DNA of 64,000 nt, from contig JAVTLE010000013.1 of assembly GCA_033439295.1 (NCBI GenBank), forward strand, positions 1,054,001 through 1,118,000, in the 5' to 3' direction. Position numbers and translations under genes: made by a program. Shown here in pieces: positions 1 through 64,000 of the stretch. The DNA is from Deuterostichococcus epilithicus. Lineage: Eukaryota; Chlorophyta; Trebouxiophyceae; Prasiolales; Stichococcaceae. Position 1 is the first letter of the stretch, and every line of letters starts with the position of its first letter. The notes under the pieces are model-generated. The model worked only from the letters and a program-made list of their open reading frames with translations, did no database searches and was not told the DNA's origin.

Positions 1-693
1 AGGTCCAAAGGAAAGTCCTTGGGCCAAGGCGCATCTACGTAGGTGGGCATCAAGGCCATGATTCTTTTGGGCACAGATGTAAGAGTGTGAGAGTGTGCCG
101 CTTTGCAGGCGGCGTGAAAACTCGCATTTGGACAGTGTATCTTTGTGCTATTTACTGCAGCGAAAAGTCTTGGTGCTGTGCGTATTCCTCTGCCCGCAGG
201 CTTTTAAGCCTGTCGACTGGTCCTCGCTGCAAAAAAGAATTCAAAATTGGTCTCCAGAGCCGTGAGAAGAAAGATTGAGCCGACTGTCCCCCAAAGCCGG
301 CTGTTGCTCCACGGTCAAAACTTGGCGGCGGCCTTTCAGCCCGGACATCCGCATGGTCAACAGACAGCTCTGTCGCAGGCGCAGCGATGGCGCACACTCC
401 CACCCGACATCTGCCTGCATGCCTGCTGCTGCTTCAGCAACGGCTGCCGGCAGGCATGACCTGCTGCAGTGACCCTTGCGGCTCGTTCCTGGGTCTGCCG
501 TCCCACCAGCAGCAACCAGCTGCTGCAGACGCAGGGGGCGCCGCCATCAGTAGCAGCAGTCGCGCCTCCCACCCGGCAACCAAATGGTGCCTCTTGCGCC
601 AGCCACGGCAGCGCCCGAGTTCACCCAGGAGAACGAAGCCCGAACGGCAAGCCCACCCCGGGGCGATTGCTGGGCACAATCCCCGATCGCCCA
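1..693. other. Region downstream of SS2, no assigned gene
   Basis: This holds the 3' flank of the starch synthase. The first 85 bases could be an exon of an off-window gene: read on the minus strand they give an open, non-repetitive peptide containing MALMPTYVDAPWPKDF, which I do not recognise. The plus strand also shows a good donor (CTAC/GTAGGT) near 43. The overlapping ORFs at 387-1261 are GC-rich shadows. Confidence 0.3.
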
Positions 694-3600
694 TCACCAC
701 TGGTACTTTGCGGCCACAAACACCTCCTCGTACTGCTGCGCCGCGTTGTCCCAGCTCAGGTCCTGCTGCATGCCGCGCAGCTGGATGGCTCGGAAGGAGT
801 CCGGGTGGTTCCTGCGGCAGGGGCGCGCAACACGCAGCATCAGGGCATGTGCGCTCGAAGTGCCAGGTCGCCAGGACCGCGACGGCGGCGTGCCGCGAAC
901 GGCAGCATGCCGCAGGGAGTGCAGCGGAGCGAGGGTTTCGACATGCACCTGTATGTGTACAGCGCGTCATGCATCGCGCCGCGGAAGGCGCCGCCGTCAG
1001 CGTGGTCGAACGTCCACCCCGTGCCGCTGTTGTTGTGTGGGTCAAAGGGTTGCTGCGCGGACCACAGTGGAAGCATGTCGTGAGAGGAAGTGTTTCGCCA
1101 TGACAGATTTCAGCTTGAAGTGCCAGCGGCGTGTGCATCGCCAGGCCTTAACAGGGTGCAGGGCGCACTGGCAGCAGTTGACGCGCGCAGCATGCGCACA
1201 CGGCAGGGGAGGCGCCATAGCTCTGTGTTCGTGCACGCACGCCAGACAGGGCGCAAGGTGAGGGAGCAGGGGACGCCGCCGCGTTGCGCGCCCCCTGGTG
1301 CCGCCCTCGCAGGCACGACTGGGCAGCAACACGTGGAAGAACAACCCTGACACAGCCCTCAGTGTCAGCCAAAAACACCCTGGAAATGAAACAACAGGCG
1401 CACCACGGTGTCGCGCAGGCCGCCGACGGCGTGCACTACGGGCACGGTGCCGTAGGCCATGGCGTACAGCTGGTTGAGGCCGCACGGCTCGAAGCGGGAG
1501 GGCATGAGCAGGATGTCGGCAGCGGCGGTGATGCGGTGCGCCATCGCTGAGGAGAAGCCCACCCACCCGCGGCACTGGTCCCGCCGGTTGTTTTCCATCT
1601 CCCTGCGGCGCCAAGTCACAAGCGATTCGGCAATGCCTGCTACATCTGAGGCCTCCGATGTTGACACGTCACCCACTGTGCCTGGCGTCCGTGTGTGCCA
1701 GGGGATGGGCGGAGGCAACGCACACTGCCCTCGTTCGTGGGCTGCGCCAGGGGCAGATGCCTAAGCTCCCGGCAAGCGGCAGGCGGAGCACAACACAGCA
1801 AGCTGACGCATACTGGATCCACGGCGTTCGCTCTGCGGGCGAGCAGCCCGCCGCCCACCTCAGCGAGTTTTCGAGGTCCTCACGGCCGGAGCCGAGCAGG
1901 ACGAGCTGGCAGCCCTCGCCCATGAGCCAGTCGTAAGAGTCGCGGATGATGTCCACCCCCTTCTGGTAGTCCAGCCGCCCGATGAAGCCCAGCAGCGGCA
2001 CGTCCGCCCGCACCGGCAGCCCCAGCTCCTGCGATCAAGGTCAAGACAAGGTTTTCTTTTGAAACTTTGTAAACTTTTTCGTAACTTTTTCGGTTTGACC
2101 AGGCGGTCAGCTGGTGCGAGGGGACTGCAGCGGCAGTCCCGACTCCTGCGCGGCCAGAAAGCTTTTCAAAGTGTGCACTGCCCTCTGCTGGTGGAGGCTG
2201 CCCGCACCGGCAGTCCCCAGCTCCTGCGCGGGGCGGGCTTCGTGCCGTGACTCATGCACATCATCCTGGGAAGCCCCGCTGATGGCACGTGTGACTGCAC
2301 TAGAAGTGCTCAACTGCTGGCCCGGTACCTGGACTCACCCCCTCCACTTCAGGCGGAGTTTCCAGCACCACATGCAGCAGGCATTTTCTGCTGGACTCAA
2401 TCCGCGAATGGACTACTGCGCGATATAGTCTGCAGGGGCCGCACCCGCTGCAGCGCGGCCTTGCAGGCGGCCTTGCCCTCTGCGAGGCTGCCAGCGTCGT
2501 AGGTGCGGTAGCCGTCGGACTGGAGGCAGGCGTCCAGCGCGGGCGACCAGTCCCGGGTGTCGATGCCGTTGACGATGCCGCGGAGCTTCCACGAGTGCTC
2601 CCGCAGCACGTGGTCGAGGCCCCAGCCGCCCTCTTGCGTCTGGCACTCCCACGCGTACCTGCGCGTCAGCAGCACTGCAAGCTTTGAAGTTGTGCCGGTA
2701 CCGGACTGCCTTCAGCACACATGGTCCAGGCCTCGGCCGCCTGCCTGCGTCTGGCACTGCTACGCATGCCTGCGCGCCACATCAGGCCATGCTATGTATA
2801 CACATCTCAGGTACGTCAAGCACCTCATGACTACAGTGATGAGCCGAGTGCATAGCAGGCGTTTGGTTGTTCGCTGAACGTGGCACCACCCTCATATGGC
2901 GCTTGAGTGGTTGACAGATGCTGCAAGAGGCCAGCACATAATATGTGCATCAGAAACTGGCAATCGATGGTGCCACACCCGTGGGAGACAGCGACGATGC
3001 GGTGCGCGAGAATGAGGCCCGCTTTGAAGCAGTTCATGTGCGCGCCGCCGATCGGGTCGTCCAGGTAAAACTGCGCATTGCAATCACATCACCAGGTGAG
3101 GTCAGAACTGCTTGGTGATGCTGCCTCAAGCACCGAGATCCGGCGCAGGCATTTGACAGCACAGGCGGGTCAAGCATGTGCGGGACGGCGCACTGCGGCG
3201 TGCGGCCAGCCCCACTGCGCAGCCTCGACCCATGCCCCGCACAGTGCCGGCAACGCGAGGGCATCAAACCCACCGCCTCCACAGGCACTTTCCGTTCGTG
3301 TGCGAAAGGCGGACAACTCACATGGCTGACAGCCAGAGGTCGGGCAGCCAGGGGCGAAGCCGCACCAGGTTTTCGTAGTGTTGCGGGATCTCCATGGGCG
3401 CGAGTTCCGCCATGGGGCCACGCCCCTGGTGCGCCATGTTGTGGATGACCGCCACCGAGCGCGCGTACACCATCTTGTCGTAGTCGCGGTAGTGCGCCTG
3501 CGCAGGGGGCGCGACTGCCGCTTAGTTTCTGACATACTCGACGGAACGAAGAGGTTCCATCCTCAGAGACAAGAGGCGCCTGCACATGCGGCGACTCAGA

Positions 3601-6209
3601 GCACCCGGCTGGACCGTCGACCGGGGGGGAATGCCCTCATATATATGGATTGGGGCCGCCTTTCAGCGTGCTCCGGCCCCTTGGCCGCCGGCCACCGCCA
3701 CCGGCTGCAGGGAGCCGGAGGGCCGCCAGCGCGCCGTGGCGGCATCCACGCTCAGAGATTGGCACGAGACACCGGGCGGAGAAGGCCCCTGAGGGGGTGG
3801 CGAGTGCAGGCACCTGGAGGTAGACGGGCAGCAGCGCGGTGTGCCAATCGTTGGCCACGAACACCAGGTTGCTGTCGCCGTAGGGCGCGCCGCCGCACGG
3901 CACGCACCACACCGCCTCCAGCGCCGCCTGTGCGCCATGGCCGGGGGCAAGTGCTGGGGAGTGGAAGGATTCTTACAGGGGAAGGCCGCTGCAATCACTA
4001 CAGTGCAGGCATGCAGCACACATACAGACATACATGTGTCGTCTTGCTTGGTGCAGCAGCTCGGGCCTGCCCTGGGGGCCGGCTGGTGACCCGCTGGGCA
4101 GTGTCCTTGCCCAAACCAAGGGGGCTGCGCTGGGTGCACAGGCGGTGGGGCGCCCGGCCTGCACGCCCGGGAGCGTCGCAATGAGCTCGTGGCGCTGCAG
4201 CTGCGGTCAGCAAGAGGCGCGGCCGCCATACCTTGCACAGCAGCGCGCAGCGGAACAGGATCTCGGTGCGGCTGCCGGCGTAGATGTCGCCGGCCACATG
4301 GTGGTATGCCGGATGGTCCACAAACACGTAGTCCACGCCGTCCAGGAAGCCGTGGAAGAATCCCACCTGCGGCGCAGCACAGCTGCTGGACCGCACAGCA
4401 GATGGTGTACCACATTTCTGAGGCAGCGCCTGCCTGCCGCGCCCAGGTCGACGCGCCTGGGTCAAGCAACATCCAATTGTCCACGCCAGATGCCTCTGGT
4501 GTGCAGCATGCACTGCTGCAGGCGGCGCGCGACCCTGCAGCTCTGCAGCACAGCGAACGAGTCCCCGGACTCCTCCACCTCCTCGAGGCAGGGCGGTGCC
4601 GCGGCCCACCTCGACGTTCGCGCCGGCGGCGTTGAGCTGGATGCGGACGCTGGTGTCCCAGGCCTCCTCGTAGTTTGCGTATCGCGGCGCTACCACCATG
4701 ACGCGGTGCCCCCGACGCGCCAGCGCCTTTGGCAGCGCCCCCATCACGTCGCCAAGGCCGCCTGCGGCAGGTCGGTCTCATGTTGAGAGGCGCATTCTGG
4801 CGCCGAGGACCTCACTAAGGTCGCTTATGTGGATCACTGGCAAGTGGGACTTGCCCAAATGCGAGCTCAGTGTGGCTGCACTACGTTGTGAGATGGCACA
4901 GGGAGCGCCTGACTCCCATCTTCATCTGCAGCAGCAGGGGCATGCATTGGTGCATGTGGAAGCAGCTGGTCACCAGCTCTCAGGCCACGGCAGGAGCCTT
5001 GAACGTCCCGGGGGTTCTCATCCTGCATTACCTGTTTTGGACCAGGGGGCGCACTCCGCGCCCACCAGCACGACATTCATGGCGTTGTCGCCGGCCGGCG
5101 GCGGCTGCGCCTGCTGCTCCTGCTGCGGCGGCCGTCCCTGCTGCTGCTGCGCCTGGTGCTGTGGCGGTCGCTGCGGCTGCGCCTGCTGCGGCTGGCCCTC
5201 GTCGGCCGCCTGCCGCGTGGCCGCCACCTCCGGCGGTGGCTGGCCCTGTTGGGTTGCAGCTGGCTGCTCCGACTGCCCAGCCTGTGTTGAATACGAATGA
5301 CACTTCAGCGTGCATCTCCTTGAGGCCTGCCCTAGGCGGTGCAAGCAACGAGACACATAGCCTCGCGCATAAAAGCGGCCTATGCGATTGCAACGATGAC
5401 TGCATTGCTCCACATTGTGCCACTCGCCTGTGCCCGCTGCCCAGCGCTCCGCTTCCGATTCAGTGCCTCCTGCAGCTGCTTTCGCTCTGCGATCTGCGCA
5501 GCAAAATCAGGACGGTTGTTTCATCAGCAGTGCCCAAGCATCAGCCCAGTCACATGTTTCTCGGCATGCATGTTGTAACCTATGAGCGGGGCATGGCGCA
5601 TCAACGGCACCTGCTGCAGCAGCTCCTGGTGTTGCCGCTCCAGATCCTCAGAGTCCTCCGCATCGCCGCGACCCGAGCCCTGCGAGCCCTGTGTCGCCGC
5701 CAGAGGCGCGATTGACAATCGCCGATGGGGCCCTGCGTACAGATGGAGCGCAAGGTCAGCTCTGTTGCTCCTCGCGTTCCCGGCGCAGCCCTGAAGTGGA
5801 CTAGGGCTGGAGCGATGCGGTGTCCATTATATGAGGTCCAAAGTAACCAGTGCAGAACACAAATTTTGCGCCTTACAGGTGTTAGTACACAAGGGTGCAG
5901 CGAGGAATGCTGCGCTCAGCTCATGTGATCAACCGACCAAGTGTGGCGACCATATCATATGGTAACGAGTGTTGCAAGGTGGGATCTTCTCATTGAGCAC
6001 TACGACAAATAGTCATCGTGAACAAACCGCCTGTCGTTTTGTGACAGGCGACGGATCGAGCACACTGCACCTGTTTGACAGTGGAAAGCTGCAGGCCTCC
6101 TCACTGCTGCTGATCTGCTGCGCGCGACAATCGCAGCACAGCGACATGGAGCCCTGCCGACTGCAGGGCCGCATGCCGTATCGCTGCGGTGTAGCAGCGC
6201 CTGCTGCAT
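694..6209 (-). CDS. SS2: Soluble starch synthase II (GT5), plastid
   Basis: This enzyme adds glucose from ADP-glucose to the non-reducing end of amylopectin chains in the plastid. Exons run right to left. The catalytic start holds [11 protein letters not shown], split by an intron from [13 protein letters not shown] near 4760, giving the ADP-glucose-binding KTGGLGD motif. Later exons carry [84 protein letters not shown] and GTGWTF. The protein ends in AKYQW, the same ending I recall for plant SSII, which separates it from SSI, SSIII and GBSS. Before the catalytic part lies a Gln/Pro-rich linker (about 5040-5290) and short coiled-coil-like exons (about 5430-5790). The start at 6209 is tentative: it opens a basic, Ser/Ala/Arg-rich stretch like a transit peptide, followed by a usable GT donor. 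Identity is near certain; the first exon is not. Confidence 0.93.
2006..2237 (-). repeat. Decayed exon-edge copies in an SS2 intron
   Basis: The exon beginning [10 protein letters not shown] has its 5' edge at about 2033. A near copy of its first ~30 bases plus the preceding GCAG acceptor lies at 2200-2228, and a weaker one at 2112-2149, both in the upstream intron. Confidence 0.8.
2604..2780 (-). repeat. Decayed exon-edge copy in an SS2 intron
   Basis: The exon start coding [16 protein letters not shown] (2604-2669 with its acceptor) has a diverged copy at 2713-2780 in the upstream intron, offset by 111 bases. The copy still carries a GCGCAG acceptor. Confidence 0.85.
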
Positions 6210-6677
6210 GCTGCCTGTTCCTCTGCTATCAGAATTTCGATTTGCTGCTATCCAGGTTCAGACCACTGACGCCTGATCTAAATGTAACAGCATCGCCTGT
6301 TTCCTCGAGACTGTCTGAGACTAGACAAGATCGGCTGGTTATCTGCGCTGCAATGAACCGTCCTGCTGGAACTGCATGCCAGTTTTCCCGCGCATTGAGC
6401 TAGCAGCTTCCCGCGGGAGTTTCGCGGCAAAATGCTGGCTGTAGTTCAGTTTTTGCGGGTGTGGTGCTTTCCAAATGCTCACATGCCTGCAACGCCGATT
6501 CCATGGACTCGTAACTGGTTGTTAGTTTTCCAAGCATGACCATGCACCTACAGTTCCACCCTGCAAAGCGGCACTTGCGCAACCCAGCTGCAGCCTATCA
6601 CATGCTAACAGATGATCCTGGATCACACACCTCACCTCGTTGATGAACACGAGTTTTCGCTGTTGCGACTACACTGA
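6210..6677. other. SS2 promoter side / p44 3' flank
   Basis: This lies between the putative SS2 start and the p44 stop, both on the minus strand. I see no coding exon, repeat or RNA gene in it. Confidence 0.5.
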
Positions 6678-9600
6678 CTATTGGCCCACATCCATCGCAA
6701 CAGCGTCGCCGCCGCCGCCCTCATCATCATCGGGGGGCTGCGGCGCAATTTCGCAGCCTGGGCACACATGCAGGCTCTCGTGGATGTACAGGTGGCAGTC
6801 GAAGCAGAAGAGCTGCTTGCAGCCTGTGCACCTGCACGAAGGTCGTAGATGGGGTGTCACGACATGTGTACAGAGGGTGTCACGATGAGCAGCTTTCGCA
6901 GCGCCGCCCTCTCAGCTGACTGACAATGCGCCACAGTAGCAGCCAGTCCCACAGGCGGACGCACCGCAACACGACGCTGGCGTCGCCCTCTGATGGCCCA
7001 GGCCCGGCCAGCCTGCAGCAGCAGGCGTGGCAGGACAGGATCGTCTGACTGCCCGCCGGGGCGTCGCGCGCGGCGGCGTCTCCCTTCGCTGTGCCATCCT
7101 GTCACATCATGTCGCATTGCTTTGTCATTTGACGCGCCCCACGCAGGGTCCACAGCAATCTAGCACAGATACGTGTCGTGCACGGGCAGTTGCCCACCAC
7201 CCGTTCTAGGACCGCGCACATGCTGCGCGAGTGGAGCTTGGGCCCGATGCTGCAAGCCCACAGCCACCTTTCAAACCAGCAGACAGAACAGAAGATTGCA
7301 TCCTTCAGGCTGAGCAACAGAACCATCATGATAGCCTTCTTTTGAATGCAGGCCCGGTCATTGATTTTATTTCAGTTCATTTCATGCGCGCACCTGTGCG
7401 AGGCGGGCGACCTCCGCGGGCGGTACCTCGTCAAAGCCGCGCACCGGGAACAGGTGGTGGTACGAGCGGGCCAGGTGTGGCGACGACACCAGCGTCAGGC
7501 TGCAGATGTGGCACGCCCCCGGAAGCTCCGCCACACGGCCCCTGCAGAAGGAACCCCGCCACTGAATGTGTGCGGTGGCAGCCGGTGTGGCGTGGGAGAA
7601 GCGCTGGATTAGGCCGCAGCAGGCTCTGAGGGTGGTCGATGAGCTGCCCTTGTCGGGCGCTCGGAGCTGTGCAGTGGCAAACCAGTGCTGCGCCCAGGAT
7701 CAGCAAGGTCGGTGGCCACAGTTTGCGATATGACGTTTTGCCGCAAAGCCTAGCCAGAGAGGACAACTCGAGCACCTAGAAAAGCAAACCAGATCCCTCA
7801 CTTGCAGCGTGGGCAGGTGAATCCACCAGACTGCAGCTTGGCGTCCTGCCCGACAAAGGCCTGCCCTGCGGCGCCCTCCGCGTTCCGTTGCGGGAAGCCC
7901 ATGCGCACCTGGAAGCAGGCGTCAGCCGCCGACGTGTTAGATGTGGACAGCCCGAGCCCACTTCGGATCGGCTTGGCGGCACATGGAACTGCTGGATGTG
8001 TCGACTGCCACAGCATTTGTGGTTCACAGCGTCCTGCGCCTGAGCCGCGCAGCCACCGCTCACTTGGTGCTAAGGACAGCCGGATGCCGACGGCAATGAC
8101 AGCGCAAGACGACGATGGCGGAGGACGACAAGAGCGACTATCGAATCGCACCATGGAGGCCGCAGTGGAGGACGCGGGCGTCGGCGGCGGCGGCGCGTGC
8201 GCAGCCACCAGCTCCTGCAGGTGGAGCTCGTCCAGCGCCACGCCGTACACGCCGCCTGTTTCCTGCACACAATGCACTGAGTCATCAGTTCCATTAGGGT
8301 TTGTGAACACGGGACTGCATGCGCGATGCCCCCCGGTCGCGTGCGCCGCCCCGCGCCGCAGGAGTTCCACTCATCTGCCGGCGCGCCGCCTCCTCCGGAC
8401 AGCAGGGATTGCCCTCGGGACCAGGGCAGCGTTCCTCGTGTGTGCGTGTGCCAGCAGAGAGAGGAATGACAGGCAGTCGGACGAGCAAAGCACACCTGGG
8501 TGAGCGTCTCGCAGATGTGGACTTGCGCCGCGAGGCCAACCACCGACACGCGCACCCGGTGCTGCTTCGCCGTCTTCAGGCTGTCCAGGATGTTCCCTGG
8601 GTCGCACGTCGACAGCGCAGACAGCAGCATCAGCACCTGCACCAGCAGCAGCATGCCTTGCTGCATGCATGGCGACGCATGCGAAAGGTGGCAGATACTG
8701 GGCGTGGGAAGCAGCGATGCCAGGCAGCTTGCAGGCTGCAAGCGGCAATTGCAGAAGCGTGCTTGGCACACCTCTCGGTGGCCGTAGGGCGGTATCGACC
8801 TGAGCGTTGCCACTGCGGCGTCCAGGCCGTTCTGCAGGGACGCGTCACCTGATGCCTCCATGTTGCGCAGCCGAGCAATGTGCGCCTCCTGCTCTGCCGC
8901 ACACAGCAGGCGTTTGGCATTCTGCTGCAGCATTCTGTGTGCATGCTTTATGTCCCATCGCAATGCAGACAAATGCATCAGAGGAGGCGTCGTTAGGTTG
9001 GTCGGTGGTTTGTCTGCCGCAGTGCCTGTGCAAGCTTGCCAGCGGTGGGGCAGCAGCAGGTGAGGCGCTGTGGCAAGGTCGTCTGTCGCGTGCTTGATTG
9101 ACACACTGCTGACGTGTGGCAGCAGTCTGAGATTTTGGTCACGCAGTATGGTTTATATGCAAACACACTCCCACCTGAAAATTCGCACACAGATCTGGCG
9201 TCCATCCAACAAACACCCCGCAGGAGCTGTGTGATTCGAGAGCTGGGTCCAGCGACGCACCGGGCTGCCGGACAAGTCTGTCAGGCGCTCCGCCACGCCA
9301 TTGCGCAGCACGAGGATGCCGAGGTGGCTGAGCGGGTTCTGGTCGAAGAACTCCCTGATGAACTGCCGCAGCACACCTGCATGGCAAGACGCCCCAATCA
9401 ACTTGGTTCACCACCCAAAGTGATCGACAGGAGAAATGTTGCTGAAGTAGGTCCTGAGCGTATCCTGCCCTCGCAAGTTGCTAGCAGCAGACCTGGCAGA
9501 CACCACTTCCCGTCATGTAAGATGCTGCTCTCCGGACAGGTGCGCGCACCCCATGTGTTTAAAGGGTTGCAGCATGTAATCAGCTCAACTGCGAAGCGGA

Positions 9601-10378
9601 TCAGTCGGAGGTCGGTCATGCCGGAGGCTGGCGACATTGGAATCGAGAAGTGCGGACGAAGTGCAGCTCGCACCCAGCACTATGGCAAAGCGCGTCGGCC
9701 GGAAGTCAGTCATGCCGGACGCCCGAGACAGATCCACGATGACCTCCAGGTAGCGAATGAGCCCACGCCGGATGCGCGCTGACAGCGCCTTTGTCAGCAG
9801 CCGCCGTCGCTTGGCACGCTGCGCCGCCCGTGGGTCCTGCAGCGACAGGATGTACATCAAGTCCACATACTACATCCACACACCAGCGCTAAAGCCTGCT
9901 ACTCGCAGTTCGTTTATTGTGGTCAAAGACAGGAGGCGAACTAGCAGCCCTGCGGCTGGGCCTGACTGAGGGAACAAGTGGGGGCCAGAGTCGCAGGCAC
10001 GAATTGCAGGCAGGGTGCAGTAACACACGTGTTTCTTAACAGCCCTAATGAAGAAAGAAAGTGGAGGTGGTGGGGTCATGGCAGCGCACCAGCGCGCGCA
10101 GGTGGCCCTGCTCGTCCTCCTGCAGCTCCTCCCAGCTGTGGTCGTCGACATACTCGCGCTCGAAGGCGCTCGCCTCCGCCCCCAGCTCATACTGCGGCCT
10201 GCGCGCGGTGGACAGCAGGTTGGCACTGGGACACCTACACATGCCGCAGTGCTCATGGGGATAGAATGCGCAGGAAACAGTGCGACAGTCGTGTCGCTCA
10301 CTCTTCACCGAGGTCGTCCGACTCGTCCTCCTCGACGTGCGGCGGCGGCTCGCTCGGCCTGATGCCACGGGACGACAT
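6678..10378 (-). CDS. GTF2H2: TFIIH core subunit p44 (SSL1/GTF2H2)
   Basis: This subunit of the TFIIH core regulates the XPD helicase in transcription initiation and nucleotide excision repair in the nucleus. The N-terminus [20 protein letters not shown] is followed by [14 protein letters not shown], the family's opening block. A von Willebrand A-like domain follows: [12 protein letters not shown], then [47 protein letters not shown] and [17 protein letters not shown]. Next comes [15 protein letters not shown]. The C-terminus has the Cys-rich zinc module, with FTCPRCK, then [20 protein letters not shown] and the C4 finger [20 protein letters not shown] ending HVCPGCE. All family blocks are present in order, so the gene looks complete. 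The start is the ATG that opens the acidic leader. It lies head to head with the RS-protein gene. Confidence 0.95.
9591..9723 (-). repeat. Decayed exon-edge copy in a p44 intron
   Basis: The end of the exon coding [13 protein letters not shown] (9685-9723) is repeated at 9591-9629 in the following intron, where it reads [13 protein letters not shown]. By eye 30 of 39 bases match; the period is 94 bases. Confidence 0.85.
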
Positions 10379-11368
10379 GCGCTGCGCCGCGCAGTCGACA
10401 GGCACGCAGGCCCCGCTGGCAGCTCCAAGTGGCCACCGCCTCACCAAAGGTGATGCGGCAGCGTGTAGCTGCAGGCTATTGTGGTCTGATGTTTCCGATA
10501 AGCGAGCACTTGTGGCAAGGCCGGCGAATCAAGAGCCGCATGCACCCACTGAGCGGCAATGAGTTTCACGCAGCTCCGTTCGGCGACCCCCAAATTTTCC
10601 CAGCAAGGAGCTTGTGCTCCGTGTCTAGAAGAGGCTGTAAGAAGGAAGACTTCTATCAACAGGCAGCTTGGGTACTCGTTGAATCAACGGAGGGTGGGAT
10701 CGAACAAGACTCTCTGGCGTGAAGCCGGCGCCCGAAGCTGTGCTGCCGCTTCGCTCGCTAAGAAGTCACGAGACAGAAGTGCCATGGAAACGCTGGTTGA
10801 GTCTTGACTCTTGAGTGCATTGCTGTGTTCTCATGCATGCAAGTGGCAGTCCCATTGCACTCTGGCGCTCAGTGTGCGCTGCGGCACCGCCGTGAGAGCA
10901 CTTCTGCAGAGTAAAGATCAGCTTTCTGATCGCAGCATTGGGTCGGCGAGCATCGGCAAGGCCGCTGCGAGGAGAGCGTCTCGCTGCATCTAGACCTTCG
11001 GCTGCCTCCGGCACCTCCGCCGATCAGCTCCCGCAGCCGAATCAGCGTCGCTTGTGAGCTCAGGTGGGGCTCCTTCTATAAGGCACAACATCGAGCAGCC
11101 GCAACGAGACCCTGCGTGCCGCCTCGCGTTGGCAGGCTGCAGAGGATCCAACTGTTTGGTTGCCCGGTTACTTGTTTCGTGTGCGGCGCTATACACGGCT
11201 CCTGCAGCTGCAGGTGCCAGCAAATTATGCTCTGCATTGATGTACTGAGAGCAGCAGGGCTGCTGTCTTGCGTCTGGATCCAAGCCAAGTTGATGCTGCG
11301 GCCGTGTCGAACATGGGACCGCCTGCATGCAGAGACTTTGATGCGGAGGTAGAGTCCGGTCGGGAGGC
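10379..11368. other. Divergent intergenic region p44 / RS protein
   Basis: About 990 bases separate two start codons on opposite strands, so it should hold both promoters. I see no convincing TATA box, RNA gene or further exon. Confidence 0.5.
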
Positions 11369-14300
11369 ATGTACAGCCCTCCTGGAGGGCAGCAGGCCGG
11401 CCCGCTGCCCCCGCCAGCGCCTGGCGGTGGCCCGCCGGATGGTCAGCGCGCAAGTCAACAGGGCGGACCAGTTGCTGCCATGCCGCCGCCGCCTCCGCAG
11501 CAGCAGGGGCAGCTGTGGCAGCAGCCGCCATCAGGGCCCCCAGGCGGCCTGCCTCCGGGGCCGCCGCCTAGGAGTGGACCGATGGGTCCGCCGGCAGCCG
11601 CCCCCCCTATGAACGGCGCCAGCTACCCCGGACCGCCGCCGCAGCACGGCTTCAGCGGCGGACCCCCACCTCCCGGCCGAGGCCCCCCGCCTCGCCCGCA
11701 GGGTGGCTGGCAGCCGCCCCCTGGCAGCGGGGGCTTCGGCGGCACCCCGCCGATGGGCCAGAGGCCACCACAGCAGCAGTTTGTTGGGCCGCCCCGCTCG
11801 ATGCGCCCACCGCAGCAGTATGGCGGGCCGCCCCAGCAGATGGGCGGGTTCGGCCCCGGCGGCCCTGGCGGCTTTGCATCGCAGCAGCAGCCCAGCGGAC
11901 CTCCGTTTGGCGGCCCCCCGCAGCAGGGTCCACCAAGCGTGAGTCTGACGGCAGGAGTCTTGCTCCCAGCTTCGTTTTCAGTGGCTGGTGCAGAGCAGTC
12001 GCATGACCACTTAGCGTTCTTTGCTGAGGGCCTTCGCAAATCAGCCATTCGTGTCTTGGTCTGATCGTAGGCATTCGGAGGGCCACCCTCCAGCCAGCCA
12101 TACCAGCAGCCAGGCCTTGGCATGGGGCCGAGGCCACCGCCGACACTGGCGCCGCCGCCGGGCAGCGGCCCGCCGCCCGGCCAGTACGGGATGCCCTACC
12201 AGCAGCCGCCGCCGCAGCAGATGCAGCAGCCCTACCAGCAGCAGTTCAACCAGCAGGCGCGTCAAACCAACTGCTACTGTTTCTCATGTGCCTTTGACTC
12301 CACCCACGGTCCTGCAGGGCCTACGGCTGATGTGCTTGTTTTGCTCTGCTGCATGAACATCTCTCTCTTCCAGCTCAGCCAGCAGCAGTACTGATGCCAT
12401 GCCAATCACGAGCCTTCGCATGCCTGCAGATGCAGATGCCACAGCAGCAGCCAACGCCGCAGCCGTACAGCCACCCTGGGGCGCCGTCGCAGCAGCAGCA
12501 GGCGCCGTTCCAGGGGGCCCCGCAGCAGCAGCAGGCACCCTGGCAGCAGGCGCCGCCGCCTCAGCAGGCGCCCTACCAGCAGCCCGGGATGCAGCAGCAG
12601 CAGGCGCCATCCTTCCAGCCTGCGATGCAACAGCAGTTGCAGCCGCAGCAGGCGCAGGCGCAGCCGCAGTTTGACATGACGCAGCAGATGACGCCCGATC
12701 AGTACGCGGCGCTGACCCCCGATCAGCAGATGGCCTACTGGCAGCAGTACCAGGCGTACACACAGCAGTATCAGGCGTGGCAGGCAGGCCAGGGCGCAGA
12801 GCCCTCGGCGACGGTGCAGCTCGCAGCGCAGCCGGCGGCGGCAGCTCAGCAGTTCGGGCAGCAGAGCATGTCCCAGGTGCGTGTCAAGATGCGTTGTTGG
12901 CATCATTGTGGCCGGCTGTTTGGCACAAGCTCTGGTACTGAGCAACAGAATTGTTGGGCTCCAACTACTCGCATGTCTGGCACACGCAGCCCCATGTAAA
13001 ACCATTGTCTGAACTCCTTGTTGATCGTCTGCGCTGCTGGCCACTGCACCTACGTGGTGATGCGATGCTGGCATGGTAACCCTGCTGGTATCCCGGCGTC
13101 GTGATCCTGTTCACTCGTTTTCATGCTGCAGGCGGCGCAGGCGTCGGCGCACTACCAGAAGCCAACGATTCTGGGCCCCAAGTCCAGCGGCGCGCAGGAG
13201 CACTATGTGCCGCCGGCGCCGCTCTCCTTCCAGTTCCAGGCGTCTCCCGGCGGCGGCGCTGCGGACGCGGAGGCCGCAAAGCGCAAGAATCTGCCTGACT
13301 GGCTGCGCGCAGAGATCGAGAAGCGGCAGCTCAAGGCGGCAGGTGACGCGATGAGCCTTCAGCACCCTGTCTTCGGTCGCGAGGCCCACCAGCCCTGCAA
13401 ACCCGACAAGGGAGACCTTGGAACTTTGCTGCCGCAGTTTGTTTTCAGACTGCATGTTGGGTGTCAGCCCCTGGGCTATTTGAACGCTGTGTTTAGCAGT
13501 GCATGCATGCAAGCCGCTGCTCCGCGCGGTACGGACGTCATGCGCACTTCTCGTCAAGCATTCGCTCTCCCTTCGCCAGTGGGGCCCGATTGCCGCATAG
13601 TGCGCACAGCAGGTACTGCCCGGATTGAAGATGGCTGGCGGTGCAGCTTCCGCCTGCGCCAGCCATAGTTTTCGGGCACATGTGGCTCACAGCGCCACCT
13701 CGTTCAAGCATTTGGGAGCCTGGCCTCTGGCCCTGCAACCGTGAGCTCTCCACAGCACCCAACCTTGGTGCAGGCAAGCCCAGCTCCGATCAAGACCAGG
13801 GTCGCCTGGTGTTAGCTGCCCTCACTGCTGGGCGATGTCATTGCAGCAGCGGCGGCGGCCGCCGGAGAGAAGGCGAGCCCGCGGCCGGAGGCGCACGGGG
13901 AGGCGTCTGCCGGCATGCGCGCCGGCATAGGCACCTCTCGCTGGGGCAGCGTGGACGGCGGCAGCGACGGCGAGGAGCCGCAGGCAAGCCCGCAAGGCGT
14001 ACACAAGATTGTTGCTGTTTGATCACTCTGCAGCTGTGCTTCCTGCTGGAGTCGAGGCTGGTTGTTGTGCCGGGAAGCTCAGCCATGGAGCGTCTTGGTG
14101 TGGCTTGCAGGCCTGACCCAGCCTAAAGTTGGACACAGTTGTTATCAGTTGTCACCGAGGGTCAACAGTCAGTCGTGCACCATTGCTCGCCTGCACTTGC
14201 TGCGGTACAGGTTACGTACCGATGATCCCGCTGCTTGGGATTGCGTGGCAGGCATCCGTCATTGGGACATGCCGCTTGGCAATTTCAGAAACGCTATTGT

Positions 14301-17300
14301 TGATGCAAATTGACCTCCTGTGTGGCGCTCCTGAAGGGAGGCGCCGGCCAGGAGTCGGACCAGGTGCGCCTCAATGGCGAGATCAAGGGTAATGTCACTC
14401 GCATCCTGCTGGATGTCACCGACACCCTCTTCGGTGCGTGCCCGCCGCCCGCCTCCGCCTCTCACAGCCCGCCTTTCCCGCCCCAACGCAATATTCCGCT
14501 AGCGCACACGCTTTCAATTGCATGGGCGCCTTTGCTTGTGCTGTCTTCTGCATGCTGCTGGCTTGTCTGTCGCACATTGCTGCAAGCATGCATGTCTGTT
14601 GTTCCGTCCATATGCCAGGTCCGATCTCAAAAGTTTCCAGGGGCCTTTGCTGACCCCGAGCCACGACTTTGCTGCGCAGGAGAGATCGCGGCGGAGGTGG
14701 CGCAGGAGGCCAACGGCAGGGCTGGCGCCGGTGGCGCGCCTGCGGAGGGCGAGGTGGTCACAGAGGGCGCCGTGTTGCTCACCGGCGCTGCAGGTTCGCC
14801 CAAAGCCCTTGTTGCTACTGCAATCAGACACTGCATCCAGGACGCAAGAGGCACCTTATGCGCCATTGTTGAGCAGCATAGCTCCGTCCAGGAATGGCTG
14901 AAGTACATGGCAGATCTCGTGCACGGCGGGTGGCCATTCATGCAAGCACTGCCGCTGTGCCGCAAGAACTCGGTTCCAGCCCCCACCCCCCCTCCTTACC
15001 CTCCCCTCCACGAGACAGGCAGCGACTCGGATGGAGACGCCAGCGGCAAGGGCGACGGCGCAGACGCGCTGGGCCTCGGGTACGCGTCTGACGGCGGCGC
15101 CGGCGGTGCGGAGGCAGACGATACTGAGCTGCGAGAGGCGTCTGCTGCGGCGGCCGCCTCGCTGGCGGAGGCGGATGCGGCGGAAGGTGCTTCCGCCCAG
15201 AAGCAGGCTGAGGCAGCAGCGCCTGTTGTGACGACTAGCATCACGCAGACGGGCAGCGGCCGGCTGGCCTTTGCCATCGAGCCCAAGGCGCCGCCCGCCG
15301 ACGGGGACGCCGTGACATTTGCCGCCGGAGACAGGTCTGTGCGGATACTCAGCCTGCCTTGCATGGTGAAACCTGGTTCATGTGCGGCTGGTGACTTTTA
15401 ATACGACTGCAGCAGCTGTCAAGTAGCGGACAGTGGCTAAGGTCCTTCCCTGTGTCGCAGCGCCTGGTACCTGGCGGCCAGCGGAGAGCGCACCAAGTGC
15501 CTCATCGAGTCTGTGGACACCTCGGTGCGGCCCTCACGCATGCATGCCGCCGAGCTGCTTGGCAATCTGTCCACTCTTGAAACTGAGGAAGCGTCTATGC
15601 TGCATTCAAACCCCAACGACTGGCGTGCACCTGGCGCTGCTTTCCCGGCGCCGGCACCACTTCACCACACAGACCAGCGCTGCCGCATCTCGTTTGTTCG
15701 CCTCGGCGTTGAACGCGCCTTTCTTTTGGTCGTCTCCGCCAGGTGGCGCCGCCCTCGTATGGCATCCGACTGGAGGGCGCCGCCACCGTGCGGGAGACGG
15801 AGGTGGGGCGGCTGCTGCGGCTGGGCCCCGACGAGGCGCCCTCCTCGGACGCAAAGCCGGCGCCTGAGCCAGGCCTCGCCGCCAAGTTTGACCTGGCCAC
15901 CGGTGGCAAGGTGCGGGAGGCTGCACAACCCTGCTGAAACCCTCAACCCTGAGCTTGAACCTGCTTGTCGGCGATGCGCACCGCTCTCCGCCGTGAGCTC
16001 GACTTCGCCACCGGCGGCAATGAGCAGCCTCCTTCTGCGGCGACCTGCTGTGGACAGTCCCTCCTTGCAGCTCCGCCAGCGCTCTCACAGCCTTGAGGAT
16101 GCGTAACGAGTTCAGGGTGTGATGAAGGGGCTTCCCACAGCATTCAACTTTATTTCGGCCCCTTGCCCTGTCCTCTGTGACTGCTGTTCGCGGTCGAGCC
16201 TGCTCGCGTGCTGGCTTGCGATCGCATAGCGAATGACAATGACAGCACGCAGTGCGTGTGTTGACCTGGTTCTTGTGACCTCATTGTGATCTCAGGCCGG
16301 CACCGCCAAGGGAGGCAAGGCGGCCGGCGCCGGCGGCAAGGCGGCGGCCAAGCACCACGACCCCAAGGCCTTCAAGCTGCAGGCGGGCATGCCGCACAAG
16401 TACCCGCCGGCCTCCGTCAAGAAGGAGGCGGCCAAGCCGGCGGCAGCGGTGACGGGCGCCGACAAGGCCGCTGGGGACAAGGCCGAGGCCGTGCCCGCGC
16501 CCGGGGTGAGCACAGCTCATTCTCAAGCCCCCTGTTGGGCGACCTCATCGCACTCCTTGTCGAGTGGCACCTCACTGCCTCCGATGGTCGGACCACTGCA
16601 TGGAGAGGCCGCCCCATGCTGCGTGTGGGCACTGCAGTACACTTCAGGCCGCCAGCGTCGGGCTGCCGCGACGGGCCAGCTGCTGCTCACTCTTCACCCG
16701 CAGGTGAGCAAGACCGCGGCGCTGGCGGCCGCCGCGGCGCTGCTGCCGGACATGCCGCTTCCGGTGCCGCCGCCGCTGCCGGCGCCGCCCGTCAAGGTGG
16801 ACGCTCCGTCCAGCAGCAAGGAGCAGGCGCCCGACGGGCGGGACTCCGCCAAGAAGACCGACAAGTGCGCCCTCTTTGATCCGAGCCCTCGGACCCTCTC
16901 AAAGCCTCGGCTGTAGTCATGTGCATCCTTTGCATGTGTGCCCCGGGCACACCGCTCGACTGGGCGGCATGCCACCTCCGGCCCCGCCTGCGCAGCCAGG
17001 CCAGAGGTATCGGGACGTGGCCCGGGCTCTTTGCCAACAGCAATCTGCACAAATCTGGCCACCAAGTCATCGGGCGTGGCTGCATCGCAGGAAGCGGACG
17101 CGCAGCGAGTCGCGGGAGCGGGCAGAGGACGAACGGCGGGAGGCTCGCATCCGGGACCGCCTCAAGTCGTCCAGCCGTGACGGGTGCGGCCCTGAGCTCT
17201 TGACATCTCCCCGGAGGCCTCTCCGCCGTTTGCTGCAGCATCAGAGACTTTGCTTCGTCACACGACCGCTTGGAGGGCACTGGCAGCACGCGCTCTAGCA

Positions 17301-20300
17301 GTAGGGAAAGAAGGCCCCTTGCATGCGCTGAGCGGCACCAGGTCTCGAATGGGGAACCTCGAGCTGCAATGATGGCATGGAGTCTGGTTGCAACCACATA
17401 GCAGATGCAGGAGCCAAGCCATCATGCAGAAGGAGGTGACACCTGCAGCACTCATGCCGTGTGTCCTCTGGCGGCGCAGCAAGCCGAGGGCGCACAGCCG
17501 CAGCCGGTCGCCCAGCCTGCCGCGCCGGCGCGCGCGTTCCCCCTCTCCGCCGCTNCGCAAGAAGCGCGTGTCGCCGCGAAAGGAGTCGCTCAGCCCGCCG
17601 CGCAAGCGCCGCAACCGGTCGCCCAGCCCGCCGCGCCGGCGGGGGCGCTCCCCCTCTCCGCTGCGGCGCAGAGGCCGCTCCCCGTCCCCGCCTCGCCGCA
17701 GGCGCGCTGCCCCCTCATGCTCCTCCCGCCCGAACTGACGGGCTGCCAGGCCTGCTCAAGACGCAGCGAACACTGGCAAAGGGGCAACTGCAGTGCTGAC
17801 AGTAGCTCGAGATTGTCAGTTTGCAAGTGCATTGCCATGTCAACATGCGCCAATTCAGGGCTCTTCTGCTCCTCAGGCGGCGCAGCTCCACACCGCCGCG
17901 CAGGCGGCGCCGCAGCAGCACGCCGCCGCGCCGGCGCCGCAGCGCCAGCCGCGGCCGCCGCAGCGTGAGCCGCTCGCGCCGCGCGCGCGGCCGCAGCGCC
18001 AGCCGCGACCGGCGGCGGCGCTCGCGCTCCCACTCTCGTCGCCGCAGCCGCAGCGGCGACCGCCGCCGGCGCTCGCGCTCCCGCTCGCTGCGCAAGGACG
18101 CCTCGTCGAGAAAGGACTCCTCCCGGAAGGACTCCTCCAGAAAGGAAGCCCTCAAGGAAAAGGACTCTTCTAGGAAGGAGTCGGGAAAGAAGGACTCCTC
18201 CAAGCATGAGTCGTCCTCCAAGAAGGATTCCCGCAAGGAGGGGGGCGGCAGCGCGGCGGCGGCGGCGGCGGCGATTAAGGCCGTGGACGCGGCGGCTGGC
18301 AAGGAGGGGCAGGAGACGGCCGACGAGGCGGCGCCGGCCACCAAGGCCGACAACAAGCGCTCGGCCAGCCCCTCCCCGCCCGCCGCCGCCAGNANNGCGG
18401 CCTCACCGNCNGCCGCCGACGCAGCGGCTTCCGAGGAGGCGGCAGCCCCGATGCGNCAGCGGCGTCGCCNGCAGCTGCCGGCAGATCGGCCTCGCCGTCG
18501 CCGGAGCCGGCGGCACACATGCCGCAGCCGCTGGCGGAGGCCGTCGAGTTTGGCTCCAGCCCGTCGCCCGTGCCGCGCAAGCCGACGGCGTCGCCGCCGC
18601 CGGAGCGGTCGGTGTCACTCGTGAAGTCCAGGTTCGCGCTTCAACAGCAACACCGTCCCGCTGCTTGCCTGCCTAAGCAGCTCTCAGTCAACGGCCTCGA
18701 CTTGCGCGCATGAGTGCAGCCCGTGTGCAGCTGCTGCAGGCCCTCCGTCCCCTGTCCCAGCGCAACATTTGGCACCCGCTCACAAGGGGGGCTGTTGCAC
18801 ACCTGCAGTGCGCCGTCGCCATCACTGCCGCCGCACCACAAGCACCAGCCGCCCTCGCGGCAGCCATCCGCAGCGGTGGATTCTGCCACAGCGTCAGAGG
18901 CGCTGGCGGCCGCCCGCGAGGCGGCGGCGGAGGCGGCGGGCGCCAAGGACGCCGGCCCTGCTGCCGGCAGCCCCGCCGCGGANCAGGCGGGGGCGCAGGC
19001 ACCGGCGGCGGACGGGATGGCGGCGGCGGCCGCGGCGCAGGACGAGGACGCGTCTGGGGCGGAGCCGGCGGCGGGGGCTGGCGGCGCNGCGGGCGGCGGG
19101 CCTGCGGCGGACACGGGGCCGCCGGCGGCGGCTGCCGACGCTGGTGCTGCGGAGGCCGGCGCGGCCGTGGCAAAGGAAGCGGAGGAAGCTGACGAGGGCG
19201 CGGATGCGGATGCGGAGGCGGCACGGGTTGCCAAGTCGGCTGCCGCGGCATTCAAGGGCGAGAAGGATTCCTCCAAGGACTCGTCCAAGGGTGCGTTTTG
19301 GGACCTGCACCCCGAAGGCAGTGCTTGTCAGCAGTTGCGCCTTGGCAGCCCTCCTGGCTGAAGGCTTGCTGTCCTGTGGCAGAGAAAATAACAAAGCGCA
19401 TGATCCTGTGCATGCCCCTGGTGCATCAGCAGTCGCACTGTGGTCAGATGCTCGTGTGGCAGTCTGCATGCTGCAATCGCTGCTGTTCTGTGTGCCTCCA
19501 CTGCCACACCTCTGCAGTGTGTGCTTGTGCTGCAGCTGTCCCGTCGACTGCATGCATGGCATGAGAGTGCGCTCGGGATGACGAGACAATTTCTACTTGA
19601 GGGTGTCGCATCAAGCAACTGCGCCCCGTCAATGAAAACACACTGAGCTTTGAACGCTTGGCTTCCGACCGGCGCACACCCGGCCCCTGCCTTCAGAGTC
19701 GTCTTGTTGCAGAACTCGGGTGCCTGGTTCAAGTATGAATCCGCCGACTGACCTGCCTCTGCTGGCGGGTGCTTGGAGCCAGGCACCAGAGCCTGGAATG
19801 GCTGTACTTTCGTGCCCATCTGCAAGGAAGGACGTTTGCATTTGCGCAGGGAAGAGCAGCAAGAAGGAGAGCCGCAAAGACGCCAAGAAGGAGTCCAGAA
19901 AGGAATCCAAAAAGGAGTCCAAGAAGGGCGACAAGCGGGACTCCAAAAAGGATGCGAAGCCGGACAAAAAGGACAGCAAGTCGGACAGGTGAGGCCCACA
20001 ATCGCCCTGGTCGCTGCGGTCGCCTTCTGGTGGTTGCAACTGCGGCGGCGTGAGCTGGGTGCGAAAGCCCTCGACTGTTTCGTGAAGTACTGGGGCGCTG
20101 CGCACCAGCCGCTCGCATGGCATGAGTGTTGTTCACTCACCCAACACGCGGTGCACCCATCTGACCTTCTGACTGGCAGGAGGGACAGCAGCAAGGGCGA
20201 CAAGAAGCGGGCGCGCTCCGCCAGCGCTTCTCCTGAGCGCAAGCCGGCCAAAAAGGCGTCTGGCGCCGACGCCAAGCGGTCGGACAGCGGCAGGAAGGAC

Positions 20301-20318
20301 AGCAAGCGCTCGAAGTGA
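11369..20318 (+). CDS. Long RS-domain splicing-type protein, PNISR-like
   Basis: This is probably a nuclear pre-mRNA-processing protein. Exon 1 starts at ATG 11369 (MYSPPGGQQAG) and is Pro/Gly/Gln-rich. Exons to about 12870 are Gln-rich, including DQYAALTPDQQMAYWQQYQ. At about 13130-13340 comes KRKNLPDWLRAEIEKRQLK, which resembles the short LPxWIRxxLEK block that I recall from metazoan PNISR. Then follow SRWGSVDGGSDGEE, a helix NGEIKGNVTRILLDVTDTLF, an acidic Ala-rich stretch, and AWYLAASGERTKCLIESVDT. The C-terminal third is arginine/serine repeats (about 17480-17720 and 17880-18110), then Lys/Ser-Asp repeats such as SSRKDSSRKDSS up to the stop. All exons share one orientation with usable splice sites, but whether this is one gene or two fused models is not proven. 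Nine ambiguous bases fall inside it. The family name is a cautious inference. Confidence 0.65.
15875..16026 (+). repeat. Decayed exon-edge copy in an RS-gene intron
   Basis: The exon end coding FDLATGGK (15875-15912) is repeated at 15984-16022 inside the following intron, offset by 109 bases. The donor GT is lost in the copy. Confidence 0.75.
17556..19088. other. Ambiguous bases (N) in repetitive coding sequence
   Basis: Nine single unresolved bases lie at 17556, 18393, 18395, 18396, 18409, 18411, 18456, 18470 and 18983/19088 or close by, all in GC-rich, low-complexity coding DNA. They point to base-call uncertainty, so frame and residue calls in this stretch should be treated with care. Confidence 0.8.
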
Positions 20319-20966
20319 GAGGCACCGGCTTGGCGCAACAGTGACAGACCCGCAAGGCGGCTCGCCGGCGACTGCGCATGCCAGGGGGTGTTTACAGCTG
20401 TCAGGTGGCATTTAAGGAGGGCACGCTGGCCTTTGTGGCTGGAGGGCTGATGGGTGCGCTGACAAAGTTGGACGGTTGCGCATGTCGAGCAGTGTGACCT
20501 TGGCGTTTTACCAGCTGCAGATGGTTTGCAGAATGTGAAGCAAATCTCGAAGCAAGCGCCCATGTGCTCAACCCTTGCGACGTGTCAGCGACGAAGAAGC
20601 TCTCAAATCGAATATGCTGCATGCCTGTCTGGGTACTTGTGTGGCGCTGCGGTCGCTGACGCCAAAAGAATACTGCCAAAACCTGACACTGCTCACACCT
20701 ACTCGAGCCTGACCTTGGTACCTGACCCCACTGCAAATCAGCAGTCCTGAGCACGTCCATTCGACATTATTTGTACAACAAACGAGTACCGTTCATCCTG
20801 AGGGAAGCAGGCAATGCCAGGTGCAGTCCTGGCCGCAATTGAATGACTGCATCCAGACGCCGGTCCTGCCGAGCGGGGTACGTCGCTGGGAAGCTGCCAG
20901 CGTACGCTCGCAACGCCGCTTAACCGTGCGCAACATAACTAGCCACAGCAACGGCGCAGGCAATGC
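20319..20966. other. Convergent 3' intergenic region
   Basis: This lies between the RS-protein stop and the SnRK1 stop, so it carries both 3' ends. I see no exon or repeat in it. Confidence 0.5.
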
Positions 20967-25020
<4,054 letters not shown>

Positions 25021-26055
25021 GGCAGCGGCGGCTCAGTTCCGCCGCAGCCTGCCGCCGCGATAGCAGTTGGGCCTGACGTGCGGCAGCAAGCGACGCCGTT
25101 TGCGTCGCGAGAATCGCAAGTCTCAATCTGCCCAAGATCGCACGTCTGAAGCTGCCCGCTGCCCCGCACCGCCTTGCCAGCTGTCCGCCAAAAAGAAGCT
25201 GCTCAGGCTGGAGCTGGCAGCCTGCTGCCCAGCTCTACCTTGGCAGCAGCTCTGTAGCGACACCGTGAATCCCTTTGAGGTCGCTCACGCGATCTGCAGC
25301 GGTCAGCAGTCCTGGTCAACTGCAGTTCCCTATTTCGACAGGCCAGTGGCGGTGTGTTGCTGAAATCCCCGCGTAAGGGTCAGCGCTTCAGCTGAACGGA
25401 TTAGTATCGCTGCAGCTTGCTGTGCTGCAGCAGAGACTCCTGCCGCAGCTAAAAGACAGCACCTTCTCGGCGACACACTCAAACCTGCACGGCTATCAAA
25501 AAGCTGGTCCAAAAGCACGCGGCGCCCGTCTCATGGCCTTCAGCTGGGAGGCCAGCATCGTGCGCGAAGTTGAATGCGACCCCAAGACCGCAAAGGCCAG
25601 TTGCCTACTCGCGTCACGGTACCATCTCCCGCTAACTTTTGGTAGAGACGGCGGGAAATAATCAAACCCCTGCCGAAACCCCTGCCGACAGATTTCAGAT
25701 TGCGTTTGCAGACTTTCCAGTCCAGTAAACGCTCTCTTTCATCGAGCACGAAACTGACTTCTGCACAGGGTCTGCCGGTGAATACACCCCAGCTTCTGGC
25801 AAGCATACCAACGATCGAACTTCGCTTTCTCCGCCACTTGGATGCATGATGACAGCAACTCATTGTTTTGATGGACTCAAAGTAGGCTTACAGTACCAGA
25901 CAAGATGCCCACAACCCTTTTGCAGCAGATCGAGCTGGATGCCGCATTGCAGCGCTATGCGCTTGCAGCCAGTAACTGCGGCGGTGTACCGGCAGGAATC
26001 TGCCACCGGCTCGCACTACAAACAGACACCTCAACATATTCAATTCTCTGCTGCC
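25021..26055. other. Divergent intergenic region SnRK1 / cyclophilin
   Basis: About 1 kb lies between two start codons on opposite strands. A reading frame in phase with the cyclophilin start continues upstream to 25846, so the start could be further left. Otherwise I see nothing. Confidence 0.45.
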
Positions 26056-28723
26056 ATGATGACATCTGCAGCGTCAACACTGCTGGGCGGTGAGCGAGCT
26101 GAGCCCTGGTTCAAGCGCCATGGTGAGAGCTGGACGGTATACCCCGGCAGAGGCACAGAGGTCTCCACCAAAGCGCAGATTCATCGCTGTGCAGGCCTGG
26201 CGGCGGGAGCTGTGCTACTGCAGACCTCCGCGGCTACGGCGGTGGATTTTTCCGCAAGCGCAGGCTCGCAGGTCAGTGCATGGCAGTCAGCATTGGCTGC
26301 AATCGTGGATGTGTGAAACGTTTGTAGCAAACAACTAGTATTGGCGATCTCTTGCAGACGTGACCTTCATACCTTCACGCGCCTTGTAATGGAGACATGC
26401 AGCCCGGCCGACAGGACAGGCTGCGACAGGCTCCCTGCATTCCCCGCTCCTGGCTGCAGGCGCCTATCACAGGCGGCGTCAATGCGGTGCTATACACGCA
26501 GCAGGAATCGCTGCCGAAGGAGGAGCTCAGGAAAGCAGCTGAGCCGCGCCCGGCTGCACAGCCCTCCGAGCAGCCAGCGGCGGCGGCATCGCAAGCGGCA
26601 TCTGCCGCAGCCGGCGGCAGGGTCTTCCTCGATGTGGCAGTGGACGGCGAGGTGAGTTGCCACTGATGTTTGTCCCATCTTGAGGCAGGATCTCTGAGCA
26701 TGACGTAATTTATGAGCCAGGAATGTCAGCTTCGCCCCTTACTCCTCTGCCACGGCTGGCGCACCCCTCATTCGAGGTGGCACTTGGCTCATGCAGCACC
26801 TCCCCTCACTTGTTCTTGCTCTGCTCACATCCTCCCTGCAGCTGACGTGATGCCAGAGGTGATGCTGTGCACCCCATAGTGGACCTCAGGGTCGACCCAA
26901 GGCCCGCCTCGATGTTGCCTTCTTGCCACACCGCAGGCCAAGGGACGCATCTCGGTGCAGCTGTATGACGACGTCCCCGTGGGTGCTGCGCGGTTTGCCG
27001 ACCTGGCGCGGGGCATCCAGGGCGTCGGCTTTCGGCGCACCAAGTTCGACGCCGTGAATGAGGTGGGTGCAGCTGGCACCGCTCTGTTGAAATGCAGAGC
27101 GTGCCAGAGCGCCCATTTGTGATGTGTCACTGCCGCAAACAGCTGTCTTTACGTGCGTGTGAGGGCGGACTGTGTCTGGGAGCACGTTTGGTGAAGACCG
27201 CCTTTCGGTGACGCACGGATGTGCGGTCATTTGCTCTGCCGTCGTGTCCAGGACTTCGTCCGCAATGCGGGCCTGCGACGTCTGAACTTCGGGTCGGAAG
27301 AAGAGACGCCCATTGCAGGCGGTAAGCGGCCCGACCGCGCGGATCCAATGCAGATGTCTGCCACCCTGCAACACTTCTGCCGGCTGGCGGCCAAGCCACA
27401 GGCAGTTACTCTGGGTCTGCCTCATGAGAGAATGAAAGCAGAAGGATGAGGACGGAGCATCAAACATCAGAGATGTTTCATCTCTGCGCTCCATGCGGTG
27501 GCGCAGGCGACGGCATCGACCAGCTGGAGTTCGAGCTGGAGTCGGGCACCGCGCACCGCCATTCTGGCGCCGGCGACGTCAGCCTGGTTGTCCGCAGCGA
27601 GAAGCCGCAGTGCGCACCCCGCCCTGCCTCACAAGCCCCTGCTGCCACCGCCGGCATGCTGGCAGCGGTCCCAAGCTGTTCACGGGGGCTGGAGGCGGTT
27701 TGATCCCCCGACTCGTGGTGTGATCAGTGTTCATCAAAGCAGGGCTTGCGAAAGCAGCTGACGGAAGGCCTGAGCGAGATCTCCCGTCTGGGACGGCGCA
27801 GGGACGTGAAGGAGAAGCTTGTGGCCTACCGGGGCAAGCTAGTCAAGGTGCGGCTAGCTAGGCCGCAGGCCAGCTCACAACCGAGTATTGAGTACAGCTG
27901 GGTGTGCTTTTTCCAAAATCAGTCAAAACGAGTTGCCTGTGAAGCACCGCACCAGACAGAAGCACAAGGCATGCGTAAGCACCAGCTCCGACCGGCTTTG
28001 CTGCCGACCGCCGCCTCAGCAGCGTCTGCCTGAGGCTACTGTTCGTCGAAACGTCAAACAGGTGCAGGAGACGCTCGGTGAAAAGCCGAATGGCACCGCA
28101 TTTGCCATCACGCTGCACGCTGCGCCCGCATTGGACGCCACCAACCTCGTCGTGGGCAAGGTGAGCCGTCCCCACCAGCCTAAACTTGTCGCTGATGTGT
28201 CGCTTTGTCGTCCATCCTTACCTGATTTAGTGGGCTACTCTTTGAGGTTGAGGTCGTGACAGACGCGCGCTGCTGTCTGTCGTGCGCTGCTGTCGTTCTT
28301 GTGCTGAACCTTTCAGTCGCATGCGTGCTCGGTCGCACCTTTACACGTTGAACAAACACGGTGAAATTGTGTCTATTGTTATCCATGCAGGTGGTGGATG
28401 GCATGGACACGGTGAGGACACTCGCGGCGCTTCCCACCGTCAAAGACAATGCTAACAGCGGATATGTCAAGTGAGCACGTATGCTTCGGGGCTTCCTCCA
28501 ATTGAGTGCTTGAGTGCTGCTGAACTTCGTGCATGTCAATCTTGCCACCGCCGGTGTCCCCAAGAGCGGAGATGTTTGCTGTCAGCGATCTTGTCACAGC
28601 TTTCTGCATTGGCGCCGCAGGGCTGCAAAGTTGATTGGCGACCGTCGGGCCGACGTGGCGATTCGCAGCTTCGGGCGCCCATTCAACAAGATCGTCGTCG
28701 CAGAGTCAGGCCCGCTGCATTAA
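26056..28723 (+). CDS. Plastid/thylakoid-lumen cyclophilin-like protein
   Basis: This is a cyclophilin-fold protein, probably in the plastid. From ATG 26056 (MMTSAASTLLGG) a Ser/Ala/Arg leader runs into the hydrophobic stretch AGLAAGAVLLQTSAATA, which looks like a lumenal transfer signal. The domain begins GRVFLDVAVDGE, then GRISVQLYDDVPVGAARFAD, FVRNAGLRRLNFGSEEE, IDQLEFELESGTAHRHSGAG, a charged insertion (LRKQLTEGLSEISRLGRRRD), NGTAFAITLHAAPALDATNL, VVGKVVDGMDTVRTLAALPT and a C-terminus ending AESGPLH. Length and order fit plant plastid cyclophilins of the CYP26/CYP28 sort. The usual FHR and MxQGGDF blocks are replaced by FRRTKFD and FVRNAGLRR, so isomerase activity is doubtful. About nine exons have good GT-AG borders. 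Fold assignment is strong; the subfamily is a guess. Confidence 0.82.
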
Positions 28724-29492
28724 GCCGCTCGCAGGGTAGAGATTGACCTATTGTTTGATCAGCACGAGGTGTGTGTGTGTGTGTGTGTCGCTCAATCGAA
28801 GGACTGCGTGCCTCGAGGTCAACATTCTTGTCGTGCTATGTCTCACGTGAAAGAGAGTGATCCGAGGGGACTTCTGTAGGAAGGATAACAAGTAGCATTT
28901 GGCACAGCCCGCCATGGGTATGCATCATGCTGCCGCAGCCTCAGCAATGCTGTTCCCAGTGAATCAAACAAGTCAACCGTGTCCTCATAGCTACCTATGG
29001 TACCTAACACGCCTTGCAAAGCAGCGTGGCCCCAGAATGAGGAGCCTCTCGGAAGGTATGAATGTCGCTGCTCGATGTACCTACCAGCTGGTCTGCGGCG
29101 CCTGCGCTCCGGACAGCTTTCATCTACAACTGCTGGTGGCCATGGTCAGCCACATTCAACGTGGCCGGTCTGCTCACAGCCATCGTCAGTCTTGGTACAG
29201 TGCACTGCCGTTGAATACAGCCAGCCACTGGCGCAACCGACTCTACAAGAGCCCACGCTCTCAGCTGTCGATCCATGTTGACTTCGCTGGAACGAGATCC
29301 CGGGTGGTACTGAAGCCGTCCTGCGACGTGACACACATTCCTTTGATGTCTGCGCGGCAGAAATTGACCAGAGCAGATGTGATTGACGACCCTCATGGCG
29401 GAGACTTGCCATGTCGATGCGTGATAAACTGACACATCCGATCCTGGCGGACGGCAAGTCACTTAGCATCATCTGACTGGCAGCGAGGACAA
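28724..29492. other. Convergent 3' intergenic region
   Basis: This carries the 3' ends of the cyclophilin and GIY-YIG genes, plus a (GT)10 run at 28769-28788. I see no other feature; the 177-codon plus-strand frame at 28899-29432 has no recognisable motif. Confidence 0.5.
28769..28788. repeat. (GT)10 microsatellite
   Basis: Twenty bases of perfect GT dinucleotide, about 45 bases after the cyclophilin stop. Confidence 0.95.
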
Positions 29493-32400
29493 TCATTCAT
29501 CGAAAGAAGGCACCTCGGTCTCTGCGCCGTACACGTGGATCTTGTTGAAGCGCCAGAAGCTATCGTCGCCCGGCAGCTTGCCCTCCTTGAACATTTCCTG
29601 TGAAAAACCGACAAACCGTCGGCGTGAGGAACCTTGCCACATGATGTCTGCGCATTCGTGACGTTTGGTGGAAGCTTCAGACAGGATGGGGTGAAGCAGC
29701 GGCGATGGGGCCACCCCAGCTAACACTACCCTCGTCTGAGCGCAGGAGATTCACACCAACGCAGCTACCGATCAGCAAACACGAATGCGTCAGGATCACG
29801 TTCCGAGGGGTGCAGCACTGCGCAGGCGAAGCACGCTTCAGCATGGACCTGCAAGGAGCGCCTGGGACTCTAGGGAATGAAGGGGGTTCCATGCAGGCAT
29901 GGACACATTGGGGTTTGCGTTCCCAAGGTGCGGTGCGAAATCAGGTGTCGATGCCAGCGCGTGCCTGGAACTCGGGGAACTCTTGCTGCACCTCCGACAC
30001 GCTGAAGTAGTTGATGGGGAACTCGTTGCTCAGCATGATGCCTGCGATGCGCCAGACGGGCGCTTCAGGCGCTGCTTGGAAGGATGTGCTCGGCGGCTGA
30101 TTGTCACACCACCTGCGCTGCCGCCTCAGCAGGTGGTGCCTGTCTGCCCTGCGTTGCAGGGCTCGCCGAGGCTGCATCCAGGATGATCAACCAGCTGCTT
30201 GACGGGACCTGAAATGACTTTCTCCGCCTGCTGCGCGTCCCACCCCAGCTCGCTGAAAAAGTCAATTCGTCACAGCCAATCTGGCGAGGAGGCGCACCCT
30301 CGGTGTGGCGGGTGATCTTCTTGGTGAGCAGGAAGGAGAAGACGCGCTCGATGATGGTCTCCGGTTCCACGCCCATGGACTCGTAGAATTCGGCTCCACA
30401 GATCACGCGGTGCTTCGTCTCCCGCTCGTCAAAGGTCACCTGCGCCGCATGAGCGCACTGCCGCATCAGCATTGGCGTGCGCGCACATGCGTGGCGCAGT
30501 GATCGGCACACGATGCAGCAGAAGGCCTGCTCGGGGGCAGGCCCCATTGCATGTGCGGCTTGAGGGTGCAGCATCCGTGTAGCAATCAATGCCGATCACA
30601 CACGCCGCTGCACAACCGCCGCCTGCCAGGGACAACTCTGCAGCGCCGCATCGCGCACGATTGCAACCATCGGGAGACAGCCCACAGGTGCACGAGAGGC
30701 AAGATGCCCCCACCAGCACGTCGAACATGAAGCCGCCGTTGGTCTTGATAGTCTGAGCGAAGAAGAGCTTGAAGTCGCGCGGCTGGTCATCGACCGTCGT
30801 TGGCACGATGCGAGTCGCCTTTTGGATGAGCGCCACGCGCTCCTTCTCCGCATCCATCGCCTCCCTGTCCAGCGCCTTGGCCGGCAGGAAGTCCACCTGC
30901 AGGGGCAGGACGGGACAAAGACATGGCTCAAAAGACGGACCCAACAACCGTTTTCAAGTGCTACCCGTGCAGTCAGCATCCATCGCCCTCCCGGTCAGCG
31001 CCTTGGCTGGCAGGCAGCAAGTCCACCTGCAGCTCGAGGAAAGCGTATGAACCTACATGACAGGTATACTTTTCGAGGCCTGGCAGTGGTTGGGTGCCAC
31101 CCGCTCCTTCACCGCATCCACGCCAGCAGCCCGGCGCCCGGTCCAGCGCCGCGGCCAGTAGGAAGGCCGTCCGCAGGGAGCAACAGTGAGCCTTTGCACA
31201 GGCTACTCGGCAGCATGCCTAGGCAGCGCAGCCCCCATCGGCTGCTTCCCATCCCAACCCCTGCAATGGAGGTTGGGATGATGCGCTGTGGGCCGCGCGC
31301 CATCTCCAAGGCAGGTGCATGCCTCAATGAGATGTGTCCTCCACTGGCCGCATGGGATTCCGGATGCTGCTTCCACCGACGCGCAGATTCTGGCATCTCG
31401 GCTGCAGCTCGGACCAGAGACCACACGTGGCAGCCCGCAGGCGGCGAGACCGACCCAAGGGGGAAACCCAGCGGGAGGAGAATAGCAGGGCAGGGGTGCA
31501 CCCTAAACCCCAAAACCTACCTTGCCCTCCTCCAGCAGCTCGGGGTTGGGCACGAACTCCTCCACAGCGCCGCGGGTGCGCATCGCGGCCAGCTGCGTCA
31601 GCACCTGCGACTTAGCCGCCTCCAGCTTGCCGCGGGCGCTGATGGCGCCGCCGTCCACTGGCCGCTCCCACTGCGCCCGCTCCATCGCCACTGCAGGACG
31701 CGGGAGGCGCGGGTTCGGGGGATGCGGCCGTCGCGCCCTGATGCGGGGAGCAGGATCCATCTGCAGCATGCGACACCAGGGGGAACGCGGCATGCTTGCT
31801 ATCTCTTGAAGGGCCGCGACGGCCCGGTATCAGAGACTCACGTTTGTTGCCGATGGGCGGGCCGCCGACCTCCTCAAACCACGCCTCCCTGATGGCCAGC
31901 ATCTCCTTCTGGTCCAACTTCGGCAAGTGCGCAGCCCTGCGGCCACCACGGTGCGGAGGCTGAGGTCGAGGCGATCAGCTGGCGTTGACGCCCGCTCAGC
32001 AGCGAGTCGTTGGCTCAGAAACTCTCAAACGATTACCATGCGCCAGGCTTGTCAAGTACTAGACAGGCGGTCAGCGGGCTCACTTGTGATAGAAGACTTT
32101 GTCCGGCCGCCGGCCGAAGACCGTGCGCAGGGAGTTGCGGAAGTCCTTCGAGAAGCCTACGTACTGCAGCTTCTTGTTTTGGTCGAAGATCGCAAACACG
32201 CTCGCCTCTGTGCCCTCTGGCACCTCTGGATCGATGTAGCCCTGCGCACACACCAGCGTCGAGGATGTCAGGCCGTCCACTCAGAGGCGATAAAACACCT
32301 TCAGGTGAGGTTACACCGATCGTTGCAGCCTCGGCACGCATGGTGCAAGCAGCAAAGGCTGGTGCGCAGGCACATACGCCGCCGCTAGGCTGTGGCGCAC

Positions 32401-32643
32401 CGGCATGAGGCATTCCAGGCTCGCACCTGTGCATTCAGCAGGTTGTCGAGCGTGCAGCCGGCCAGTGTCTGGCCAGCGGCAGCTGCAGCGGGCGCCTCGG
32501 CGGCCGCATGCGCCAGCACGGCCTGCCGTCTAGAGGCGCTGCAGCCATCCCGCTGCGCCGGCGTTTCGCAGAAGCGGCCGCTCGTGCTGGGTGCGCAAGG
32601 CTGCCTGGGTGGCGACTGCGGCCGCAAAGGCGAAGCTGTGCAT
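29493..32643 (-). CDS. GIY-YIG-domain protein of cyanobacterial/plastid type
   Basis: I know this family from cyanobacteria and plastid-bearing eukaryotes; its exact role is not known to me. A short Ala-rich leader (AVLAHAAAEAP) precedes NLLNAQ and the GIY-YIG-like core: PEVPEGTEASVFAIFDQNKK, LQYVGFSKDFRNSLRTVFG. Then come EMLAIREAWFEEVGGPPIGN, WERPVDGGAISARGKLEAAK, VDFLPAKALDREAMDAEKER, RIVPTTVDDQPRDFKLFFAQ, KTNGGFMFDV, TFDERETKHRVICGAEFYES, PINYFSVSEVQQEFPEF and the end AETEVPSFDE. In the core, GIY is replaced by VFA and YIG by YVG, and the usual Arg is not in register, so nuclease activity is uncertain. The start at 32643 (MHSFAFAAA) is tentative: it needs a very short intron of about 64 bases to join the main frame. 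The gene is head to head with bS16. Confidence 0.8.
30830..31176 (-). repeat. Two decayed exon-edge copies in the GIY-YIG gene
   Basis: The exon start coding VDFLPAKALDREAMDAEKER (edge at 30896) has a close copy ending at 31026, differing mainly by a 4-base insertion, and a more worn copy at 31094-31176. Both keep an acceptor-like GCAG and lie in the upstream intron. Confidence 0.9.
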
Positions 32644-33193
32644 GGTGCCGGCCGCCTGCGCGAGTCATCAATGCGCAGTTTGAGTCATATTCACATTTTT
32701 GTCGCAGCACGCATAGTTGCACTTGACACACCATCCATGCGAGGAACATCAGCTGCTTCTCACCTGGCACTGCCTGTGACAAACACCCTGCCCGAAAGCA
32801 GTGATGTGCCCATAGTGCCCTGTCCAGCTCAGGCAGATATTTTGGCAGGGTCACCGCTTTTTGGGATTGCTAGTTTGTTGCTGGTTGACTGGACAGCAGC
32901 CTGAGACAGCCTGAGCAATTCGACACACAGCAGCTATTTCAGGATGAATGTTTGCCAAAAACAGTGATGAACAGGGGCGCAGTTCAGTGCTGCCGATAAG
33001 CGAGATCACGCCGGCTGAAAGATCAGCGAGGCCCGTGCGGGGCCTGTTCGACTTCCACACCCTGCGACTACATAAGGACTCTCTGTATAGATGGCCAGGA
33101 ATGCAGCCTTGCAACTGCAGAGCAGCATGCTTGCATTGGCCAGGTTGCGTAAAAGCGTGCAGAAGGGTGTCAGTGGGTTTCAATAGCCGCGGC
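32644..33193. other. Divergent intergenic region GIY-YIG / bS16
   Basis: About 550 bases lie between opposite start codons. It contains a short upstream reading frame at 33091-33186 on the plus strand, listed separately. I see no other feature. Confidence 0.5.
33091..33186 (+). other. Upstream ORF before bS16, presequence-like
   Basis: A 31-codon frame ends seven bases before the bS16 start, in a different frame. Its peptide (MARNAALQLQSSMLALARLR and so on) is basic and amphipathic like a mitochondrial presequence. It may be a translated upstream ORF or a leader joined by splicing that I cannot see. Confidence 0.45.
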
Positions 33194-33853
33194 ATGGTCC
33201 TTCGCCTGCGCCTGGCAAGATTCGGGCGAAAGGTACGTCGGCTTGCTGGCCTCATGTGTGCATGCCAATGTTGGATCATCAACAGATGCTGACGAGGTTG
33301 CATGTGCTTACAGCACCTGCCTTTCTACCGGATATTCGTGGCGGACGCTCGTGCACCGCGAGACGGCAGGCACGTCGAGGTCGTCGGGCATTACGACCCC
33401 ATCCCAGGTGCGGCACCGCCACATGTGGCAAACTGATCTGTCTGCAGCTGCACGCGTGCCGCTGGTCGGGAACGAGCTCACGTGTGTCCTCCTGCTGCAG
33501 GAAAGGACGGCAACAAGCACGTGGGCCTGAACATACCGCGCATCAAGTACGTCCTGTTACGTGACACATGATGCGAATACGCCTTCTGTTTCCAACCTCC
33601 TCTGCAAGAAACACACTCGCATCTGATGCACCATGCCCGGCAGCCGTGCTCCTGCGTCTCCAGCAGGCATGCTCCTGCCGACCCAATGCCCATTTTTCGC
33701 AGGTACTGGCTGTCAGTGGGCGCGCAGCCGTCGCAGACCGTGGGTCGGCTACTAGGTCAGGCCGGTGTCATCCCCAAGCCGCCGGTGCCGCAGTCACTCA
33801 AGACGCAGGCCCGAGGCACCAAGAACCCGGACAAATTTGCCGCCAAGAAGTGA
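33194..33853 (+). CDS. Ribosomal protein bS16, organellar
   Basis: This is a small-subunit ribosomal protein of bacterial type, nuclear-encoded for mitochondria or plastid. Four exons are clear: [31 protein letters not shown] with [29 protein letters not shown]; and [20 protein letters not shown] with [10 protein letters not shown]. The product is about 110 residues, the usual S16 length. The end [14 protein letters not shown] is basic. The start is the first ATG of the conserved MVxRxRLARFG block, so no targeting leader is included in the model; plant homologues can be imported without a cleaved one. Every intron is GT-AG. The 3' end is only about 240 bases from the convergent GH28 gene. Confidence 0.94.
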
Positions 33854-34093
33854 AGCGGTTCCCAGGTACTCGGCTGCTGTCAGAACACTAAGCGGACTCG
33901 CGGCCGGCGCCCGGCATGAGGAGACGCTCATTGTGAGGCCCTTCCGAGTTGAGCTTGATGGGCTCGAGGATCGGTGGATGTGACCGGACCGGGCAAGGGC
34001 TTGGATCCAGGGAAGGAGATGGGTCCTATTGATTGACATGGAACCGGAGTGGTCTTAGACACTGTACAGTGGACCAGAGTCGAATGCAAAACG

Positions 34094-36727
34094 TCAGGAA
34101 TCCGACAATATGTGCGTGTCAACAGAAGATGGCAGAGGATGCTGAACTGGGACAGCGTCTGACATAGCAGCGTCGCTCACTGAAACATCCTTCATGATCA
34201 GCGACCGAATGCTGTGCAGTTCGCCTCCAAACGTGCTGCGCCACTCCGGCCGATCCCGGGACCACGACACCTGAATAGAGCAGCTGAGCACATGTACCCA
34301 ACTCTCGATCAGAGCACTGCTGCAGCTTGCTCAGGCTTCTCAAAAGCATATAGGTAGTCGGCAAACCATTCAAGAGGAGCAGGATGCGCACCGTGACGTT
34401 GTTGTATGTTAGACTTCCGGCATACTCGTGCAACACTGCATGGGCAGGCGACTCGAATACGCCCTGGTACCCTGGCCGCCGGTCTTGCAGGCCCCCTCTC
34501 CATGGCGTCAGCCGCCTCATGCGCACATGCACATTCTGCAGACAGGATGTTCAGGTCAGCTCGTCGAAGCTGAGCGCGCTGATGCTGCAAAACTGTTAAA
34601 TTGAAGCCGCAGCAAAACAGGCATGGAAATGGTCCAAAGCCGGCAGTATCCTATAGACGGTCTTCTTCACCTCTAACAAGAGGTCCTCGATGAGGCTACC
34701 GGGGCTGCCGGCAAGCAGGATGCCGTTCTCGGATTCCGCATTGATGCCTCGCAGCGTCACCCCAGAAATGCTGCCGAGCTGCACTCATAGACACAGCAAA
34801 TCTGAGTTTATTCTGATTGTGATAAACTAATTTGCGGATGTTGCACGGCAGGTCGTGTAGTGACAGGCGCAGTGCAGAAGCCAACAGGTATGGCCACGCT
34901 GCAAGTCTTGCCTGTGTGTCCTGGGTGCGCGGCACAGCCGTGATGGCGATCGGCTCTCCAGCACCCCACCAGGAGGCATTGTACAGCTCTGTCACCATTG
35001 TGATTCTGGCAAACTCCACATCCGACACATGGCCCCAGTCACGCAATTGAATGCCGATTCCTCGGTGCGACGGCAGTATCTGGCAGCAGACTCCAAGGTT
35101 AGTAACGAAACATTTACCGGTCTGAACATCGCAGTGACATTGTTGCGAATTGGATCGTGACAATTCGTGACAAGAGTTTCACACGCAGGCAATCTGCACC
35201 TTGATGTCTTCAAACCGCAGCCGCGAAATGTTGGCGCGCGTCTCTGACCCAATCTTGATTGCCGCGGATTTGGTCTGGAGCAGGCAGTTGCTGACCGACA
35301 GGCCTTCCATCGAGATGCCTGCAAACATGGCAAGCCAGAATGGGCAGGTGCAGACAGCAGGCGGCCCTGATTGAGACACACTTGGCCATGCAGGATGGAA
35401 GCGCAAAATGCATCAGAAAGCACCTGGCTGGGTTGTTTTGACGACGATGGCATCATCCCCTGTCAAGATTGTAACATTGCGGATGTCCACCGCAGTGGAG
35501 CTGTCGCTATCGATGCCTGTGCACAAACGTCCTTCCTTTATATAGATGGCGTGCCTCAACAACTACAAGTGAATGCCACAATCAACGCCGCCATGCATGC
35601 TCGTCACACATGGACACAGACTTTCCACAATCGGCACGCGGCGCACCGTCCGTGTTTGCAATAAGCGGGTCGTTCCGAATGTGCAGCCCGAACAGAGAGA
35701 CATTGCGGCTCCTGACGATGTGGACCGTCCAGTATGCTGCATCCACCAGCTGTAGGCCATGCACGGACGCCTGCGCCCACCAAGCCGCATTCCCTTGTGT
35801 TTCAAAAACTGGTTTGCACATTGGAACACCGAACAGAAACACCGCTCTGCAGATGTCATTGTGCTTCGCGCCAGTACCTTGTCCGCGTCAACGACTTTTA
35901 TCAGATTGGGGCGGCACTCGGATGGCACGGGGCAGGAGCCAGGGTCCCGCCAGTTTCTGGGCAACCACAAGATCCTTGCACTCGAGCATTCCAGAATGAT
36001 ATGACAAGATCCAAATCCGTGAGGATGCCAGGTCCGGCATGACAATATGGCGCAGCATGTGTATGACTTGCATGCAAATCGGCTCAGCGCAGCTGCATTC
36101 CCACAAAATGCTGCTTCGCGCCGCCTTGCCATTAAGAACCTGAAGCTCACGCACCTGGTGAGCTTGCGGGTGGGCCAGCGCGTCGTCACCCACTGCTGTG
36201 CCTGTCCGTCCAGAGTCCCGCCGCCGCTGACGCTGCACTCTGTGCAGTTCTGCAGCCTGACAAGCGACATGCCAGCCGCGCCGGGCCCGTAGTGGCTCCT
36301 CTACATGTCGGACACCGGATGCGTAACATATGTTGCTGATGATCGAGTTGGCTGTGCATCGAGTTGACTGTGCGAAACGGTCAACGCTCCTGCCGGGATG
36401 ACGCAGCATACACACCCATTGCCGCCGACTTGCAAGAGCACTTGCCTCCAAGGATGCTCGAAGCAGTGTACCGGACGGGATGTGCAGGTCGACGAAGCTC
36501 CAAATCACAACCGAGCCTGTTTGGAAGTCTCCAGGAGGCAGATGCACAACGGCTTTGTGAGTCGAATTTGCAGCGCTGGCACAGGTGTTAATAGCGTTCT
36601 GGATCCTGCTTGCAACCTCCGCAGGTCCCATGTCGGGGCGAAGAAGCTTCACGTGACAACTGAGACCGTCTGCGCATGTTTGCAATGGACCAGCTAGAAG
36701 AATGGCGAGAAGCATTGAGACCATCAT
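34094..36727 (-). CDS. Secreted GH28 polygalacturonase-like protein
   Basis: This is a right-handed beta-helix protein of glycoside hydrolase family 28, likely acting on pectin-like or other acidic glycans outside the cell. The start at 36727 gives a signal peptide (MMVSMLLAILLAGPLQTCAD). Order of blocks: HLPPGDFQTGSVVIWSFVDL, CSVSGGGTLDGQAQQWV, NDPLIANTDG (NTD motif), GIDSDSSTAVDIRNVTILTG followed by DDAIVVKTT (DD motif), NCLLQTKSAAIKIGSETRA, RGIGIQLRDWGHVSDVEF and WWGAGEPIAITAVPRT. The His-Gly motif expected after the DD is absent (TKSAAIKIGSE instead), and RIK appears as IQLR, as in a divergent bacterial-like GH28 branch. The C-terminus ends STVDTHILSDS-like at 34094. Upstream in-frame Met codons leave the start slightly open. 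Activity is uncertain. Confidence 0.85.
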
Positions 36728-37377
36728 GGTGCAGGTGCGGATCCTGAGGACGTTAGCGGGACGGACGAGGTCGAGCGCAGGCTTCACCACACTCATCATG
36801 CCCTGGTTGCTGAAAGACATGCAGCATGCAGCCAATCGCACCGTGAAATCAGAAGGGGGACATAGTGATCAACAGCGCGCGCCACGCTTCCGACAGATCC
36901 CAAAAATTTGGTGCAGCGTGCGCGTCTCCGGTTTACGTGTGAAGAAATGCCAACCAATATTCTGTTTCTGAGTCACATTCGCCCGCTGTTGACGCCGGGA
37001 ATCCCCAGAGCACACTCATGCGCGCCGGACAAACGCGAAAGTGGCACGGGCAGGCTGCTGTCAACAGCCCGCCGGCACGTCGCCTGATTATCTACATCTA
37101 CACCTAGCCCTGACGACGCTGCTGATACGACGGCTCGTGAGGAGGAGCAGCACGAGGTTTACCAGTGTCCTGAACTAACAGATTGCGCCTCGCAAAACCA
37201 GCCAGCAGAGCTCCCGCCTCTCAGCTGCGCCGTGGTCACGACGCAGCGCACTGCCGGCCATCCCAGCAGGCGGGTGCTCTCTTGCAGCGGCGGCGAAGCT
37301 TCCGACCCTGCCTCCTAATTCCTGGAGGGCTCTGGGAATACAGCTGCCATGCGTCTGGGTCTGCGCCTCGCCGCCGC
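36728..37377. other. GH28 promoter side / PHGDH 3' flank
   Basis: The GH28 reading frame stays open about 110 bases upstream of the chosen start, without a better signal peptide. The rest shows no exon or repeat. Confidence 0.45.
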
Positions 37378-40300
37378 TCACTGCAGCGGCGCCGCGCCCA
37401 GCGGCTGCTCCGAGAACAGCTGGCTCTCCTTGACGCCCTCGATGGCAGCGATCTCCTCCTTGACGGCGGAGCGCGGCCGCGAGTCGATGCCGATGGCCAT
37501 GATGGCGTCCTCGCCCTGCTTCGTCCGGCACACCTGCAATGGCCAAGTTGACATCGGGCTCAGATGCTGGCACAGTATCCACCAGGCACACAGGAGGATG
37601 TACCCAACCCTCTGGCGGACATCACCGCAGCGGGTTGCAGGCGTCAGGTTCGAGTTGGAAGCTCGGACCCATCAATGGGAGACGACATGCGATGGGAAGG
37701 CGCCAGTTGAATCGCACCGTCATGAAGCTGATGTTGACGCTCTCGCGGCCCAAGATGTTGGACACCGCGGCGATGATGCCCGGCTTGTCCTCCTGCCGCA
37801 CCAGCAGCACATAGCCCTGCGTACCAAGGAAACAGTCTCGCACGAAAGTACGCCTATTCTTTATTTTGTATGCTTCGCATCGCCCAAGCAGGTCCAGCCC
37901 TTGCCAACAAGCACTTTGCAAGTGGTTCGCAAGGCGTGTGCGATTATGGAACTCACTTTGAGAAGGCTGGGGTCTGAACAGGCGAATTCGGACGCGATGT
38001 GGTCCCTCCATGTGCCCAAGACAGTCTTTCGCAAGTGCAGCCAGCAGCTGCCGTGTGGAGCTGTGGCACACCTCGAGCGTAACGTCCACGTCAAAGGTGC
38101 CCAGCTTGGCGAGGAAGGGCTTGCCATCGCGAACGACACCCGACACGCAGATCTTGTTGCTGCGCGGGTCCACGGCCGCCGAGAAGCGGGCCTTGGGCGC
38201 GCCCAGCGACACCGTCAGCGCCGTCAGCACGTCCCTGCGCGTGCACGTGCGGCGGGTCAGGCAGCTGCCACGGCCTGAGACGCGACTGCATCGGCGCGAG
38301 CCAGATGTCCTGTGCACAGCGCTGGGGGCAGCCCTGTCCATGGCCATGTGTCGACAGTGCTGTGCAGCGCTCGCGTGCGACATCAAACAATGCGCTGCTA
38401 AGCTGACCTCCTGCTGTCTGGCCCCGAACGACCTCGCGGCTCGAACTTGCCTTGTAGCCGCAAGCGCGGGCTGCCGCCACAGCGCCGAAGCCAAGGCAGC
38501 TGGACCGCAGGCCATGCAGCATATTTTCGAGCACGAGCATCACTCACTTGCCGGACGATGGCCGCGTGGTCTCGGTGATCTCCAGGCCCCGGTTCTTGGC
38601 CAGCAGGTCGGCGTTGACCAGGTTCACCGTCGCCGTGGTCACCTGCTCCAGGATGCCCTGTGGCGAATCGGGGGAGGAACAGTGTCAGCTGCGCCACCTG
38701 TCAGCCCCATCGTGTTTGCGATTGGCGCATGCACCCACGCCGCGCCAGTTGGACGACGTCAACCCTTCCTTTACCAGGATCAAGCGAGGCAGGAAGGACG
38801 TTTTCTTGCCCACTACCCGGGTGCGGAGAGGTGTGGGCCCTGGACACACATGACTTGCGCCTGGGCCAGCGGTGCAGCCGCCAGCTCATCGGCGGGGCTT
38901 AGATTGACAGAAGTCCATCGGCATCAACGACAGAGGTGTACCTTGATGACCATGGCGCGCAGAAGGCGGGTGTCCAGGTCGTCGCCGCGCGGCGAGTCGT
39001 AGGTGATAGTGATGTCCGTGAAGCCGGACTCGCCGACCAGCTGCACCGCGGTGCGGCCCAGCCCCGCCGCCAGTGCCACGTACGGCTGCAGCTCCGCCAG
39101 CACCTCCGGCGGCATCATCGGCGCATTCACCGCCGTCGCCGCCATCTCGCCCTGCACGGGCGGGGGCGTGGCTGGGTTGGGATGCAATACGGCCACTGCG
39201 CAGCCGGCTACAGAAGAGGCGCTGAGCCTGCTGAGCAGCTGGGCCCAGACAGGGCAGCAGCCGCACCGGCCGGCCGGCTGTGGCAGGCCCATTCGGTGCC
39301 GCTTGCGGCAGACGCTCCCCCCTTCCCTGCTGGCGAACCTGCCAGAGGCGAGGCGAGCGGGCGCCCCTCATACAGGCTGCCTCAGCCGAGCGGCCAGATG
39401 CATCGAAATGGGAGGCTCCAGGTGCCATTTTGAGTAGTTTGTCGACCGGACGGCCCCATGTGCCACCCCCCTGCCTCTGGCACGCTCAGTCGACATCTGG
39501 AGAGAGGAAACCGAGTGCCCACCTTGAGCGCGGAGACGACGACCTCAGCGACCTCGACCGACACATCCTCCTGCGCCTCAGCGGTGGAGGCGCCCAGGTG
39601 GGGCGTGCAGATGACGTCCGGGCGGTTCACCAGCGGGTGGTCCGCCGGCGGTGGCTCCACTGCGAACACATCCAACGCCGCCTGCACGTGCGGGTTGCGC
39701 TCAGCGTGACAAGGTGCCGAGACAGGGGGGGAGCGCGCGCAGAAAGGAACGCCGCCGCCGGCGGCTCCACCGCAAACCTGGCAGGCGCCGCCCGCGGCAG
39801 GTGCAGGCACGACTGGCGTGTGTTGCGGTCGGCCCAGCACTGGGGCAGAGCCGAGAGCTCGACAGCCTGCCCGAGTTGAATAGGGCGAGCCTGCGCGGTG
39901 ATGTGTAGACCACCTGCGCAGTCGAGGGTGGCACCAGCTGCCTGCTGAGAGAGTCACATTGCCGTTCCAGGGCTGGTCATACCTGCGCGACGGCGCCAGA
40001 GTCCAGGGCGCGCGCCAAGGCGGCGTCGTCGATGACGCCGCCGCGGGCGACATTCACGATGCGTGCGCCCTTCTTGATCTTTGCGTACGCCTCGTCGCCA
40101 AACAGGCCCTGCAGGTGCGACGTGCAACAATTGGAAGGTGGAGGCTGGGTCGTCCAGGAGCGGCGTGCGGAGGGTGCGGTCGGCTGGCGTGCACATGAGC
40201 GCGCAGAAGCAGGTGCGAGCCCAGCTTTGGCAACTGGGCACCGCAGGTGTACACCTTACGCAGGACCGGCAGCCTGTCCAGAAAAGCGCAGGCGCCAGAT

Positions 40301-41269
40301 GCTCACCTTGGTCTGCGGCGTCAGCGGCATGTGCAGGGAGAAGAAGTCGGCAGTTGCCAGGCACTCGTCCAGCGACAGCAGCTGCACGTTCTGCAGCCGG
40401 GAAACAGGAGAGCTTTCGAATTCCGACTTCTAAGCTTCAGCCAGCCTTCAGCAGGCTTCAGGCAGCAGGTGGCTGCTGTCGTTGCTGGCGCCGCCAACAT
40501 GCCCGCCCTGCAGGCTGCTATGCGGCCGCCCAGCTGCCGTGCAACGGCCAGCTCCCGAGTACAAGGGAGCATGACCGAAAACAGTGACAGGGGACACAGG
40601 TTGATCGTCACCTGGGCGCGGGCCTTCTCCTCGCTGGCGTAGGGGTCGTACGCGACGATGTTGAGGCCCAGGCCCCGCGCCCGCCTCGCCACCTCGCTGC
40701 CCACCTGTGATGGCGCACCACACATTTGTGCAGGGACGCCTGATGCCGATTGCAGACCTAAGCTCCTTGTTGACAATGGCTGATTGCGGATGCTGTTCAC
40801 CCGGTCCTGCACTCTCGTGCTCAGAAGGTCCAGGGCGTGTTCATGATTGCAGCGGGAATGCTGTATGCTGTGCCCTTCAGTGCGCAGCACCTTGCCAAAG
40901 CCGATGATGGCAAGCGTCTTGTTGAGCAGCGACACGCCGACATACTTCTTCCGCTCCCACTTTCCCTGCTTCACAGACGCGTCTGCCTGCGCGGCATTGA
41001 GCGGACACGCTTGGCATCGAGCCACTCCGACCGTTGCAGCATGTCGCAGCGGGCCTGACCTACGACCGCAAGCAGTGATGCAGCAAAGACAGAGTCTGCA
41101 TGTTGTGTCCCACACAGTGTGATCAGGCGCACCTGTGCCACGTTGCGGGTCAGCGCACACAGCATCGCGATGCCGTGCTCAGCCGCGGCGATCGTGTTTG
41201 CCGTCGGTGCGTTCACGACCAGGCACCCGAACTGCAGCCCATGGCACATTGCATGAGATGGGCGTGCAG

Positions 41270-41340
<71 letters not shown>

Positions 41341-42332
41341 TCTGACAAGACTGCTGTGCTGTTGAGCAAGGTTGACAACCGCAGATGCTCTGGAGGTTCC
41401 GCGGTATGTGCAGGCCAAATTATGCCTTGGTAATCTTCCAGCCTCTTTTCAGCCTCTTTTATACGGCGCAGGTGAGATGCAGGTCCCGCAAGTAATGGGC
41501 GTCTGCACCTCTGTGGCAGCCGTGAGGTCAACATTGTCGACGCCCACGCCGGCGCGACCGACAACCTTCAGGCGGCCGCCGGCTGCCTCGAAAATCTCCC
41601 GCGTCACCTACAGACGCCAGCAGTGCCACAAGTGTTATCAATTGCACAGAAGATACCGTCAGATCGCGCACAGCGTCTGACGACCGTCCAAACCTCTTGG
41701 AACGGTCAGCCCCCACTACAACTCACCTTGGACGCCGAGCGGATGATCAGCGCATCATACTGCCCGATGGTCGCCTTCAGTTCCTCCGGCGACATGCCAT
41801 CGCTTGTGGTCACGTTGCCAAAGGCCCGCAGCAGGTCCAGGCCTGAGTGGGGACCAGGCGACATGAGCGCGATGGCGGCATTGTGAGTCGCGCAGTGCCC
41901 TCGCAGAAGCCTTTTCAACCGAGAGTCGAACCCGGAAGCACTCCAAAAGGACACCATAGCAGCCATTTAGCGGGCAGGAATTCTCAGCAGAACACCAGCC
42001 AGACTGACTTACCGGCATCGCCAAGCGGCTCCGCCACCAGGATGCTCGGAGCGTCAGCAGATGCTTGAGCTGCGAGGTCAGCATGTGTTCAGAAAGTTGG
42101 AACGTCCAGGGGTTTTGCCAACCATATTGCGCCGGTAGTCCGAGGTGATCTGCCTGCTTGTGCGTTTGTTGAAACTGCAGACTTCATGGGCGACACCCAT
42201 CCAGAGGGGTTCTCAATCGCCTTGAACGTCAACATGTGCGTCGCAATCAGACAGCGGGGGCGGCGCCTTACCTGCCACCTGCACACGCCTCGCTGCGCGT
42301 GCTGCTTGTGCCCTCAATGACGGGCCGGCGGC
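37378..42332 (-). CDS. PHGDH: D-3-phosphoglycerate dehydrogenase, plastid
   Basis: This enzyme oxidises 3-phosphoglycerate with NAD+ in the first step of the phosphorylated serine pathway. A transit-like exon at 42332 ([20 protein letters not shown]) precedes [16 protein letters not shown] and [20 protein letters not shown]. The substrate and NAD domains hold [111 protein letters not shown] and [20 protein letters not shown]. The allosteric-substrate-binding domain ([37 protein letters not shown]) and an ACT domain ([20 protein letters not shown]) follow, ending [17 protein letters not shown] at 37378. This is the long type 1 form. The ATG-bearing first exon, upstream of 42332, was not found. 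Confidence 0.95.
39645..39805 (-). repeat. Decayed exon-edge copy in a PHGDH intron
   Basis: The start of the exon coding [12 protein letters not shown] (edge at 39681) recurs about 110 bases away at 39751-39805, in the upstream intron. The GGCTCCAC core is shared and flanking bases are worn. Confidence 0.75.
41272..41336. repeat. (GT)32 microsatellite in a PHGDH intron
   Basis: About 65 bases of perfect GT. On the coding strand of PHGDH this is a CA run ending about 35 bases before the acceptor of the exon that begins FGCLVVNAP. Confidence 0.97.
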
Positions 42333-43096
42333 CTGCGAGTGAAACAAATATATTTGAAACCTCTGAGACAGTAGTATCTACTGTCAGATCTCTGCGATGG
42401 TGCTGCAGGCATCCCAATCGCCTGCAGGGCGGCTGATCATCGTCGGTGCGATCACTGCAGCCTCGCCTGTCGCAACTGCTGCGTCAGCCGGCGCACGGCA
42501 TCGCTGTGAGGTGCAGCTGCATGCGGCACAGACTGCAGGCGTCCCGCAGCGGGCGTCCTGCCCGTCTGCTTATGCGACGCAGAAAGCTGGCGCCCGAGAG
42601 CACCCTGCATGAATGTCAATTGCGGGTTTCGCAGACGTCTTGCGGACAAAAGCTTTGGAGGCTCGTGTGTGTTGAGTTCGATTGAGTGCTGCGTCCTTAC
42701 GATCAGTTGTTTGCAAAAGTGATGCGCACGCCCGCCGCTCGTTCCGAGATTTATGCAAAAGGGTGGATGCAAAAAGTGCACACACACACACAAGAATCTT
42801 GGGGTCCAAACTCCAATGCCCTACTACACGTGACGTCAAACACTAAAAAGGCCCCCGATCAGGCGATCAGAGCAGATGAATCGGGGCGTCCTCAGCGAAG
42901 GGCACCGGCCAAGCGGTATGTGACGTTCCACACGTCTGTCAAGGAATGCTTCGCTCTCCAAATGGCACATGTGCAGTCCGCTACGTCACGCGGCCGCGCC
43001 AGTGCTGATCATGCCAACAAACGCACAACCTGCTGTGCAATGCTGCCGGGTGTATCTAGGCAACAGCTATGGCGCAGGATCTGGCCTCGCATGGCA
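42333..43096. other. PHGDH 5' side / IspE 3' flank
   Basis: The missing first exon of PHGDH should be here. Several minus-strand ATGs were tried between 42400 and 42600, but none has a donor in the right phase. I see no other feature. Confidence 0.45.
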
Positions 43097-44875
43097 TCAC
43101 GTCGGCGGCTGGTACCAGTCATCGCCGGCACGGGCTATCAGCTTTGCGGGCCGCACAAACAGGTTGTTGTACTGCTCCTCTTGGAGGAAAGCTGGCGCTT
43201 CATGCGAGCCGACGCAGACGATGGTGCTGCCGCTGCCGGTCATGAAAACCGCCGAGAAGCGCCCATCGCTCTCCGCTAACAGCCGTGCCTTCAGCTGCTG
43301 CAGCTCTGGCAATCTGCGGCGTCCACAAACAGTTAGGTCATGCTGGGTACTCGTCTTGGCATTTGCCTGACGGAGAGGATGCCAATGCCCACCGGAAGCT
43401 GCCATGGCACACGAGCAGCGGCGAAGAGGTGGGATCCAGGACGGGCCATGCATTCGGCAGCCTGCCGTACAACATGCGCCGTCGCAGGCAACACCCACAC
43501 GGTGTGTAGAAACCCTCACATGTCGAAGGCCGGCTGCTCGAGATCGTTGACCGCCAGCGCCTGCGACATGCCGGTCGCAGCCATGTCCTCCAGCAGCTGC
43601 CGCGGGTCGGCATCGCTACGGCGCCCCAGGTCCAGAGCCTTGAAGATGGCCGGCGTCGCGAGGCCCACCGGCGGCTTCACCAGCAGCAGCGGTACGTCCA
43701 GGCCCAGCGGCGGCGCCGTGTTTTCCACAACCTCGCCCCTGCAGCGGGGTGCGGTCTCGCAATGCCTCAGACGCCGACGAGCATGAACATACTGAGATGG
43801 CATGCAACGCTGCGGACGGAGCATTTGCTGTGAACATATATGCGCTGCACATTTGTGCACGCGCCCACCTGCCGGTGCAGTAGGCGGCGCCCTGGGAGAA
43901 GAACACCGAGATGTCGGAGCCGATGTCGCCGGACCAGTCCAGCAGCTGCGCATTGGTCGCCGGCTGGTCCGTGAGGCGGTTGGCGGCCCACAGGGCTGTC
44001 GCGGCGTTGCCGCTGCCGCCACCCAGGCCGGCGCCTGTGCAGGGCGTAATCAGCTGCTGTCATGCTGCGCAGGCGGCACATGACTGGCCAAGGGCAAGAC
44101 CGTGCGATCAGCAACAGCGCTGCCAGATCGACGCACCAGCGTGCACGCCAACTGGGGTCGCGCACCATGGGGCACCTCCTTCCGCAGGTCAACATCAAAG
44201 AAGACGCTGCTGCCGGTATTCCTCCGGAACAGATCCAGAGCCTGCAAGGTACAGCATGCCGGATGTCGCACGCAGAAGCAGTGTCCAGACATGCAGGCAC
44301 AGCAGTTTGATGAGCGTCGCCGCTGCGGTGGCAGATGCAAGAAGGTGTTGCACTGACTGCGCTCACCTTGATAACCAGGTTCGAGGAATCCGTCGGCACG
44401 CCCTGCATGTTGCAGCTGAGTGTGTCCTCGCTGGCGTCCGGCCTCACCGCGAAGGACATGCGATCGCCCAGGTTGATGACGTGGAATAGTGACGCCAGAT
44501 CATGGAAACCGTCGTCTCGCCGCCGCACCACCCTCAAGAAAAGGTTTACCTGCAGCACACCAGTGCAGCATAGATCCGAAGCGCGTACGCAGTACGCAGT
44601 AACACTTCTACTCTTGGGGGTGGCACTTCGAACGCCTCTTTGCCGACAGCCAATCTTTATGCGGACACGCAACAGAGCCGCCGCATATTTGTGCTTACCT
44701 TTGAGGGCGAAAACACCTCCAGAGCGTCAGCTGACGCGCGTAATTGACAGAGTGACCGCCTGCCTCGCGCAGCAAGCTGCTTGGTGCGCGCTCCGGCTGG
44801 CTTGAAGGCCGTCAGAGAAACCGCCGTCAAAGCTGTGAATGTGGCGCTGCCGCTATACGTGCTGCAGTGTAACAT
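43097..44875 (-). CDS. ispE: 4-diphosphocytidyl-methylerythritol kinase (IspE/CMK)
   Basis: This GHMP-family kinase phosphorylates CDP-methylerythritol at position 2 in the plastid MEP route to isoprenoids. The start at 44875 opens a Ser/Thr/Ala/Arg-rich transit peptide (MLHCSTYSGSATFTALTAVS). Then come LEVFSPSK joined to VNLFLRVVRRRDDGFHDLAS, LFHVINLGDRMSFAV, SNLVIKALDLFRRNTGSSV, the ATP loop GAGLGGGSGNAATALWAANR, SGDIGSDISVFFSQGAAYCT, PLLLVKPPVGLATPAIFKAL, AVNDLEQPAFDM and the third GHMP motif AVFMTGSGSTIVCVGS. It ends DDWYQPPT. All three kinase motifs are intact and about seven exons have good borders. It is head to head with the phosphatase-like gene. Confidence 0.95.
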
Positions 44876-45480
44876 GGCGTCGGCTGGCCCAGGTCAAAGG
44901 CTCGCTCTCAATCAGCAGCAGGTGCCTGCGATGTATCAGATAAGACTCTTGACACTGAAAGATTTCACATGCACCAGGTCCCAAGTTTTACTTCAGATTG
45001 CTCGACGGACCTCCCAAAGGCGCCACAGTGCTGATGACACCAAAGAATGCGAAAGGCTGAGTAGTGTGCCGGCGCGCGGTTGCGGTTTGACTCGTAGAAC
45101 AGCAAACAGGGTTTAGACTTCTCAAAAGTTGTACGGGCTTGTACGAGCAGATTGTCAAGCACCGAAACACACTTCTCTAAAACATCAACGCATCTGCACC
45201 ACACTGATCTGCAACTGTGGTGCTTGTCGGCTGCGAAAGATGAGTATGCTGGGTTCGCTACGTCAGCAGCCTCTCCGAACGGCGGCTGCCGAGCATACTC
45301 ACAGGCCTTGTGCACTGGCACCCAAGGTCCACGAGCATCAAAGCAGTCAATCGACTCGTGAAAACCATCTTCAAAGGCACAGAACCACCCTCGTCGCCTC
45401 GCACGAGCAAGCGGTGCGAAACTCTTCGACGGTGCACTTGCATCCTCTGGCCATGAACTTCATATCCCAATGTCCCTTCC
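44876..45480. other. Divergent intergenic region IspE / phosphatase-like
   Basis: About 600 bases lie between opposite starts. A small frame from 45240 (MSMLGSLRQQPLRTAAAEH) could be a leader but has no donor. I see nothing else. Confidence 0.45.
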
Positions 45481-46715
45481 ATGTTGTCGCGACAGGTGAC
45501 GGCGAGCAGTGATCACGGCGACTTCGACGTCAGCGCGGCGGTGGTGCAGCCGGTGTTCCGCTCGACGCCATGGGCGGAGGAGGCGCGCGAGTCCACAGCC
45601 AGCCCGGACGCAGTGCGACTGCTGTTCGTCAGCGAGTCCAATGTCTGCCGGTCCGTGCTGGCGGAGGCCATCATGACCGACCTGCTGGAGGCGCACAGCC
45701 TGTCGCAAGTCGTCAGCTGCGAGTCCAGAGCTTCAAAGGACTACAACATCGGCGAGCCGCCAGACCCGGCGCTGCAGCAGGTGGCAGCCGACCTCGAACT
45801 CAGGTAGGGCTGGAAAGCGACATAAACCTGCTGAATCCTGCAGACATGTGAATGTGAGGGTGTCTGCGCTAGCTGGCCACACAACCTCTGAACTCAATGC
45901 ATTGCAGCCGCCTGTTGCATTGATTCCAAGTGGAGGTGTGACATCGGGCGCAGGCTGCCAGAGGGCGCCGTGGCACAGCAATTTGACCACGAACGCGACA
46001 TCGTGGCCTTTGACCTGGTGCTGGTCATGGACAAGTTCACCGCCGCGGATGTGTTGCGAGAGGTGGGCTACTTTGTAAGCACACCTTAGGCAGCATGACC
46101 GCAAAGAAGCTTGGTCTTGCAATTTTGCCGGAGGTTCAAAGTCGACTGCGACCTCAATCCTTGACACACACCAGAATGTTTGCAAGCTTAAGATGGCCGC
46201 GGGTTGATTGTGCCAATTCTACGCGCAGGTGGCTGTCTACGACACCATAAACAAGGCAGGCAACTACTCGGCCAAGGTGCGCATGCTGGGGCAATACCAC
46301 ACACGGCTGGCCGGCAGCAAAGAGCCCGACGGCTCCGACATCGACGACCCACTGTATGGCAATGTCGGCGGCGATGATGAGCAGGTGCGCCAATACGTCC
46401 TCTCTCGAAAGTTGATGCTGGGCGTCACTCTGGCATGAGCTTGGTGTTCATCATGCTCCTGCAAATCCTTGCCAGAATATGCTGCAACTTCATGCGGAAT
46501 GACCAGATTCGTGGTTCGATCACACGCAGGAGGCCGTGCAGCGGACAGCGATGATCATCTCGGAGGCGTGCAATGGTCTGCTGGAGTTCCTGCAGCAGGT
46601 CAGGGCCGCAGCGGAGGCGGACGGCAGCGCTGGGTTCAAGGAGCAGCTAAGCCAGGCAATCGCGGAGCTGGGCCAGATCGACTGGATGGTGCCGCCCATG
46701 CTGCAAAGGAAATGA
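45481..46715 (+). CDS. LMW protein-tyrosine-phosphatase-like protein
   Basis: The fold is that of low-molecular-weight tyrosine phosphatases. From ATG 45481 a variable leader runs to AVRLLFVSESNVCRSVLAEA, the P-loop region. The family loop reads V-C-x-G-N-x-C-R-S; here the nucleophilic Cys is Ser (S-E-S-N-V-C-R-S), while the Arg and second Cys remain. Later exons give SCESRASKDYNIGEPPDPAL, FDHERDIVAFDLVLVMDKFT, VYDTINKAGNYSAKVRMLGQ and the general-acid region DIDDPLYG, so the catalytic Asp is kept. The last exon EAVQRTAMIISEACNGLLEF ends in MVPPMLQRK. The codon for the lost Cys is AGC, read clearly. The protein is therefore likely a pseudophosphatase or a binding protein. Whether it is plastid-targeted is unclear. 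Confidence 0.88.
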
Positions 46716-46866
46716 ATGTCGTGCAAAAGGAGATGATCGCATTGTTGCCTTCAAACCAGCTGCGTATCTGGCGCTCACTCAAAGAGGAGGACATCGGTGA
46801 TACATCTACTGCTGATTTATTTGCCCAGCGAGGCAGGTCTCTGCACTGCACTGGTGATCGAGGCTG

Positions 46867-48324
46867 TCAAAGGAGTTCATGAGGCAAGGCCAGGTCATCC
46901 CAAAGCGCTTCCACACGGTCCACCAGCCGTCTGAAGGCCGGCTCCGCCATGCAGTCCTGTGCAAAGCAGCCATAGCGGCCACCGAAGTATATCGCCCAAT
47001 GCTCATGTGCTGAAGTGCAGTATCTTGGGCATGGCGATATGTTGGCAGCCACATCATCATATATTCTGCACAAACACGTGCGCACCTTGACTGCAGCCGC
47101 GAGGGCGTCATCTCTCATCTGGTCCGTGAGCGCCGTCACAAGCACTGTGTTAGGACCTGCCGCTTGCAGCCTTGCGCTGGTTTTATGTAGCATGCTGCTG
47201 GCCGTAGGGTGTGCCCCCTCAGGTGGCACGGCCAGCGCTGGCGCGGCAGCCGCCATGTCGCTCTGCTGTGCCGAGCAATTGACAGGTGATGGGTCATCTG
47301 GGTGCATGCTCGAGCCCTCAGGGAGGTGGCGCGAGGCTGGAGTCTGAGTGGGCGTGGCCTGCTGCTGCTGCTGCCGCTGCCGCCCCCGCTGCCGGAGGAA
47401 CGTCACTCGCTGCTCACGCACATGCTGCACGAGAAGCCAACAGCACTATCAACATCATGCCACTGTATTTGCACTGCTGTGCCTCCGTTGCTCCCTTTCG
47501 TGTGGCTTGCAAGCTCTGATCGGACACTGCTACAGTCAGGCATCATGCAAGGATGGCACGGTCGCATGGCATGGCATGGCATGGCAGTGTTGCACCTGCA
47601 GCACCTCGGCGCAGCTCTGAGCACTACCGTCAAAGGCGAAACAGCACTTGCTGGCCGTGCCCTGCAGTCATCGGGGGGCATTGCCTCGCACAGCGGTAGG
47701 GCTGTAGGGGGTCATGACGCTCACTGAAGTGATGCATCGCAGGCATCAGGAGCGACTATGCACATGCAGCGATTTCTGCACTGCAACAGGTGCTGTAGTG
47801 CACCACCTCACTGGCTTGCTCTGTCGTGGCTGCGGCAACCGCGAGAACCCAGCCCTGCTGCGTCTGTTCCGGCGTCAGCAGTCCGCACTGGCCGGCACCT
47901 GTCGTCAGGCTGCAGCGCCACTGAAGCTGGCCCTGCAGCAGCGCCAGAGCGAAAGTCAGCACGCTGCATGATGCAGTTCGCTTGATGCGCATGGCAGGAG
48001 TAGCAGGCGCATCTGTGAATGCCTTTCGGACTTGAAGTTCTATCCATCAGAGCGAGCGCAGCTAGGTTTGGATATGCAGTGTTGGCTCTCCTTGTGCACC
48101 TTGAGGTGAACGCTCATCATGCAGTCCACCGTCGCTGGGTCGAGTGCCACGGTCAGGGTGCACGGCGAGGCGCTTCGCAGCCAGAAGCCGCGGACGCCGT
48201 TCAGCTTGGCGGGGTTGAAGGCGCAGTGGATGGAGCGCGTCGTCTGCAACGGCAGAAACTGCGCAAAGTGCCCGGTCCATGACCAGGTGTGCGGCGCCTC
48301 CTGCTGCGCCAGGACGTCTGCCAT
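46867..48324 (-). CDS. Unrecognised protein, about five exons
   Basis: I do not recognise the family. From ATG 48324 the first exon reads MADVLAQQEAPHTWSWTGHF and continues with SIHCAFNPAKLNGVRGFWLR to about 48100. Further exons likely include GQLQWRCSLTTGAGQCGLLT with TEQASEVVHYST (about 47800-47945), a Gln-run and Pro/Ser stretch (about 47200-47430), NTVLVTALTDQMRDDALAAA, and a last exon HEHWAIYFGGRYGCFAQDCM with FRRLVDRVEALWDDLAL, ending PHELL at 46867. No signal peptide, membrane span or known motif is seen. Exons share strand and have GT-AG borders, but their linkage is inferred. Its 5' end faces NUF2; its 3' end is about 150 bases from the phosphatase-like gene. Confidence 0.5.
47564..47586. 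repeat. (GCATG)n short tandem repeat
   Basis: About four and a half perfect 5-base units within an intron or linker of the unrecognised gene. Confidence 0.9.
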
Positions 48325-48856
48325 CTGAGTTAGTTCCGGATGCAAATCTCCGTCACCTTATGATTGCGATGTTTGAAAATGCCGCCGCAAAATTGTCGCT
48401 TGAAACTCCGCCGAGCAAACCGCCTTGTGAGCGTGATGCACGGAATGCCACCATGCGCTTCCGGGTTGCGTGCCGGTTGACTGAGCAGCTTTGTGAGCGC
48501 AACGCGCTGCGAGAAGCTTCGAAAATGGCTCGTTGCTGTTGCGCTGCATTTTGCAGGCTCATGAGAGTCCCTGCGGGGGCTAGCGTCCCACTCTTCAAAG
48601 TCTGAAAATAATGTGGACAGACGCAGATTGCGCTGCAGAGTGAACTGCCTGTAGCCGCTAGAGTATTCAACCATAAGAGAAAGCAGAATTTGCCAGCCCT
48701 GCAGTGCCTGGAGCACCCGTCATTGGACGCCTGCACCGGCAGCTGTTCCGGAAGTTGACATCCCAACGACAGCCTAGGCACAGCGCTGCAGCCAGCTGAG
48801 GAGGACTGAGCGCACGGCCGTGACACGGCCCTGCGTCAGTCCGGCAGCAGGCAGCC
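48325..48856. other. Divergent intergenic region unknown gene / NUF2
   Basis: About 530 bases lie between opposite start codons. I see no exon, repeat or RNA gene. Confidence 0.5.
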
Positions 48857-51800
48857 ATGGCGTCCTCTTACCCGCTGCTGGACAACAAGGACCTGCTCAT
48901 GTGCCTGAAAGAGATGGGCGTCTCGCTCACAGCTGAGCAATTGGCAAAGCCGACGCCAGACGTCGTGCGCAACACCTACGACTACCTGGTCACGATGCTG
49001 CTAGGCGTCACCAGGTGCGTCAGCACACCTACAGGCCGGTTGTGCGTCTCGCTGATGTCGGGTGAAGCAAAAGCATGAAGCAGCAGAGGGGCAGGGACTG
49101 GAATGCATCAGTGCTGGCAATCGTAGCTTGATCGGCAAGCATGCCAAACGCGATTCTTGACTGGCTTCCTCGACGCAGCACACACCGTGCGGACTGCTCT
49201 GGCGCAAGCAGCACACTGAACATCGCCACAACTTGTGCCTCATCGTGCAGAGAGGAAATGGACCAGCCGGTGTTCGAGGCGATTGACGAGCTGGAGTACC
49301 CGGAGCTGTACGACGAGGCGATTCCGATCCTCACGTTTTTCAAGTACATACGCAAACTCATGGGCGCCGCCGGGTACCATGACATCTCCATGCGGGTCAG
49401 CTCAAACCCTCTGGAGATGGCCAAACCCTTCTAGACGCTCTGGACCTGATGAATAACTGTCCAGCCTATGTCGGCATTGGCTCACTGCAGTGTACCATCA
49501 CTTCGAAACACTCTCCTCGGCTTTGTAGCTGTCGCAGGAGCAGTAGCCGCCACGGCGCCGCCAGCTGCGGCACTCGCACTGCCATGTGTCAGTCACTGCT
49601 GAGGCGTGGCACTGCCTTTGCAGGACCTGACGAAGCCGGAGGAGCACCGCCTCCGGCGGCAACTGAGCGCCGTCGTCAACTTCGCGCGCTTCCGGGAGGG
49701 CAAGCTTGAGCTGTACCTGGAGTGGCAGGCGGAGTCGGAGGAGCTGCTCGAGGAGCAAGCGCAGCTGGCGCAGACGAACGCGCAGCTGGTGCGGCGTCTG
49801 AAACCTCCCTTCATTCCGGCTGTTTGTTCTTATCGGTTCTGCTTCATCTCTGTGTCCTGTTCCCGTGGTCCTGTCTGTGAAACAGCGGGAGGCAACTGGC
49901 CGGCCTGCCGCGCCTATGTCATGTTTGTCCCAAGTAACAAGCTTTCGCAGGATGCAGGCAGAGGGCCAGGCAGCCGCCCTTCGCTGCCGTTGCAGTAGCC
50001 CTCAGGCAGATGGCGCCTCGCCTCGTCCATGCTTGCAACTTGCTGCAGACGCAAGCCGCAGCAGGGTCTGGGGAACCCAGATAACCTCTCTGAGCAACTG
50101 TCTGGCTGTCGTGTGCAGAAAGCGGCCCTGCAGCAGATGGAGGAGGAGCGAGCAGCTCAACAGCCGGTGAGTCACTGCCGCCAACTGCAGCAGCCAGCTG
50201 TTCTGCCTCTCGCATTCATGACCTGCAATGCATCTACGTCTGGCAGGCCGCCTGACTGCCTCTGTACATACGGCTGGCGTCCCTGCGGGATCCGAAAGGC
50301 CATCGACAAGGATGGACCTGCTCGCCCCACTCGAATGCTCATGGCCTGCTCATGCCGCATGCGCGCAGGAGGTGGCGCGACTACGAGCTGAGACGGACGA
50401 CATATGCACAGAAAACTCCCAGCTGGCGGCCGAGCAGACGCAGCTGCAGCAGGAGGTGGCACTGCGGCATGTCCCCCGTGCCTCGTGTGCAAGTCGAGCC
50501 GGGATTGTGCAATGCAAGATCGCCTGTGCTCTCGCAAAGCGCGGGCATGGGATTTGGGCCCTAGTCTTTCTTGCCCTCTGCAAACCACGTCTTATTGCCA
50601 CTACAGGCATCGTATAGCGCCATGTCCCGCCTCGCGCAGGTGGCCGCGCTGCAGGCAGAGACGGCGACACACGAGCACGAGGCGCGGGAGGCGCAGTTGC
50701 AGCTGGCGGCGGAGACCGAGGAGGCCAACCGCCTGCGCGGCCAGATCGTGGAGGTGGGGTGCCGGTAACGTGACTTGGGTGGCAGGCTCTTGTGGAGCGG
50801 GCTTGCGGTAAATATGGTGGTATGGCGGCTTGCAGTCGGGGCAGTGAGCGCCAGGCAGGGCTGACTGGAAGGAGGATCGAATGCATCAGCGTTGGCCGAG
50901 GCGGAAGCAAGCAGATGGCGAGCTAGCAGGTGCACATCCCCGAGCGGTGCCAAGTCTGCTGCCGAAAGCAACGGCGTGGCATCGAAACTCCTTATCTGCT
51001 GCCGCGCAAAAGCTCCGCAGCAGCGTGTCACCCAGCAGCTGCGGCTGTCCAATGCCGCGCACGTGAGGAGCTATGCCACATCACTTTTCTATTGACGAGC
51101 CGCAGGCGCTGGCACCACTGCTTGATGCAGAACGGTCAAACAGCCCATGTCAGAAAGGGTGGCCGCAGTCGCCGAAGGAGCTGCTGCTGAGCCTGGAGGA
51201 GCTGCAGGCACGGGCCGCACCCTCCACCCAAGGTGCAGCATGTTGATGACTCAGGCTCTGAGTTGCCAGTCGCGATGTCCTGCAGTCGCCTGAGGAGCTG
51301 CTCCGGAGCCTGGAGGAGCTGCAGGCGGCCGTGGGCGCAGAGCGAGAGGCGGCAGCACAGGCGGACCGTCGCAGCCGTGAGCTGCACGCCCGCCTGGAGT
51401 CCATCGCCAAGGTGCGTGCGGAGGACTTGCAGCCATGCATTGGAGCTCTCATGGCAGTCTGCAGACATATGTCAGTGCCGCCGCAGCTGCCGGCTGGCTC
51501 CATGGGCGCCATGGAGCGGCTGGAGTGGGCTAGGTCAGACACCACAGATGCGTGCACATGGTGCACGTGCACATGCACTGTCGACCGCGCTCATGTTCCA
51601 GTACTGAACCGGGCGGCGCTTCCACCAGGTGGAGCAGCAGCTGGCGGGCGCCATGGAGCAGCTGGAGGGGCTGGGGCGGGACATGGAGAAGAAGAAGGCC
51701 GTCTCGCGCCGCGTCAAGGCCCTGCGCGCCGACATCGCCGCCCAGGTGCCGGCCGCCGCGGCTCTGCTGTGCGCCGATGTGGGCGCCGCGGCCATGCAGG

Positions 51801-53090
51801 GCGCCTGTCCGTATGGCACCGTTTGCACACCTGTAACTTTTACACACGTGGCTGCGCTACACGAGCTGCTGTGGTGCCATCCTGTGTGCCCTGGCGGGCA
51901 CTCGCCTTGTGCGTAGGCGGAGGGGGCTGAAAAAAGGCCAAGAGGCGGACAGATTGATGTTCCAGACCCTGATCCCTGCGTGTTTCGGTGGCCTGCACAG
52001 GAGCACGAGGCGGCGCAGCTGCGCACTGAGCACGAGCACCTGACGCGGCAAAAAGAGAATCTGCAGGACAGGATCGCCCGCCATGAGGAGCAGGTGCAGC
52101 CCGGAAACAATCAATAAAAACAAATGATAACAACACTGAGCTCCGCACCCCTCAGGGCCTAGGCTTTCACCAGTTTCCCTGCCGGCTGCACCCCAGAGCG
52201 GTCGCCATAATGCACACACGAGCCCATGGCCCCCAAGCCTGAGCGGTGATGCACATCAACCTGCGACGAGCTGATGTGCGCAGAGCAAGCTGAAGCGGGA
52301 CGCGGCGGCGGCGCAAGTGGAGCAGCAGCAGAAGGAGAAGGAGGCCATCCAGGCGGACAACGCCGCCACCCTCGCCAAGCTCACCGAGCACGACTCCCTG
52401 GTGCGACTGCGACTCTCGGTCTGCAGAGCCGGACCAGATGTTGGATCGGTTGGCCCGCTGCGTGGCGGATCAGCCAGGCGAAGCCGCCTCTCTCAGCGCA
52501 GCTGGCATCTTGTGCGTTGTCAGTTCTGCGTGCAGCATTAGAGATTCTGTTCCGTTCCCGCATCGAACGGCCTGCTGAGGAGTGGGTTCCCCGATGCGCG
52601 CGCCGCAGAAGCGGTCGCTGCAGGAGCAGGTCACGGAGCTGGAGGCGGCGCACGCGACGCAGAAGGAGAACGTGCTGTCGCAGTACCAGGCCCTGCTGCG
52701 CCAGGTGCGCCGTCGGTTCTCCTATCCACATCCGTTTGGGTCTAGGGTTTGTGGAGCTGAGCGCAGGGCGTGCCGCGCCGCTGTACTTGTGTCACACGCG
52801 CCGCCTGCGCCCCTGCAACGTCGTGTCACAGCACCCCCACGTCGTCCATGCCATATCGATGAGGCGCCACCGTGCCTGCTGCTGTTGGACGAGCAAGCGG
52901 CCGTGTTGTCTGGGCCCCGAACGTGCATCGAGACGCCATGACACTGAACAGTGGATGCGTCAAACCCCATCACAACTGTCGATGTACACAGGTGGACGTG
53001 TACCATGCCAAGCTGGGCGACGTGATGCACCCCAAGTCCATCAGCCACACGCCGCTCAAGCCCATTAGGCACAGCGTGCAGCCGCGGTGA
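48857..53090 (+). CDS. NUF2: Kinetochore protein NUF2
   Basis: This is a subunit of the NDC80 complex, which joins kinetochores to spindle microtubules. The N-terminal calponin-homology-like domain starts at ATG 48857: MASSYPLLDNKDLLMCLKEM, TPDVVRNTYDYLVTMLLGV, MDQPVFEAIDELEYPELYDE, AIPILTFFKYIRKLMGAAGY. Next comes DLTKPEEHRLRRQLSAVVNF with FARFREGKLELYLEW, the family's neck block. The rest, across about ten short exons, is heptad-rich coiled coil (for example EVARLRAETDDICTENSQLA, EEANRLRGQIV, LEGLGRDMEKKKAVSRRVKA, KRSLQEQVTELEAAHATQKE). It ends KSISHTPLKPIRHSVQPR at 53090. One coiled-coil exon near 51290 has a partly duplicated neighbour. Identity rests on the N-terminal half and is strong. 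Exact borders of the middle exons are approximate. Confidence 0.93.
51165..51335 (+). repeat. Near-intact exon-edge copy in NUF2
   Basis: The exon start SPEELLRSLEELQAAVG (from 51287) is preceded 117 bases upstream by a copy reading SPKELLLSLEELQARA, also behind a GCAG acceptor. About 44 of 50 bases agree by eye, so this is among the youngest of the set. Confidence 0.88.
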
Positions 53091-53645
53091 CCAGGGCGGG
53101 GCTGCGCCGTGCTTGTACATTCGGTTGGACGCATGTGGAGTTGAGTGGTTTCTGTTAGCGTCTACGTGAAGCTTTGAGACTGTCTGCTCGTGGTCGTGAC
53201 TCTGTATTGCTTGTATGGTTGCTCAATAAGCGGTGACTGTTTTGTTCAGTCACCGCAGCGATGACTGCCAATAGTCAAAACAGTATCGAAATCCTGATCT
53301 AGCACTCACTGGACACTCAGACGCTCTAATGACAATTCAGATGTCCGTTTCGGGCCGAGAAGCGGCATGCGACACCAAGGTGCCCAGTATCTCGGGCGTT
53401 AGGTAGCTAGCTTTGCCCAGCACCTCGACGAGGGGCGATGCCGTACATACCTAGACCTGGACATGCGACACATGATCCGCCACTGTGAGAAACAGTGGAC
53501 TTTTGACTCTCTGCCCTCCTTCACACAAGTGGCTGCTGCCCAGGTCCCCACCATCTGCAGCACACGCTACCAGTATCGGTACAGGAGGCGCTGGGGCTGT
53601 GACCGGCTGTTTTCTGCACCAATGCCCGCCGGCTACGGCGGCATG
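53091..53645. other. Convergent 3' intergenic region
   Basis: This carries the 3' ends of NUF2 and the retropepsin-domain gene. I see no exon, repeat or RNA gene. Confidence 0.5.
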
Positions 53646-56188
53646 CTAATGGCGTGCGCTGAGGCTGTAGCCGTCCGACTCGAACATCAGTATCTCCCGC
53701 CGGCTGACCAGCAAGTCACAGCCGAGGCCAGCACTCGTCATGCCGCCACGCACCCGCAGTGTCTTGCCTGCATCAGAGAGCATGCCAGCAGGGTTCGATA
53801 ACCTACTGGCCGAAAGCCCAGCACTGCAAGCGCAAGGATCTACAGTAATAGCCGTGCGGGTGTCAAGGGAATGAGTGGCAATGTAAGGAAAGGTCGAGGG
53901 CCATGTTGGGCAAGGCGGTGCCACTTTCAGCTTTTGCACCCACCTTTAATGCGGTAGGTGAAGGAGATGACTGGGATGCGCTCCGAGGCACCTTCCACCA
54001 CACCGCGCACGGGGATGGTGCGGTTGCTGCCGCCCATCGGCTTGCCGAAAGCGTCCAGCAGGCCCAAGCGCGCCGCCATGCTCTTTGAGATCAATGTGCA
54101 CCCGTCGTTGCCTGCGTGCAAAGCCAGCACCTCCGTGGCTTGATGCAGCACCCGCAACTCGAACATGCCGATGATGTTGGTTCTCATGTGTCGCCGATTC
54201 GCCAAACCCTCCTGGGCAATGCAGGGCGGGTTGCTGGCGGAGGGTGGCCTGCAGCGCCCCAACAGAACCGCTGCCATCGAATGGGCATACAGGGCATGGC
54301 GCCTGAAGGCGGGGGGGTGGAGTGGACCATGAGTCTAGCATCGCATCGCGCCTGTGTCCAGGATGGCGTTGGCACGGTGCCAGGTCATGCCCAAGTCCGC
54401 CACCTCCGCCACCTCCCGCGTGTGCAGCCGCAGATCCACTGCGTCCTCCCCTGGCACCGACAGCACAGCCATTGGGAAGTGGTAACTCGTAGGCGGTATG
54501 TGATGTTCCAAAACATCACCCGATGCCCCTCCAGAGAGTCAGAGGGGCTGTCAGGCATGGCGACTCACACGCGTCGATTGACGCACCAGCTCCTGCATGA
54601 GCCCTGTTCAAAAGGGTGCATCCTCTGAGGCTGTGGGTACGAGTAGAGCCTGTGGGATAGACATGGCAGGAGTGCTGCTCACCCACTGTCGGAATGTAGC
54701 GTGAAGGGTTCATGAACGGGTTCATTGCAGCGCCACGTCCTACCGCGCTGGAACCCGCTGCACTGGCGGTGGCTGCTGCCGACGAGGCGTCGGGCTTGGG
54801 CGGGGCAAAGCCAATTTGCCAGTCTTTGCCGCCGCCATTTGCTGCCGCGCTGGGCTGCCTGGGCTGCCACTGCTGGCCTCTGGCTGGCTGCTGTGCGGCG
54901 GCCTGTGGCTTCCTGGCCGGCCACTGCTGCCGGGGCCGGACAGGCCGCGGCAGTGGCGGTGCCTGCGGCATGTCGTCGTCGCTGCTGTTGCACAGGTCGA
55001 TGGTATTGTGCGCCCCGGCGGCTGCCGCCGCTGCCGTTGCCGCCGCTGCCGCCCTACCTGCCGCCGCCACTGCCACCGTGCTTGCCGCCGCTGCTCCCCG
55101 CCCCGGCCGGCCATCGCCGCCGGGCGCTGCGCCACCGCTGCTGCCAGGCCCCTCCTCACCGCTGGCGTGCGCGTCGTAGCAGGCACCGCCGTCGGCGTCG
55201 AGCGCCTCCTGTGACGCTGACATGGCGGCCGCGGCGTCCAAAGCCGCCTGCATGTCTGACTGGCTTGGCTCCGGCGCCGGCGGCTGCCGTGCCAGCTGCT
55301 CCTCTGACCGCTTCGCCTCCGCTGCCAGGCGCGCCGCCTCTGCCTGCCGGGCGGAAAGGACAATCATGGTTAGCTACAAGCATGTGCGAGCTGCGTTTGT
55401 TAAATGAAGTGTGGAGGGGCGGGGCGCGGTGCTGGCTCTCGAGCCTGAGGCTCTCCAGACCAATGTGCGGGAATGACCAGGCGTTGCTGATCCAGCCATA
55501 GCGGTTGGAATTTTGCGCAATACTCGGGCATCACAGCAGCTACTATGCAGCCGCACAGCTGCCATGTTGTTTGCTCGAGGGCAGACCTCACACCTGTTCC
55601 CGCTGCTGTCGCTCCACCAGCGCCACCGCGGCGCAGTCGTTCAGCTCCTGCTGCATGCGCGCGACGGACTCTGCATAGTCGGGCAGCGGCCCCTGCGCCT
55701 GCGGCGGCAACTACCTGTCCGTGCACTGTGTCGCCAGCAGCCAGTGATTTCGGATGCGATGTGGCCCCGTGCACTTGGATGCATGCTCATGCATCTTGGA
55801 AGCGATCAGGTGGCATTGACGTCCAGCAGGCCGCACGCGGCGGCCTATAATTTGCACTCATCTACAGCACCTGCTGGAAGACGCCGTCACCGGCCTGGTT
55901 GCCGTCTGCCGCGTCGTCGTCGTCGTACCGTTCGTGCCGCAGCGAGGCCGCCGAGCCACTGAAGGCCTTGAAGCCCTCCTCCTCGGGTTGCCTGCCGCGG
56001 CCCCTGCCCCTGCTGCGGCCGCGGCCTCGGCCTCGGCCACGCCCCTGGCCAGCGCCAGGTTCGCGGCTGCGCCCCCGGCCACGGCCCCTGGCCCGTCCCC
56101 TCCTGGGAAACCCAAGTGAACGCACCGCTGACCTCTCGGAAGCTTGTAGCCATTTCGCAAACGCTTCGATCTGAGGCTGGGACAGCAT
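53646..56188 (-). CDS. RG-repeat protein with retropepsin-like domain
   Basis: This is a cellular gene of unknown role with an unusual domain order. From ATG 56188, a short helix (MLSQPQIEAFAKWLQASE) leads into Arg-Gly repeats (about 55990-56100), as in RNA-binding proteins. Then come an acidic run, the coil DYAESVARMQQELNDCAAVA, a charged Ala-rich helix (about 55230-55350), a long Ala/Gly/Pro low-complexity stretch containing TIDLCNSSDDD (a likely SUMO-interaction motif), and NPFMNPSRYIPTV. The C-terminal part is an aspartyl-protease-like fold: MAVLSVPGEDAVDLRLHTRE, an active-site Asp-Thr-Gly in the next block, LISKSMAARLGLLDAFGKPM, TIPVRGVVEGASERIPVISF and the end RREILMFESDGYSLSARH. It has many introns, no flanking repeats and no other retroelement domain, so I read it as a host gene that looks whole. 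Confidence 0.72.
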
Positions 56189-56893
56189 AAGGCCAAGCTC
56201 ACGGTGTCGGGCGTCGTTCACGTCGTGCCTCACCCGAACGTTTCGCTGAATGTGTGGATTGGCATGTCGGTTGACTCCCTGTGCTTGTCAGTGATCACAG
56301 CCCGTCCTCAAGAGACTTGGGACCCTGTGCAGGATGTCAGAAGCTGTCGAGGCGCGGCAATAACCACTATTTCATATGCACCCAATGGAATGACATCGTA
56401 AGCAAATCGATGTGAGCAGGCTGAATCATAGCCTGAATCATAGGTCGAAGCAATATGAGGGTGAGCTGAGTTGCCTCGGACTGAACGTGCTGTGCTGTGT
56501 TCTCCCGCGCCAATGGCGCACAGATCTCCCGCCATCTCCATCACAAGCGATCGCCAAACTGGCCACCACACTTTCGAAACACAGAGACCTTGGTGGATGT
56601 TGGGACTATTGCAAAGAGTGTCAAGGAACGACATCTTGTATCGCCCAGCGCTCGCAGCCGTCGCTCGCATCTCTAGCAGTACATCAGTGCCAAAAATGGG
56701 AGCAGAACTGGCGGATCCGCCCGCCAAGGCGACTGTGAGCGCTGCAAATGGCACCCCGGCACGCCAGGTACCACGGATCACATGGCGATCATCCCCCATG
56801 CGAAGTTGAAGGCTTGCAAACAAGCCAAAGTGATCTGCGCACAACTCAATGCCTATGCAGCACTCCGCTCGTGGATAACGTGCGTGCGATGCA
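56189..56893. other. Divergent intergenic region retropepsin gene / FPS
   Basis: About 700 bases lie between opposite starts. A GTG-initiated extension of the left gene to 56233 is open but unlikely. I see nothing else. Confidence 0.5.
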
Positions 56894-59743
56894 ATGCAAT
56901 CTGAACAGGAGTTCATGAAGGTGTACGCCATGCTGCGGGAGGAGCTGGCGCAGGACCCGCTGCTTGGCTCGCAGCCGCCCGCCGCGCGGCAGTGGCTGAC
57001 CGAGGTGCGGCCTGTCACCAGCCGCCTCGAGCGGATCAGTCCTTCATCAGGCTCTGCGCCATTACCTAAACGTTTTTGCAACATATAGATCCGCCCAGAG
57101 CGTGGCCATCACTCTGAGGTTGTCAGTCCAGCAGCTGATGTGGGTTTGCGCGCCGACGCGCAGATGCTGGACTACAACGTCCCAGGCGGCAAGCTCAACC
57201 GCGGCATGGCCGTCCTGGACGCGCTGCGCGCATTGAGGGGCGAACAGGTCGGTGCAGCCCCATATTGCTGGGCGCCTGATTGTCTGCCCCTGAGCCTATG
57301 CAATTAACGCCAGGGAGCATCAGATGTGACGGCGCCAGCCCATGCATGGCCTCACCCGTCCTGCCTGTCCCTGCAGAACGTGCAGCCGGAGGAGGTATTG
57401 CAAGCAAACATCCTGGGCTGGTGCATAGAATGGGTGCGCCCTGGCACCGCATCCGCGAGAAAGAGCGCTGCGTTTACAGCACAGATGCCCTTGCCCTGGC
57501 GACTGCATCTGGCGATTGGCATCTGCCCGGATGGTCCACTCACTCGTTTTACGGCTGTCCGTCGCCAGTCTGGATCGATGCCAGCGACAGCAACATGCTT
57601 GGCTGAGTTGTTGAAAGTGCATCGCCATGCGTGCCTGCAGCTGCAAGCCTTCTTCCTGGTGGCGGATGACATAATGGACAACTCCATCACGCGGCGAGGG
57701 CAGCCGTGCTGGTACCGCGTCCCCAAGGTAGGCATTCTCCAGTCGCTCTTGCTCTCAAGCAGCAAATGCGGCTCAGGCTGCACCCCAGAGCTCAGCGGCA
57801 ATGGCGCACAGTCAGCGGCCTGTGCCTCAACAGACGTTGCAGAGCTGAGAACGGCTTGACCGCCAACCAAGGTCCTGCTGCTGCTGCCATTGGCTGCCAG
57901 GCAGTGGCTGCGCCTGCGCACAGGCTCCCCCAACAGGGCTTCACACCTGCAAGACTCAGCAGCTGGTGGCTTCCCTGCTGAGCGTGATCTCTCCCGAGAA
58001 CTCTCTTGCACAAAGCAGTGGCATGCCGCACGGGTAGCCGGGCTCAATAGCGATACACGATGGCATCCACTCCGGCCCACAAAATGCAATGGGCGTCCGC
58101 ACAGGCAGCCGGGCCTGGTGGCGATGCACGATGGCATTCAATTCGGCTCACTGAAAAGCAATGGCAATCGCACGAGCAGGTGGGCCTGGTGGCGATCAAC
58201 GACGGCATCGTGCTGGAGTCGTGCATGTACCGCGTCCTGCAGAAGCACTTCCGGGGGGCGCCCTTCTACACTCAGCTGCTGGAGCTCTTCCACGAGGTGT
58301 GCCGCGACTGACGCAGGGACTCGCCGCACACAATTTCTATTGCTCACCCAGCCAGCAAACTTTTTGGCAGGCGGTCTGTGCAGGTACTGCTGCAGCCGAG
58401 GCACTGCACTTTCTAGCAGCAGTCCGAATGTTTCGTGGTGGAATGCTCACAGACGACGCACCAGACCAGCCACGGGCAGCTGCTGGACCTCATCACAGCT
58501 CCCATTGGCACGGTGCGCCCTTTGTCGAAGGTCCCTTTGTGAAGGAAATGCAGCAGTGCTAGCCTTGTGGCTGTTGGCACCTGCACCATCATCACAGGGG
58601 CAGCTGCATGTTGCATCACTTCACACGCGCGCGAGACATTCGGTGCGCTCCGCGCCAGCACCTGGACCACACCCACCGGACACCAGCACACGCAAGTCCT
58701 GCTTACTGACACTGACCAGCGCCCGCCGTCGCAGGTGGACCTCGAGCGGTACACGATAGATGCCTACATGCGCATCGTGACTTACAAGACCGCCTACTAC
58801 TCCTTCTACCTGCCCGTCGCCTGCGGCATGCTGATTGGTGGCGTGTCCGACGACGCGTCCCTGGACCTGGCCAAGGACATCTGCGTGCGCATGGGGCAGT
58901 ACTTCCAGGTGCGTCCTCCACCTCCCGGGGCAGCGCTTCTGCCTCCAGCACATCCTTGCGGATGCGCATTGGTTCGCATCTGTAGGCGCCGCCGCTGTCC
59001 GGCTCCAATAATTGTGACGCCCTCCAGGGCTGCGAGGCCAGCGTGTGCATTGGCAGGTCCCGCCAGTGTCATGGCGCTGTCTGCAGTCCCGAGTCTGCTG
59101 ACGGAAAACCTCTGTGTGGGTGCTTGTCCTCGCGTCTTGCCTGCACGGCAAGCCTTTCTCGATAGACCTCAAACTTTCCCTCCCTATTGCTGCTGCAGAT
59201 ACAGGACGACTATCTGGACTGCTATGGCGATCCAGAGGTCATCGGCAAGATTGGCACCGACATCGAGGACAACAAGTGCTCCTGGCTGGTAGTCCAGGCC
59301 CTGGAGGCCGCTGACGCCGACCAGCGGCGCGTCATCGAGGTGGGGCGCTGCTCTGCTCGACTTTTCAAGCAGGATCAAGCAGGGGGGGCGGCGGCGGGCG
59401 GCTGAGCGGCGGAAACCGTCCCGCCTGTAGCTCCGCACCCCGACCCTCTTGGCTGCACGCTGGAAGCATCACAGCGGCTCGGACGTCTGCAGCGCATCGA
59501 GCGCAGTCAGAGACAAGTCTGCAATTCGAATTCCGACCCCTGCAGGAGCACTATGGCAAGCCGGACGATGCAAGCGTGCAGAAGGTGAAGGCGCTGTACA
59601 ACGAAATGGGCCTGGAGCAGAAGTTTCTGGACTATGAGCAGGCCAGCCACGAGCGGCTGACGAAGGAGATCAGCGAGCAGTCAGCGCTGCCGCCTGGTGT
59701 CTTCACGCTGCTGCTCAACAAGATCTACAAGCGCAAAAAGTGA
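56894..59743 (+). CDS. FPS: Farnesyl diphosphate synthase
   Basis: This trans-prenyltransferase condenses dimethylallyl and isopentenyl diphosphate to farnesyl diphosphate, the precursor of sterols and prenyl groups. Nine exons are readable: [79 protein letters not shown] (first Asp-rich motif DDIMD); [56 protein letters not shown] with [34 protein letters not shown] (second motif DDYLD) with [15 protein letters not shown]; and [20 protein letters not shown] to the end [10 protein letters not shown]. Aromatic residues just before the first motif ([11 protein letters not shown]) fit a farnesyl-length product. A TGTAA signal, used for polyadenylation in green algae, lies about 60 bases after the stop. 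Intron 4 contains three tandem exon-edge copies. Confidence 0.97.
58028..58218 (+). repeat. Three-unit 71-base tandem repeat at an FPS exon edge
   Basis: Units start at 58028, 58099 and 58170, an exact 71-base period. The third holds the working acceptor and the exon start [11 protein letters not shown]. The second still reads [10 protein letters not shown] behind an acceptor-like GGCAG; the first is more worn. Confidence 0.92.
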
Positions 59744-60158
59744 GCGGGCGGCGTGCTGCGGCAGGGGAGGGCCAGCAAATCTTGGGCTGGAACAATTTTG
59801 TATGTAATAGTGAGATGCGTTCATCTGGCAGTTGAGCACGACCCTCAGGCACTGCAAATCCTTGCGTTCACACTGACATCTGTATTCTCACATAGCGTCT
59901 CTGTGTGCTGTTGGTGACGAATCAGCATTGCATCTCAACCGGTGAAAGATAGCAACGACCCGCAACAGCGTTCCCGGCCTAAGGCTCGCCCAACCTCCTA
60001 GCTCCGGTGGGCACCAGCACTGGCAGCATCTGAGTGAAAGTTGAATGCAATCATCCGCCTCTTCTCATCTTGCCGCATCGCCATCAGGCAGCGCCTAGTC
60101 GCTGGGGCGCAGTCCGCTACCAACGATGCGCAACCGCAGGCGCAACCGCCGCAGGGCA
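59744..60158. other. Convergent 3' intergenic region
   Basis: This carries the 3' ends of FPS and the isochorismatase-family gene, including the TGTAA near 59803. I see no exon or repeat. Confidence 0.5.
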
Positions 60159-62556
60159 TCACTGCTGACCAATGGGGAACGCGCCTTCCATGCCCTTGTC
60201 CTGGATGCGCTTCTTGACCTGCAGCCCGCAACCAGGATTCTTTCCTTCAACCCGCTGTGCATGTTCAATGCACAGGCACCAATGGCAACACTGCAAGTGC
60301 AACAACTACCAAGTGCCTGTCAGCAGCCCTGCTGGCCTACCTCGGTGTGATCGATGGTCTCCCCAAACCCTGCGGCATGGTTTTCATTGCTTGGCTTGGC
60401 CATTGTACGGTGCACAGGATGTAAGCATACCTATATATGAACTTGAGCTCGAACCAGGCTCGATTTGAGGCAGCTGGCGCCAGTTCAAGATGCCCACCGA
60501 AGTGGATGTTGCGGACGCTGCCCTCGTGCATATCCTGTAAATCATGTGACAGTGCATCTTGTCATTTGCCTTGTTACGGCTACCATGGCGAGGTTCGCAG
60601 GTGTGTATGCGCAGAGTGCCTGCGAATAAGCATTCGATTGCTCTGCACAGCGGTGCAGCTTGCAGCTGAGTCGTGAGCTGGAAACATACATGCCTTGGAG
60701 TAGGTGTTGCAGCAATCCTGGACAAAGACAATGCCAAACTGCCGGCACACCGCCGTGCTGCAGAATATCACAAGGAGAGAAGGTTGTTCAGCGTATCGCA
60801 GAAGCTGTGTGCATATGGTCGACCAGACTGCGCCTAATACACGGCATCTCTGGAGAGGTCTCGAGGAGAGATATGATTTTCTCACCGCGCGGTAGTCTCG
60901 TCGCACAGGTTCTGCGCCAGCACATACAACAGTCATTTGCTTGAATAATGGCCGAAAAGTTGGGACGATGCAGCAGTTTGCAGCTCATCGGAAAGAAGCG
61001 GCGGGCATGAGGGGACTTGCGCACATGCGCAGCAGCGGCAGTGGCATGGCATCGCATATCAGCAAATGTACATGAGGCTCTCGAGCGAGGCTTGTGCAGA
61101 ATGCTTATGCAGGCTCGTATCAAGCTCACCGTGGTCACACCGGTGATGAGCAGACCATTGCGGCCCTTGTCTTTTAACTCCTGCTCCAGGCTTGGCTTCC
61201 CTGCGGCAGAGCGTGGTTGATCCCATCATGCGTCTCAATAATATCTAGACTCTGCGTCAGCAGCAGCATCAGGTTGCCGTCTGTCACCACTTATTCACGG
61301 TGCATGCCGTGTGCTGGCCTGGCTGAAGAAACCCTAAAACCCGAAGGTGCGGTGAGCAACCCGCACCCATGAACGAGTCGTAGACTTCCTTCTCGATCTT
61401 GATGTCGCCCTTCTTGGGGTCGATGTCCACCTCTGGCAGCATCTGGTACGCCTTGGAATCCTTCCTGCACAGCAACCACAGGAGAAACGCTGCAGAAAGG
61501 CGCCTAACGCTGGCCTATTGAATGTCACATGCGGCAGACTGCGACCGCGCGTAAGTGGGACAGGATCACACATCAATGCACCAGAAGGCCAAGGCCCACT
61601 TGATGACCTTGTCCGTGCCCAGGTACGCTGCAAAGAACAAGACGCCGTAGCGTATCATGACACTGCGCAGCATGACGGAGAATACGTCCCAGGTGGTGTG
61701 TGCGTATCAAGCCGCACTTCCGGATTTGGTGCTGCGACATCAGAAGCTTGGAAGCAGCATATTTCACTCACCGACCATGACGTTCCAGTTCTGGTCCTTT
61801 CCTGGATCTGGATGACCTACAGCATGAACGGAATGCGCAGCATCAGGCTCAGCTGCCATGCAGTGACAGTTGGCGCTTGCAGCGCACATTGGTCATCCCG
61901 TCAAATGAATGCGTTCTGCTCCGTCCAAGACCGACCGTGCATGGTGTAGAAGATCTTCGGCAGACCAGAAGCAGGATGTCGCTCAGACTGATGACGCCAC
62001 TCGTCCAACCCGATGTCAGACATTCGCGAAGCTGGCTGTATACTGCCCCAGCAGTTTTGAAGCATCAGAATATGCACCGGGATGGTCTTCTCGCGGGCCA
62101 GGGCGATCGTCTCGTTGATCTGCGGGAACAGCGGCTCCGCAATGTCCCTGCCGCAGAGGTGCAGACGGCCACATCATGGCGACAGGCCATGTTTTTGGAA
62201 TGGCTTTGCACAAAGCTTAATATATCTAGCTATTCATGTCACATCGCAGGCAATGCGTTCGACTTCAACGTCGACAAGGGCTTCCGGAGCATCAGCATGC
62301 TGCCCACCTGAAGTACTCCTGCCTGCGACCGACAGGAACGGCCTCGGACATCCTCCGAGTATTCCGGTTGTCGTGATATACAATTTACGAAAGCTCATGC
62401 TCAACCTACAGCTGATGAGCGGCAGCATGCACGTTCTTGGCCGCATGCCATTCGGATTTCGGTCGCATGCTTAGTTGTTGTCAGGAGGACTTGCAGAGTG
62501 TGGGACACCCACATGTCCACGACAATCAGCGCAGGCTTGTCGATCTTCATCGTCAT
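60159..62556 (-). CDS. Isochorismatase-family (cysteine) hydrolase
   Basis: This belongs to the cysteine hydrolase superfamily that includes isochorismatase, nicotinamidase, ureidoacrylate and biuret hydrolases; the substrate cannot be told. From ATG 62556: MTMKIDKPALIVVDMW, with the catalytic Asp in VVDM. Then VGSMLMLRKPLSTLK, EPLFPQINETIALAREKTIP with VHILML, GTDKVIKWALAFWCIDV, MLPEVDIDPKKGDIKIEKEV with YDSFMGAGC, LKDKGRNGLLITGVTT joined to NLCDETTAR (nucleophilic Cys), FGIVFVQDCCNTYSK, DMHEGSVRNIHFGGHLELAP, and a last exon ending KGMEGAFPIGQQ at 60159. Block order fits the fold. An extra 5' exon at 62634-62737 would join in phase and add a basic, Ser/Arg-rich leader, which would suggest organelle targeting. 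That alternative is not proven. Confidence 0.82.
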
Positions 62557-63287
62557 CCTGTCAATGTTAGCGTTGCGCAACAACAACGCAACACTAACGC
62601 GCTGGTGTTATTTTTTTAGCGCGTCCTCTGGACCTGCGTAGTCTGTCTGCGCCTGTGGCGATCCGCCAAGCAGCAGCACGCGAGGAACGCCAGTATCCAC
62701 TTCGCCATGCGGTGCTCGATAACAGCTTGTCGACTCCCTGCAAATGCGCACCATTTGCAGCATAGGACTCTCAGATGCACAAGAATTCAGTTCCCGGCGA
62801 GCAAGGTCAGCAGTTTATTGAGAAGCCGATGCTGGCCAGATTTGCAGACAGCTTTTGCAATTGTCTCGCATTGCCGGCTCCTCGACGTTGAGCCACGCCT
62901 TATTCTCCAGTCGACTTTTGCTGCTTCGTGATCCTGGCAAGATCTGCATGCGGGCTTGCGAATGCGTAGCGCTTGAGAGCATCGAAAAATCAGCATCCGA
63001 CACGTGAAATGCTGCTCTGACGCACCTGTCATTCGCCTCGCGTGAGGCACTGCGTGGCCTCAGCTGCCTGCATCTTGTCAAGCCCCAGTGTGGTTGACTT
63101 GAGGCGCTTGCAGCCACGGCAGGGCCCACGCCAGCACCACGACCGTTATTACCCCGCAAAAGCTCTTTCGTAGCATCGACCAAGGCCCCCGGCAGCCGCC
63201 TAATACTGTCACAGCGGACCACGCCAGTCATGGTGTGACGCGCGTGGCGGAGGTGCAAGAAAGCCAGTCATCGCCGCCGTAGCGGCC
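62557..63287. other. Divergent intergenic region hydrolase / SNARE
   Basis: This holds a hairpin at 62566-62598 and a possible 5' exon of the hydrolase at 62634-62737. The 147-codon minus-strand frame at 62815-63258 has no recognisable motif; it could hold a 5' exon but is not supported. Confidence 0.45.
62566..62598. promoter_or_regulatory. Inverted repeat next to the hydrolase start
   Basis: Twelve-base arms (62566-62577 and 62587-62598) pair with one mismatch around a 9-base CAA-rich loop. It lies ten bases upstream of the chosen start, in the 5' leader or near a 3' splice site. Function is unknown. Confidence 0.6.
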
Positions 63288-64000
63288 ATGCCAGGCCAGG
63301 TGGCAGACCCCTTTGAGCTGGTCAAGGCGGACATCCAGGACAGCTTGGTGAAGGCGCAGACGGACTATGGCCAATGGCAGGGCGCCAAGTCGCCTGGTGA
63401 GCGGAAGCGGCTGGCCGGCGAGGTGGAGGATGAGTGCAAAAGCATTGCCTGGCAGGTGAAGCTGATCTCAACTACCAACCTCCCGCTGGCTGCTGGTCCC
63501 AGGCTTGATGCAGCTGGGGAGGTCCACCGCCTCTGCAGCATTATGCATTCCGGCAGCGGCATCGCCGCCGTGGTGCTGCGGCAGCCAGACTTCAGCGTAG
63601 CTGGAGCAGACCCTGCCCGTTGCCTCGGCAGCAGCTTCACTCACACTGTCATATGGCCGTGTAGGTGGAGGAGATGGCAAAGGCAGTGGATGTTGCGGAG
63701 CGGAATTCAGCGCGCTTCGGGCTCACGCAGGCAGAGATTGCATTACGGAGAAAGTGGATCCTGCAGACCACACGAGAGGTGGGTCGTCGCTGCACATGGA
63801 CAGTCGCAGCACAGGCAGCCAGGGACGCTCCTGCCAGAGAGTCTGGCAAGCAGAGATGCGCCTGCCAGCTGGGTTTTTCCTCCTTGTGCACTGCTTTCCC
63901 CAAGGGGCACTGCAGGTTTTTCGCCTCCCACCGCGCAGGTGGAGCGGCTGACGGCAGCGCTGAAGGCGCCGCAGCAGGCCGCGCCGCCCTCGCCGACGCG
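63288..64000 (+). CDS. Syntaxin-6/SYP6-type SNARE, 5' part
   Basis: This is the N-terminal part of a Qc-type SNARE of the trans-Golgi and endosomes, cut by the window end. ATG 63288 opens MPGQVADPFELVKADIQDSL, then VKAQTDYGQWQGAKSPGERK and DECKSIAWQ, which match the syntaxin-6 N-terminal helical domain. The second exon (VEEMAKAVDVAERNSARFGL, TQAEIALRRKWILQTTRE) completes the three-helix bundle. A third begins VERLTAALKAPQQAAPPSPT and runs off the end. The SNARE helix and membrane anchor would lie beyond 64000. It is head to head with the hydrolase gene. Confidence 0.88.
   Translation, partial: MPGQVADPFELVKADIQDSLVKAQTDYGQWQGAKSPGERKRLAGEVEDECKSIAWQVKLISTTNLPLAAGPRLDAAGEVHRLCSIMHSGSGIAAVVLRQPDFSVAGADPARCLGSSFTHTVIWPCRWRRWQRQWMLRSGIQRASGSRRQRLHYGESGSCRPHERWVVAAHGQSQHRQPGTLLPESLASRDAPASWVFPPCALLSPRGTAGFSPPTAQVERLTAALKAPQQAAPPSPT

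Follow-up and report, generated by a model that had tools for sequence, protein, structure and literature searches.

Decayed copies of exon edges in introns of a probably algal genome and their preference for exon borders

RESULTS

Exon-edge copies in the window

The window (the complete 64 000-nt stretch of DNA under study) contains genes, e.g. for a starch synthase, Nuf2 and farnesyl diphosphate synthase (FPPS), whose introns hold degraded copies of the start or the end of an adjoining exon (Table 1). Exons and introns were called with a self-trained two-strand HMM; these are predicted models, in which some neighbouring genes are fused, and Pfam supports those that were checked (Ssl1/TFIIH p44, starch synthase, Nuf2 plus LMW phosphatase, and polyprenyl (farnesyl diphosphate) synthase). 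An earlier note on this DNA had listed eight such introns, six with the copy on the acceptor side and two on the donor side; by aligning exon edges and by scanning for repeats we recovered all eight, with offsets and sides agreeing. Seven of them reach a score of ≥36 in the alignment of exon edges (e.g. 41/56 at offset 94 for intron 9377-9673), as do two additional introns of the window, 51412-51628 and 63456-63938. The eighth, intron 2659-2978, rests on other repeat alignments, because it is not counted whole in the edge test owing to the doubtful exon predicted on the copy. The offset of 126 in intron 30897-31520 likewise comes from the repeat scan and not from the edge test, and in intron 57728-58179 three copies are present at a period of 71 nt.

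Table 1. Exon edges and their copies in introns of the window
Feature	Position	Strand	Match and remarks
Source: start of starch-synthase exon 1859-2028	2006..2028	-	23/23, one gap, offset 195
Copy in intron 2029-2444	2200..2223	-	Offset 195; CAG before it
Source: start of starch-synthase exon 2445-2658 and last intron bases	2607..2668	-	50/62 identical, offset 111
Copy in intron 2659-2978	2718..2779	-	Offset 111; doubtful predicted 24-nt exon 2721-2744 here
Source, donor side: end of exon 9674-9836 and first intron bases	9662..9730	-	49/69, offset 94
Copy in intron 9377-9673	9568..9636	-	Offset 94; decoy donor lost (TT)
Source, donor side: end of exon 15743-15910	15875..15909	+	28/35 with gaps, offset 109
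Copy in intron 15911-16295	15984..16020	+	Offset 109
Source: start of exon 30714-30896 and last intron bases	30823..30907	-	Repeat alignments
Nearer copy in intron 30897-31520	30973..31032	-	85% over 61 columns, offset ~126
Farther copy in intron 30897-31520	31087..31182	-	71% over 92 columns, offset 264-274; edge test 274
Source: start of exon 39523-39681 and last intron bases	39642..39685	-	32/44, offset 110
Copy in intron 39682-39982	39752..39795	-	Offset 110; edge test 22/26
Source: acceptor plus start of Nuf2-gene exon 51286-51411	51282..51331	+	41/45, offset 117; edge test 42/46
Copy in intron 51063-51285	51165..51217	+	Offset 117; decoy CAG kept
Source: start of exon 51629-51820	51633..51683	+	44/50 with gaps, offset 148; absent from the earlier note
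Copy in intron 51412-51628	51485..51541	+	Offset 148; flank homology p = 0.002
Source: acceptor and start of FPPS exon 58180-58296	58168..58208	+	TRF period 71
Two more 71-nt units upstream, in intron 57728-58179	58026..58137 (58026-58096, 58097-58137)	+	82/112, offset 71
Source: end of exon 63288-63455	63412-63447	+	Pairs with copy 63654..63688
Weak copy in intron 63456-63938, donor side	63654..63688	+	28/35, offset 242

Frequency beyond the window

The larger sample comprises 244 kb of the 46.8-Mb genome (the window plus 180 kb of further DNA, with 100 kb as a single stretch of contig C1), in which 464 introns with a median length of 241.5 nt were predicted. Each exon edge was matched to its own adjoining intron at a cut-off score of ≥36, with mispaired and dinucleotide-shuffled introns as controls. 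Short-period repeats led to the omission of 13 introns, leaving 451, and 164 of their 902 edges were left out because of repeats, exon edges <25 nt or introns <60 nt, so that 738 edges were tested. We found 41 matching edges, compared to ~2.9 expected by chance from mispaired introns: 26/371 acceptor edges (1.6 expected from mispaired and 1.5 from shuffled introns) and 15/367 donor edges (1.3 and 0.0, respectively). Thus the self-alignment of introns and flanking exons that the earlier note had proposed as a check gives, over 244 kb, a clear excess over shuffled introns. The matching edges lie both within (9/41) and outside the window (32/41) and fall in 38 of the 451 introns, i.e. about one in twelve. 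An independent repeat scan at offsets of 40-400 returned 153 matches with a score of ≥20, compared to 1-2 per shuffle in five shuffles; 60 of the 153 are left once short-period repeats are masked. The bias towards the acceptor side that the earlier eight introns display (6 versus 2) is milder across the sample (26 versus 15; Fisher p = 0.11). Copy-bearing introns are longer, with a median of 437 nt versus 234 nt, in line with the suggestion that the copies lengthen introns.

Spacing and reach of the copies

The spacing of the copies is narrow, with 27/41 offsets at 94-128 nt; all offsets of the earlier note were found, although 195 lies outside this main cluster. In a scan of offsets from 30 to 1500, 31/49 repeats other than exon-exon repeats have offsets of 80-139, and most of the others are near multiples; apart from the repeats already found, the aggregate intron autocorrelation contains no further period. 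Some loci carry arrays, two on the joined C1 stretch (62556-63145 and 10251-10820) and one in the window (57728-58179). As previously described for the eight introns, the copies usually include the splice site: 24/26 acceptor-side matches start ≤5 nt from the exon start, and 13/15 donor-side matches end ≤8 nt from the donor. Into the exon the copies reach up to 110 nt, with a mean of 61 nt, in gapped alignments to the full exon. From ungapped seeds the reach had appeared to be limited to 28-57 nt (26/31 ≤60 nt versus 42-62% simulated), an impression that we dropped because the gapped full-exon alignments extend to 110 nt. Offset depends only weakly on exon reach (slope 0.36 ± 0.15, n = 30), the behaviour expected if the unit has a fixed length; the best-preserved copies give a slope of 0.54 ± 0.25 (n = 11), a value that is not clear-cut evidence against simple insertion.

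Decay of the copies and decoy splice sites

The copies cover a range of ages and, as supposed earlier, the inner copy decays like non-coding DNA, with no coding constraint. Mismatches are spread almost evenly over the codon positions (.248/.247/.259 in gapped alignments;.235/.197/.273 in ungapped cores), indels occur at an ordinary frequency (63 gap openings versus 402 mismatches), and runs of identity are as under even decay. In the ungapped cores third positions differ slightly more often than the first two (.273 versus.216), therefore the exon copies have also changed a little. Short-tract gene conversion was considered and rejected, as patchiness reaches P < 0.05 in 3/41 cases only. Decoy splice sites, whose persistence had been suggested, are indeed retained: in 18/21 acceptor-side copies an AG lies ≤3 nt from where it should be, and 11 of the 18 AGs score like ordinary acceptors, compared to 18% of random intronic AGs. 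Under a strict definition the decoy AG is kept in 18/28 copies, similar to exon dinucleotides (0.62); selection for keeping or for destroying it was rejected on these grounds. Use of the decoy would give an open in-frame product in only 2/24 acceptor cases.

The intron half of the presumed duplicated unit

The intron side of the unit is recognisable in 6/27 loci, compared to 14.1-17.4 expected from simulations and still 14/27 in simulations with higher indel rates; a second flank test found it visible in 7/37 loci. Identity drops sharply at the splice site, from ~0.7 at position -4 to 0.43 at position -5, and averages 0.38 at positions -5 to -20 (0.51-0.62 simulated). Two copies illustrate this: one with 31/31 identity (L018, 2127-2157) has a matching flank on neither side, and another (L016, 434-478) combines high exon identity with the lack of a flank match. 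Derivation of the spacer from the exon beyond the copy was rejected (2/36), and there is no sign of a spliced-mRNA template, i.e. of copies that continue into the next exon (2/35 exceed the null's 95th percentile).

Preference for exon edges

Probes taken from exon edges matched in 38/609 cases, those from introns in 7/919 and those from intergenic DNA in 0/279; for exonic probes, 10/135 matched compared to 3.6 expected. The edge/intron ratio of ~8 contrasts with 1.14-1.24 in a neutral simulation of random tandem duplication. The gap persists if event ages are fitted freely, with likelihood-ratios of 9-19 (counting 3, 2 or 1 intron-intron cases as pure). Formation or persistence of the copies is thus specific to exon edges.

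DISCUSSION

Intron lengthening and the origin of cryptic splice sites are old questions, for which transposons or random mutation are the usual answers. Here, about one sampled intron in twelve bears the marks of a single, simple kind of local event that can be dated, which makes its rate, tolerance and decay measurable in one genome, and the eightfold edge preference is a sharp, testable anomaly. The present analysis adds that such duplications form, or stay recognisable, several-fold more often at exon edges than inside introns or between genes. Either gene structure guides duplication (by transcription, chromatin or spliced RNA), or within introns a stretch of exon origin survives longer than native sequence, and either alternative, if true, would be news for researchers on intron evolution. 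We found no earlier genome-wide account of such copies in searches of an open-licence library.

With moderate confidence we regard as the best explanation that local, mostly tandem duplications of ~110 bp straddle the splice site and that their inner copy decays. The duplications would originate in errors of repair or replication. The outer copy of the splice site would remain in use, therefore the protein would be unchanged and the intron longer by one unit; the inner copy, i.e. a decoy site with roughly 25-110 nt of exon, would be spliced out and decay as ordinary non-coding DNA, and further rounds would produce small arrays and longer introns. The closest precedent that we found is the potato RdRp gene, in which a tandem duplication across an intron-exon boundary doubled the acceptor signals and the exon start (PMC4974935). 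There, as here, the repeats span exon edge and splice site; however, in potato one gene acquired a small exon together with a new intron, whereas we find dozens of copies of various ages in 244 kb, the inner copy of which seems to be wholly intron.

Against the tandem-unit explanation stand the scarce intron flank, the edge/intron ratio and the flankless 31/31 copy. A rival process, which we consider possible if rather doubtful, would copy splice-site-bounded exon segments into the adjoining intron ~110 nt away, or something would keep these copies recognisable as equally old native intron decays beyond recognition. It is favoured by an edge/intron ratio of ~8 where ~1.2 is predicted, by the abrupt fall in identity at the splice site, by the majority of loci without intron-flank homology, and by the two flankless copies of high exon identity in L018 and L016. 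In its specific form, duplication aimed at edges might repeatedly place copies of splice-site-bounded exon ends of ~25-110 nt in the adjoining intron, about 110 nt away and in many cases lacking the intron bases next to them, and might thereby drive intron growth and supply strong decoy acceptors; this we put forward only tentatively. About six loci, however, display the entire tandem unit, and the ~110-nt spacing suits a unit of set length. Even decay, ordinary indels and a near-absent codon pattern speak against selection or short-tract conversion as the keeper of the copies. Moreover, only two or three very young intron-intron duplications were found, too few for a powerful direct test of whether the two kinds arise at different rates.

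Random tandem duplications that are simply tolerated at exon borders, which was the reading of the earlier note, would explain splice-site-crossing copies, arrays at their offsets, decay and longer introns, and the exonic duplications are visible too. Tolerance by itself is nevertheless insufficient, because intron-internal duplications should then be nearly as visible and intergenic ones similarly frequent, yet the eightfold preference is observed and is not rescued by age structure; we consider this reading unlikely on its own. Small local head-to-tail duplications from break repair are described as the commonest short (<100 bp) human insertions in the passages on them in PMC8355091. The repeats studied here are also local and head-to-tail, with a narrow unit size and arrays at multiples, and most of their junctions are strongly decayed. 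Their size, however, clusters at ~110 nt and they favour edges about eightfold, a bias absent from those passages; the random placement relative to exons that is expected of break-repair duplications is not what we observe.

Intron gain of the potato type, with the inner copy as a real mini-exon that uses the decoy acceptor and a donor newly arisen within the duplicated exon segment, appears very unlikely. Donor-like sites (score ≥4) do occur at the inner end of 4/20 acceptor-side copies (7% at random intron positions), and the gene finder called the 24-nt exon at 2721-2744; lower thresholds, however, reveal no excess (9/20 versus 47%; 5/20 versus 24%), and the mismatches lack a codon pattern.

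Intron gain through a duplicated AGGT was reportedly described by Gao and Lynch in 2009. Exonic segments with AGGT that are duplicated in tandem (PMC3443670) and Introners, which the passages concerned report chiefly from lineages that evolve fast, green algae among them (PMC9860276), are both known sources of introns, but that the copies are relics of either is highly improbable, since AGGT relics should lie at the opposite splice site, and Introner relics should recur between introns, where only 4 matches among 464 introns were found at E ≤ 1e-4. In both AGGT gain and the present case small tandem duplications with splice-like sites alter gene structure and spare the protein; however, the duplicated AGGT forms both ends of a new intron, whereas here an existing one is lengthened. 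The copies never adjoin the opposite splice site (distances of 73-526 nt on the acceptor and 105-452 nt on the donor side, i.e. at least 73 nt in 41/41), so the AGGT model is inapplicable, as the earlier note had argued. With Introners, as those passages portray them, the repeats share an intron-linked repetition of sequence, but Introners form dispersed families and the repeats here are private to each intron: the FPPS intron repeat (window 58050-58209) has a single match in the genome, itself.

As a minor observation on the copy-bearing introns, they are mildly enriched in phase 0 (27, 3 and 8 introns by phase, phase 0 first, versus 220, 101 and 92; chi-square p = 0.046).

Sample and gene models

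From the genome (46.79 Mb, 21 contigs) we sampled 244 kb: the window (57–68% GC per 4 kb), a 100-kb stretch of contig C1 joined from ten adjacent 10-kb pieces, and a further 10 kb on each of eight other contigs. Gene prediction used an HMM covering both strands, with this sample as its only training data; its models merge some adjacent genes. It returned 464 introns (median 241.5 nt; exon median 118 nt), with consensus sequences of about CAG/GTGCG for the donor and YTGCAG/G for the acceptor. Pfam matches among the submitted predicted proteins include Ssl1/TFIIH p44, starch synthase, Nuf2 with LMW phosphatase, and polyprenyl synthetase.

Copies of exon edges within introns

Each 80-nt exon edge was aligned to its own intron (score at least 36), with mispaired and shuffled introns as controls. 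Matches were found for 26/371 acceptor edges (1.6 expected from mispaired and 1.5 from shuffled introns) and 15/367 donor edges (1.3 and 0.0); 9 of these 41 edges lie inside the window and 32 outside, and 38 of 451 introns carry copies. An earlier note had described such copies in eight introns of the window and proposed a genome-wide comparison of introns with flanking exons, which, run on the 244 kb, yields an excess over shuffled introns. Self-comparison of the window recovers local repeats at the positions noted (offsets 71, 94, 111, 117, 126 and 264), and seven of the note's eight introns are among the edge matches; the eighth (2659–2978) emerged from separate repeat scans, being missed in the edge test because the gene model breaks it at the copy, where it calls a doubtful 24-nt exon.

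The copies reach the splice site in 24/26 cases on the acceptor side and 13/15 on the donor side. Their offset from the source is 94–128 nt in 27 of the 41 matches; scanning offsets of 30–1500 for repeats other than exon-exon, we found 31/49 at 80–139, a handful at roughly double or triple that distance and one above 360. As anticipated, copy-bearing introns are longer (median 437 versus 234 nt; Mann-Whitney p = 3e-11). Phase 0 is commoner among them (27/38 versus 220/413; chi-square p = 0.046 over three phases; 451-intron sample).

Decay of the inner copy

Copy alignments (2099 columns, 402 mismatches, 63 gap openings, 81% identity) show that the inner copy decays like non-coding DNA. Mismatch by codon position is.248,.247 and.259 in gapped alignments and.235,.197 and.273 in ungapped cores (fourfold sites.272), the small third-position excess arising because the slowly changing exon contributes. 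The longest identical runs are consistent with even decay (P < 0.05 in 3/41). Selection or conversion maintaining the copies is disfavoured by this even, codon-blind decay. Decoy splice sites are left behind, as the earlier note held: AG is retained strictly in 18/28 cases and within 3 nt in 18/21, and 11 of the latter 18 equal ordinary acceptors in strength. Were the decoy used, the product would be both open and in frame in just 2/24 cases, which suggests that the outer site, adjoining the source exon, is presumably the one used.

Preference for exon edges

We searched with 70-nt probes at the same threshold (score at least 36).

Matches of 70-nt probes by source
Probe	Matching	Expected
Exon starts	24/306	
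Exon ends	14/303	
Intron last 70 nt	3/336	
Intron first 70 nt	2/327	
Intron middles	2/256	
Intergenic	0/279	
Exon versus same exon	10/135	3.6

Edge probes match far more often than intron probes (38/609 versus 7/919; Fisher p = 6e-10). In simulations of random tandem duplication (313 of 366 repeat-free introns), ages were uniform, the indel ratio was the measured one, and exons drifted at 0.2 or 0 times the rate of introns; the resulting edge/intron ratios were only 1.14 or 1.24, respectively. The frozen exon lends edge copies merely a small visibility advantage. With ages fitted freely, intron-only duplications still reach no more than 0.04–0.15 of expectation (likelihood ratio 9–19, depending on whether 3, 2 or 1 cases are taken as pure). 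The comparison of youngest cases is weak, as it is based on two or three intron-intron events.

A tandem unit spanning an acceptor necessarily doubles the preceding intron sequence. This intron part is recognisable at 6/27 loci, versus 14.1–17.4 expected in three simulations (binomial 0.001 to 1e-5), at 5/27 in a stricter global test and at 7/37 in a larger set. Averaged over 28 cases, identity across positions −5 to −20 is 0.38, versus 0.51–0.62 simulated; exon-side identity agrees with the simulations. On the side of a tandem unit, about six loci display it whole, and offset shows a low dependence on the exon reach of the copy (slope 0.36 ± 0.15, n = 30), although the slope rises to 0.54 ± 0.25 in the best-preserved 11.

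Origin of the copies

We take it as established in outline that local duplications span splice sites and that their inner copies are retired, and to this extent the proposal that such duplications are simply tolerated stands; it does not account for the edge/intron imbalance. The preference for exon edges is real, its cause unexplained. Candidates are that duplication formation is guided by gene structure, that copying is restricted to exon edges, or that native intron sequence is lost unusually fast.

Birth of introns from duplicated AGGT is rejected, in line with the distinction drawn earlier: in 41/41 cases the copy is distant from the opposite splice site (73–526 nt from the donor on the acceptor side, 105–452 nt from the acceptor on the donor side). 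An Introner origin is rejected by just 4 inter-intron matches among 464 introns; a genome search with the repeat of the farnesyl diphosphate synthase (FPPS) intron found only itself.

Tandem genomic duplication of exonic AGGT segments is described in reviews and surveys as a route to intron gain (PMC3443670, PMC2891723), and break repair is named as a possible source of small tandem duplications (PMC8355091). The nearest known case appears to be potato RdRp, where a tandem duplication across an intron-exon boundary is reported to have created an additional intron along with a small exon (PMC4974935). In the open-licence literature searched, we found no report of a genome-wide set of intronic exon-edge copies or of an exon-edge bias.

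Other repeats

The sample holds further repeats, listed here with the arrays of copies that some introns carry.

Repeat features in the sample (L numbers, fetched 10-kb pieces)
Location	Feature	Offset or period (nt)	Identity	Remark
C1 (joined stretch) 62556–63145	Three intronic units upstream of exon			Every unit has AG and the exon's first 46 nt
Window 57728–58179	FPPS intron, three copies	71		
L005 7304–7537	116-bp tandem duplication		117/118	Entirely within predicted intron; among few young intron-only cases
L010 2563–2800	Repeat across donor	117 (multiple of 3)	96% over 56 nt	HMM model chooses downstream donor; the two copies may thus both be coding, or alternative splicing may involve them
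L015 4537–4970	36-nt exon and its 87-nt intron, apparent tandem duplication	~119–123	EE 68/87, II 81/101	
L005 9216 to L006 146	70-nt inverted repeat		95.7%	Common to two adjacent introns of one predicted gene
Window 17497–17670	63-nt repeat	111	87%	Within predicted coding repeat region (exon 17480–17683); masked, excluded from counts
Window 41272–41336	65-base (GT)n run		Perfect
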